A stretch of DNA of 44,153 nucleotides from the NCBI RefSeq assembly GCF_004305975.1, contig NZ_BHZI01000012.1, positions 1-44,153 on the forward strand. Reading direction: 5' to 3'. This DNA is from Streptomyces otsuchiensis (GTDB taxonomy: Bacteria; Actinomycetota; Actinomycetes; Streptomycetales; Streptomycetaceae). The position numbers and the translations under genes were made by a program. The notes beneath the pieces were generated by a model. The model saw nothing but the letters and a program-made list of their open reading frames with translations, had not been told where the DNA came from and made no database searches. This document shows, piece after piece, positions 1 through 44,153 of this stretch. The number at the start of each line of letters is the position of its first letter. Positions within the stretch are counted from its first letter, which is position 1.

Positions 1-780
1 CGCCCCACCCCCGAACCTGCGACGCCCGAACCCACCACGCCCGGAACGGTGGTCCTCTCACCGCACTTCGACGACGCGGTGCTCTCGCTGGCCGGGCTGC
101 TGCCCCGGCTTCCCGGGCCGGTCACCGTGGTCACCGTGTACGGCGGACCGCCACCCCCGCAGGCGACGGCGTCCTGGTGGGACTCCGCCTGCGGCTTCGC
201 CGACCCGGCCGAGGCGCACACCGCGCGCGACGCGGAGGACACCCGAGCCTGCGCGCTCCTCGGCGCCGCACGCGTGCCGCTGGCCCACCCCGACGGGCCC
301 TACGGCGACGGCCCCGACGTCACCCGGCTCGGCCAACTGACTGCGTACCTCGCAGCGTTGCCCAGCGGCACGACGGTGCTTGTCCCGGTCGGCACCAACC
401 AGCCCGACCACCGAGCCGTCCGCGAACGCGCCCTCGCCGACCTCGCCGACCTTCCGTCCCTGACCACCCTCCTCTACGCCGACCTCCCCTACACCGGCCA
501 CCTCCCGGAGTGGGCCACCACCGACGCCGAAGCGGCGCTCGCCCGCAGCGAGAAGTGGGGCACCGCCTTCCAGGAGGTCCAGGGCCGCTTCGACATCGCG
601 CCGCTCCACCGGCTGCACGTCACCGGCGCCGACTGGTCCCGCAAGCGTGAAGCCGTGCTCTGCTACGGATCACAGCTGGCCCCGGTAGCCCTGGACCACG
701 GCCCGTTCCTCGCCACCTCCGGGCCCCTGACCACCGAACGAGTCTGGTCCCTGACCCCGAAACCGGCCACGGCGCCGTAG
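1..780 (+). CDS. PIG-L family deacetylase (5' partial)
   Basis: The reading frame is open to the first base of the window, so the true start lies upstream. The GTG at 49 is internal: the zinc-binding PHxDD motif (PHFDD) follows only four codons later, and in this family a beta strand precedes it. A second metal motif, PDHR, sits mid-protein (about residue 125 counted from 49). PIG-L/LmbE proteins are zinc-dependent N-deacetylases acting on N-acetylglucosamine-type substrates, for example in mycothiol or antibiotic pathways. The substrate cannot be told from this sequence. The stop is TAG at 778-780. The next gene, in the same direction, begins about 125 bp downstream. The family call is firm and the pathway unknown. 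Confidence 0.8.
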   Translation, partial: RPTPEPATPEPTTPGTVVLSPHFDDAVLSLAGLLPRLPGPVTVVTVYGGPPPPQATASWWDSACGFADPAEAHTARDAEDTRACALLGAARVPLAHPDGPYGDGPDVTRLGQLTAYLAALPSGTTVLVPVGTNQPDHRAVRERALADLADLPSLTTLLYADLPYTGHLPEWATTDAEAALARSEKWGTAFQEVQGRFDIAPLHRLHVTGADWSRKREAVLCYGSQLAPVALDHGPFLATSGPLTTERVWSLTPKPATAP

Positions 781-906
781 CGCTCGGCGCCCGAGTCCTG
801 TCGGCGCGCCACCGGGCTCCCGGCGGCGGAATCGGCCACCGTGGACCACTGCGACCGCCACCCCACGCGCGCGACGCCGAGACACGACAGGAACAGGGCC
901 GACGCC

Positions 907-1719
907 ATGGACAGCACCAGCACCAGCAGTAGCAGCACGAGAAGCACCAGCAGCAGCGCCCGTCCCGAGCCCCGACTGTGGACCGCCTACCGCGAACTGG
1001 CCGCGACCACCGTCCGCACCGACCTCACCCACGCCTTCCACCCCGGACAGCCCCACTACCCCGGCTTCCCCGACGAACAGCGCGCGGCCACCTTCGACAT
1101 GGACCAGGGCGACCCGTTCACCACGCACCGGTACAGCCTGGTCGGCCAGTGGGGAACGCACGTCGACCCGCCCTCGCACTTCGTCCCCGGTGCCCGCACC
1201 CTGGACCGCATCCCGGTGACGGAGATGATCCTCCCGCTGGTGGTGCTGGACATCACGGAGAGGGTGGCCGACGACCCGGACGCCGTGCCGACGCTCGACG
1301 ACATCGCCACCTGGGAGGCGCGGAACGGCCGTGTGCCACACGGGTCGTTCGTGGCGCTGCGTACCGGCTGGGGCCGGCGCTGGCCCGACCCCGTCGCCAT
1401 GGCCAACCGGGACGCGGCCGGTGTCTCCCACACTCCCGGCTGGTCGGGCGAGGTGCTCCGCCACCTCATCGAGGAGGCCGGCGTCACGGCCGTCGGCCAC
1501 GAACAGACCGACACCGACCCCGGAACGGCCACCTCCGCCGGAGACCTCAGCCTGGAGCGCTACATCCTGGGGCGCGACCGCTGGCAGATCGAGCTGCTCG
1601 GCAACCTCCACCTCGTCCCGGAGGCGGGCGCCCTCGTCGTCGCCACCTGGCCCAAGCCGGAGGGTGGTTCGGGGTTCCCGGCGCGGGTGTTCGCCCTGCA
1701 CCAGCCCGATGCCGACTGA
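907..1719 (+). CDS. Cyclase family protein (kynurenine formamidase-like metal hydrolase)
   Basis: This is a 270-aa protein of the putative cyclase family (PF04199), which includes bacterial arylformamidases. The family metal motif HxGTHxDxPxH appears as QWGTHVDPPSHF, with Gln in place of the first His, near residue 80. A His-Glu-Gln-Thr-Asp segment in the second half resembles the distal metal/catalytic His-Glu site. I chose the ATG at 907 because the only earlier in-frame start (GTG 841) adds a low-complexity stretch. The first 20 codons after 907 are themselves a Ser/Thr-rich tract. It is probably a cytosolic amide or ester hydrolase; a specific role in tryptophan degradation is not supported by neighbours. 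Confidence 0.75.
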   Translation: MDSTSTSSSSTRSTSSSARPEPRLWTAYRELAATTVRTDLTHAFHPGQPHYPGFPDEQRAATFDMDQGDPFTTHRYSLVGQWGTHVDPPSHFVPGARTLDRIPVTEMILPLVVLDITERVADDPDAVPTLDDIATWEARNGRVPHGSFVALRTGWGRRWPDPVAMANRDAAGVSHTPGWSGEVLRHLIEEAGVTAVGHEQTDTDPGTATSAGDLSLERYILGRDRWQIELLGNLHLVPEAGALVVATWPKPEGGSGFPARVFALHQPDAD

Positions 1720-1747
1720 AGCGGGCGAGCGTCCTCGCGCAGACCCG

Positions 1748-2302
1748 CTACGCCTCCGTGCGGTCCGTGTCGGCCGTGCGGTCCGTGCGGTCCGTGTCGC
1801 CCGTGCCGTCGATGTCGTCCCTGTCGTCCCGGGTGGTCCACGGCAGCGGGGGCCGGCGCTTGTCCGACCCCGACCCCTGGCCGGGACGGCTGTTCCACAT
1901 CAGCAGCAGGTCACGCGCGTGGAAGAGAGCCCGCGGGTACCACTGTTGACCGTCGACGGTGGGCGGAAGGGTGTCCGGCCGGTCGTCCTTGATCTGCGAC
2001 ACGCTCCGGCCGTCCACCCCGATCAGCCGGGCGAAGCCCCCCAGCGTGACGTCACGGTCCAGGTCCTCCTCGCTCAACTCGACGGGGCTGGGTCGCCGGG
2101 GACGGAACGGTTCCAGCCCGGCCGGGTCGTACAGCGCTGAGCCGCCGCCACCGCCCTTGGCCGTCACCCCGCGTCGCGGACGCACCGGCGCCGGGAAGCC
2201 CGGATAGTGGCGTGGCATCACGTGCACCACATAGCGGTGGCTGTAGCCCACCTCTGCGGCCCATTCCTTCAACGACACCAGACGCAGCGCCGGTTCGGAC
2301 AC
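1748..2302 (-). CDS. Hypothetical protein with two HTH-like segments
   Basis: A 184-aa protein read from a GTG at 2302, which is preceded by a strong purine-rich ribosome-binding site (GGGGAGAGGGGAG). Two parts look like excisionase/AlpA-type helix-turn-helix units: residues about 9-40 (LKEWAAEVGYSHRY...) and residues about 85-130 (GGFARLIGVDGRSVSQIKDD). The second is followed by a Trp-Tyr-Pro turn typical of the wing in such proteins. The C-terminus is a low-complexity Asp/Arg/Thr tail encoded by an imperfect GGTCCGTGC-like DNA repeat. It lies tail-to-tail with the cyclase gene and about 100 bp downstream of the MerR gene, in the same direction. A DNA-binding role is inferred; no target is visible. 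Confidence 0.6.
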   Translation of the reverse strand: MSEPALRLVSLKEWAAEVGYSHRYVVHVMPRHYPGFPAPVRPRRGVTAKGGGGGSALYDPAGLEPFRPRRPSPVELSEEDLDRDVTLGGFARLIGVDGRSVSQIKDDRPDTLPPTVDGQQWYPRALFHARDLLLMWNSRPGQGSGSDKRRPPLPWTTRDDRDDIDGTGDTDRTDRTADTDRTEA

Positions 2303-2403
2303 GACCCGCTCCCCTCTCCCCGGTGCCGCGCCTTCCGCGCCGCGCCACTCCCGCTTGGAGGTGGTACCCCGTGAGCGCGGCCGGGCAACCGCGTCGAGAC
2401 GCG

Positions 2404-3180
2404 TCAGCCGGGCCCCTCCCCGTCCCCGCTTCCGTCCCCGCTCCTGGCGTCGTCCGAGCCGGATTCCGCGGCCAGCGCGAGGTGTACGCGGTAGAGGACG
2501 TCGAGCTGCGCGGGGTTGTACAGATCGACGATGGCCTTGCCGATGACGCGCTCGGCGAAGGCCGTGCCACGCAGCGCGTGTGCCCCGGGATCCCCGAGCC
2601 AGGGGTGCCGGGCCATCAGGGCCCGGATGTACGGCGTCAGGACCGTCGCCAGCTGCTGGCGCGCCTCCTCGTCCGCGTCGGCCGGCAGAGCGTCGAACTC
2701 CGCGTCGCCCGGGCCGCGGCGGAAGTCCAGCAGCATCTCGTGCAGCTCCCGCATCCGTTCCGGGGCGAACAGCCGCGAGTAGACCAGGATGAGCGACCGG
2801 TCGGCGTCCGACAGGTCGCCGGCGACCTGGCTGAACCCCGGCGGCAGGTCGGTCGGCGCCCGATGGCGGAGGATCATCGCGAGTTCGGCCCGGACCCGTT
2901 GCAGCCGTTCGATGCTCGCGGCCAGCTCGGCGTCCAGCACGCGCAGCGCCTCCTCCGGATGCTCGTCGGCGTCCCCCATGGCGGCGATCCCGGACAGCGG
3001 CACACCGAGGTCCACCAGCCGCTTGATCCGCAGCAGCCGGACCAGGTGATCGACGCCGTAGCGCTTGTACCCGTTGGGTGCCCGCTCCGGCTCCTCCAGC
3101 AGGCCGACCTCGTGGTAGTGCCGGACGGCCTTGAGCGTCGTGCCCGCGAGTTCGGCGACCTCGCGCGTGCTCCACGTCAC
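2404..3180 (-). CDS. MerR family transcriptional regulator
   Basis: A 258-aa regulator starting at GTG 3180 with AAGGAG six bases upstream. The N-terminus is a classic MerR winged helix (STREVAELAGTTLKAVRHYHEVGLL, then PNGYKRYGVDHLVRLLRIKRL), followed by a long dimerisation helix at about residues 75-125. The C-terminal half is helical, about 130 residues, with no obvious metal-binding cysteines. It resembles the small-molecule-sensing domain of TipA-like actinobacterial regulators. It is divergent from the lipoprotein hydrolase gene, and a MerR-type promoter with a 19-bp spacer lies between the two (3272-3302), oriented toward this gene, which suggests autoregulation. The C-terminal tail is Gly/Asp/Ser-rich. 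Confidence 0.88.
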   Translation of the reverse strand: MTWSTREVAELAGTTLKAVRHYHEVGLLEEPERAPNGYKRYGVDHLVRLLRIKRLVDLGVPLSGIAAMGDADEHPEEALRVLDAELAASIERLQRVRAELAMILRHRAPTDLPPGFSQVAGDLSDADRSLILVYSRLFAPERMRELHEMLLDFRRGPGDAEFDALPADADEEARQQLATVLTPYIRALMARHPWLGDPGAHALRGTAFAERVIGKAIVDLYNPAQLDVLYRVHLALAAESGSDDARSGDGSGDGEGPG

Positions 3181-3271
3181 GGTCGGCTCCTTGTCACGGT
3201 AGGGCGTACGGGGGCGCCGGGGCGTTCGGCCGTCGTGGGTGGCCGCCGGGCGCCCGTGCGGTGCGGACTCC

Positions 3272-3302
3272 ACTGCAGACCGTGCCCCAAGGGCATGGTC
3301 AA
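3272..3302 (-). promoter_or_regulatory. MerR-type promoter/operator
   Basis: Read on the minus strand, TTGACC (3302-3297) and TGCAGT (3277-3272) are separated by 19 bp. This over-long spacer is characteristic of MerR-activated promoters. The spacer is filled by a near-perfect palindrome, GACCGTGCCC-CAA-GGGCATGGTC on the plus strand (3278-3300, one mismatched pair). It points toward the merR gene and would give a leader of roughly 85 nt. The -10 match is weak. Confidence 0.5.
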
Positions 3303-3435
3303 GGCCACCACCGCGGCTGTGACCCATGCCACACGCGGGGGTCGTTGAGTGTGCCCCTGGGGCCGAGTGTCTCCTGGTCGCCCGCCGACGAACCGTGGAC
3401 CAGGGCGCGCCGCGCCCCGAGGAGCGAGGAGCACC

Positions 3436-5031
3436 ATGCCGACCCGTACCACCCGTCCCCGTGCGCTGGCCCTCATCGCGGCCGTGCCCCTGCTGCTGAC
3501 CGTGGCCTGCGGCGGTGAGTCGCCCTCCCCGGACAGCGAGAGCCAGGACCGTGCCGGGGCCGAGAGCGACATACCGGCCGAGCTGCAGCGCTTCTACGAC
3601 CAGGAGCTGTCGTTCGAGGGATGTGCCGACTACGCCACCACCGGGGACGAGGAGGCCATCCTCACCTCCGACGAATCGTTCGAATGTGCCCGGATGGAAG
3701 TGCCGCTCGACTACGAACTCCCCGACGGCGACACGGCACAGATCGCGCTGATGCGCGTACCGGCGCGAGGCGAGCCCATCGGTTCGCTGGTGCTCAACGG
3801 AGGCGGACCGGGCGGCTCCGGGCTCGTCCAGGCCGCGGTCACCGGACCGGCACTCGCCGAGAGCCCGATGACCGAACGCTTCGACCTCGTGGGCTTCGAC
3901 CCGCGCGGAGTCGGAGCCTCCGTGCCGGCCGTCGACTGCTACTCCGACGCCGAGGCCGAAAGCGGCGACAGCACCCTGTCGTACCTGGGCACCGTCGTCG
4001 AGTGGACCGAGGAGGACACCCGCCGCCTCGCCGAGCGCTGCGCCGAGGGCACCGGCGGCGACGAGGCGCTGGCGAGCCTCGGCACGCGCGACGTCGCCCG
4101 CGACATGGACATGCTGCGCGCCCTCCTCGGAGACGACGGCCTCAGCTACCTCGGGCAGAGCTACGGCACCCGGCTCGGTGCCGTCTACGCCGAGATGTTC
4201 CCCGACCGGGTGCGCGCCATGGTCCTCGACGGCGCCGTCGACCCGCGACAGGACACCGCCGGACTCCGCGTGGGCGCCTACAGTGCGTTCCAACGTTCCT
4301 TCGAGCAGATGGCGGAGTTCTGCGCCGCCGACTCCGACTGCCCGCTCGGCACCGAACCGGACCGCGCCACCGAGGAGTTCCAGAACCTGATCCGCCCGCT
4401 GCTGGAGGAGACCGTGCCCGCCGGCGACGACGGAGAACTCGACTTCGACACGGCCACCGGCGGAGTCGTCGTCGGCCTCTACTCGGAGGAAGCCTGGCCG
4501 GCCGTCATCCAGGGCATCGCCGAACTCAAGAACGACGGCCGGGGCGACACACTCCGAGCGCTGGTCAACTCCTTCGGCGGACGCGCCGCCGACGGCAGGT
4601 GGAACAACTTCTCCGAGGCCAACTTCGCCATCAACTGCATGGACGAGGACCGCAAGACGCCCGCCGAAGCCGCCGACCTGCGCGCCGCCGTCTTCGACGC
4701 GGCGCCCTTCATGGACCCCGGAACCGACCTGAGCGACGGCAGCCGTGACGGCTGCGAGTTCTGGCCCGCCGAGCCCACGCTCGGCTACCCGTACGCGGAC
4801 GGCGTCGAAGGACTGCCCCAGACCCTGACCGTCTCCATCACCGGCGACCCCAGCACCCCGTACGAGAGCGGCACCAGCCTCGCCGACGCGCTCGGCGGCA
4901 CCATGCTCACCGTCGAGGGCGAACAGCACACGATCGTCGCGACCGGCACCAACGCGTGCGTCGACGAGATCGCCTCCGCCTACCTGATCGACCTGAAGAC
5001 ACCGGAGGACGACGCCGTCTGCCAGCTGTGA
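3436..5031 (+). CDS. Alpha/beta-hydrolase lipoprotein, tripeptidyl aminopeptidase-like
   Basis: A 531-aa secreted protein. The ATG at 3436 has GAGGAGC just upstream and begins a lipoprotein signal peptide: Arg-rich n-region, hydrophobic core ALIAAVPLLL, lipobox LTVAC with the lipidated Cys at about residue 25. The alpha/beta-hydrolase fold follows: oxyanion-hole GGGPGGSG near residue 120, nucleophile elbow GQSYGT near 240, then C-terminal TGDPSTPYESG (Asp) and GEQHTI (His), completing a Ser-Asp-His triad. This architecture matches actinomycete tripeptidyl/prolyl aminopeptidases (SlpD/SlpE and TAP group), which trim N-terminal peptides outside the cell. It is transcribed divergently from the MerR regulator, which may control it. 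Confidence 0.85.
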   Translation: MPTRTTRPRALALIAAVPLLLTVACGGESPSPDSESQDRAGAESDIPAELQRFYDQELSFEGCADYATTGDEEAILTSDESFECARMEVPLDYELPDGDTAQIALMRVPARGEPIGSLVLNGGGPGGSGLVQAAVTGPALAESPMTERFDLVGFDPRGVGASVPAVDCYSDAEAESGDSTLSYLGTVVEWTEEDTRRLAERCAEGTGGDEALASLGTRDVARDMDMLRALLGDDGLSYLGQSYGTRLGAVYAEMFPDRVRAMVLDGAVDPRQDTAGLRVGAYSAFQRSFEQMAEFCAADSDCPLGTEPDRATEEFQNLIRPLLEETVPAGDDGELDFDTATGGVVVGLYSEEAWPAVIQGIAELKNDGRGDTLRALVNSFGGRAADGRWNNFSEANFAINCMDEDRKTPAEAADLRAAVFDAAPFMDPGTDLSDGSRDGCEFWPAEPTLGYPYADGVEGLPQTLTVSITGDPSTPYESGTSLADALGGTMLTVEGEQHTIVATGTNACVDEIASAYLIDLKTPEDDAVCQL

Positions 5032-5048
5032 CGTGCTGGAGGCCCGGT

Positions 5049-5090
5049 GGTGACCCCGGGTGGGTGACCGAGTTACCCGGTCGGGGCACC
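5049..5090 (+). terminator. Possible terminator hairpin after the hydrolase gene
   Basis: GGTG, CCCC and GGGT on the left pair with ACCC, GGGG and CACC on the right, giving about 12 bp interrupted by bulges. There is no T-tract, as is common in high-GC terminators. Confidence 0.35.
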
Positions 5091-5114
5091 AGCCGGTTCA
5101 CGGGCAAGGAGTAG

Positions 5115-5708
5115 ATGAACGACCGTCGCCACTATCGTGCAGCGGTGACCGGATCTGCCGCACAGCGTCCAGTGCTCTATCTCGATGTCGACGGGCCACT
5201 CATTCCGTTCGGACCACCGCCGCCGGAGTATCCCGACGGTCACCCGACGTACGAGACGGGTCCCGAACCACCGGGCAGCGACTCCAACCCACTTCTCACC
5301 AGGATCAATCCCGACCACGGCCCCCGACTGGCCGCGCTACCGTGCGATCTGGTCTGGGCCACGACATGGACGGCCGACGCGAACACGTACATCGCGCCAC
5401 GAATCGGCCTGCCGCGACTGCCAGTGGTCGCATGGCCGGAGCCCTCGGAAGAGGACGAGCGAGCCGAACGGGCCGGACTGCACTGGAAGACCCGCACGCT
5501 CGTCGTCCGGGCAGCGAGGCACCCCTTCGTCTGGGTCGACGACGAGATCACGGACACCGATCGCGCCTGGGTCTCCGCACACCACCAGGGCCAAGCCCTC
5601 CTCCACCGTGTCGACCCACGACGCGGCCTCACGGACGCCGACTACATCGCGCTCAACGACTGGTTGCACCAGGTTCGGGGGACAGCCGACCCGCAGAGCA
5701 CAGCCTGA
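5115..5708 (+). CDS. HAD-like hydrolase domain protein
   Basis: A 197-aa cytosolic protein starting at ATG 5115, with AAGGAG five bases upstream. The haloacid-dehalogenase motifs are present in order: motif I LYLDVDGPL (nucleophile Asp and +2 Asp, residues about 22-30), motif II in VWATTW (Thr, about 80), a Lys in HWKT, and motif III in WVDDE (acidic pair, about 140). There is no cap domain, so this is a minimal HAD protein of the type annotated as 'HAD domain-containing' in Streptomyces. A phosphatase activity is inferred and the substrate is unknown. It is the last chromosomal gene before the integrated element. Confidence 0.75.
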   Translation: MNDRRHYRAAVTGSAAQRPVLYLDVDGPLIPFGPPPPEYPDGHPTYETGPEPPGSDSNPLLTRINPDHGPRLAALPCDLVWATTWTADANTYIAPRIGLPRLPVVAWPEPSEEDERAERAGLHWKTRTLVVRAARHPFVWVDDEITDTDRAWVSAHHQGQALLHRVDPRRGLTDADYIALNDWLHQVRGTADPQSTA

Positions 5709-5886
5709 AGCTGCCCGAGCACCAGGTCCACCCACTCGCGACGCCGTCTCATCCGCACCTTCCACGCCGGGCGACGGCGACCCGACTTCCGACCTCCGGC
5801 CCCGTCCTGGTCGTGGGGAGGTACCGGCATGCTCACGGGAGTGGTGCGCGGACCCGCTGAAGCCCGCCCTTGTCCAAGCGCGCGAG

Positions 5887-5921
5887 AAAGGCCAGGTCAG
5901 ACAGTGTCTGACCTGGCCTTT
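5887..5921 (-). terminator. Terminator downstream of the truncated tRNA-Thr copy
   Basis: A perfect 16-bp stem (AAAGGCCAGGTCAGAC at 5887-5902 with 5906-5921) and a 3-nt loop AGT. Both arms are identical to those of the terminator next to the intact tRNA-Thr at 43991-44025; only the loop differs. Confidence 0.85.
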
Positions 5922-5927
5922 TCAACG

Positions 5928-5969
5928 AGCCGCCTAAGGGAATCGAACCCTTGACCTACGCATTACGAG
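5928..5969 (-). other. Left attachment site: 3' half of tRNA-Thr(CGT)
   Basis: Read on the minus strand this contains an anticodon loop CTCGTAA, the 3' anticodon-stem strand, a variable region, a complete T-arm and the 3' acceptor strand of tRNA-Thr. The 5' half is missing: the sequence to the right (CACGG...) does not complete the anticodon stem. Compared with the intact gene at 44031-44104, 17 bp are identical (5953-5969 versus 44056-44072). The T-stem differs by paired changes, AAGGG/CCCTT here against GGGGG/CCCCC there. It is therefore an attachment-site duplicate, not a random remnant. Confidence 0.85.
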
Positions 5970-6089
5970 CACGGAAGCGATCGTGCCGGGCCGTTCTCCT
6001 GCTATGCACCAGATCCCGTTTTCCCAGATCAGAGCTCATGCCGTCGTCCCGCTGCTCACCTCTCATGCTGCACCGTCCAACGGCGTCCG

Positions 6090-6109
6090 CGCTCCCCTTG
6101 CGCTCCCCT
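6090..6109 (+). repeat. Putative integrase arm-type site, left copy
   Basis: CGCTCCCCTTGCGCTCCCCT, two tandem copies of a GCGCTCCCC-like unit. It lies 121 bp inside the left core, and an identical 20-mer occurs at 43911-43930 inside the right core, in the same orientation. In the excised circle the two would flank the core on either side, as arm-binding sites do in tyrosine-recombinase attP regions. Confidence 0.55.
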
Positions 6110-6389
6110 GGCCGCCGCCCATGAGGCGTCGGCGTCAGACGACGGTCTGCGTCTCGAGCACGAATCCGGCTTGTCGGCCTCGAACAAGACAGTTAGCCTT
6201 TTCCAACCTCCCGGGCTGGGCGACTAGGAGCTGTCCTGCCGATCTTGGGGGCCCGCCACGCCTGGCACGCACGATCACGGCGTTGCCGGATCTTGCGAGT
6301 GCGGACAAGTACGAGCTGCGATCTGGCGCCTTGCGATTGCACGCGCCAGAGGCCGCGGGCTGGACCTCATGTGAGATCACTCCGGGCAC

Positions 6390-6502
6390 CCAGTGTCGCA
6401 GATCATCCGCGAACGCACAGCTCAGTGGGGTGCAACCTCGGTTACCCCATGCCCGACGTCTGTCAGCCGTGGCCACCCTCGCACGGCTCGGAGACGGCCC
6501 AG
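6390..6502 (+). repeat. Diverged direct repeat, copy 1
   Basis: Aligns with 7404-7513 in the same orientation through shared blocks such as CCAGTGTCG, AGATCA, CCTCGGT, CTCGCACGGC and AGACGGCCCAG. The pair brackets the GIY-YIG gene. Confidence 0.6.
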
Positions 6503-6576
6503 GCGCCACGCAGTCTCAGTCCCGTTTGATCTTGCACAACTGTGACGATGTCTGCGCGACGTGCTAAGAACGCGTC

Positions 6577-7293
6577 ATGGCAGCAGACGAAGCCAACAAG
6601 GCGGGATACGTATACATCCTGGTCAATTCCTCACTTCCAGGACTCGTGAAAATCGGGTTGACTAGAGGAACGACAAAGCGACGCGCCGCCGAACTGTCCC
6701 ATCACACCGGAATTCCAACACCATTCGTGATTGCCTATGAGCAGTTGGTTGCCGACTGCTCAGCCGTAGAAAAGTCGCTGCACGAAAGATTTGCCAACTC
6801 TAGAGAGAGTGCACGCAGGGAATTCTTTCGCATAACCCCGAAAGAAGCCATTGACGGTCTCCAGAGGGCGGCACGATTCTCACCATTCGTCGATGACGAA
6901 GATGTGACACGAATCGACGTCCTGCCGATCTTTGATGCTCGCTGTCGCCGCTGGTTGCGAAGTGATCTCGTGGGTCTGAGCTACCTGCAAACACCCACAC
7001 TCTGCGCCTTGGAGACGACCACGCAGGAAGATTTCAGGTGTAGCAACTTTACAATTGAGCGCATGGATTTGGACTTTATTTGCTATCACGAAGACGGCCT
7101 ATTCAAGCCCGTTATTGAACCGGAAGAAAATGCACGCCGTCTGGTCGCGCTGGACAGCTATACTTTGATCATGTGCTTCGATTTCATCGACAGGGAGGTA
7201 GGGGGTTGGCTAGATGAGCGGTATCACAAGGATGGCGATGCCCCCTACTCGGCGCGAGCGTCCGACGCAACGTGGCAAATTCGGAGCAGTTGA
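6577..7293 (+). CDS. GIY-YIG (T5orf172-type) nuclease-domain protein
   Basis: A 238-aa protein. The N-terminal 100 residues match the T5orf172/MUG113 variant of GIY-YIG: GYVYILVNSSLPGLVKIGLT (GYVYI in the GIY position, VKIGLT in the YIG position), then an Arg-rich helix, a central AVEKSLHERF with the catalytic-type Glu/His region, and RREFFRI. The C-terminal 130 residues are not recognised. Codon use is clearly more AT-rich than in all neighbours (AAAA, TTT and ATT codons are frequent), indicating separate acquisition. No good ribosome-binding site is seen before ATG 6577. Such proteins occur in phages and mobile elements as nicking or accessory nucleases; a defence or anti-competitor role is inference. 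Confidence 0.7.
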   Translation: MAADEANKAGYVYILVNSSLPGLVKIGLTRGTTKRRAAELSHHTGIPTPFVIAYEQLVADCSAVEKSLHERFANSRESARREFFRITPKEAIDGLQRAARFSPFVDDEDVTRIDVLPIFDARCRRWLRSDLVGLSYLQTPTLCALETTTQEDFRCSNFTIERMDLDFICYHEDGLFKPVIEPEENARRLVALDSYTLIMCFDFIDREVGGWLDERYHKDGDAPYSARASDATWQIRSS

Positions 7294-7403
7294 CGACGCA
7301 TTTACCTTTTCTCAGTGAGAGTGATTTTTGCTGCTGGTTGAGGACGAGTGCGGCACGGGCTATGTACCGGCACGTTTGTCATTCGGGCGCAGGCGTAACC
7401 CCA

Positions 7404-7513
7404 CCAGTGTCGTAGATCACCTAGCCGACACAGGTGAGCTGGGTAGGGCCTCGGTCACCCCTTGCCGTCATCTGTCACCGTTGCCAGTCTCGCACGGCCC
7501 GCAGACGGCCCAG
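7404..7513 (+). repeat. Diverged direct repeat, copy 2
   Basis: Homologous to 6390-6502, with small indels. It ends at the same GACGGCCCAG block as copy 1 and runs directly into the inverted repeat at 7520. Confidence 0.6.
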
Positions 7514-7519
7514 AGCCTA

Positions 7520-7609
7520 TTGATGAGAAACCCTTCCAGTTCTCACTTTCAAGCTGCTGACCTGCGGCGACGATCTGGCAGTGATGAGAGCAGGAGAGTT
7601 TCTCATCAA
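7520..7609. repeat. 90-bp inverted-repeat structure
   Basis: TTGATGAGAAAC (7520-7531) is perfectly repeated in inverted form as GTTTCTCATCAA (7598-7609), with weaker pairing extending a few bases inward. It could be a tiny non-autonomous transposon, a large hairpin, or an operator pair. Confidence 0.5.
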
Positions 7610-7852
7610 ATAGACTTCACTTCGCTTGTCGATAACCGTCCGTCGTTTGTTTGGCCAACTTCGAGACAAAGACAGGTCGTTGCGTCGTGCTTGCAGGATG
7701 GGTGACCTGAACGAGGCTGACGACTTGTCGCGGCAGGTGTCGATACCCGAGTGCGCGAGGATCGCAGGCGGACTGCGGCCGAGCGGGAGAAACGGGCACG
7801 GTGACGATGGTCGATACATCGGGCACGTGACCCGTGAACCGGTCTAGATAGC

Positions 7853-7880
7853 AAGCCCCGGGCCGCTGGCCTGGGGGTTT
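7853..7880 (-). terminator. Hairpin terminator next to the tRNA-Gly fragment
   Basis: AAGCCCC-GGGCC pairs with GGCC-TGGGGGTTT around a short GCTG loop, with one bulge and a run of T. It sits 5 bp beyond the tRNA-Gly 3' end, on the side expected for that tRNA's own terminator. Confidence 0.6.
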
Positions 7881-7884
7881 GACG

Positions 7885-7907
7885 TGGAGCGGGCGACGAG
7901 AATCGAA
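7885..7907 (-). other. tRNA-Gly 3'-end fragment (attachment-site scar)
   Basis: On the minus strand these 23 bases read as half of a T-loop/T-arm (TTCGATTCTCG), the acceptor strand TCGCCCGC, and TCCA, which is the 3' end of an actinomycete tRNA-Gly. The homology stops at once on the other side (GCATATATGG), with no anticodon arm or 5' half. Together with the adjacent terminator this is what a tRNA-targeting element leaves at its distal end, so a second integration event is recorded inside this element. Confidence 0.6.
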
Positions 7908-8092
7908 TGCATATATGGCAGATGGACCTGGTCGGCGGGGTTCCGCTGGCCGACGGCCGGGCACGCCGCAAGAGGTCCGTGATCCTTCCTCTCACCGTAG
8001 CCAGGAGTCTCCACAGGGGACGTTCCCAGCGCCTATGGGGAGTGTCTAATCAACGGGTCTGGCCCGTAGTCGGTGGTGACGCTGTGTATCTG

Positions 8093-8768
8093 TCAGTGCA
8101 GGAGTATGCGGTGGCGGAGGAGGTCGAATCCGGCGCGGCCGTGCATCTGCCTCATGATCCGTTTCGTTCGGGTGTTTACTCCTTCGGTGCGGCCGTTGTG
8201 GTAGGGCAGGGTGAAGCCGGCGTTCACGGCGGCGCGGTCGAGTTCGATGCCGTTGGCGAAGCTGTGCAGGTGAGGCAGGGCCGCGGCGCGGGCGGCACTG
8301 ATCCATTTGGTGAGTGTGCGGTCGTTGCCCTCGGCCGGGGCCAGCAGTGTGGCGAAGTCGCGCACGAGGTCGGAGAGTTCGGTCATCTCCGGGCATGCTG
8401 AGGTGATCTTCTCCAGCAGTGAGGTCTGTTTCGGCCGTAGGTTCTGCGGGGCGGTCAGGAGGAGCCGTGCGGCCCGGCGCGGCGTGGTCACGGGGCGGTC
8501 TCGTTCGGCGCGGCCCTGGTTGAGGTACTTGTGCAGGTTGTTGAGGCTGCCGGTGTAGCCGAGTTCCTTGATCTCGTGGAAGAGGTGAAGGACGGGGACG
8601 CCCGGTTGTTCGTTACGGCGTCGGTGCAGGTGTTCGCGATAGGGGTCGAGGAGCGAGGGTCGGTAGGCCGGTGCGATGCGCAGGCCGCTGGGCTCGGGCA
8701 TGCGCGCGTAGCGCTTGACGGTGTTCAGGGCCAGGCCGAGGCGGCGGGAGCCGGACTCAGCTGGGTTC
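8093..8768 (-). pseudogene. ISL3-family transposase, C-terminal remnant
   Basis: About 225 residues of the C-terminal half of an ISL3 transposase (DDE superfamily). The frame runs through an HTH-like GSRRLGLALNTVKRYAR, then a long helical region, then LDRAAVNAGFTLPYHNGRTEGVNTRTKRI, where the last catalytic acidic residue lies in NGRTEG. The frame continues upstream to about 8768 without a start codon, where it abuts the end of drmC. The N-terminal half, including the zinc ribbon and first catalytic Asp, is gone. The break lies 3 bp from the drmC stop, so IS activity probably set the left border of the DISARM segment. Confidence 0.75.
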
Positions 8769-8770
8769 CG

Positions 8771-9505
8771 TCAGGAGAGCTGTTCGTATATCGCGCCTTC
8801 TGCCGCTCGTAGCTCGCGCTCGACGGCTTCGGTGAGGTTCGGGTTATCGATGAGGACGCCGAACTCGACGTTGTTGTGCTCTGCGCTCCGGGAGAAGTTC
8901 GCGCTGGTCACCAGTAGGAGGTGGTGATCGATGGCAAGGAACTTGGCGTGATTGCGAACGTACCTGCCATCGAATTTCTTGGTTCGCCACACCTCGGCCG
9001 GAGCCAAGTGTGCGGCCACCTCTGAGGTCGACGGGGACCAGCGTTGTTCGCTGCCGTCGGCGGCTCGGGTGTCCATGTAGACGCGGACGGCAACGCCGTC
9101 GCGCTGGGCGGCCTCCTGCAGCGACGTCCAGAGCGCCGAGCTGCGTTGGAAGTTGAAGGTCGAGCAGGTGATCGCGTGCCGTGCGCTGTCCACGAGGCGG
9201 GTCACCGAGCTGGTGAGCGGACCACTCTGGGCGAGGTGTCCGGGCATGGTCCACAGCGGTGACAGCGCGGTGGGCAGTGCCCGTGCCCCCTCGATCGCCC
9301 GCAAGACCAACACCTGCTGGTACGTCGCTCCGGCGTCTCGTCCCACCGCCTCTAGCAGCCGCCGGATCTCTGCCCGGTGGCCGACCGCGACGACCTTGAG
9401 CGCGGCGGTCAGGGTGTCGCCGTCGGCCAGGCGGTCCGCGATGCCTTTGGCCTCGGTCCCGGTCAGGAGCTGACCGAGCTTCCGTGGCGCGCCCGCGTCA
9501 CTCAT
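8771..9505 (-). CDS. drmC: DISARM protein DrmC, phospholipase D-like
   Basis: A 244-aa protein with one phospholipase-D (HKD) motif in the C-terminal third: NHAKFLAIDHH at about residues 183-193, followed by LLVTSANFS. The N-terminal 90 residues are helical. Such single-motif proteins dimerise to form the active site in PLD nucleases. DrmC is one of the three core genes (drmABC) shared by DISARM classes. ATG 9505 overlaps the end of drmB by 8 nt, so the two are translationally coupled. It is the last gene of the operon and ends 3 bp from an ISL3 remnant. In published work drmC is the most dispensable DISARM gene; nothing here looks broken. Confidence 0.85.
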   Translation of the reverse strand: MSDAGAPRKLGQLLTGTEAKGIADRLADGDTLTAALKVVAVGHRAEIRRLLEAVGRDAGATYQQVLVLRAIEGARALPTALSPLWTMPGHLAQSGPLTSSVTRLVDSARHAITCSTFNFQRSSALWTSLQEAAQRDGVAVRVYMDTRAADGSEQRWSPSTSEVAAHLAPAEVWRTKKFDGRYVRNHAKFLAIDHHLLLVTSANFSRSAEHNNVEFGVLIDNPNLTEAVERELRAAEGAIYEQLS

Positions 9506-11531
9506 GGGGCTGGAAGAAGCCGAGGTCGCTGCCGGGTAGGTCGAGGAGGAACCGGCGGTCGAGAAAGCGGTTGGCGCGCTCGCAGGAGGTCTCCGAGGCC
9601 ATAACGCAGCAGTGGCAGGCGGCGCCGTGCAGGAAGTCCTCGGGCTTCTGCGGGGTGCGCTTGGAACAGATGGGGTCTGAGGAGCAGCGTGCGGCCTTGC
9701 GCAGCGCGCTGCGGACGACCTGTTGGAGGCGCGCTGGCTCGCTGAGCTGTACGAGGCCGCCAAGGGTGCCGTCGCTGTCCGAGGCGGTGGTGCAGATGAG
9801 GAGACCGGCAGCTGGGTCGCGGCCTTCGGCGGCGGGCCATGCGTAGAGGCGTTCGCTGAGGCTGGCGGCCGAGTATCCACAGGTCAGGGCGAGTTCGCGG
9901 ATGAGGATGTGTGCGAAGGTGTGGACGAGCCAGTAGCGTGGGGGCTTCAGGCGGCTGTCGGGATGGACCTGGTCGGCGGTCTCGGAGAAGCGGCGTTTGA
10001 AGTTTCTTTCGTGTGATGCGCGGTGGAGTTCCCAGAGGTCGGTGTCCAGGACGTGTTTCTCCCATGCGGCGACGGCGTTCTCGTCGAGCTGGAGGAAGAT
10101 GCCCTCGCCCCGGTCCTCGGTGGCCACGGTCCAGGCGGGTCGCGACGTACGAGTCAGGGGGGCCAAGCGACGCGGGAGGTCGCCGACTCGGTCCATGTCG
10201 TCGATGCGGGTGAAGCCGACCAGGGCGTTGACTTTGCGGAGGCGTTCGACCGCGAGTACGCGGGTGATCTCTGGTTGCAGGGCGTCGCCCCTGGCGCGGG
10301 TGGTTAGGGTGAGTCCGCTCTTGGGGTCCTCGACGCGCGTGCCGACGATGTCGCGCAGCAGGTAACGCCATTCGGGAACGAGAAGGTCGACTGGGTCCCA
10401 GTCGCGCAGCTTCTCTTCGTGTTCCTCGGGGGTGTCGGTCGGTGCGGAGGCAGCCTGCAGGACGTGTTCCAGGTCGTGGTCGGACAGGCCGGTGATGTCG
10501 ACGCCGCCGTCCATGCCGAGCAGGTCTCTGATCAGGTCGAGGTTATCGCGGTACTTGGCAAGCTTGTCGTCTAGCGCGGTGCGGATCCGGTCGGCCAGGT
10601 CGCTGGCCTCCTCCTCCTGGGACTCCGGCATGACGATGATCGACTGGGTGGCGGGGAACCACAGGTTGGAGGCGCCTACCAGCATCAGCTTGGTGTCCTT
10701 GCCGCAGCCCTTGGGCTCGAAGGCGTCCAGATGCGGGTGCCGTCCACGGCACTTTGGCAGCTTGTCCTTGCCTGCTTCGCCCTGGGCCTCGTTCATGGGG
10801 CGCTTCATGTCGCAGGACGCGCAGCGGATGACGGCCGAGGCGCCCTTGCCGGCGGTCCGGTCGGCCATCTTCAGGGCAGGCAGTTCTGCTTTGCTGCACG
10901 GCTGCCCGTGGTGCACCCACAGGTCGTACGGGAACTCGTCCAAGTGCCCGTCGACGCAGACCAGCAGATACCGAGCCGGGATCGCGGTACGTCGCATCGC
11001 TTTGCGAATGCGGGCGCCCGAGCGGCCCGTGCACTTGGCGTGCTCGAAGACGGCCAGGTCGGTGCGGAAGGGGTGCGTGTTGCGGTAGTCGAACTGAGCG
11101 AGCAATCCGAGCATGTCGCAACCCGTGCACCGCAACCATTGCGGGAAGACCCGGGAGGGCACTCCGAGGTCGTTGCCTTCGGCGGACCGGCTGTGCTTCT
11201 TCGGTTGCCAGGGATACGGCCGCAACTGCACGTCGGGGGAACGCAACATCATTCGGACCACATCACGGAGGCGCGGGGCATGGATCTGCGGGGGCGCTGA
11301 GTCGCGGCGCGTCCAGATGCGGTCCCAGTCGTCCAGGCCAGTGGGCATGATCGTGAACTGCGGCAGGTCCATGATCGCGCCGGGACCGTAGGTGTACAGC
11401 AGGGAGGAGGGGCGAGCCGAGCCGACCTTGGCGCGGTTGTGCTTGGTCGCCTTTTCTGCCTCCTGGTCCAGATCGCCCAGCGGGTCGACGGCGCGGGCGA
11501 CGTCGTAGACGAAGCGCGTCTCGTCACTCAC
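9498..11531 (-). CDS. drmB: DISARM protein DrmB (DUF1998)
   Basis: A 677-aa protein starting at GTG 11531, which overlaps the drmA stop by 4 nt (GTGA). It contains three cysteine clusters that look zinc-binding: CTGCDML near residue 143, CASCDMKRP with a following Cys pair near 240, and a C-terminal CHCCVMASETSCERANRFLDRRFLLDL. The last is the typical end of DUF1998 domains, which are often paired with or fused to helicases. DrmB partners DrmA; the DrmAB complex is the core of DISARM recognition of incoming unmethylated DNA. The length is normal and there are no frameshifts. Confidence 0.9.
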   Translation of the reverse strand: MSDETRFVYDVARAVDPLGDLDQEAEKATKHNRAKVGSARPSSLLYTYGPGAIMDLPQFTIMPTGLDDWDRIWTRRDSAPPQIHAPRLRDVVRMMLRSPDVQLRPYPWQPKKHSRSAEGNDLGVPSRVFPQWLRCTGCDMLGLLAQFDYRNTHPFRTDLAVFEHAKCTGRSGARIRKAMRRTAIPARYLLVCVDGHLDEFPYDLWVHHGQPCSKAELPALKMADRTAGKGASAVIRCASCDMKRPMNEAQGEAGKDKLPKCRGRHPHLDAFEPKGCGKDTKLMLVGASNLWFPATQSIIVMPESQEEEASDLADRIRTALDDKLAKYRDNLDLIRDLLGMDGGVDITGLSDHDLEHVLQAASAPTDTPEEHEEKLRDWDPVDLLVPEWRYLLRDIVGTRVEDPKSGLTLTTRARGDALQPEITRVLAVERLRKVNALVGFTRIDDMDRVGDLPRRLAPLTRTSRPAWTVATEDRGEGIFLQLDENAVAAWEKHVLDTDLWELHRASHERNFKRRFSETADQVHPDSRLKPPRYWLVHTFAHILIRELALTCGYSAASLSERLYAWPAAEGRDPAAGLLICTTASDSDGTLGGLVQLSEPARLQQVVRSALRKAARCSSDPICSKRTPQKPEDFLHGAACHCCVMASETSCERANRFLDRRFLLDLPGSDLGFFQPHE

Positions 11532-14500
11532 GAGTGGTCCTCCGGCATCTTCCACTGAGGGGCATGGTCGGGTGCGCGGTACACCAGCCGTTCCTTGATC
11601 GGGCTCACCAGGAGGTTGATCTCCGGCTGCACCTCGCGCATCGAGTTCGCCACGATGAACGGCGGAGCGTCGCGGGTGTCGCTGCCCGCCTTGGCGTTCT
11701 CCGCGCTCATCATCAGCGCGTCGTGCCGACCGTCGTCCAGAACCCTCTCGTACACCAGCGACTTGCGGTCCTCCATGAGGCTCTTGCGTCGCTTGCCCCA
11801 CTGGTCGAGCCGATTCTCCAGCCGCAGGCGGGCGCGGTTGGCCGCGTCCTCGTCACCGGCCCGCGCGATCCGGCGCACGAGGGCATCAAGGAGCTCACTG
11901 GCGAAGTGCTGCTCGGCCTCGATATGGGCTGCCCCACCCTCCGGGGACAGCCCTTGCCCGTGGCTCGCCTTTGCGGCCTGCAGGACACGGGCGGCGCTGA
12001 CCAGCACGCCGTCCAGGCCGCGCTCCAGGGAGGTCACCGAGAACGGGGTCACCGACAGGGCTTCCACCTGGGCGTAGAAGGTCTCGTGGTAGTGGCGGAA
12101 CTGCTCGAAGTGGGAGAGGTCCCTGGGCCGCGCCCAGTTCCCGAGCGCGACCACCAGACCGGGACGGTCCGCGGTCCGGCCGACACGGGAGGACGCCTGA
12201 ATGTACTCGGCGGTGTTCTTCGGTTGTCCGACGACGAGCATCAGGCCGAGGCGGGGCACGTCCACGCCCACCTGGAGCATGGAGGTGGCCAGGACCACGT
12301 CGTACGGATTGGCCTCACGCGTGGGCTCGGGCCTTTTCGCCTCCCGCAGCGCGCGCCGGTTGCCCTTGCCCGCGGTGGAGTCGAAGACCGGGTCGAACGC
12401 CGTCGCCATCTGGTCCAAGGTCGCGGTGATCTCCGCGCTGGCCACGCGCGAGGTCAGCTCGGCGACGTGCAGCGAACCGTAGTCGGTGCCGGTGCGGCGG
12501 GGAAGCTTCGACCAGGGGCGGCCCTTGGCGAGCGCGGTCTGGATATCGTCGCTCATGTATCGCGCCATGCCCGCGAGTTCACGGGTGGCGCTGAAGTAGC
12601 CGACCAGGCTCAGGTATGGGTCGGCCACGCGGCCGGAGCGGTCGAGAAGCAGTTGCCCGCCGGCCAGGAGCACCTCGGCGACCCGGATCTCCGCCGTGGT
12701 CAAGCGCACCCCGGTCGTGCTGATCCCGACGTACCGGCGTCCCGGGTTCTTCTCCGAGACTGGGATCTCCTTGGAGAAGTAGGTGTTCCCGGCGTCCAGG
12801 ACCTGCGGCGGGAAGATGGTGACGTCGCGCCCGTACAGCGCACGCACCTGGTCCGACGCGTTGCGGGCGGTGGCCGTGGAGGCGACAAGCAGCGGACGCA
12901 CCGGGCGCCCGTCCTTCGTCCGCCAGTCGGTCATCACGTCGATGGCCACCTCGAACAGGCCCACCGTCGTGCCGAGTGCCCCGGTGATCAGGTGCAACTC
13001 GTCCTGGATGACCAGGTCCGGGGGCCGCAGCCGCGTGGCACGGTGAACGGAGGCCGCCGGCCAGCCGTCCTTCTTGGGATGCCTGCTGCCATCCTTGATG
13101 TCGCACTGCTGATAGTCGGGATGCACGAAGCCGTGCCGGTCGCAGCGCCGCGAGACATGCCCGAACAGCGAGGCCGCCTCGCCCTCCCGCGCCAGGCGGG
13201 CGAACTTGTCCACGGTGGCGATGACGAATGCCGGCGCGAGCCGGTAGATCTCCTCGTCCACCGTGAGCACCGGCAGGCCGTCCGGGACCGCACCGCCGTC
13301 GGCGAACGGGCAGTCGGCCAGCTCATCCCCGCAGTACACATACACCCGGCGTAGCGCGGGCTCCGTCCGCACATCGCGCGCTTCGACCCGCGTCCCGCAC
13401 CACGGGCAGCGCTGGATCTGCAGCACCGTCAGCCGATGGCCACGGCCCCCGTGGGCTTTCTGCAACTGCTCGGCGGCCTCGTCGTACCGCTTCGGGCTCA
13501 CATCGGTGCCGACCCACAGCCCGATCCGGAACGGCTCATCCCCCCACGTCGCCACGTCATCGCGCCGCGCCAGCTCCGCCGCGCACACCAAGGCGGTGGC
13601 GCGCTGGAACTGCTGGGCGGTGAGCAGGCGCAGCGTGTACCGCATGAGGACGGCGACCCCGGCCTGCCCGTCCAGCGGACCGTCGAAGGCATCCACGATG
13701 CCTTGGCGGCGACGGATCGCAAACGTGTAGGCGGCCAGACCCAGATACGCTTCCGTCTTGCCACCACCGGTCGGGAAGAACAGCAGCTGCGCCTTGGCCA
13801 GATCCCCCGAGCGCTTCTCGGCCGCCGGGTCGGACAGCAACGGCAACTGCATGAGCACAAAGGCGAGCTGGAAAGTACGCCAGGAATGCGCCCGATCCTT
13901 CTTGTCCTCGAGAATCGCCTCGCGAGCCTCGTCGATGCTCTCCTCCGGCCGACTCGCCCGCCGCTCCGCGACCTGGGACTGCACACGCTGATCGGCCATC
14001 ACCCGGTTCATGAACCGGAAGCAGCGCAACGCCTCCTCGTCCCCTAGGAGATGCTCCAGACCCTCCTCAAGCTGGCGTTGCACCCGGCGCGCCTCGGTGA
14101 CTGCGTCCAGACCCTCGGACCGCAGATGCTCGGGGAGTGCCTTGGCCCGCTGCTCCTCGCCGTTCAGCCAGGCCGTGTAGCCAGCGACGATTGGCTCAAG
14201 ACCCGTACGCAGTTCGTCGGGCGACACCTCCTGGAGCTTGCGCATGTCCAGCAGGGCCGCCCTGATCTCCTCGGCGGCCGTCTGCGGCGTCTCACTCACC
14301 GGCAGCCATGTCGTCCAGACCTCACTGGCCTTGCGCGCTCCCTTGGCTACCTCCCAGTCCACCGAGCAGGTCCGGCCATGGGCGAACTCCAGACGGTTAC
14401 GGTACTGAAGCCGCAGCCGCCGCAGCTCGTCGTCCGGCTCCTCACGCGTGTCCAGGAGCACGTCATTGACCGGCAGGAACGCCTCAGTGCCACCGGCCGA

Positions 14501-15286
14501 CACCACCAGCTTGGTCTGGTACAGCCACGCCTCGACGGGGATCTTGCGAGGCGTCTCCCGGTCATTGCACAACGCCACTTCGATCAGTCGGCAGCCACGC
14601 TCGGAGTCGTCGTAACGATCCATCCGAAGCAGGACCTTGTCCTTGAGTACGATCTCGGTCGTACGGGACGGCTTCAGGTCGGCAACCTTGATCGCCTTCG
14701 GGATGGCGTGCGGGGTGCGCTGGAAACGGCGGAGAGCCAGAGCGGACGCCGCTCCCTCGCCCACTTCGGTACCCTCGCCCCGCTTCTCCTTCACCGGCTC
14801 GTACGTTCCCCACGAGGCGGTCACCGTGAACTCGTCCAGATCGTCAGGGATCTGGAATCGCAACCCCATCGACGCCGGGATCATCAGCCCACGCTTCTGC
14901 GGCTGGTCCTCGACCTCGTCCTCGTCCGAGCTCGCGCTGCTGTCGTCCACCGCGGTGAGCGGCACGCCCCGGCTCTCGGCGGCGTCCACAGCGTCGCCCA
15001 CGTCGGTCGCGGCGTCGTCCGATCCAGCCTCGCCGGGGTCATCCTGGCCGCCAGTGAGGCGCACGGGCGCGATCCGGCCGATCAGGTACGCCGAGTCTGG
15101 AACGCCGTCGAGGATCTCGTCCGGACCGTTGGCCGGGCCGAGGAGCTCACGCTCCAGGATGTCCACCAGGTTCTCCCGGGCGGTCCAGGACCGGCCATCG
15201 GGTTCGAGGGCGAGGCGGTAGGCCGGTGCCTGGGGAGCGTTGGGCGTCGTTGCGGACCTGGCTCCGTCGCGCCGGGGGGTGGTCAC
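11528..15286 (-). CDS. drmA: DISARM helicase DrmA
   Basis: A 1252-aa SF2-type helicase. Walker A FPTGGGKTEAYLG is near residue 505, a zinc-type CPWCG with distal Cys near 630, the DEAH-box variant QDELH near 760, motif III-like ASTAT near 800, and motif VI QASSRVGR near 1033. The first 250 residues are an acidic, variable N-terminal region. GTG 15286 overlaps the drmMI stop by 4 nt (GTGA). DrmA binds and translocates on DNA with DrmB and is required in every DISARM class. All helicase motifs look intact. Confidence 0.9.
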   Translation of the reverse strand: MTTPRRDGARSATTPNAPQAPAYRLALEPDGRSWTARENLVDILERELLGPANGPDEILDGVPDSAYLIGRIAPVRLTGGQDDPGEAGSDDAATDVGDAVDAAESRGVPLTAVDDSSASSDEDEVEDQPQKRGLMIPASMGLRFQIPDDLDEFTVTASWGTYEPVKEKRGEGTEVGEGAASALALRRFQRTPHAIPKAIKVADLKPSRTTEIVLKDKVLLRMDRYDDSERGCRLIEVALCNDRETPRKIPVEAWLYQTKLVVSAGGTEAFLPVNDVLLDTREEPDDELRRLRLQYRNRLEFAHGRTCSVDWEVAKGARKASEVWTTWLPVSETPQTAAEEIRAALLDMRKLQEVSPDELRTGLEPIVAGYTAWLNGEEQRAKALPEHLRSEGLDAVTEARRVQRQLEEGLEHLLGDEEALRCFRFMNRVMADQRVQSQVAERRASRPEESIDEAREAILEDKKDRAHSWRTFQLAFVLMQLPLLSDPAAEKRSGDLAKAQLLFFPTGGGKTEAYLGLAAYTFAIRRRQGIVDAFDGPLDGQAGVAVLMRYTLRLLTAQQFQRATALVCAAELARRDDVATWGDEPFRIGLWVGTDVSPKRYDEAAEQLQKAHGGRGHRLTVLQIQRCPWCGTRVEARDVRTEPALRRVYVYCGDELADCPFADGGAVPDGLPVLTVDEEIYRLAPAFVIATVDKFARLAREGEAASLFGHVSRRCDRHGFVHPDYQQCDIKDGSRHPKKDGWPAASVHRATRLRPPDLVIQDELHLITGALGTTVGLFEVAIDVMTDWRTKDGRPVRPLLVASTATARNASDQVRALYGRDVTIFPPQVLDAGNTYFSKEIPVSEKNPGRRYVGISTTGVRLTTAEIRVAEVLLAGGQLLLDRSGRVADPYLSLVGYFSATRELAGMARYMSDDIQTALAKGRPWSKLPRRTGTDYGSLHVAELTSRVASAEITATLDQMATAFDPVFDSTAGKGNRRALREAKRPEPTREANPYDVVLATSMLQVGVDVPRLGLMLVVGQPKNTAEYIQASSRVGRTADRPGLVVALGNWARPRDLSHFEQFRHYHETFYAQVEALSVTPFSVTSLERGLDGVLVSAARVLQAAKASHGQGLSPEGGAAHIEAEQHFASELLDALVRRIARAGDEDAANRARLRLENRLDQWGKRRKSLMEDRKSLVYERVLDDGRHDALMMSAENAKAGSDTRDAPPFIVANSMREVQPEINLLVSPIKERLVYRAPDHAPQWKMPEDHS

Positions 15287-18200
15287 TCGTCGCCCTCCTC
15301 TTCCTCGGTCGCCTCATTGTCGCCGGGGGCACTGACATCGCCCTGCAGGGCGGCGCGCCGGTGGTTCTCTTCGAGGAGCCGATCGAGGATCTCCACCCGG
15401 GCGGCAGGGCTCACCGTCCAGCGCTGCATCTGCCGGTAGGTGTGGAAGCCGTGCTCCAGCGGGACGTCATCCCAGCCGTAGGCAGCCATGACGGCGTGGT
15501 CGAGCTCGACGTGGATCTGGCGGAGGCGGGCGACATCGGGGTCAGGGGCGTCGGTGATGGCAGGGTCGTTGACTAGGTTGTAGAGCTTGGTAAGGCCAAG
15601 GTCGCGGCGGAGCATGATCTCGCGGCGGTCGGTGTCGAGTAGCTCGCCGATCTCGGCCAGCTGTTGGTTTCCTCCCAGGCGCGGAAAGGTTTCAAAGATA
15701 GTCGATGGCGTGTACGTCGGGTCGATCCGCATGGTGGTGCCGTATTTGATCGACCACAGCTGATGTGGACTACTCGACAAGACGGCCAGGTCCGTGAATG
15801 CTCCCTTGGCGAAGACAACCAGCTTCTCGTGGAAGACCTGTCGTGTTGACACGCGAAGAGGCATTACAGTCTTGCTGACCCGTGCGATGACCAACACTTC
15901 GTCCAAGCCAGCAGTGGCGATCGCCTCCCGCATAGCGGGTCGGCTTCGCAAGAAGCACCACCATGGTGCCTCTCTAACCGCTTTCGCCTTCTTGGCTCTC
16001 TCCGGCTTCACGGTATCAAATACGCGTTGATAGGGCAGCGCGTATTCCTGCGCCTGACGTTCCGAGCGATCATTGAAGTCAATAACCCATCGTGAGGGTG
16101 AGTTGTCAGGGCGGGAATTTAGGTCCTCCCCATTAATGTACGGGAAGAGAACATCGGCGTTTCGTGGATCTGCCTCGATCCATGCCGCAGCCTCGTCGGG
16201 ATCCAATACGAAGCCCATGCCCAGTACGTAGCAGCCAATGAATGCAATTCCTGCATTCTCCGCAAGTTGAGTCGGGTCACCTGCCACCCGGCCGCCCGGT
16301 TCCAGCAGGGTTGAGACCCGCTTAACCTCAATGTCGCCTTCGGTCTCGGCGACGATCCGCGGCACCGCCGAGTTGATCTTAGTTCGGCTTCCCCATACTG
16401 CCGCGTACTCCAGGTTGGCACTTGCCGCAGGCCATGACCGGCTCTGGATCGCGCGAGTGATCGTAAATCCTTTCGACGCCAGCTGGTCGAGGCCGATCTG
16501 GCGGGTGTCGCCCTGAGCAACCGTATTCGTTGCGATTAGGCCGAGCCCACCATGGCGTGTGAGCAGCTCGTGGGCGCGGAGGAAGAAATATGCTACAAGA
16601 TCTGCGAGCCCCTTCTTGTTATCCGCCAGTACGTTAACGAACCAGTCGCGGATGTTGGTTCCTACCGAACCGGTGAGCTTCTGACTACCCAGGAATGGCG
16701 GGTTCCCAATGACCGCGTCGAACCCACCACGCTCCATCACATCCGGCACCGCCAGGATCCAGTGCAACGGCTTCCACCGCTTGTAGTCCGTCGTCACCGT
16801 CGGTGTGAGCCCGGCCTCTTTGATGCCGTCAAGCATCACCCGGTCAGCCTCCCCGCCCCCAACCGGGTATGCCTTTTCCACCGCGATGCGCAGATCCTCA
16901 TACGCTGCCTTCAGCTGCTTCCCCGGCTTCCCGCCCCACCGCAGCCCCGTCGCGATCACCCCGTCCGCGACGTCGGAGAGCTGTGCGGTCAGCTCCTGGT
17001 ACCGGCGGAATTGCCGCCGCTTGGAGGCGGCGGACCGCTGCGGGTCGCTGTCATCGACCTCGGTGGCGAGCTGGCGACGCAGGCGGGCGGCCTGGTCCAG
17101 GATGTCGTCCACGTTGAGGGCGAAGAGGCTGAGCTGGTCGCGGGCCGCGGCGGGGTCGATGTGGAGGCGGCGCAGCTGGTCGGCGTCGGTCAGGCCGAGC
17201 AGGGAGTTGCCGTGCAGCACCTTGTCATCAACGAAGGAGAACGGAAGCTTCGGGTCCAGGGAGACCAGCCACAGCGACAGCTTGCACATTTCCACGGCCA
17301 TGCCGTTGATGTCGGCGCCGTACAGGCAGGTCGCGACGACGGTCCTTATCGCATGGACGCGAAGGTCGTGCGGCGACCTCCCGTACGCTGCGTCATCGCG
17401 TTGCCAGGCTTCGACGAGCCGGTCGGCGAGGTAGCGTGCCGCGGCGACGAGGAAGGCGCCCGAGCCGCAGGCGATGTCGGCGATACGCAGATCGAGGATC
17501 TGGTCGGCTTCGATGAGCCGCCACGCGTCCTGGTCCGCGGTCTGGTGCGGTCCGGGCGAGAAGACCAGAGGCTCCAGCGCGTACCGGACGACCTCCTCGG
17601 CCAGCGAGCGGGGCGTGTAGTGCGCGCCCGCCGAGGCGCGCGAGGGGGTCTCCACCAGCAGAACGCCGCCGGGCTCGACCACCAGTGGCTGGTTGCGCAG
17701 GTCGCGGCGGATGATGCCGATGAACGGTCGGAGCCGGTCGCGCAGTTCGGGGTCGTCGGTGACGTCGCGCAGGGCGGTTTCGGTGTCGTCGAGGGTGTCG
17801 CCGGCCTTCAGCGCCTTGGTGAGGGCGGCCTTGCTGGACGGCTTCGCGGCTGGCTGGTGCTGTTTGACCCAGGCGAGGATCGCGTCGGCCAGCGCGGTCT
17901 CGGTGTGCTTGGCCTGGCGGAGTTGTTCGAGGGTGGCGAGGGGGATCTCGGGTTCGGAGCCCGCGCTGCCGGTGAGGCCGACGGTGATCTCTTCGGCGGG
18001 TTCGCAGGAGTAGCCGAGCAGGCCCTCGTAGATGTAGCCGATCTGTTCGACGTCGATGTCGCGGAAGGAGATCCGTCGTGCTTCGCCGGGCAGTTGGGCG
18101 ATCTGGACGGCACGCAGGACTTCGAGCATGACGCGGTCGCTGACCGTGATAGCCAGGGTGTTCTGGGAGTTGCAGGTGGTGAGGAAGGGGTAGCGTGCTG

Positions 18201-19329
18201 GGTCGAAGAGGGAGCCGCCGTACTCGGGCAGACGCAGGTCCTCGAAGCTCGCGCCCCGGTACAGAGCCTGTGAGGTGGCGAGCATCCGGTGCCAGGTCAG
18301 GAAGGTGGCGTCGAGGGACTGTTCGCCCTCCTCCTTCTCGCGGGCGTCGAGGAGGTCGAGTTCGTCGCTGATGCCGTATCCCATGGCGAAGAGGCGGCTC
18401 TGGGGCAGCAGCCCGCGTTCTTCGGCGAAGAGGAGGAAGACTACGCGCATCATGACGGTGACGGCAGCTTCGTAGACCTCGCTCCTTTCCGCTGGCAGTG
18501 GGTCGGGCTCGCCTCGTCGCTGTGCGTCCAGGGCGCCTTCGGACAGGGCCTGGACGATGAGTTCGACGGCGCGGCGGACCTGGGTGCCGAGCGCTTCGGT
18601 GATTTTTTCGGCGGCGGTGACGGACTCGCCGAAGAGTTCCGTCAGCCGGTCCTGTTGCTTGCCGCCGACCAGGCGGCGGCGCTGGAGGAGTTCGATGAAG
18701 GCGTTGCGGGTCTGGGGTTCTTCGATCCAGGTCTGGGCGTCCACGATGCCGGAGGCGACCATGGTCTGCGGGCGGGCGCTGACGATGGCCCACCAGCGGC
18801 CGTCGGTGACGACGCCGATGGGGACGGTGGAGGCGCGTAGCAGCTCTTCCATGCGGTCGATGGGGCTGGCTGACCAGCCGTCGGTGAGCGGGTCGCGCAG
18901 GGAGTCGACGGGGTCGATGACCAAGACGAGGGCCCCGGTGGTGTCGCCATGGACGAGGGCTCCGCTGGCGCGCTCGGTGACGGTGTAGTCGGGTGAGCGG
19001 ATCTCGGCGGCGGCCGGGGCGGGCACGGTGTAGGAGGAGCCCCAGCGCAGGCCCTGGCGCAGGACGAGGTCGACCCAGGTGTCGCGGGCTTCGCGGTACA
19101 GGTCGAGGGCGGCTTCGTCGTCCGGGTGCTCGTCCCAGTTCTCCCACGCCTTCTCGAAGGCGGGCTTGGCGTCTTTGATGGCGTTGAGTGCCCGGGAGTC
19201 GGGCTGGGGGATGCCCTGGGGGTAGACGCGTTCCAGGGCGGGGACGGCGAGGAAGGGGCCGTCGGCGTCGACGAGTTCGAGCCAGGCGCGGTGCAGTTCG
19301 GCGGCGGTCGGGGGGTAGCGGCGGCTCAT
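15283..19329 (-). CDS. drmMI: DISARM class 1 adenine methyltransferase DrmMI
   Basis: A 1348-aa N6-adenine methyltransferase of the Eco57I/type IIG-like group. The domain order is a long N-terminal helical region (about 1-560), YTPRSLAEEVV near 572, SAM-binding motif I DIACGSGAFLVAA near 618, catalytic NPPF near 877, and a C-terminal target-recognition and coiled region. In class 1 DISARM this enzyme marks the host genome so that the DrmAB machinery spares it. ATG 19329 overlaps the drmD stop by 4 nt (ATGA). Codon use around 15700-16700 is somewhat AT-richer than the rest of the gene, in the part that would hold the specificity region. This suggests exchange of the recognition domain. Confidence 0.9.
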   Translation of the reverse strand: MSRRYPPTAAELHRAWLELVDADGPFLAVPALERVYPQGIPQPDSRALNAIKDAKPAFEKAWENWDEHPDDEAALDLYREARDTWVDLVLRQGLRWGSSYTVPAPAAAEIRSPDYTVTERASGALVHGDTTGALVLVIDPVDSLRDPLTDGWSASPIDRMEELLRASTVPIGVVTDGRWWAIVSARPQTMVASGIVDAQTWIEEPQTRNAFIELLQRRRLVGGKQQDRLTELFGESVTAAEKITEALGTQVRRAVELIVQALSEGALDAQRRGEPDPLPAERSEVYEAAVTVMMRVVFLLFAEERGLLPQSRLFAMGYGISDELDLLDAREKEEGEQSLDATFLTWHRMLATSQALYRGASFEDLRLPEYGGSLFDPARYPFLTTCNSQNTLAITVSDRVMLEVLRAVQIAQLPGEARRISFRDIDVEQIGYIYEGLLGYSCEPAEEITVGLTGSAGSEPEIPLATLEQLRQAKHTETALADAILAWVKQHQPAAKPSSKAALTKALKAGDTLDDTETALRDVTDDPELRDRLRPFIGIIRRDLRNQPLVVEPGGVLLVETPSRASAGAHYTPRSLAEEVVRYALEPLVFSPGPHQTADQDAWRLIEADQILDLRIADIACGSGAFLVAAARYLADRLVEAWQRDDAAYGRSPHDLRVHAIRTVVATCLYGADINGMAVEMCKLSLWLVSLDPKLPFSFVDDKVLHGNSLLGLTDADQLRRLHIDPAAARDQLSLFALNVDDILDQAARLRRQLATEVDDSDPQRSAASKRRQFRRYQELTAQLSDVADGVIATGLRWGGKPGKQLKAAYEDLRIAVEKAYPVGGGEADRVMLDGIKEAGLTPTVTTDYKRWKPLHWILAVPDVMERGGFDAVIGNPPFLGSQKLTGSVGTNIRDWFVNVLADNKKGLADLVAYFFLRAHELLTRHGGLGLIATNTVAQGDTRQIGLDQLASKGFTITRAIQSRSWPAASANLEYAAVWGSRTKINSAVPRIVAETEGDIEVKRVSTLLEPGGRVAGDPTQLAENAGIAFIGCYVLGMGFVLDPDEAAAWIEADPRNADVLFPYINGEDLNSRPDNSPSRWVIDFNDRSERQAQEYALPYQRVFDTVKPERAKKAKAVREAPWWCFLRSRPAMREAIATAGLDEVLVIARVSKTVMPLRVSTRQVFHEKLVVFAKGAFTDLAVLSSSPHQLWSIKYGTTMRIDPTYTPSTIFETFPRLGGNQQLAEIGELLDTDRREIMLRRDLGLTKLYNLVNDPAITDAPDPDVARLRQIHVELDHAVMAAYGWDDVPLEHGFHTYRQMQRWTVSPAARVEILDRLLEENHRRAALQGDVSAPGDNEATEEEEGDE

Positions 19330-22300
19330 GCCTTGACCATTCCGTTCTCCGCGTCTTCGGGGGTGAGGGCGAATACGACCGCGGCGGCGGACACATAGGG
19401 CTTGATGTCGCTGTAGCGCTCCTGGATCGACGCGATCTCGCGCGCCTCCTCGTCGTCCAGGCTGTCCAGGCGCTCGTTCATGTGGTGCAGGTCCCGGCGC
19501 CGCTGCTTCTGCTGGTCGTCGGTGAACAGCAACTCGTCCTCGGCGCGGATGGCTTGCTCCAGGCGGTCACGGGACTCTTGCAGGTTGAGCCGGAAGGCGC
19601 CGAAGATCTCATGGGCGCGCTTGATGTCGGAGTCCCGGCGCTGTGTGAGCGCCTCGGTGACCTTCTCCTGGCGGCTGGCGCTCTTGCGATCCATCGCGGT
19701 CAGCAGGCGTGTGCGCAGCCGGGCACCGTCTTCGTTCCACTGCTCGGCGAGGTGGGCACGGACCTTCTCGTCGGCCGGGAGGAGATCTTCGGAGTCGAGG
19801 GTTGCGTCGAGGACCTGCTCGACTTTGGCCTCGGCAAGGGTCTGGCCGCGTAGCCGGACGCCGGTGAGGAACACCTCCTCGTGCAGCCGCAGCCCGCCGC
19901 GTCCGACCAGGACGAGCCGGGAGACGGCGGCGACACAGGACTCGGGCAGCTCGGGGGCGATGACGGCGGTGACCCGATGGACCGGGGACTCCGTGCTGAA
20001 CAGCGCGGAGCGCAGCGTACGGGTGGCGCGCTGCATCAGGGCGTGCCCGAGGTGGATATGGACGAGGTCGGTACGATGCTGCGCCGCCTGGTCGTCGAAG
20101 GTGACGGGACGTGGCACACCTGGCTCCAGGCGGGTGTCCAGGCCACGGAGCGCCGGCTGCCAGGAGCGGCCGAGGTTTGGGATCTCGAAGACCTGCGCAT
20201 CGGTGCGGTCGTCGCCGATCTCGATGAGCGGGGGTTGAGCGGTGAGGGCAAGCGCGGTGTCCACGACCCGTCGGGCGTTGGCGGGCGTGAGATGCATGGC
20301 GGCCTTGTGCTCGCCATAGTTCTCCGACAGCTGGGTGAGCTGGCGGTTCAGCTCCATCCCGCCGGCCAGCACGCGCGTGATCACTTCGTTGCCGTCGTCC
20401 GGCGCGGTCGGCCGGGCCTTACGCGTCCTACGGGTGGGAGCGAAGTGCTCCTGCACCTCCACGTCGATGACCTGGTTGACCTTGCCGAGATCTTCGGTGG
20501 CCTGCCCGACCTTGGTCGCGATGATCCCCATGAACTTCATGTCCGCTTCGTACGTCGTGGAGCCGGAGACCGGCACGAAGTGGAAGATCTTCGGGTCCTT
20601 CGTCTGCCCGTACCGGTCGATCCGGCCGATGCGCTGTTCCAGGCGGGATGGGTTGAAGGGGATGTCGAAGTTGATGAGGCGATGGCAGTGGGTCTGCAGG
20701 TCGATTCCCTCGCCCGCGGAGTCAGTGGCGAGGAGGACGCGGACCGGGTGCTTGTCCGGGCTCTCGGTGAATCTGGCGCGGATCTTCTCCCGCTCCTCGG
20801 TCGGGGTCGAGCCCTGAATGACCTCCAGCACGTCGTCGTAACCACGCTGCCGCAGGATGCGTTCGATCCATTCGAGGGTGGCCGCGTACTCCGTGAACAC
20901 CACGACCCGCTCGTTGGACCAGTGGGTGCCGTCCGGACGGCAGACCGCGTTGAGGAACTTCAGCAGTTCTTCCAGCCGGGAGTCCGGCTTGTGCTCATAG
21001 CGGCGCCCCCACTCGATGAGCGAGGTGATCTCGCTCCTGGTGGCCGCCACCAGGGGGTCCGAGCCCTTGGAATGACGCAGCGCGGTGAACTCGGGGTGCT
21101 CGGCCGCGCCCTCCTCCTCGTCCGACTGACCGCTGCCCAGCACCTCCGTGTAGTACTCGTCCTCGTCGTCCACCCGAAGCTGCCGGTCGCCGCCGTCCGC
21201 ACCCTCGTAAAGCTCAAGGGTGCGGGCGAACGACCATGGGCTGGACAGGAAACGCTTCTTCAGCAGTATCGCGACGATGTCGCCGCCCGAGCCCTTACCG
21301 TTCGCTCGGGCACTTTCCGCCAGCAGGCGCTCCAGCCGCTCGAACTGCCGCTGCTCCTCCTCAGACGGCGTGAACGGGAGGGTCCCCAGCTTCCGGGCCC
21401 TGAATCCCTTGTCCGGCAGATCGGTCTTCAGCCACCTCACCATCACCTCCTTGAGCGCCTGCTCATCTATGCTCGCGCCGCGCGTGAACCGACGGCCGTC
21501 GATCATCTCCAGGAGGGCGGTGAACGACTCCGAATAGCCGTTGTGCGGCGTGGCGCTCAAGAACAGCCGGTGCTCACATGCCTCCGCGAGCTTCTTCGTC
21601 GCCGTAGTCCGCTTGCTGTCCACCGCGTAGCCGCGCTGCCCCGGTGCCGTCGTCGGGCTGGCCGGCGCCACGTGGTGTGCCTCGTCGACCACCAGCACGT
21701 CGAACGCGTACCGCCTGGCCGTCGCCGAGCTGCGCACATCGGTCAGGACGTCGCGCAGCAGACGCTGCGCGCGCAGCGACGGCAGCCACGCCATGCTCAC
21801 GATTACGCGGGGGAAGAGCCGGAACGGGTTGGCGTTCAGCCCGTGGCTCCGCCGCACCTTGGCCATGAGTTCGCTGTTGACGATGACGAAGTCGAGGCCG
21901 AACTTCTCCCGCATCTCGTCCTGCCACTTCAGCGACAGGCTCGGCGGGCAGACGATCACCACGGACCGCGCACGGTGCCGCAGCAACAGCTCCTGCACGA
22001 CCAGGCCGGCCTCGATGGTCTTGCCGAGGCCGACGTCGTCCGCGAGCAGCAGGTTCGTACGCGACGACTTCAGGGCCCGGCTCAGGGGTACCAGCTGGTA
22101 TGCCTCCACGTTGGCCCCGCTCCGGAAAGGGGCCTGATACTTGTTGGCGTCCGCCGAGGTGACCGCACCCCAGCGGACCGCGTCGACGAAAGCGGCGAGC
22201 GTGTTCGGATCGTCGAACGTCTCGGCCCGCACAGTCTCCGGGAGGCCCTGGTTCGGTGCGACGGTGTGCCCGACCTCCAGCTCCCAGACCACCGTCAGTT

Positions 22301-22556
22301 CCTGCCCGAGCCGGTCCTCGTCCAGCGACTGCAGGCTGACCACATGCGTAAGCCCCGGCACGCCCTCGTCGGCGGGGCTACGGGGAAGGCCCTGCTTCTG
22401 GATGTCGGACACAGCCCAGGTGGAGCCCCGGACCTTGACGACCTGGCCCGGCTCCGGGACAGGAGGAATCGCCACCGTGTTCGGGGTGCTGCTCGCCGGT
22501 CCCTGCGGATGCTCTGTCGCGGTCGCCACCTGGGCAGGCTCCTTCACCAATGCCAT
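19326..22556 (-). CDS. drmD: DISARM class 1 SNF2-like helicase DrmD
   Basis: A 1076-aa SNF2/SF2 helicase and the first gene of the operon. Motif I ADDVGLGKTIEAG is near residue 175, motif Ia CPPSLSLKW near 205, motif II VVDEAHHVAP near 290, motif III LSATPHNG near 335, and motif VI RIGRIDRYGQ near 645. A coiled, Arg/Glu-rich C-terminus of about 350 residues follows. I chose ATG 22556 because the residues after it (PEPGQVVKVRGSTWAV) look like the conserved N-terminus; the frame stays open to 22721 but that extension lacks coding character. The ribosome-binding site is weak. DrmD with DrmMI defines class 1 DISARM. An ISAs1 element lies about 210 bp upstream. Confidence 0.88.
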   Translation of the reverse strand: MALVKEPAQVATATEHPQGPASSTPNTVAIPPVPEPGQVVKVRGSTWAVSDIQKQGLPRSPADEGVPGLTHVVSLQSLDEDRLGQELTVVWELEVGHTVAPNQGLPETVRAETFDDPNTLAAFVDAVRWGAVTSADANKYQAPFRSGANVEAYQLVPLSRALKSSRTNLLLADDVGLGKTIEAGLVVQELLLRHRARSVVIVCPPSLSLKWQDEMREKFGLDFVIVNSELMAKVRRSHGLNANPFRLFPRVIVSMAWLPSLRAQRLLRDVLTDVRSSATARRYAFDVLVVDEAHHVAPASPTTAPGQRGYAVDSKRTTATKKLAEACEHRLFLSATPHNGYSESFTALLEMIDGRRFTRGASIDEQALKEVMVRWLKTDLPDKGFRARKLGTLPFTPSEEEQRQFERLERLLAESARANGKGSGGDIVAILLKKRFLSSPWSFARTLELYEGADGGDRQLRVDDEDEYYTEVLGSGQSDEEEGAAEHPEFTALRHSKGSDPLVAATRSEITSLIEWGRRYEHKPDSRLEELLKFLNAVCRPDGTHWSNERVVVFTEYAATLEWIERILRQRGYDDVLEVIQGSTPTEEREKIRARFTESPDKHPVRVLLATDSAGEGIDLQTHCHRLINFDIPFNPSRLEQRIGRIDRYGQTKDPKIFHFVPVSGSTTYEADMKFMGIIATKVGQATEDLGKVNQVIDVEVQEHFAPTRRTRKARPTAPDDGNEVITRVLAGGMELNRQLTQLSENYGEHKAAMHLTPANARRVVDTALALTAQPPLIEIGDDRTDAQVFEIPNLGRSWQPALRGLDTRLEPGVPRPVTFDDQAAQHRTDLVHIHLGHALMQRATRTLRSALFSTESPVHRVTAVIAPELPESCVAAVSRLVLVGRGGLRLHEEVFLTGVRLRGQTLAEAKVEQVLDATLDSEDLLPADEKVRAHLAEQWNEDGARLRTRLLTAMDRKSASRQEKVTEALTQRRDSDIKRAHEIFGAFRLNLQESRDRLEQAIRAEDELLFTDDQQKQRRRDLHHMNERLDSLDDEEAREIASIQERYSDIKPYVSAAAVVFALTPEDAENGMVKA

Positions 22557-22767
22557 TTCTGCCGGAACGTGACCATCTCGGCACAATGCATTGCGGACTG
22601 GCCGGGAGCGCCACGGAAGGATCAGTATCCCTAACCCGAGCACGGCCCGCTGCAGATCTTGGGCTTGTTGCCCAGGGAATCTTTCTGCGGCCACCGCCGG
22701 GGCGGAGGAGTTCGACATCACGTCGCGCTTCCGGTGGGTGGAGGTGCGTCTTGGCCGTGGCGGTTGC
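22557..22767 (-). promoter_or_regulatory. DISARM operon upstream region
   Basis: About 210 bp between drmD and the ISAs1 left end; it must hold the operon promoter unless transcription enters from the IS. I cannot identify convincing -35/-10 boxes. A GGTTAGGGATACT stretch near 22640 (minus strand) is the most AT-rich candidate. Confidence 0.3.
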
Positions 22768-22837
22768 GGTCAGGGCGGTTGCAAGTTCCGGGGTCGTGCG
22801 GCTGGTCGGGGTGTGACCGGTTGGGGTGCGTAACAGA

Positions 22838-22903
22838 GCAGGCACGGGCTTCGTGATCATTGTGGTGTCTAAGCCCGATGATCACGAGGTGGCCCGTGCC
22901 TGC
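22838..22903 (+). promoter_or_regulatory. Large hairpin over the ISAs1 transposase start
   Basis: GCAGGCACGGGC (22838-22849) plus CGTGATCAT (22852-22860) pair with ATGATCACG (22878-22886) plus GCCCGTGCCTGC (22892-22903), giving 21 bp with one internal bulge and a 17-nt loop. Candidate starts ATG 22878 and GTG 22896 both fall inside the right arm, so read-through transcripts would have the start buried. Confidence 0.65.
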
Positions 22904-24137
22904 CGCTGTATCTTCTCCCATCTCTGCCGTGCTGGTGAAACTGGGACCGCTGGACACCAGCCGGATCGCCGACCTGCGCCCCTACTTCGACTCGGTGCCC
23001 GACCCGCGCGCACGGCGGGGCCGGTGGTACTCGCTGATAGCGATCCTGCTGGTGAGTGCCTGCGCGGTCGTCTCGGGAGCAAGGAGTATCGATGAACTCG
23101 CCGAGTGGGGCCAGCGTGCCTCGAACACACTCCTGACAGTGATCGGGATCCGCCGCCACCTCCTCAGATGGCGGCGCTCTCCGGCGGCGGCCACGATCGG
23201 CCGTGTGCTTGCCGCTGTTGACGGTGACGCCCTGGACCGGGCAGTGGGCGCCTACCTGGCCGACCGGCACCGTGCCGCCACCGAGCCCGCCCAGGCGCCG
23301 TCGCCCTCCGCGTCCGGGCGGCCGAGCGTGATCGCTGTCGACGGCAAAGCACTCAAGGGATCAGCCCGTCTCACCGCGACGCGCCGGCATCTGCTCTCCG
23401 CGGTCACGCACGGCATTGTCGTGACCCTCGCCCAGGTGGAGGTCGGCGCGAAGACGAACGAAACCACACACTTCCAACCGCTCCTGGCGCCGCTGGACCT
23501 GGCCGGCGCCGTTGTCACCTTCGACGCCCTGCACTCGGTCAAGGCGAACATCTCCTGGCTGGTCGAGACCAAGAAGGCCCACTACATCGCCGTGATCAAG
23601 ACCAACCAGCCCACCGCCCACGCTCAACTCGCCGCCCTGCCCTGGCCGTCCATCGCAGTCCAGCACACCACCTCCGGGACGGGGCACGGACGCCGCGAGT
23701 CCCGCTCGATCAAAACCTGCGGGATCGCGGACGAACTCGGCGGCATCGCCTTCCCCCACGCCCGCCTGGCCATCCGCGTCCACCGCCGCCGCAAGCCCAC
23801 CGGCAAGCGCGAGACCCGTGAGAGCGTCTACGCCGTCACCAGCCTCGACGCCCACCAGGCCGGGCCCGCCGACCTGGCCACCGCGATCCGCGGGCACTGG
23901 GGAGTGGAGAACTCCTCGCACCACATCAGGGACGTCACCTTCGCCGAGGACGCCTCCACCGTCCACACCGGGACCGCACCACGGGCCATGGCCGCCCTCC
24001 GCAACCTCGCCATCGGCGTGCTGAAAACCCTCGGAGCCGACAACATCGCCAAGACCACCCGAGCGATCCGCGACGAGCCCCAACGAGCACTCCCCATCCT
24101 GGGCATCACCAACGATCCGGACACCTACGGAACTTGA
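22878..24137 (+). CDS. ISAs1 family transposase
   Basis: A DDE transposase of about 419 aa. The N-terminal DUF4338-like region contains LGPLDTSRIADLRPYFDSVPDPRARRG. The catalytic core has VIAVDGKALKGS (first Asp, near residue 150), VVTFDALHS (second Asp, near 220) and RGHWGVENSSHHIRDVTFAED (Glu, near 340), the diagnostic signature of ISAs1/H-repeat transposases. The frame is complete with no frameshift, so the IS may be active. The exact start is uncertain: TTG 22860, ATG 22878 and GTG 22896 are all possible; GTG 22896 has GAGG at a good distance. Confidence 0.88.
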   Translation: MITRWPVPAAVSSPISAVLVKLGPLDTSRIADLRPYFDSVPDPRARRGRWYSLIAILLVSACAVVSGARSIDELAEWGQRASNTLLTVIGIRRHLLRWRRSPAAATIGRVLAAVDGDALDRAVGAYLADRHRAATEPAQAPSPSASGRPSVIAVDGKALKGSARLTATRRHLLSAVTHGIVVTLAQVEVGAKTNETTHFQPLLAPLDLAGAVVTFDALHSVKANISWLVETKKAHYIAVIKTNQPTAHAQLAALPWPSIAVQHTTSGTGHGRRESRSIKTCGIADELGGIAFPHARLAIRVHRRRKPTGKRETRESVYAVTSLDAHQAGPADLATAIRGHWGVENSSHHIRDVTFAEDASTVHTGTAPRAMAALRNLAIGVLKTLGADNIAKTTRAIRDEPQRALPILGITNDPDTYGT

Positions 24138-24163
24138 TCAAGCCCTGACCTCGTAGCGTGCCG

Positions 24164-24206
24164 AAGGGTGGGTGGGGCGCCGGGGGACGGCGCCCCACCC
24201 ACCCTT
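24164..24206. terminator. Strong bidirectional terminator
   Basis: A perfect 19-bp stem (24164-24182 with 24188-24206; arm AAGGGTGGGTGGGGCGCCG) and a 5-nt loop. It separates the rightward ISAs1 transposase from the leftward methyltransferase gene. Confidence 0.88.
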
Positions 24207-24241
24207 TGTGAGCTCGGGAGCGGGGGACGGGGCGGCCGGTC

Positions 24242-25000
24242 TCACTTCTCAGGCCCAGCGAGGTCGTAGCCGTCTTGGCTTCCCACCTGTTGCGCCGTCT
24301 GCAACAGTCGCTGTTCTGCGACGTCCGCGTAGTGGTCGGACAGCTCGATGCCGACAAAGCGCCTGCCTTCGCGCAGGGCGGCGACTCCGGTAGATCCGGA
24401 GCCGGCGAAGGGGTCGAGTACCGTGCCGCCTTCGGGGCAGACCTGGACGAGCTGCTGCATGACCTCGACGGGCTTCTGGGTGATGTGGACGCGGTCCTTG
24501 CGGGGCTGGGAGGCGCTGAAGTCGCCGGGGAGGTAGAGGTCGCGGGTGTTGTCGAGGGTGCCCTTGACGCCCCACAGGATGTACTCGGTGGACTGCTTGA
24601 AGCCGCCCTTGCGGGGGCGTGAGGCGGGCTTGATCCAGGCGATCTTGCCCTGCCAGGTCCAGCCGGCCATCTGAAGAGCGTCGCTGGTAGTGGGGCACTG
24701 GCGCCAGTCGCTGAACACCAGGGCGACGGCGTGTTCGCGGGCGGCGCGGTAGGACTCGGTGAGGATCTCGGCGAGCCAGGCGCGGTAGGAGCGCTGGTCG
24801 CGGTTCTCGCCGGGGAAGTTGGCCAGGTCGTGGGCGGCGTCGCCGCTGGTGTACTTCGCCCTCGCGGTCCGGGAGGTGCGGTCGGAGCTGGTCCGGCCCC
24901 CGGAGTTGTAGGGCGGATCGGTGATCACGCAGTCGATGCTCTCCTCGGGAAGGGACTTGAGGATCGTGAGCGCATCGCCACGGTGCAGGACATAAGACAA
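24242..25000 (-). CDS. Solitary beta-class DNA methyltransferase
   Basis: A 252-aa site-specific DNA methyltransferase. Catalytic motif IV DPPYNSGG lies at residues 28-35, and the SAM-binding DPFAGSGSTG lies near residue 200 with GIELSDHY after it. This order, with IV before I, defines the beta class of amino methyltransferases (N6-adenine or N4-cytosine); DPPY favours adenine. The start is TTG at 25000, chosen for AAAGGAAG seven bases upstream and because the conserved SYVLHRGDAL follows at once. No restriction endonuclease gene is adjacent. Such orphan enzymes are common on actinomycete conjugative elements, where they may protect entering DNA. A functional link to the nearby DISARM is possible but unproven. 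Confidence 0.85.
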   Translation of the reverse strand: MSYVLHRGDALTILKSLPEESIDCVITDPPYNSGGRTSSDRTSRTARAKYTSGDAAHDLANFPGENRDQRSYRAWLAEILTESYRAAREHAVALVFSDWRQCPTTSDALQMAGWTWQGKIAWIKPASRPRKGGFKQSTEYILWGVKGTLDNTRDLYLPGDFSASQPRKDRVHITQKPVEVMQQLVQVCPEGGTVLDPFAGSGSTGVAALREGRRFVGIELSDHYADVAEQRLLQTAQQVGSQDGYDLAGPEK

Positions 25001-25498
25001 AGCGGTTCTTCCTTTCCGTGAGCTGCCCGCCATGGACGTAGCGAGCCACCGGCAGGACGAGTGCCTCGGGGCGGCGGGTGTGCTGGATGGTAACGGCGCA
25101 TTCCGGCCGCACCAATTTCGTGGATCTTGGTTGGCGGCTCGTTTGGTGCGGCCGGGATCTGCCTCTACAGTCTGGGCGTGTTCGCAGGCCAGGGACTCAA
25201 CCCGGGTTCTGTTGAACGGTGCTGAGACGTGCTTTTCCGTCCACCCGGGAGAGTCGTTGAAGCGTGCCGGAGACCGACTGGCCCGGGAATGCGAGGTGTT
25301 CTTCGTGTGGCGTGTCAGATTAGGAGCGCGGCTTGCTGCCGCGTTTCGATAAGCGGTCCGTTGATGGCGTGTTAGCAGCGCGCGGTATCGGTCCGTACTG
25401 CCCTTGACGGGGTTGCGATTCATTTCGACCGGTGTGGCGCCGGTGACCTTTTCGACGAGAACGCCGGCGCCACACTGCCTACGAGCAAGGAGCTGCTG
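25001..25498. promoter_or_regulatory. Divergent non-coding region with two perfect inverted repeats
   Basis: A 500-bp gap between the divergent methyltransferase and conjugation operon, with no convincing gene. It contains CCGGCCGCACCA inverted at 25103-25114/25144-25155 (12 bp, 29-nt spacer), a short GCGCGGC-TTGCT-GCCGCG hairpin near 25328-25346, and GTGGCGCCGG inverted at 25434-25443/25464-25473 (10 bp, 20-nt loop). It must hold promoters for both directions and could also hold an origin of transfer. Confidence 0.5.
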
Positions 25499-25549
25499 AT
25501 GCGGCATGCCCACATACCGATGTCCGCCCGCTGTGGTGGTCGGCGATGA
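25499..25549 (+). CDS. 16-codon upstream ORF coupled to the conjugation operon
   Basis: ATG 25499 has an excellent ribosome-binding site (AAGGAG six bases upstream) and encodes MRHAHIPMSARCGGRR. Its TGA overlaps the ATG of the next gene (ATGA at 25546-25549). The NlpC/P60 gene itself has no good ribosome-binding site, so its translation probably depends on this small ORF. The peptide itself is not recognised. Confidence 0.5.
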   Translation: MRHAHIPMSARCGGRR

Positions 25550-26676
25550 AGAAGGTGGTGCTCGCGGCCACCGCGGTGGCCGCGAGTCCGCTGCTGTTGA
25601 TCGTTCCGGTGGTCGCCATCTCCGCCGGTTCGGCCGGTGCGAACGTCGCCGCGAACTGCGAGGACAACGCCCCGGGTGTCGATGCTGCGGCGGTGGCCGA
25701 GCAGGTGGAGTCGATCCTGAACGGCGCAGACGGCGAGGGTGCCGAGGTCGGTCCGCTGCTGGATCCGCAGGAGCAGATTCCCAATGCCCGGACGATCCAG
25801 GCGACCGGTGTGGCCATGGGCGTACCGGTGCGCGGGCAGGTCGTCGCGCTGGCGACCGCGATGCAGGAGTCGTCGCTGCGCAACATCGACTATGGCGACC
25901 GGGACTCGGTGGGGTTGTTCCAGCAGCGCCCCAGCCAGGGGTGGGGCACGGTCGAGCAGATCATGGATCCGGTCTACAGCTCGCGGAAGTTCTATGAGGG
26001 TCTGTTGGCGGTGGCGGGCTGGGAGTCGCTGACGGTCACCCAGGCCGCGCAGGCGGTGCAGCGCTCGGCTTACCCGGACGCGTACGCGAAGTGGGAACCG
26101 CTGGCACGGGCGCTACAGGAAGCGATCGCCCCGACCCTCGACGACGAGGACGGCCGGGCCGGCGACGAGGACGCCGATCCGGGAGACCCCCGCACCGGTG
26201 GGTGCGAGCAGGAGGGGGACGGCTCCGGGTACGGCCCGATTCCCGAGGGCACGCTCCCGGAGGGCTACGAGGTCCCCGAGGACGCACCGGGTCCGGTTCA
26301 GGTGGCGATCCGCTGGGCGCTGGGACAGCTCGGGACGCCGTACCAGTGGGGTGGCTCGTGTACGGCCGCGCATGGCGAGGATCCGCTGGGCCGCTGCGAC
26401 TGTTCCTCGTTGATGCGGCAGGCATACAAGGCCGCCGGCATCGACATCAGCCGGACGACCTACACCCAGATCAAGGACGGCAAGTCCGTCGATCTCGATG
26501 ATCTCGAACCGGGCGACCTGGTGTTCAACCGCGGGACGACGGCTCAGCCGGAACACGTGGGGATGGTCATCGGCCACGGTCTGGTGATCAACGCACCGCG
26601 CACCGGAGCGGTGGTCCGGGTCGAGCCGCTGGCCGACTGGAAGCCCCAGATCTTCGCCGCGCGCCGGGTCACCTGA
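25546..26676 (+). CDS. C40 family (NlpC/P60) peptidase with lysozyme-like domain, conjugation cell-wall hydrolase
   Basis: A 376-aa exported protein with an N-terminal signal or anchor helix (VVLAATAVAASPLLLIVPVV). A lytic-transglycosylase-like segment carries the catalytic-type Glu in TAMQESSLRNIDYGDRDSVG (about residue 105-125). After an Asp/Gly linker comes an NlpC/P60 domain with catalytic Cys in GRCDCSSLM (about 280), His in PEHVGMVIGHG and a distal polar residue. This two-enzyme layout is the VirB1-like wall-opening protein of actinobacterial conjugation systems. It heads the operon and is translationally coupled to the 16-codon ORF. Confidence 0.85.
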   Translation: MKKVVLAATAVAASPLLLIVPVVAISAGSAGANVAANCEDNAPGVDAAAVAEQVESILNGADGEGAEVGPLLDPQEQIPNARTIQATGVAMGVPVRGQVVALATAMQESSLRNIDYGDRDSVGLFQQRPSQGWGTVEQIMDPVYSSRKFYEGLLAVAGWESLTVTQAAQAVQRSAYPDAYAKWEPLARALQEAIAPTLDDEDGRAGDEDADPGDPRTGGCEQEGDGSGYGPIPEGTLPEGYEVPEDAPGPVQVAIRWALGQLGTPYQWGGSCTAAHGEDPLGRCDCSSLMRQAYKAAGIDISRTTYTQIKDGKSVDLDDLEPGDLVFNRGTTAQPEHVGMVIGHGLVINAPRTGAVVRVEPLADWKPQIFAARRVT

Positions 26677-26759
26677 CCGTAGCCGCGCCCCTTACCTCTT
26701 CCCCCTCTTCTGCCACCGGCGGGCTTTACCCTGCCCGCACTTCGAACTGGAGTCTTCCG

Positions 26760-27068
26760 TTGACGTTCCTTGAACGCGTGCAGTACCTGGCCTATGACCC
26801 AGGGGTCACGCCGGCCGAGGGCGGTCTGCCCGGCCTCAGCGTGCTGCGCACCGTCATCAACTCGTTGAATCTGTTCGCGATCATCGCCGTGGTCGGCGCC
26901 CTGGCGGTGTCCGCGCTGATCTGGGCCTGGGGCCATCACTCGGGCGGTCACCAGGCGGAGGCCAACGGGAAGAAGGGCACGGTCGTTGCCGCTGCCTGCG
27001 CTCTGCTGTTGGGGGCGGCGAACGGGATCGTGGCGTTCTTCTCCGCCCTCGGAACGCAGGTGCAGTGA
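26760..27068 (+). CDS. DUF6112-like small membrane protein (VirB2-like)
   Basis: A 102-aa protein with TTG start at 26760 and GGAG eight bases upstream. It has two hydrophobic helices (about 33-55 NLFAIIAVVGALAVSALIWAW and 74-95 VVAAACALLLGAANGIVAFF) separated by a short polar loop. Small two-helix proteins at this position in actinobacterial type IV-like clusters are annotated DUF6112 and resemble VirB2 pilins in size and topology. The stop overlaps the next start (TGATG). The pilin role is an inference. Confidence 0.7.
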   Translation: MTFLERVQYLAYDPGVTPAEGGLPGLSVLRTVINSLNLFAIIAVVGALAVSALIWAWGHHSGGHQAEANGKKGTVVAAACALLLGAANGIVAFFSALGTQVQ

Positions 27069-27769
27069 TGAAGAAGCACTATTCGCCTGCCGGCGTGGGC
27101 TCGCCGTCCGTCGCGGTGCGGCGGTCCCTGCTCGGGGGCGCGGTCCTGCTGGTGCTGACCGCCCTGGCCGGGCTCCTGGCCTTCCATACCCGGGACGGGG
27201 CACCGCCGGCCGGCGAAGGAAAGCCGGAAGCGTCCGCGCAGCCCGAACCGCCTGCCCCTTCGGCGTCCGAGGCGCCACCGGAAGACCCGGACCCGGGCGC
27301 GGACGCTCCGGGCAGCGGGGGGCGGTCGCGTTCGGGTGATCCGGTGGAGTTCGCGAAGGCGGCGGCCGTGGCGCTGTGGTCCTACGACACCCGTTCCGCC
27401 TCTCACAAGGAGCACCTGGCCGGGCTGAAGGAGTGGATGACCGGCGAGAGCCGGTACGCGGACTGGGCGTCGGTGAACAAGCAGCTGCCGGACGGCGCGC
27501 TATGGGAGCGGATGGCGGAGAACAAGCAGCGCGCGTCCGCCGAGGCGGCCCAGGGCCGGTTCCCGCAGGCGTTCCTGGATGCGATGGCGAGCGAGCCCGG
27601 GGCGATCACCGAGGCGTATGTCTACGTCGTCACCGTGCACGGCAAGCAGACCCTGGCCTGGACCGGCTCCGGCGCGGGTGCCGAGGCCCGCTCGGTGACC
27701 TTGGCCGTGCAGTGCCGTCCCGATCAGGCGTGTGCGCTGGCCGGCGTGCTGCCGCAGGTGCTGCCGTGA
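27068..27769 (+). CDS. Conjugation protein with single membrane anchor (VirB8-like, inferred)
   Basis: A 233-aa protein; ATG 27068 overlaps the upstream stop (GTG 27065 is an alternative). One transmembrane helix (about 20-40, GGAVLLVLTALAGLLAF) is followed by a long Pro/Glu/Ala/Ser linker (about 45-95). An extracytoplasmic domain of about 130 residues ends with two cysteines (QCRPDQAC). Topology and position suit a VirB8/TcpC-type component with an NTF2-like fold, but no signature motif confirms it. Confidence 0.65.
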   Translation: MKKHYSPAGVGSPSVAVRRSLLGGAVLLVLTALAGLLAFHTRDGAPPAGEGKPEASAQPEPPAPSASEAPPEDPDPGADAPGSGGRSRSGDPVEFAKAAAVALWSYDTRSASHKEHLAGLKEWMTGESRYADWASVNKQLPDGALWERMAENKQRASAEAAQGRFPQAFLDAMASEPGAITEAYVYVVTVHGKQTLAWTGSGAGAEARSVTLAVQCRPDQACALAGVLPQVLP

Positions 27770-27800
27770 CGTCCGCTGAAGCGAAGGAAGGGCGGTAGCC

Positions 27801-29198
27801 ATGCCGGACATCTGCAACATCCCCCTGGTCGACAAAGTCTGCGACGTCGTTGACGCCATCGACTTCGTCACCGATCCGGGCGGCGCCATCACGGATGGCA
27901 TCGGTGCCTGGATCGCCAGGAGCGCCGGTGAACTCGCGGCGAGTGCAGCGGAGTTGGCGGCGCGGGCGGTGGATGCCACCACCCGGGTTGATCTGACCGC
28001 GTCCTGGTTCAAGGACAACTACGAGCTGCTGCTGCCGATCGGCCTCACCTTGACGGTAGCGACGTTCATTCTCCAGCTGGTGCGGGCCGCGTGGCGCAGG
28101 GATGAGCGGGCGCTGGTGCAGGCGGCTTCGGGGACGATGATCGGGGTGCTGTTCGCGTTCAGCGCGATCGCGCTCACCACGGTCGCGCTGACGGTGGTGG
28201 ACGCCCTGTCCGCCGGGCTGTTCCAGGCCGCCAACTCCTCGGTGGACGACGCGATCCGGCGGGTCGTCCAGGTCTCGCAGTACGGGGCGATGTTCGAACT
28301 CGGCTGGCTGGTCCCGACGTTCGTTGCCATCGGCGCCGCGATCGGAGCGTTCTTGTACTGGGCGGTGATGGTGGCCCGCAAGGTCGGCATCCTGATCCTG
28401 GTGAGCCTGGCCGTGTTCGCCGGGGCCGGCGGCGGCTGGGAGGTCGCACGGAAGTGGCGGCGGGGCTGGATCGAGGCGACGGCAACCCTCATTGTCAGCA
28501 AGCTGCTGATGACGATCGTCTTCCTGATCGGCGTCAGCGCTATGGGCAAGTCCGAGCCCGGCGACGGCCTGGCGGCGCTCTCCGATGCGATGGCCGGCAT
28601 CGTCGTGCTCGTTCTGGTGCTGCTCTGCCCGTACATCACCTACAAGTTCGTGCACTGGGCATCGGACGGCGGCGACGGCGGCGATATGCACCGCAGCGGC
28701 GTCGCCGGGCTGGCGGTGGCCGCGGGCGCGGGCAAGACCGCCGGGATGCTCGCGTTCCAGGCACGGGCCGGCGGACGAGCCCCGCAGGGCCCGGCCACCG
28801 TCGCGGGCCAGGGCGCGGGCGGTATCGCCGCCGGGATCAAGCCGAGCAACAGCGGCCCCGCGGCCGGCGCGGCTCCGCAGGAGCCGGCGCAGACGCACTT
28901 CCGCTTCGGCGAGGACCCGAAGGCCACCGGCGACAAGGGCCGGGCGCTGATCCAGCGACCGCCGACCAGCGGTGACCGGGGCCGGCCCCTCATCCGTAGG
29001 CCAGGCCAAGGCGCCGGTGCCGGCGGTGCGGCGACGGCGGAAGGGCCCTCCGGCGGAACTCCCGCCCCACCGCCGCCACCTGCGTCGACCGCTCGGGTTG
29101 CTCCTCCGGCTCCGCGAGACGCCGGGCCGCCACCCCAGGGCGGCAGTAGTCCTGGGCCGTCGTTCGAGCGGCCACCGAACGGCGGCGCGCCAGCCTGA
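27801..29198 (+). CDS. Polytopic conjugation membrane protein (VirB6/TrbL-like)
   Basis: A 465-aa protein with GAAGGAAGGG before ATG 27801. It has an amphipathic N-terminus and then about five to six transmembrane helices between residues 75 and 290 (for example LLLPIGLTLTVATFILQLV, MIGVLFAFSAIALTTVALTV, VGILILVSLAVFAG and IVVLVLVLLCPYITYKFV). The C-terminal 180 residues are a Gly/Pro/Ala-rich disordered cytoplasmic tail. This layout is that of the VirB6/TrbL channel subunit. A hairpin terminator follows, so the downstream genes may have their own promoter. Confidence 0.75.
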   Translation: MPDICNIPLVDKVCDVVDAIDFVTDPGGAITDGIGAWIARSAGELAASAAELAARAVDATTRVDLTASWFKDNYELLLPIGLTLTVATFILQLVRAAWRRDERALVQAASGTMIGVLFAFSAIALTTVALTVVDALSAGLFQAANSSVDDAIRRVVQVSQYGAMFELGWLVPTFVAIGAAIGAFLYWAVMVARKVGILILVSLAVFAGAGGGWEVARKWRRGWIEATATLIVSKLLMTIVFLIGVSAMGKSEPGDGLAALSDAMAGIVVLVLVLLCPYITYKFVHWASDGGDGGDMHRSGVAGLAVAAGAGKTAGMLAFQARAGGRAPQGPATVAGQGAGGIAAGIKPSNSGPAAGAAPQEPAQTHFRFGEDPKATGDKGRALIQRPPTSGDRGRPLIRRPGQGAGAGGAATAEGPSGGTPAPPPPPASTARVAPPAPRDAGPPPQGGSSPGPSFERPPNGGAPA

Positions 29199-29199
29199 C

Positions 29200-29222
29200 C
29201 AGCCCTCAGCCCTCAGCCCTCA
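29200..29222 (+). repeat. Short tandem repeat CAGCCCT
   Basis: Three tandem copies of a 7-bp unit between the VirB6-like stop and the hairpin at 29223. Possible slippage product. Confidence 0.6.
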
Positions 29223-29255
29223 AGGGTGGGCCGGGCAGCCGCCGCGGCCCACCCT
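29223..29255 (+). terminator. Hairpin terminator inside the conjugation cluster
   Basis: A perfect 11-bp stem, AGGGTGGGCCG (29223-29233) with CGGCCCACCCT (29245-29255), and an 11-nt loop without a T-tract. It may attenuate rather than stop transcription, since same-strand conjugation genes continue at 29317. Confidence 0.65.
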
Positions 29256-29316
29256 CCGGGCGCCCTTTCCTTCTCTTCCTCTCCTGCCTTCTTCGTGTTC
29301 CTAGGACGGTTCTGCC

Positions 29317-30780
29317 ATGCATCCCGATGTCTCCGCCGGCCCGGCTCCGGTGAAGTTTCCGACCCGTTCGCGCCGTGGGGTCCTGCTGGGGCTCTCCGCG
29401 CCTCAACTCCTTGTCGTCGCCGTGACCGGGCTGGTGCTGTTCGCGGTGCTGGTCATCTCCGGTGTGCTGGGGGCGCTGATCCTGCTCCCGGTGTGGGCGG
29501 CCGTGGCGGCGGTGGTGTTCCTGCGGTACTGCGGGCGGACGCTGGCGGACTGGACGCCGATCGCCGCCCGGTACACGGTGCGGCGCCTGCACGGTCAGCT
29601 GGTCTGGCTGGCGCGCCCGGCCACCCGGGTGCGGCGCGACGGGTTGCTGCACCTGCCCGGCACCGCCGCCTCGCTGCGGGTGGTCACCTCCCCGAACGGG
29701 CGCCTGGACGCGGTCCACGACCCGCACCGCGAGACCCTCACCGCGGTCGTGCGGGTTTCCAGCCGCGCGTTCGCGCTGCTGGATGCGCCGATGCAGGACG
29801 CGAACGTTGCCGGCTGGGGACGCACGTTGGCGGCCCTGGCCCGCACTGGCCATGTCGCGCGGGTCCAGGTGCTGGAGCGGACCGTCCCTGACTCCGGCGA
29901 TGCGCTGACCCGGCACTGGCACGAGCACGGCCACCCCGACGCCCGCCTCGCCGGACCGGTCTATGCCGACCTCCTGGCAGCCGCCGGACCGGCCGCGGCC
30001 CCGCACGAGGCGTATGTCGCGATCGCGCTCGACATGCGGGCGGCCCGTCGCCTGAGCAACCAGGCTGGCGGCGGACTGACCGGTGCCTTCACCGTCCTGG
30101 CCCAGCTGACGAACACCTTCGACCAGGCCGCCCGCACAAGCGGCCTGACCCCGTCCGGCTGGCTGACCGCTCCGCAGATCGCCGCCGTGGTCCGCAGCGC
30201 GTACGACCCGGCCGCCTCCGCTGCCCTGGAGCGCTGGTCGCCGACCGGCCGTCCGCAGGCGGCACCTGCAGCGGCCGGGCCGGTCGTCCTGGTGGAGAGC
30301 GCCGACCGGATCCGCACCGATACTGCCCACCACGCCGTCTATTGGGTGGAGAACTGGCCGCGCATCGAAGCCTCGCCTGGCTTTCTGCACCAGGTGCTGT
30401 TCACCGCCGGCGTGCGCCGCACCCTCTCCCTCACCTACAGCCCGAAGGGCCTGGAGGCCGCGCTCAAGGACGTCCGCCGCCGCAAGGCCACCGTCGTCGC
30501 CGACGCCGCTGAGCGCCAGCGCAAGGGCCAGGTCGATTCCGAGGAGGACAACGTCGAGTACGCCGACGTCCGTGACCGCGAACGCCAGCTCATCGCCGGC
30601 CACGCCGACATCGGACTCCTCGGCCTGATCACCGTCTCCGCCGACACCGAGGGCGACCTGCGGGCCGCGTGCGCGACGGTGGAGACCGCCGCCGTCGCCG
30701 CCCTGATCGACCTGCGCCCGCTGACCTGGCAGCAGGCCGAAGCCTTCACCGCCGCCGCCCTCCCGCTCGCCCGCAGCTGA
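29317..30780 (+). CDS. SCO6880 family conjugation protein (VirB3/VirB4 N-terminal-like)
   Basis: A 487-aa protein. Two adjacent hydrophobic helices near residues 28-70 (LLVVAVTGLVLFAVLVISGVL and following) give a VirB3/PrgI-like membrane anchor. The rest is a soluble domain of about 400 residues with strand-helix pattern and no Walker motif. In actinobacterial conjugation clusters this SCO6880-type protein precedes a separate VirB4-like ATPase, as here. Together they appear to represent VirB3 plus a split VirB4. The start at ATG 29317 has no strong ribosome-binding site. Confidence 0.8.
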   Translation: MHPDVSAGPAPVKFPTRSRRGVLLGLSAPQLLVVAVTGLVLFAVLVISGVLGALILLPVWAAVAAVVFLRYCGRTLADWTPIAARYTVRRLHGQLVWLARPATRVRRDGLLHLPGTAASLRVVTSPNGRLDAVHDPHRETLTAVVRVSSRAFALLDAPMQDANVAGWGRTLAALARTGHVARVQVLERTVPDSGDALTRHWHEHGHPDARLAGPVYADLLAAAGPAAAPHEAYVAIALDMRAARRLSNQAGGGLTGAFTVLAQLTNTFDQAARTSGLTPSGWLTAPQIAAVVRSAYDPAASAALERWSPTGRPQAAPAAAGPVVLVESADRIRTDTAHHAVYWVENWPRIEASPGFLHQVLFTAGVRRTLSLTYSPKGLEAALKDVRRRKATVVADAAERQRKGQVDSEEDNVEYADVRDRERQLIAGHADIGLLGLITVSADTEGDLRAACATVETAAVAALIDLRPLTWQQAEAFTAAALPLARS

Positions 30781-30830
30781 GACGCGCCCTTCCCGTCCGC
30801 CCGCTGGCCACTACCCGAAGGACCCGCCGC

Positions 30831-31241
30831 ATGCCGTCCGAGCTGCACCACGCCACCGAGGCGCTGGACTTCCACCGGGCCCTGACCGTTCCCGCAGGGC
30901 CGGTGGCCGCCACCCGCACCGAGCTGGACGCCCTCCACGCCCACCTCCTCGCGCTCTACGCCCTCCTGGACGCTCACACCACCGCCCCGGTCGAAGGCGG
31001 CCACCTGCGGGCGAGCCGGGTGCGGATCTGGCAGGCCGCCGACCACCTCCACGCCGCCTACCACGCCGCACCCCACCCCGACGGTCGACCGCCCACCCGC
31101 GAAGCCTGCCGTGCCCGTCTGCCCGAAGGCGCCCCCGAACTCACCATCTGCCAAAGCCACCTGGCCACCGCCGCCCACGTCCGGCGCGACCACACCCCGG
31201 CCGACCTCCACGACCCGTTCACCGGCCTGACCCGCTACTGA
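30831..31241 (+). CDS. DUF6238-like small protein
   Basis: A 136-aa soluble, His/Ala-rich, all-helical protein; ATG 30831 has AAGGA nine bases upstream. It lies between the SCO6880 gene and the VirB4-like ATPase, the place where DUF6238 proteins occur in Streptomyces conjugation clusters. There are no catalytic motifs. The length and helical, HEPN-like spacing (FHRAL ... LYALLDAH ... AADHLHAAYHA) suggest a small adaptor. Function unknown. Confidence 0.65.
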   Translation: MPSELHHATEALDFHRALTVPAGPVAATRTELDALHAHLLALYALLDAHTTAPVEGGHLRASRVRIWQAADHLHAAYHAAPHPDGRPPTREACRARLPEGAPELTICQSHLATAAHVRRDHTPADLHDPFTGLTRY

Positions 31242-31259
31242 CCACCAGGACACCCACTC

Positions 31260-32816
31260 ATGCACACGCCCCGCCGCGCTTCTGCCAGCCCGCTGTTCAC
31301 CCCGCACAAGGCCGACCGCCGCACCGCCCGGGCCACCCGCGACCGGCTGGCCGCCGCCCGCGCCCAGGCCCAGCACGCGAACCGGCCCGCCAGGCGCCGC
31401 GCCGAACACGGCCCTGACCCGGAGCTGGTGCCCACCTACCCGGCCACCGGACGGCCCGGTCCCGCCTCGGCCCGCGGCGGGCGCCTCGATCTGCCCGAGC
31501 ACCGAATGACCACCGCCGTCGCCGCCGGGGCGTACCCGTTCCTGGCCGAGGGCGGCTTGGGCGCACGGGGTATCTATGTCGGCCAGGATGTCCATTCCGA
31601 AGCTGCCTTCTGCTACGACCCGTTCCAGCTCTACGGCCAGCTGGAAGGCTTCACCAACCCCAACGCCGTGATCGCCGGCGTCATCGGTATGGGCAAGTCC
31701 GCCCTCGCCAAGAGCCTCGCCCTGCGGGCGGTGGCGTTCGGCTACAAGATCTATGTGCCGTGTGACCCCAAAGCGGAGTGGACGGTCCTCTCCCAGGCTC
31801 TGGGCGGCCAGACCATCGCGCTCGGCCCGGGACTGCCCGGGCGGTTGAACCCGTTGGACGCACCGACGAAGCCCGCCGGAATCACCGCACGTGACTGGTC
31901 GGCCGAGGTCCGCAAACGCCGCTTGTTGCTGCTGGGCAGCCTAGCCCGCACCGTTCTGGCCCGGGATCTGCTGCCGATGGAACACACCGCGCTCGATGTC
32001 GCCCTCGACGACGCTGTCACGCAAGCAACGGCGGCACACGTCCCCCCGCTGCTGGGCGACGTCGCCGCGGTCCTCGCCTCACCCGCACGCCTCGACGCCG
32101 CCTCCGGAGAACCCGCCGGACGCCTCGGCCAGGCCGCAGAAGACCTCGCCCACGCCCTGCGCCGCCTCGTCCACGGCGACCTGGCCGGACTCTTCGACGC
32201 ACCCTCGACCGTGAGCTTCGACCCCTCGGCCCCGATGCTGACGATCGACCTCTCCCGCCTCGGCAGCGCCGGAGACGACACCGGCCTCGTCCTCGCCATG
32301 ACCTGCGCGAGCGCCTGGATGGAAGCCGCTCTCGCCGACCCCGCAGGCGGCCGACGATGGGTGATCTACGACGAGGCATGGCGCGTGATGCGGCACCTCG
32401 CCCTGCTGGAGCGCATGCAGAGCCAGTGGAAACTCTCCCGCGGCCTCGGCATCGCCAACGTCATGATCATCCACCGGCTGTCCGACCTGCTGTCCGCAGA
32501 TGACGCCGGCTCCCGTGGACGGGCGCTCGCCGAGGGCCTGCTCAGCGACTGCTCCACTCGGATCATCTACCGGCAAGAAGCCGACCAGCTCACCGCGGCC
32601 GGCGCCCTGCTCGGCCTGACAGGCGTGGAAACCCAGGCCGTCTCCGCCCTCACCAAGGGCCGCGGCCTGTGGAAGATCGCCGGCCGCTCCTTCATCTCGC
32701 AGCACCTCCTCCACCCCCTCGAACGCGATCTGTTCGATACGGACTCCCGGATGGGAACAAACCCCCACGAATCTTCCGATAGCACATTTTTCCGGCCGGA
32801 CCAAACCGGCGGTTAG
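31260..32816 (+). CDS. VirB4-like conjugation ATPase
   Basis: A 518-aa P-loop ATPase. Walker A GVIGMGKSALAKS is near residue 140, Walker B WVIYDEAWRVM near 366, and a conserved IHRLSDLL motif near 402, all typical of the VirB4/DUF87 C-terminal motor domain. The N-terminal 80 residues are basic and disordered. It powers substrate handling or assembly of the secretion channel at the inner membrane. It is the last intact gene of the conjugation cluster; the coupling protein normally found soon after is absent. Confidence 0.85.
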   Translation: MHTPRRASASPLFTPHKADRRTARATRDRLAAARAQAQHANRPARRRAEHGPDPELVPTYPATGRPGPASARGGRLDLPEHRMTTAVAAGAYPFLAEGGLGARGIYVGQDVHSEAAFCYDPFQLYGQLEGFTNPNAVIAGVIGMGKSALAKSLALRAVAFGYKIYVPCDPKAEWTVLSQALGGQTIALGPGLPGRLNPLDAPTKPAGITARDWSAEVRKRRLLLLGSLARTVLARDLLPMEHTALDVALDDAVTQATAAHVPPLLGDVAAVLASPARLDAASGEPAGRLGQAAEDLAHALRRLVHGDLAGLFDAPSTVSFDPSAPMLTIDLSRLGSAGDDTGLVLAMTCASAWMEAALADPAGGRRWVIYDEAWRVMRHLALLERMQSQWKLSRGLGIANVMIIHRLSDLLSADDAGSRGRALAEGLLSDCSTRIIYRQEADQLTAAGALLGLTGVETQAVSALTKGRGLWKIAGRSFISQHLLHPLERDLFDTDSRMGTNPHESSDSTFFRPDQTGG

Positions 32817-32873
32817 CGCGGAAACTCCCAGCACTCCATTCCTCTCTTCATTCTTTCGATGAGGCGGTATCTC

Positions 32874-33933
32874 ATGACGGACAGCCCACGCATAGCCGTC
32901 GAGCATCATGACCGCTACGGCGTGACCGCTCAGCTCGCGCACGAGGACCCTGCGGCCGATCGCGCCCTGCGCCAGGCGGGATTCCGGCCGCTGGCCGGGT
33001 CGGGCCAGTACGTCCTCGCCGCCGCGGACCCAGACCAGACCCCACGTGCCCAGCGGGCCGTCCAGTCCCTTCGGGCAGCGAACTTCCAGGTCGACGCCGC
33101 CGAGGCATACGACCTCCCCACCGCGGCTACCGCCACGGGCGTTCACGGCCAGCGCGGAACAGCCGGTGGTCTTCAGCTGGAGCCCGACGTCGTATTCGGC
33201 GCCGATCCCGGCCTCGGAATTGTGGCCGCTGTGGCTGATGACCGGCCCTTCCTCGACGAGGTGCTCCGTTCCCACGGTTTCGCCTACAGCGACCGCCAGG
33301 ACCTCTACCTCCTGCCGACCGGCACCCCGCACAACACCGCGGTCCGCGCGGTATCTGGCGCCAGCCAGGTGCTGCACGACGCACGGCTCGCGGTCCTCGC
33401 CGATCCACGGATCATGGTGCCGCCTTCGGTCCCGGTCCCGGACGGCATGCCGGCTCGCGAGGCCCGGGCCGGCCCAGTCGGTCACGGCGCTGACCGGCGA
33501 GCTGCACGAGGTGCGCCGCGCGACCGATGTCGCTGACCGTCTCGACCAGGTCGTCGATGAACGCCTCGGGGCGGTCGCCGACCTGGAGGAGTTCGTCGGC
33601 AACGCAGTCGCGTGGTCCGAGCGGCTCGGGACGCCGAACGGCCAGGAACTCGCCGGCCGGCTTCGTGCGACCGCCCAGCAGGTCAGCGCTCTTCGCGAGG
33701 AACTCACCGACATCCAGCTCGACTTCGCCGTCACTCTCGACATCACCCCTGCCGACGCTCCGCCGCTGACCGCCCTCCCGCACCCCCGTCAGCGGGACAT
33801 CCGACCGCCCGCACACGAAGCCCGAGCACACGCAGCCCTTCTGACCTCGCCCCACCGCCCGACCGCCCCGGCACCACTGGCAGAAACGCCGTACTCGGCC
33901 CCGGCGGCTACGGCACCGCGCCGCACCCGCTGA
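32874..33933 (+). pseudogene. Frameshifted conjugation-cluster hypothetical gene
   Basis: ATG 32874 (GAGG about ten bases upstream) opens a frame with normal codon bias that runs to about 33465 and then loses it, stopping at 33536. Normal coding (VTALTGELHEVRRATDVADRL...) resumes in the +1 frame and runs to the TGA at 33933. The break is in the GC-rich GAGGCCCGGGCCGGCCC stretch. Joined, it is about 353 aa: two alpha/beta repeats containing 'FGADPGLGIVAAVADD', then a coiled-coil (residues about 205-290) and a Pro-rich tail. The protein is of unknown function. A sequencing error is an alternative to decay. Confidence 0.6.
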
Positions 33934-33982
33934 CCACCCAACACCCCACCGCTTTCCCGCTACCACCGGTAGGAGATCCGCC

Positions 33983-34284
33983 TTGTCCGAAGCACCAGCA
34001 GAGCCGTTCATGACGATCCGGCACGCCATCACCGGCGAGATCACCACCACCGGCTACAACGCCGCCGCCCGGCGGATCCTGCTCCAGGCCGGCTTCGAAG
34101 AGACGCCCGGCTGCGCCTGCCGAGCGACGGAACCCGGTATGGAGCCGACGCACGGGTCTGCCCGGCAGCCAGCGAGCTGCTCGTCGCCGGCCATCCCGTG
34201 CACCTGGACCGAGCCCTCGGTCGGCCGGTGAGCGCCGACGGTACGCCCGGTTGGCCCGGTCGCCGATGCCGGCACAGTCCGTGA
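33983..34284 (+). pseudogene. Second frameshifted small gene
   Basis: TTG 33983 opens with coding-like sequence (EPFMTIRHAITGEITTTGYNAAARRILLQAGFEETPG). After about 34108 coding character moves to another frame (LRLPSDGTRYGADARVC... ASELLVAGHPVHLDRAL), which ends at TGA 34284. The repaired product would be about 100 aa, resembling small 'tRNA-element' hypotheticals with an AGFxxTPG turn and a C-terminal AGHPVHLD. Function unknown. Confidence 0.5.
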
Positions 34285-34362
34285 TCCCGCTCCGAGAGCG
34301 GCCAGCCTCTCCGGCGCCTCGCCAACTCCGCCCGCGCCCGCACCTGTTGAAGGGCCCTCGTT

Positions 34363-35286
34363 TTGACCACACCTCGAACGCCTGCCGGTCCAGCGCGCAC
34401 TAAGGGCGGCGAACTACGGGCCAAGGTGGCCCGACTGCTGGCGGACCGGCCGGCGGACACGCTCACCATCGGGGGCATGGCCAGGCATCTGGGCCACTCC
34501 CATGGCGCCGTCCGTAACGCCGCCCTCACCCTGGTGCGACGCGGCGAGGCCGACCAAGGCGGAACCGGACAACCGGAGTTCCGCGCGAACGCGAAAACCG
34601 CCGCAGCTGCGCAGAGGGCTGTGATCAGCCCACCGGGCACCCACTCTCCCCGCGCCCAGGCGGCCACGGCCCGCACGACCATTCCCGCAGCAGCCACGCC
34701 CAGGCAGACCGGCCCGATCCGCCGCGCGGGGGGCCAGCTCTACCACCCCCGGGAGCTGGCCGATCTGCCCGACGTCGAGGCGCTGAATCGCCTGCGCGAC
34801 GCCGATGTGCCGGTGCTGCTCTATGGCCCTCCGGGCACCGGCAAGACGAGTCTGGTCGAGGCGGCGTTCCCGGACCTGCTCACCGTCGCCGGTGACGGCG
34901 ACACCACGGTCGGCGACTTGGTCGGCGAGTACACACAGGACGACGCGGGAGCCTACGTCTTCCAGTACGGTCCGCTGGTCACCGCGATGACCGAGGGCCG
35001 CGCCCTGCTGATCGACGATGCCACCTTGATCTCACCGAAGGTCCTGGCGGCGCTGTATCCCGCGATGGACGGGCGCAGGCAGATCCAGGTCAAGGCCCAC
35101 AAGGGTGAGACCATCAAGGCCGAGCCGGGCTTCTACGTGGTGGCGGGCCACAATCCCGGCGTCCACGGGGCCGTGTTGACCGAGGCGCTCGCGTCCCGGT
35201 TCAGCGTGCAGATCCAGATCGGCACGGACTATGACCTCGCCCTGGCGCTGAGGGTCGATGCCCGGGTGGTCCGGGTCGCCCGACAC
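34363..35286 (+). pseudogene. MoxR-type AAA ATPase, 3' truncated
   Basis: A TTG start at 34363 with GAAGG about ten bases upstream. Residues 15-60 form a winged-helix-like segment (RAKVARLLADRPADTLTIGGMARHLGHSHGAVRNA, discontinuous). The AAA core follows: Walker A YGPPGTGKTS near 155, Walker B LLIDDATL near 213 (Asp-Asp, as seen in this subfamily), sensor region VVAGHNPGVHG near 263, and arginine-finger region ASRFSVQIQIGTDYD near 285. Homology stops near 35285 at ALRVDARVVRVAR, where the lid domain should follow. It is fused there to an unrelated gene remnant. About 306 residues remain, so it is probably non-functional. Confidence 0.7.
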
Positions 35287-35876
35287 GTGTCGCGGACGCC
35301 TGGAAGGTCTACGAGACGCAGGCCCAAGCTCGCTACCGGGACGTCGGCGAACGCCTGCCAGGGCTGCTGCGACAGGGGCATGCCGCGCTACGGGACGCCC
35401 GCTCCGAGGACGAGCCCGCTGTCCTTCGTCAGCTCATCAGCCTGTACGGGCTGCATCAGATCTGGCTGCGCCGGGTCGGCGAACCGACTCTCGCCCGGAT
35501 TGCGGCTGACCGGGGCCTTTCGCTGGCCGACAACGCCGGCGACCCTGCGCTTCTTGCTGCCGCGGCCTGGAACCTCTCGTGTGTACTCACGACATCCGGT
35601 GACGTGTCCGACAGCTACGAGCTGGCCAAGCAGACTATCGCCCAGTGCAAGCCGGACGACGGCTCCTCCCCGGAGCACTGGTCGGCGTACGGCGCACTGC
35701 ACCTGCAAGGTGCCGTCGCCGCCGTCCGCGCCGCCAAGGCGCCGCTTGGCTGGGACCTCTACCGAGGGGCCCACGCCGCCGCCGAGCGAGTCGGCGGCGA
35801 TCTGAACCACTGGCACACCTGCTTCGGCCCGACGAACGTGGCGATGCACGAGGTCCACCTCATGGCCGAAGAGGGT
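35287..35876 (+). pseudogene. XRE-family regulator remnant (TPR domain only)
   Basis: Frame 3 from 35289 encodes about 195 residues of a helical TPR-like domain (ETQAQARYRDVGERLPGLL, WNLSCVLTTSGDVSDSYELA, HWHTCFGPTNVAMHEVHLMAEEGD). It is characteristic of Streptomyces XRE-type regulators whose N-terminal HTH is missing here. It has no start codon of its own: the left edge is the truncated MoxR gene and the right edge the integrase fragment, so it is an internal gene slice created by two deletions. Confidence 0.65.
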
Positions 35877-36246
35877 GACGCAGGTCGGAGACCTTTCCGG
35901 GCGCCTCATCGCCGAAGCCGGCCTGCCGCCCATCCGCCTCCACGACCTCCGCCACGGCGCCGCAACTCTCATGCTCGCCGCCGACGTCGACATCAAGGTC
36001 GTCTCCGACACACTCGGCCACAGCGACTCCCGCATCACCCGGGACATCTACCAGTCCGTCCTCGACGACCTCGCCCGCGAAGCCGCCGAAGCCGTCGTCA
36101 AACTCGTCCCCCGCGCGCCTCAAGCCATTCGCTCTGCCATCGAACAACGCGCTGCCCGGCAGACGGTCTCCGGACTCAAGGCAGCCGAAGAATGCACCTG
36201 TTCGTGCACCTGCGGAGCGACAGGGCGGGAAGTGCCTGCGGCGTAG
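35875..36246 (+). pseudogene. Tyrosine recombinase (integrase), C-terminal fragment
   Basis: About 120 residues holding the catalytic end of a phage/ICE-type integrase: RLHDLRHGAAT (the HxLRH box), VSDTLGHSDSRITRDIYQSV (LGH box with the nucleophile Tyr). The N-terminal arm-binding and core-binding domains and the first catalytic Arg are missing. The sequence begins abruptly at VTQVGDLSGRLIAEAGLPP where it meets the TPR remnant. Actinomycete pSAM2-type integrases have this form. Since no other integrase is visible, this may be what is left of the element's own enzyme or of a second element. Confidence 0.8.
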
Positions 36247-37144
36247 TGGGACCAACTGGTGCATCTGCCGCTCCGACCGGGTTCGTCTTCTACGGGTGGG
36301 CCCGGTCTCCATCTGCACGCATCGACGTGTCCGGCAGGCACGTGGGGATCGTCGAGTACGCGCTGTACGGCAAGCGCCGAGACGATCGTGCATCCCATCT
36401 GCCGCTGGTCGGCGTGGCTGTGAGCACAATCCTGCGGTGCCATGCGCTTGTCGTAGGGGACCCAGTTCCGGTGGTTGTAGAGGACGTAGAACGGAAGACA
36501 TCCGGATGCCACCGTATTCTTGAAAGGTCGTTTTCTCCTGGTGTTTCGTCCTGGAATGTGAGGTTGGGTTGCGGGTGTTGAGTCGCGCCAGGAGATGGTG
36601 GCTTCGCCGGTGAGGCGGCGGGCCATCAGGTCGGTCATTGCGAGGTGGATCATGGCTTCGGAACGGGTCGGGCTAAGGCGGGCGCGCGGGGTCGAGACAG
36701 GCGTACACCGTCTCCCGCCCCAGCCATCACCTCATCGCGCGATCGAGCCCCTCCTACACCAAGAGCCTCACCGGCACGACCACCTCCCACCACGCAAAGC
36801 CCATCATTCTCAACCAAAACAGGAGAAAAGACGCGCTAGTCGGCCCCAACCAGAACCGTTTCCACAGCTCCTACTGCCCGCCTATTTCACGGCGGCCAGC
36901 AGGCCGCATCTCCGTCGACGGCGACAGATGTCAGCTGCCGCTACGACGCCTCGGGCGGTGTGTCGCTCCCTGAGACTGCATCAGCGCTGTGCTAAGCATG
37001 ATGCCATCGACGAGAACGGTGCAGTAGTCGGGCACTGAGCTCTTGTGCTCGATCACCCGAGGTCGCTCCTGCGGTGACGCTTCCCTGACTGGCAGGGCCG
37101 GATGAGGGCGCGGCGGTGAGAGAGACCGAGCTGGCCGGGGGCGC
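36247..37144. other. Non-coding decay zone before the Qat operon
   Basis: Apart from an IS5-type transposase tail on the minus strand (36549-36676) I see no gene. The composition between 36700 and 36900 is lower in GC than the surroundings. The promoter of the Qat operon must lie within the last few hundred bases. Confidence 0.5.
36549..36676 (-). pseudogene. IS5-family transposase C-terminal tail
   Basis: About 40 residues, RSEAMIHLAMTDLMARRLTG and ISWRD, matching the extreme C-terminus of actinomycete IS5-type transposases. No terminal inverted repeat or upstream part is present. Confidence 0.5.
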
Positions 37145-38842
37145 ATGATGAGTGAGCTGCAACTGTGGGATGACAACCCGACGACGGTCGACCTTCTGGG
37201 GTTCACCTCGATCGTTGACACCGTCGCGGCTGCTCTGCAGTCCCGCTCCCTGGACCCCGTGACCATCGGCATCAACGCTCCCTGGGGCGGAGGGAAGTCC
37301 ACCGTTCTGGGCCTGCTGCAGGCCGAGCTGAGCCGCCAGAGCGGCTACCGCGTCATTCGGCTCGATCCGTGGGAGTTTGACGACCAGTTTGATGTGCGCG
37401 GCGCCGTCATCGGTGAAGTCCTACAGGACCTCCTCACGACGTACCCGGATGAAGGACTCGATGACCGGGTCAAAGACCTGTTGGAGCGCATCAGTTGGTC
37501 ACGCGTCGCCTCCAGCATGGCCCGTGGCAGGCTGGTAGCGCAGACCGAAGAGCTCGTCAAAGCGCTCACGCCCCGATCGAAGGAGAACGCCAAGAGCCTG
37601 GCGGGCTTTCGCAGTGAGTTCGCCAAGCTGCTCCAGGACCTCGCTCCGCTGCAGCGGCTGGTCGTACTGGTAGACGACCTTGACCGATGCCTACCGGACG
37701 CAGTGATGGCCACGTTGGAGGCCATCAAGCTGTTCTTGTCGGTTGAGAAGGTGGCCTTCGTCCTGGCGGCTGATCAGGAGATGGTGCGGGAGTCCATCGC
37801 CGTCAGCCTCGACGCCACAGGCCGCGGCGAACAGTTTGCGCAGCGCTACCTGGAAAAAATCGTCCAACTGCCCCTGTCGCTCCCGCGTATCAGTGCGGAC
37901 GAGGCCGCCGCGTTCATCACCCTCCTGCTGTCCGAACAACGCTGTCCGCAGCAAGAGCAGTACACACAGTTGATCGGACACGCGCAACAGCGACGTGCTC
38001 AGGGCCTGTCACCCGTCCTGGCCGACATGCAGAGCCTGCCGTGGGAACCCGATGCCGACACCGTAGGGCTGGCCAGCCGCCTCGCCACCGGCCTGTCAGC
38101 TCACCGCTCGGGAAGTCCCCGCAGCATCAAGCGGTTCCTCAATGCGTGGGCGCTGCGTACCAGGATCGCCGAGCGGCACGGCATCGCCATCGAGGCCTCG
38201 GTGATCGCCAAGCTCATGCTGCTGGAAGACAGCCACAGCAAGGACTTCGAGACGCTTGTTGGACTCCGGGACGCCCAGCGCAGCGAACTGCTGCAGCGCT
38301 GGCAGGCTTGGGGGCGTGGCGAGGAGCGTGACAAGCCCGGCGAGGTCAGCGAAATGAGCAAGGAGTGGGCCGCGTCTGACCCCGACCTCATCAACGCCCC
38401 GATCGGCCCGTATCTGAGCCTGGCCGCGTCACTGGTGAGTCTCACGGCCGCGGCCTCCCTGACACAGCAGCAGCTCTCCTGGGCGAGCGACCTGGCCAGC
38501 GCTTCGGACCCGCACCGCAGTGATGCCCAGACACAGATCGTGGCTGCCCCCGTCACCGACCAGCAAGCAGTTGCCCAGGCACTCATTCAGCGGGCACGCC
38601 GGGAGTCAGAAACCGATCACCTGGTTCACTCCCTCGTCCATATAGCCATCCACACAGTCGAGCTGCGGGCGCTGATCGCGCAGGGTCTGTGGGAGGTACG
38701 CAAGTACCTCCTGCCCGGCGCCGTCGTCGACATCGACACCAGCGGCGTCGAAGAGCTGCGGGCGCTGCTTCCCCAGCTGGCCGAGGCCACCGACATCGAG
38801 CCGGCGGTGCAGCAAGCGGCACAGATGGCACTGGGGCGCTGA
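37145..38842 (+). CDS. qatA: Qat defence protein QatA, KAP-family P-loop ATPase
   Basis: A 565-aa KAP NTPase. Walker A APWGGGKST is near residue 46, a conserved RLDPWEFDD near 76, and Walker B VVLVDDLDRCLPD near 176, the hallmark of KAP enzymes. It is followed by a helical lid and a long C-terminal helical region. No transmembrane insertion is obvious. QatA is the ATPase of the four-gene Qat anti-phage system (QatABCD). ATG 37145 or 37148 could be the start. The stop overlaps the next ATG (TGATG), the first of three overlapping junctions. Confidence 0.88.
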   Translation: MMSELQLWDDNPTTVDLLGFTSIVDTVAAALQSRSLDPVTIGINAPWGGGKSTVLGLLQAELSRQSGYRVIRLDPWEFDDQFDVRGAVIGEVLQDLLTTYPDEGLDDRVKDLLERISWSRVASSMARGRLVAQTEELVKALTPRSKENAKSLAGFRSEFAKLLQDLAPLQRLVVLVDDLDRCLPDAVMATLEAIKLFLSVEKVAFVLAADQEMVRESIAVSLDATGRGEQFAQRYLEKIVQLPLSLPRISADEAAAFITLLLSEQRCPQQEQYTQLIGHAQQRRAQGLSPVLADMQSLPWEPDADTVGLASRLATGLSAHRSGSPRSIKRFLNAWALRTRIAERHGIAIEASVIAKLMLLEDSHSKDFETLVGLRDAQRSELLQRWQAWGRGEERDKPGEVSEMSKEWAASDPDLINAPIGPYLSLAASLVSLTAAASLTQQQLSWASDLASASDPHRSDAQTQIVAAPVTDQQAVAQALIQRARRESETDHLVHSLVHIAIHTVELRALIAQGLWEVRKYLLPGAVVDIDTSGVEELRALLPQLAEATDIEPAVQQAAQMALGR

Positions 38843-39681
38843 TGGGTACCTCCGGCTCCTACGGCGGCAGCGGTACGTCCGACTGGCAGGAAGCCCATGA
38901 CGCCTTTGACGCCCTGCCCAGTTCTGCGCCGGCCGGCTCCGGCCCCGGGCATCCTCCCGATCCCGCGCAGGACCAGCAGCAGCCGCTCGACAATCTCCTC
39001 GACGCTCTCGGCGCGGCCCTGCAGAAGGACGACGCGGACCGCGGAAAGCCATCGGCCGCCGGGTACCCGCTCTCCGCCCTGCTTGCCTCTCCCCGAGGCA
39101 GCGGGGGAGGGGGCGCCGGCGCAGGAACCCGAACACCCACGGGCAGAGCCGGTGCAGGTTCACGACGGCAGGTCGTCAAAGGCTCCGCCCGTGGGGCCGC
39201 TGCACTTGCCGGCGCCTACGCGCTGCGCAGCGGTGACGCAGCCCGACTTCAGGAACTCGGCCTCGATCTCGCCGAGCTGCGAAGCATGGGCCCACGGGCA
39301 CAGATCTCCCGCATCCTGCAGGCGGTGCTCGGCGACGCAGGCCACCCCGACGAAGCCGCCCTGAGGAAAGCCGCCACCAGATGGGTCAAGGCCGTACTCC
39401 TCGATCCCCTGCCGCCCGCACCACAGGAGGGCATGCGAGGACTCGTCACCGAGTGGATTTACGAGCTCTCCGTGGTCGAACTCGGCTCTCAGAAGGCCCG
39501 GGGGAACCTGACCGCGCAGGAGGCCATCCGTAAACAACGATGGCTGCGCTCCTGGCTAGAGCGTCGGCTCAAAGGCCTTCTCGTTCCCGATACGCGAGGC
39601 ATGACTGTACAGGAATTCACCGCTACAGCAGCCAAGGTGACCGGGGAGGCACTGCGCATGCTGCGCGCACGACGCTCATGA
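38842..39681 (+). CDS. qatB: Qat defence protein QatB
   Basis: A 279-aa protein starting at ATG 38842, which overlaps the qatA stop by one base. The N-terminal 100 residues are disordered and Gly/Ser/Pro-rich (MGTSGSYGGSGTSDW...). The C-terminal 170 residues are helical (SARGAAALAGAYALRSGDAARLQELG...; LVTEWIYELSVVELGS). QatB is the uncharacterised, partner-type component of Qat and has no known catalytic motif. Assignment rests on position between a KAP ATPase and a QueC-like gene, plus the typical Gly/Ser-rich start. Confidence 0.8.
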   Translation: MGTSGSYGGSGTSDWQEAHDAFDALPSSAPAGSGPGHPPDPAQDQQQPLDNLLDALGAALQKDDADRGKPSAAGYPLSALLASPRGSGGGGAGAGTRTPTGRAGAGSRRQVVKGSARGAAALAGAYALRSGDAARLQELGLDLAELRSMGPRAQISRILQAVLGDAGHPDEAALRKAATRWVKAVLLDPLPPAPQEGMRGLVTEWIYELSVVELGSQKARGNLTAQEAIRKQRWLRSWLERRLKGLLVPDTRGMTVQEFTATAAKVTGEALRMLRARRS

Positions 39682-40949
39682 CCACTGCCATCGAAGTGCT
39701 CCCGCACGACGCCGATCAGCACGAACCCTCTGCCAGGCCCGTGCGCTGGGCCCGTACGCGCGACGACGGCCCGACCGTCGAAGTCACCGGCACCCTCGGG
39801 TGGGATCTGGACCTGATCGGGCGGGCCCCTGTGACCGCGGCAGATCTGGCCCGTATCGCGGCATCGGCATATCTCGCCGATCGCGCGGTCCGCCGTCCCC
39901 TCACGTTCGTCAGGACAATCGAGCTCACCGCCCACACGGTGAACCCCGAACCCTGGCGAGGTACTTGCGGCCAACTCGTCGAAGAGCTGCTGCGCTGGCT
40001 CACCGGTGACCTATGGCACCTGCACGCCGTACCCGCCCCGCCCACAGACCGGACACTGACTCCCCTGGAACCGGCCGACGACGTCATGCTCCTGAGCGGC
40101 GGCCTCGACTCTCTGTGCGGCGCCGTCGACCACCTGCCGGACGGCACCCAACGGATCTACCTGAGCCACTACGACGGCAGCACCGCAGTCCGCAGCGCAC
40201 AGACCAAAGCCAGCTCGTGGCTGCAGAGTCGCGCCTCCCAGCCCCTGCGGCATCTCAGCACCAAGATCTGTCAGACCGGCCCCTCCGCGGAGCCCTCCTC
40301 ACGCAGCCGAAGCCTGCTGTTCGCTGCCCTAGCTGCCGCGACCGCAGCCAGCGCCGCCAGCCCGCAGGTCACGGTGCCCGAGAACGGATTCACCAGCATC
40401 AACCCACCATTCACCCCAGCACGCGGCGGCGCCCTGTCTACCCGGTCCACTCATCCCGGAACCTTCAGCCGCCTCAATAGCCTTCTGGCTAGCGCAGACA
40501 TCTCCGTCCAGATCGCCAACCCCTACCTACACCGAACCAAAGGCGAGCTCCTCGCACGCGCCCACGACCGCGCCGGAGACACGCTGCTCGCCGCGGCCGC
40601 CGAGACCCTCTCCTGCGGCAAACTCGACGGGGCCCGCTATCCGGGCGGTAACGCGAACCTCAACTGCGGCCTGTGCGTGGCCTGCCTGGTACGCCGCGGG
40701 TCCTTCACCACCGGCCCCTATCGCGACCACACCGCCTACCTCGTTGACCGCCTAGACGGCACATCGCACCAGCTGCTGCTCACCAACCGCCGCAGAGATG
40801 TTCACGACGTCCAGCAAGCCATCCTCAACGGCATCGAGGACACCGATATCCTTGCCGTCGGCGATCTGCCCCCCGAGACCGACTTCGACGCCGTCGTGGA
40901 CCTGTGCCAGCGAGGCCTCCAGGAACTGAGCCGTGTCCCACTCCCCTGA
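39678..40949 (+). CDS. qatC: Qat defence protein QatC, QueC-like
   Basis: A 423-aa protein of the QueC (7-cyano-7-deazaguanine synthase) superfamily. The PP-loop ATP-pyrophosphatase signature LLSGGLDSLCGAV is at residue about 137. A zinc site near residues 315-335 has LSCGKLD followed by CGLCVACLV. The first 130 residues are an extra N-terminal domain not found in biosynthetic QueC. QueC makes the nitrile of preQ0 in an ATP-dependent step; in Qat the analogous chemistry may modify a protein or nucleotide. ATG 39678 overlaps the qatB stop (ATGA). Confidence 0.88.
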   Translation: MTTAIEVLPHDADQHEPSARPVRWARTRDDGPTVEVTGTLGWDLDLIGRAPVTAADLARIAASAYLADRAVRRPLTFVRTIELTAHTVNPEPWRGTCGQLVEELLRWLTGDLWHLHAVPAPPTDRTLTPLEPADDVMLLSGGLDSLCGAVDHLPDGTQRIYLSHYDGSTAVRSAQTKASSWLQSRASQPLRHLSTKICQTGPSAEPSSRSRSLLFAALAAATAASAASPQVTVPENGFTSINPPFTPARGGALSTRSTHPGTFSRLNSLLASADISVQIANPYLHRTKGELLARAHDRAGDTLLAAAAETLSCGKLDGARYPGGNANLNCGLCVACLVRRGSFTTGPYRDHTAYLVDRLDGTSHQLLLTNRRRDVHDVQQAILNGIEDTDILAVGDLPPETDFDAVVDLCQRGLQELSRVPLP

Positions 40950-41697
40950 CGAACTACCTGAGCTAGACTGCCACGCCCACATCGCCCCCGACGTCACCGA
41001 CTCCCAGATCGACGCACTCCACGGGGCTGTCGTGCTCGCTATGACCCGCACGCCGGCAGAGACCACCCACGCCCTGCGACGCCGGGACACCACTCTGGTC
41101 TGGGGCACTGGCGTGCACCCCGCGGTACCGGCCGCGCTCAAGGCCTTCAGCCCGCGCCAGTTCCGCACCACCCTGAAGCAGACTTGCCTCATCGGCGAAG
41201 TCGGACTCGACCGCCGCGGCAGCCTCGACACGCAGCGCTCCGTGCTCACCGAGATCCTCGACGCTGCGCGCGATGAACCGGTCGTCCTCTCCCTGCACAG
41301 CAGCGGGCGCACCGGACCTCTGATGGACCTGCTCACCAGCCGCCCGCATCCGGGCATCATCCTGCACTGGTTCCTGGGCAGCCCCGCCGAGCAGAAGCAG
41401 GCCCTTGACCTGGGCGCCTACTTCTCGGTAAACGCCGCCATGCCAGACGACGCCCTGACCGCGTTCCCCCTGGACCGTCTGCTTCCCGAGACCGACTTCC
41501 CCGCCAGCAGACGGACCACTCGAGCGACCCGCCCCGGTGTCATCGAGCCGATCGAACAACGGCTAGCCCAACTTCACGGCACGACACCCCAGCTGATCAG
41601 GCGCCGCTTCTGGCAGAACCTGCGTGAACTGACCACTCGGACGCAGGTGCTGGACCGTCTGCCGGAGCCCATCGCGGACTGGGCACTGGAAGCCTGA
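40933..41697 (+). CDS. qatD: Qat defence protein QatD, TatD-family DNase
   Basis: A 254-aa metal-dependent hydrolase of the TatD family. Metal ligands appear in order: DCHAHI (residues 12-17), IGEVGLD (about 88), LHSSGRT (about 121), HWFLGS (about 146) and ETDFP (about 186). All standard TatD positions are present. GTG 40933 lies 17 nt inside qatC. TatD enzymes are 3'-5' exonucleases; QatD is the nuclease-like effector candidate of the Qat system. It is the last gene of the operon, ending 55 bp before the convergent pentapeptide gene. Confidence 0.88.
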   Translation: MSHSPDELPELDCHAHIAPDVTDSQIDALHGAVVLAMTRTPAETTHALRRRDTTLVWGTGVHPAVPAALKAFSPRQFRTTLKQTCLIGEVGLDRRGSLDTQRSVLTEILDAARDEPVVLSLHSSGRTGPLMDLLTSRPHPGIILHWFLGSPAEQKQALDLGAYFSVNAAMPDDALTAFPLDRLLPETDFPASRRTTRATRPGVIEPIEQRLAQLHGTTPQLIRRRFWQNLRELTTRTQVLDRLPEPIADWALEA

Positions 41698-41752
41698 CCC
41701 CAAACGGTTCGGCACGCGTCACGCGAGACGGCAGCATACGACCCGCCGTGGT

Positions 41753-42583
41753 TCACTCACTCGCGCCGACGCGATCTGCGATCTCAGGGCGGTCGGCAAG
41801 CGAATCCGGCAGACGACATCCGCGCAGAATGCCCGCCTTGAGGAGCTGCGCTTCCTCCAGCCCACGCGCGGTGGACAGGTTGGCGCGAGTGAGATCGGTG
41901 TCTGCCAGGTCGGCGCCCTTGAGGTTCGCACCGCGTAGGTCCGCCTCGGCGAGGGTGGCTCCTTTCACTAGGGCTCCCTGCAAATAGGCGCCTTGGAGCT
42001 GTGCACCCTTCAGATGGAGGCCAGCCAGGTCTACCGGCCTGTGACGGCCGCCCCGCCAAGAACGCTTCACCGTCAGTGCACGCAGCGCCTCCTGGACCTG
42101 CTCCTCCGGCTTCTTGGGCAGCTGCGCTGCATCCAGCGCCGTCGCCGCAGCGTCCGGTGCATGACGGCGCACGAAGGCATTGAGTACCCGCGCCGCATGC
42201 TCGCCCTGGTCCGGCGCGTCCTGGACGATCTGCTCCATCGCCAAGACACCCCCGATACGCACATACACCTCGTCCGAGCTCAGCCGCTCCAACGCCTTGG
42301 TGAAGCGATCAGTGACCTGACCCCGGCGACTGAGCCGAAAGGTACGCGCCGTGTAGGTGAGGGCGATACCGGCCCCGACAGCGGCGACCACCTGCACGAT
42401 CGCGAGACGGAACTGGCCCACGGCTGCTGCCCGGCCAGGGGCATCCAGAGAAGACCAATCGCTGCTCGTAACCCAGCGCGTCAGACGCCGAGTGAGTGGA
42501 GTGAAGACGAGAGCCAATATGCCAGCAAGCAACGCCGCACCCATGGCTGACAGAGCGATCCACCGTGTCTTCCTCCACCACAT
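41753..42583 (-). CDS. Membrane-anchored pentapeptide-repeat protein
   Basis: A 276-aa protein on the minus strand. Two transmembrane helices occupy about 8-27 (WIALSAMGAALLAGILALVF) and about 60-80 (FRLAIVQVVAAVGAGIALTY). A conserved cytoplasmic stretch QVTDRFTKALERLSSDEVYV follows, then VRIGGVLAMEQI. The C-terminal part contains about 10 pentapeptide repeats of A(D/N)LxG form (LHLKGAQLQGAYLQGALVKG..., ADLRGANLKGADLADTDLTRANL). Such proteins are common in Streptomyces, and function is unknown. It converges on qatD with no intervening terminator that I can see. Confidence 0.75.
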   Translation of the reverse strand: MWWRKTRWIALSAMGAALLAGILALVFTPLTRRLTRWVTSSDWSSLDAPGRAAAVGQFRLAIVQVVAAVGAGIALTYTARTFRLSRRGQVTDRFTKALERLSSDEVYVRIGGVLAMEQIVQDAPDQGEHAARVLNAFVRRHAPDAAATALDAAQLPKKPEEQVQEALRALTVKRSWRGGRHRPVDLAGLHLKGAQLQGAYLQGALVKGATLAEADLRGANLKGADLADTDLTRANLSTARGLEEAQLLKAGILRGCRLPDSLADRPEIADRVGASE

Positions 42584-42717
42584 GCGATGTTTCTACCGTG
42601 TCCGGCCGCCATGGTGCACACCGCGCGCTCGGCGCCGTGTACACCAGGACGACTTCCGCCGACCGGCACGTCACTCCGCCCGACAAGGTTGAGGTCCGCG
42701 CCGTAACTGAGCGGACC

Positions 42718-43101
42718 TCAGCCCCAGCCAGTAACTGCACGCGCTAGCCTGTCAACAGGCCGAGCGCATCGGCCCAAGCCGGGGCTCGCCCATGAACGGC
42801 CCCACACGGCAAAGGTGCCCGGGTCATCCCGGACCCGTTCACGGGTGAACTGGAGAGTGGCCACGCGGACACCGTGTTCCCGGCGGATGTCGTGAAGGTT
42901 GAAGTCGGTGAAGGACTCCTCGCCCGGAGGCCATCGCGCGAGGTACCCCTCCGCCAAGCGTTCGAAGGTTCGCTCGGCGCAACGGCAGAGCGTCCCCGCC
43001 GGCGTTCCCTTCGGTCCCGAAGGCCCCACCGGGAGCGCGCACCCCGGACGGAACCGGTAGTCAGCGGTGAGCCGACGGCAGCACCCGTATTTCAGTTCCA
43101 T
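42718..43101 (-). CDS. Small hypothetical protein
   Basis: A 127-aa reading frame from ATG 43101. The middle (GYLARWPPGEESFTDFNLHDIRREHGVRVATLQFTRERVRDDP, read in parts) has good actinomycete codon bias, but the ends are less convincing. Four Cys in the first 45 residues (CC, PGC, LCRC) might bind a metal. It begins 38 bp downstream of the next minus-strand gene, so the two may be co-transcribed. Not recognised. Confidence 0.4.
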   Translation of the reverse strand: MELKYGCCRRLTADYRFRPGCALPVGPSGPKGTPAGTLCRCAERTFERLAEGYLARWPPGEESFTDFNLHDIRREHGVRVATLQFTRERVRDDPGTFAVWGRSWASPGLGRCARPVDRLARAVTGWG

Positions 43102-43139
43102 GTCGTTCCCGCTCCGGTTAGCAGCAGCCTCTGGCGGGT

Positions 43140-43775
43140 CTACGCGGAGCCATCAGCACGCAAGCCGCGAGCGAGCTCCGCATGACGGCGCATGACCGGC
43201 AGCGTGCCGGCATCCACTTTCTCCTGTCCGTGAATCTCCCCGCACGGGCAGACACTCCAGCCGTCAGCCTCGATCCGGTCTGCAATGGCGTCCACCAAGT
43301 CCGCCAATTCGTCGAGGACGCCGACCGGGATGTCGGCGGCGCCGTCGATGTGGCGACGGACCAGTGCGGCGCCGATCTCGGTGGCGAGGTCCAGGAGGTG
43401 TGCCGCGGCGGGGCCGTCGCCGTTGAGTCCGGCGTACTTGCCTGCTTGCGAGGCGGCGGTGACCAGGTGGCCGAGGTGCTTGACGGAGACGCTGACCATC
43501 CGGTCGTCGATGCGCACCGGCCGTACCGCGTGCGGCGGGGTTGTCCCCGGACCGTCCTCGCAGGCGCCGATGATGACGTCGGAGACCGCTTCGGGAGTGA
43601 CCAGCGCGACGGCCTCGCTCTCGTCCATGCCGATCCGCTGCGCCGCCGTGTGGACGAGGTGCATCGCGACGCCTCGCACGGCCTCCGTCTCTACTTCGAC
43701 CCCGTGGGTCAGCAGGAGGGCGGTCGCCTGGGTGACCAGGGTCCGGAAGGGGAGTGAGGCTATGGCTTCTACCAC
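43140..43775 (-). CDS. Hypothetical protein of the element's right end
   Basis: A 211-aa helical protein from GTG 43775. There are no transmembrane segments. A CPCGEIHG motif near residue 178 resembles a zinc knuckle seen in some element-encoded proteins. The rest is Ala/Val/Asp-rich helix with a central VSVSVKHLGHLVTAASQAGKYAG. A 17-bp perfect palindrome (43800-43816) lies 25 bp upstream and may be its operator. Not recognised beyond this; its place beside the att site suggests an element-maintenance role. Confidence 0.65.
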   Translation of the reverse strand: MVEAIASLPFRTLVTQATALLLTHGVEVETEAVRGVAMHLVHTAAQRIGMDESEAVALVTPEAVSDVIIGACEDGPGTTPPHAVRPVRIDDRMVSVSVKHLGHLVTAASQAGKYAGLNGDGPAAAHLLDLATEIGAALVRRHIDGAADIPVGVLDELADLVDAIADRIEADGWSVCPCGEIHGQEKVDAGTLPVMRRHAELARGLRADGSA

Positions 43776-43799
43776 GACCGCAAGCCTACGGGGTCCATG

Positions 43800-43816
43800 T
43801 TGTCGGAGTCCGACAA
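43800..43816. promoter_or_regulatory. Perfect palindrome, candidate operator
   Basis: TTGTCGGA-G-TCCGACAA, 8-bp arms around one base, 25 bp upstream of the GTG at 43775. The size fits a dimeric repressor site; it would overlap or follow the promoter of that gene. Confidence 0.5.
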
Positions 43817-43910
43817 GCGGCGCGCGAATGGTCCTCGGACGAAGCGAGGACGCGGCGCGCGCGTTAGCGGTGGGGTGTGCGCACCCTCCTGCACCCGCGC
43901 TGGTCCGATG

Positions 43911-43930
43911 CGCTCCCCTTGCGCTCCCCT
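43911..43930 (+). repeat. Putative integrase arm-type site, right copy
   Basis: The same 20-mer as at 6090-6109, here 125 bp inside the right core and in the same orientation. Confidence 0.55.
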
Positions 43931-43990
43931 TGGATTTCGCGGCATGGACGGGACCGGCCCGATAAGTGGCCGTCAGCCCCGAAACATGAG

Positions 43991-44025
43991 AAAGGCCAGG
44001 TCAGACGGAGTCTGACCTGGCCTTT
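43991..44025 (-). terminator. tRNA-Thr terminator (element side)
   Basis: A perfect 16-bp stem (43991-44006 with 44010-44025) and a GGA loop. The arms are identical to the terminator at 5887-5921. It lies directly 3' of the intact tRNA. Confidence 0.88.
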
Positions 44026-44030
44026 GGGGG

Positions 44031-44104
44031 AGCCGCCTGGGGGAGTCGAACCCCCGACCTACGCATTACGAGTGCGTCGCTCTGGCCGACTGAGCTAAGG
44101 CGGC
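44031..44104 (-). tRNA. tRNA-Thr (CGT anticodon)
   Basis: A 74-nt cloverleaf on the minus strand. The acceptor strand GCCGCCT (5' end at 44104) pairs with AGGCGGC, with discriminator T at 44031. The D-arm has AGCTCAGTCGG. The anticodon stem ACGCA/TGCGT encloses loop CTCGTAA with anticodon CGT (44070-44068), reading ACG threonine codons. The T-arm is GGGGGTTCGACTCCCCC. CCA is not encoded. The 3' half from the anticodon loop onward is probably supplied by the integrated element, because the other att copy carries a different T-stem. Confidence 0.95.
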
Positions 44105-44153
44105 GTGTTGCGCGGGCAAGTCTACACAGGTCCGGGGGTGGTCTGTGCAGGGT

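What the first reader, a model, noticed from the sequence alone, without database searches (positions are those of the whole stretch)
5928..44104. 38-kb element bounded by tRNA-Thr anticodon-loop attachment sites
A 17-bp identical core (5953-5969 and 44056-44072) ends exactly at the 5' edge of the 7-nt anticodon loop, and the tRNA is intact at one end only. This pins the crossover to the anticodon loop with the anticodon stem as the integrase inverted repeat. It gives precise element ends, within which two full defence systems lie.
Basis: partly seen in the sequence, partly recalled or inferred. Interest (0 to 1): 0.7.

Follow-up and report, generated by a model that had tools for sequence, protein, structure and literature searches.

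The report
Stranded defence island in tRNA gene
A 38-kb block of DNA in a Streptomyces-like bacterium carries two antiphage defence systems and sits in a tRNA gene whose second half it has replaced, apparently with a copy from another lineage; it has lost most of the enzyme it would need to move out again, and it is an ordinary kind of genomic island with unusually clear ends.

Summary
The 17-bp core is at 5953-5969 and 44056-44072, the only intact tRNA, tRNA-Thr(CGT), is at 44029-44104 on the minus strand, and homology runs on through the tRNA 3' end and terminator. The window is one whole contig ending 49 bp past the tRNA, so the native right flank is missing.
The block is a tRNA-integrated island with conjugation-like genes and DISARM and Qat cargo. 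Its integrase is only a C-terminal relic (112 of 541 positions of a relative), so self-excision is unlikely.
The two tRNA 3' halves differ at five positions, including two compensatory T-stem pairs. The left remnant carries the host clade's allele: the rebuilt pre-insertion tRNA is identical to that of four relatives. The intact tRNA's T-stem is in 0 of 46 sampled relatives but in other Streptomyces and actinobacteria. So the element most likely brought a foreign 3' half. The crossover is bracketed to 17 bp, not to the loop alone; the stem as integrase inverted repeat is not supported on the element side. Flank adjacency was not seen in any relative checked; the DNA left of 5928 may itself be accessory. 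New member of a known kind.

The parts
5928..5969 (-). Displaced 3' half of the original tRNA-Thr(CGT), T-stem AAGGG/CCCTT (left end of the element; crossover within 5953-5969)
5884..5921 (-). Terminator hairpin of the displaced half, 95% identical to the one at 43988-44025
   Evidence: D7
5970..6001 (-). Element-side arm next to the core; the motif GGCACGATCGCTNNCGNNCTCGTAATG is shared with displaced tRNA-Thr halves of two other genomes (G025, G021) among the 247 loci held
6577..7293 (+). T5orf172-domain protein (PADLOC candidate family PDC-S57)
8093..8701 (-). ISL3-family transposase fragment (matches profile positions 110-240 of 240)
8771..9505 (-). DISARM drmC (PLD domain)
9498..11531 (-). 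DISARM drmB
11528..15286 (-). DISARM drmA helicase
15283..19329 (-). DISARM drmMI methylase
19326..22556 (-). DISARM drmD SNF2-like helicase
22929..24137 (+). DDE transposase (DDE_Tnp_1 plus DDE_Tnp_1-associated domain)
24242..25000 (-). Stand-alone N6/N4 DNA methyltransferase
25546..33933 (+). Conjugation-like gene cluster: NlpC/P60 protein, SCO6881 family (weak TrbL match), SCO6880 family, protein weakly matching VirB4-type ATPases (below the curated cut-offs); no relaxase or coupling protein among the ORFs scanned
34363..35805 (+). AAA ATPase reading frame, apparently joined out of frame to a following coding frame
35875..36246 (+). C-terminal relic of a tyrosine integrase (aa 421-532 of a 541-aa relative)
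37145..38842 (+). QatA
38842..39681 (+). ORF in QatB position, no profile match
39678..40949 (+). QatC
40933..41697 (+). QatD
43140..43775 (-). Gene shared with related tRNA-Thr elements (56% identical homologue near the integrase gene beside the same tRNA in G014)
43988..44025 (-). Terminator hairpin carried with the element's tRNA 3' half
44029..44104 (-). Intact tRNA-Thr(CGT), read as a chimera: resident 5' half (44073-44104) and element-borne 3' half with T-stem GGGGG/CCCCC (crossover within 44056-44072)
44105..44153 (-). Sequence upstream of the tRNA, similar to that in G137; the contig ends here

Best explanation
A mobile element with its own tyrosine integrase recombined its attP with tRNA-Thr(CGT) within the 17 bp that start at the anticodon loop. 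Integration cut the resident gene in two. The resident 5' half and upstream region stayed at the right end and joined a 3' half and terminator carried by the element, rebuilding a tRNA; the resident's own 3' half and terminator now lie 38,103 bp away at the left end. The element's 3' half came from a host lineage with a different T arm, so the present tRNA is a chimera. Afterwards the element decayed: the integrase lost its N-terminal three quarters, including the first conserved arginine, and the transfer genes look incomplete, leaving a stranded island that keeps DISARM, Qat and a methyltransferase. Shown by sequence: ends, homology, allele identity, truncation. Inferred: the recombination event, the foreign source, the loss of mobility.
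For: Unique core pair and 86-bp end homology. The rebuilt pre-insertion tRNA is a valid tRNA and identical over 74 nt to tRNA-Thr(CGT) of G036, G137, G369 and G180, from each of which the intact window tRNA differs at 5 positions. An rpoB tree places the host with G137, G369, G061 and G180 at 100/99 support; their T-stems are AAGGG (three) or GAGGG (G061). T-stem GGGGG is in 0 of 46 sampled relatives' intact CGT tRNAs but in 30 stretches of GTDB contigs, 23 intact tRNAs and 7 displaced halves. The break lies at or next to the loop edge at other remnants. Homologues of the integrase relic lie beside tRNA-Thr(CGT) in G014, G003 and G137. The closest other recombinases in the host assembly are 37% and 30% identical.
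Against: No empty-site relative with the same left flank was found. The left-flank genes are rare or lie elsewhere in relatives, so the outer side of 5928 may be an older accreted island rather than the native chromosome. G061, inside the host's clade, differs from the rebuilt tRNA by 2 and from the intact one by 3, so the T arm does drift within the clade. CB02923 and S. monomycini, close to G036, also carry GGGGG, so the allele can change between near relatives and the donor is not identified. The assembly is a 752-contig draft and the right flank is missing.
Confidence: 0.83

Rival explanations
1. Tandem accretion (compatible with most of the main reading): the half tRNA at 5928 is the boundary between two stacked elements. 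The DNA left of it is an older island, the AAGGG half was carried by that island, and the native chromosome lies further left, outside the contig.
For: The PIG-L and cyclase genes each matched 2 of 41 genomes, one of the two being the host itself (at E 1e-30, at E 1e-40). The left flank 2300-5927 matched 11 of 392 genus genomes including the host at E 1e-100, by its hydrolase or HAD gene or, in one second hit, an upstream stretch; in the six near-complete genomes among them the matches lie within about 0.6 Mb of a chromosome end. No gene was shared by 4 or more of 20 relatives in the 20 kb past this tRNA (coarse ORF caller), and at most by 6 of 29 stretches, not all of them tRNA loci, in a looser repeat. 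Accretion at Streptomyces tRNA sites is published (PMC9513070, passages read).
Against: AAGGG is the allele of sister species, as expected for the native half. Only two cores exist in the window.
Confidence: 0.35
2. In-place drift: the element carried the same T arm, and the intact tRNA later mutated from AAGGG to GGGGG.
For: Two base-pair swaps and one T-loop change separate the halves; G061 shows that one T-stem pair changed within the host's clade.
Against: It needs two compensatory double changes plus the T-loop base found with GGGGG elsewhere. Of 29 remnant/intact pairs compared, 20 are identical (one of these, L147, is probably a contig-end copy of the intact tRNA); of the 8 others besides the window, 7 show 1-3 differences without a paired T-stem change and one has an apparent indel.
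Confidence: 0.12
3. Chance tRNA duplication or an assembly join, with no integrated element.
For: Fragmented draft assembly; the left-flank context differs from G137.
Against: Exact break at the loop edge as at other sites, element-side motif shared with two other remnants, related integrase relic pointing towards the tRNA as in related elements.
Confidence: 0.05

Closest known systems
tRNA-gene islands of the anticodon-centred class (Islander class A, PMC4383910, passages read; Williams 2002, recalled, not held)
   Same: Displaced 3' tDNA fragment and restored tRNA mark the ends; crossover site centred on the anticodon loop. Islander counts 2083 such islands.
   Different: Here the two 3' halves differ by compensatory T-stem changes, which brackets the crossover on both sides.
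Streptomyces ICE at tRNA-Thr in strains RLB1-8 and RLB3-5, and AICE family 13 at a tRNA-Thr gene (PMC9513070, passages and section 14 read)
   Same: Same genus (the host's genus is inferred from rpoB) and a tRNA-Thr target; the ICE has 93-nt terminal repeats; decayed AICEs with truncated integrases are described there.
   Different: The window's element has 86-bp, 86% identical end repeats, an integrase relic, and DISARM and Qat cargo. Which tRNA-Thr isoacceptor is meant was not seen, and sequences were not compared.
AICEs with pSE211-type integrases inserted in a tRNA-Thr gene (PMC3218068, passages read)
   Same: Tyrosine integrase, tRNA-Thr target.
   Different: The window has conjugation-like genes of another type; whether the relic is pSE211-type was not tested.
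Streptomyces aureofaciens phage mu1/6 (tRNA-Thr TGT attachment site; recalled, search did not find the paper)
   Same: tRNA-Thr 3'-half core.
   Different: A phage, other isoacceptor; not checked here.

Membership tests
tRNA-gene integrated genomic island (anticodon-centred class) | Intact tRNA at one end and displaced 3' fragment at the other | tested here: met
tRNA-gene integrated genomic island (anticodon-centred class) | Identity starts at the anticodon loop | tested here: met
   break at or next to the same base in other remnants
tRNA-gene integrated genomic island (anticodon-centred class) | Integrase gene within the ends | tested here: inconclusive
   only a 123-aa C-terminal relic
tRNA-gene integrated genomic island (anticodon-centred class) | Empty site in a close relative | tested here: inconclusive
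   empty-site tRNA allele found but not the flank adjacency
Functional ICE | Integrase, relaxase, coupling protein and VirB4 all present (criteria as in PMC9513070) | tested here: not met
   weak VirB4-type matches only, integrase truncated, no relaxase or coupling protein among 38 ORFs scanned with Pfam; at most a defective ICE
AICE | FtsK/TraB-type translocase and Rep | tested here: not met
   none among 38 ORFs scanned with Pfam
DISARM, drmD/drmMI type | drmA, drmB, drmC with methylase and drmD | tested here: met
   component roles from PMC9142583 passages
Qat (QatABCD) | QatA, QatB, QatC, QatD in order (recalled) | tested here: inconclusive
   A, C and D matched; the ORF in B position had no PADLOC match

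The most novel reading that the evidence does not exclude
The element carried out a natural module swap in a host tRNA. Because recombination at the anticodon loop moves the whole self-paired T arm while the acceptor strand must still match the resident 5' half, elements of this class can replace a host tRNA's T arm with a foreign one. Here tRNA-Thr(CGT) now carries the T arm of another lineage, and its original 3' half lies 38 kb away as a record of the swap.
Probability: 0.72. Interest if true: 0.4.

Novelty: new member of a known kind. Interest (0 to 1): 0.3.

Why it matters
The mismatch between the two 3' halves gives a two-sided bracket on a natural crossover (17 bp) and a direction for the event without any experiment, and it suggests an island reshaping a host tRNA. 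The island also illustrates how defence genes become stranded when an integrase decays. None of this changes the accepted picture of tRNA-integrated elements.

Tried and rejected
An inversion around the tRNA was considered, because a TAP-like hydrolase lies 5' of tRNA-Thr(CGT) in many relatives and one also lies left of 5928. The window's copy is only about 32-38% identical to the copies beside the tRNA and 88% identical to a gene on another contig of G137, so it is a paralogue and the inversion idea was dropped.

A third att site (tandem elements inside the 38 kb) was looked for; there are only two cores even with 3 mismatches.

A conserved gene downstream of the tRNA was sought in 20 and then 29 stretches with a crude ORF caller; none was general (one search gave nothing because of name parsing). 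A first rpoB tree used wrong reading frames and was discarded. The rebuilt set lost the Saccharopolyspora row because the motif was not found; 27 of 28 rows were used; one search ended in an error over that missing outgroup and one search gave the tree. In one search the printed T-stem pair counts used a wrong offset and were not used. Searches scored only 40 of 1161, 1439 and 975 candidates, so their negatives are weak and are not used as evidence of absence.

L147 proved identical to the intact tRNA locus of its own genome over all 95 comparable bases, so it is probably a contig-end copy and not a displaced half; I say so wherever it was counted. I lowered the main confidence from 0.85 to 0.83 and the module-swap odds from 0.75 to 0.72, and raised drift from 0.10 to 0.12, because G061 shows a T-stem change within the host's clade, which my first text did not tell.

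Literature: searches showed me no report of a T-arm swap by an integrated element; I saw listings only for most of them, of one open library, and only two were aimed at it.
Full report
What was claimed and what is there. The 17-bp core is present exactly at 5953-5969 and 44056-44072 and nowhere else in the window with up to three mismatches; 0 of 100 shuffled sequences gave two hits. One tRNA is found, tRNA-Thr(CGT) at 44029-44104 on the minus strand. The left copy is not an isolated 17-mer: 5884-5969 matches 43988-44072 at 86% and includes the 3' half of the tRNA and its terminator hairpin. Read on the tRNA strand, identity begins at the first base of the anticodon loop and stops 17 bases later where the T arm begins. 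The distance between the two cores is 38,103 bp. The window is the whole of contig C12 in a 752-contig assembly, and only 49 bp lie right of the tRNA. Those 49 bp resemble the sequence upstream of the same tRNA in G137 (87% over 161 bp including the tRNA; shown).

Which half is original. The two 3' halves differ at five tRNA positions (50, 51, 60, 65, 66): two compensatory T-stem pairs and one T-loop base. Joining the right-end 5' half to the left-end 3' half gives a valid tRNA-Thr(CGT) that is identical over 74 nt to the tRNA of G036, G137, G369 and G180; the intact window tRNA differs from each of these at five positions. G061 differs from the rebuilt one by two and from the intact one by three. 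An rpoB tree of 27 rows places the host with G137 (96% identity), and these two with G369, G061 and G180 (100/99); their intact T-stems are AAGGG (three) or GAGGG (G061). The host's rpoB is 89-90% identical to named Streptomyces in the set, from which I infer the genus. The GGGGG stem of the intact window tRNA is in 0 of 46 intact CGT tRNAs of relatives, one per genome. An exact scan of GTDB contigs found the GGGGG form in 30 stretches, 23 with an intact tRNA and 7 with a displaced half, in Streptomyces and a few other actinobacteria. Of the 17 GGGGG-bearing Streptomyces in the tree, 14 lie on the other side of the (midpoint) root and three (TP-A0874, S. monomycini, CB02923) on the host's side. 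Those rows were picked because they hold the allele (in S. xiaopingdaonensis only a displaced half was seen), so the tree says nothing on frequency. The simplest reading is that the left half is the host's own and the right half came with the element.

Control for the swap. I compared 29 displaced halves with the intact tRNA-Thr(CGT) of the same genome; of 38, eight TGT-type halves and one without a fetched intact partner were left out. Twenty show no difference, but one of these (L147) is probably a contig-end copy of the intact tRNA, which leaves 19 of 28. Besides the window, seven show one to three differences with no paired T-stem change and one has an apparent indel. Only the window shows paired T-stem changes.

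Where the crossover is. In one search's listing (61 genomes; the listing was cut) I counted by eye 41 partial hits that start at or before query base 46 and end before base 113, setting aside four opposite-strand matches of the terminator hairpin to itself. Twenty-two end exactly at base 88, the 5' edge of the loop, 40 end between 86 and 96, and one ends at 74 at a contig edge. I fetched 37 of the 40 plus the contig-edge one; the three not fetched are the window's own, one at a contig start in G034 and one in G051. This choice favours hits that break near the loop. In the 37 plus the window (L147 included), each of the 17 core positions is kept in at least 37 of 38, except loop base 3, which is C in 30 of 38 (the TGT isoacceptor has T there). 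In the 37 with enough upstream sequence, the two bases before the core match the tRNA in only 5 and 10 of 37, although position -3 matches in 30 of 37. So the left limit is general, and the right limit is given by the T-arm mismatch in this window alone. The crossover lies in the loop, 3' stem strand or variable region; the loop is likely from published classes (PMC4383910, passages read) but is not pinned here. The idea that the anticodon stem is the integrase inverted repeat holds for the tRNA by geometry. On the element side, matches to the stem averaged 2.05 of 5 at the right offset and 0.62 to 2.41 at 30 other offsets; over 8 bases, 2.89 against 1.27 to 3.08. That is not evidence for it.

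What the element is. Inside the ends lie drmC, drmB, drmA, drmMI and drmD, a separate N6/N4 methyltransferase, a conjugation-like cluster with SCO6880 and SCO6881 family proteins and a protein weakly matching VirB4-type ATPases, QatA, C and D with an unmatched ORF in the B position, a transposase and a transposase fragment, and a gene at 43140-43775. The last has a 56% identical homologue about 200 bp from a 78% identical integrase gene beside the same tRNA in G014. In the window about 6.9 kb containing Qat and a pentapeptide-repeat gene separate the two.

Can it move. The integrase is a relic: homology covers residues 421-532 of the 541-residue G014 protein, and no other part of it is found in the window. 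The retained part holds the HDLRH box and the presumed tyrosine (residues 441 and 476 on in the G014 protein); the RGLRRGE box with the first conserved arginine, at residue 325, is missing (the roles of these boxes are recalled). The nearest other recombinases in the assembly are 37% and 30% identical. G137 also has only a 105-residue open frame around its integrase match beside its tRNA. No relaxase or coupling protein turned up among the 38 different ORFs scanned with Pfam. By the published scheme this would be at most a defective ICE (PMC9513070, passages and section 14 read).

What remains open. The left-flank hydrolase has its best relative, 86% at DNA level, on a G137 contig other than that of the tRNA, and the same is true in G180, G061 and G369; the remaining genomes with a match were not followed up. 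None of the six proteins called left of 5928 (one of them probably spurious) matches the 41 kb fetched past G137's tRNA at E 1e-10. PIG-L and cyclase genes each matched 2 of 41 genomes, one of the two being the host itself. Since tRNA sites in Streptomyces are known to accumulate elements, the DNA left of 5928 may be native to the species or an older element. I keep that as the main rival.

Verdict. A well-marked tRNA-Thr island with defence cargo, very probably stranded, ordinary in kind. The uncommon part is that it appears to have given its host a foreign tRNA T arm.

Noticed in passing
34363-36246: Mosaic of truncated frames: an AAA ATPase start, a second coding frame, then the integrase C-terminus, suggesting two deletion joints.
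   Followed up: partly
38842-39681: ORF in the QatB position with no match in PADLOC, Pfam or NCBIfam.
   Followed up: partly
8093-8701: ISL3 transposase fragment directly beside drmC.
   Followed up: no
22929-24137: DDE transposase between drmD and the stand-alone methyltransferase.
   Followed up: no
L139, L140, L141, L142 (G022:C151): Four displaced CGT-type halves within about 20 kb, on the same contig as and near a tRNA-Thr(TGT): stacked insertions.
   Followed up: no
L135, L137, L143, L144, L146, L149, L162, L163: Displaced halves of the TGT isoacceptor break at the same loop edge, so related elements seem to use both tRNA-Thr genes.
   Followed up: partly
L120 (G137:C44), 6886-7185: The host's closest relative in the rpoB tree also has a truncated integrase frame beside tRNA-Thr(CGT), and the hydrolase seen 5' of this tRNA in other relatives was not found there.
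   Followed up: partly
L147 and L168 (G034): Contig-end copies of one tRNA locus can pass for displaced halves in draft genomes.
   Followed up: yes
2404-3175: The minus strand probably encodes a MerR-type regulator (Pfam match inside the longer ORF 2404-4929); my automatic plus-strand call at 2482-3348 is likely spurious.
   Followed up: partly
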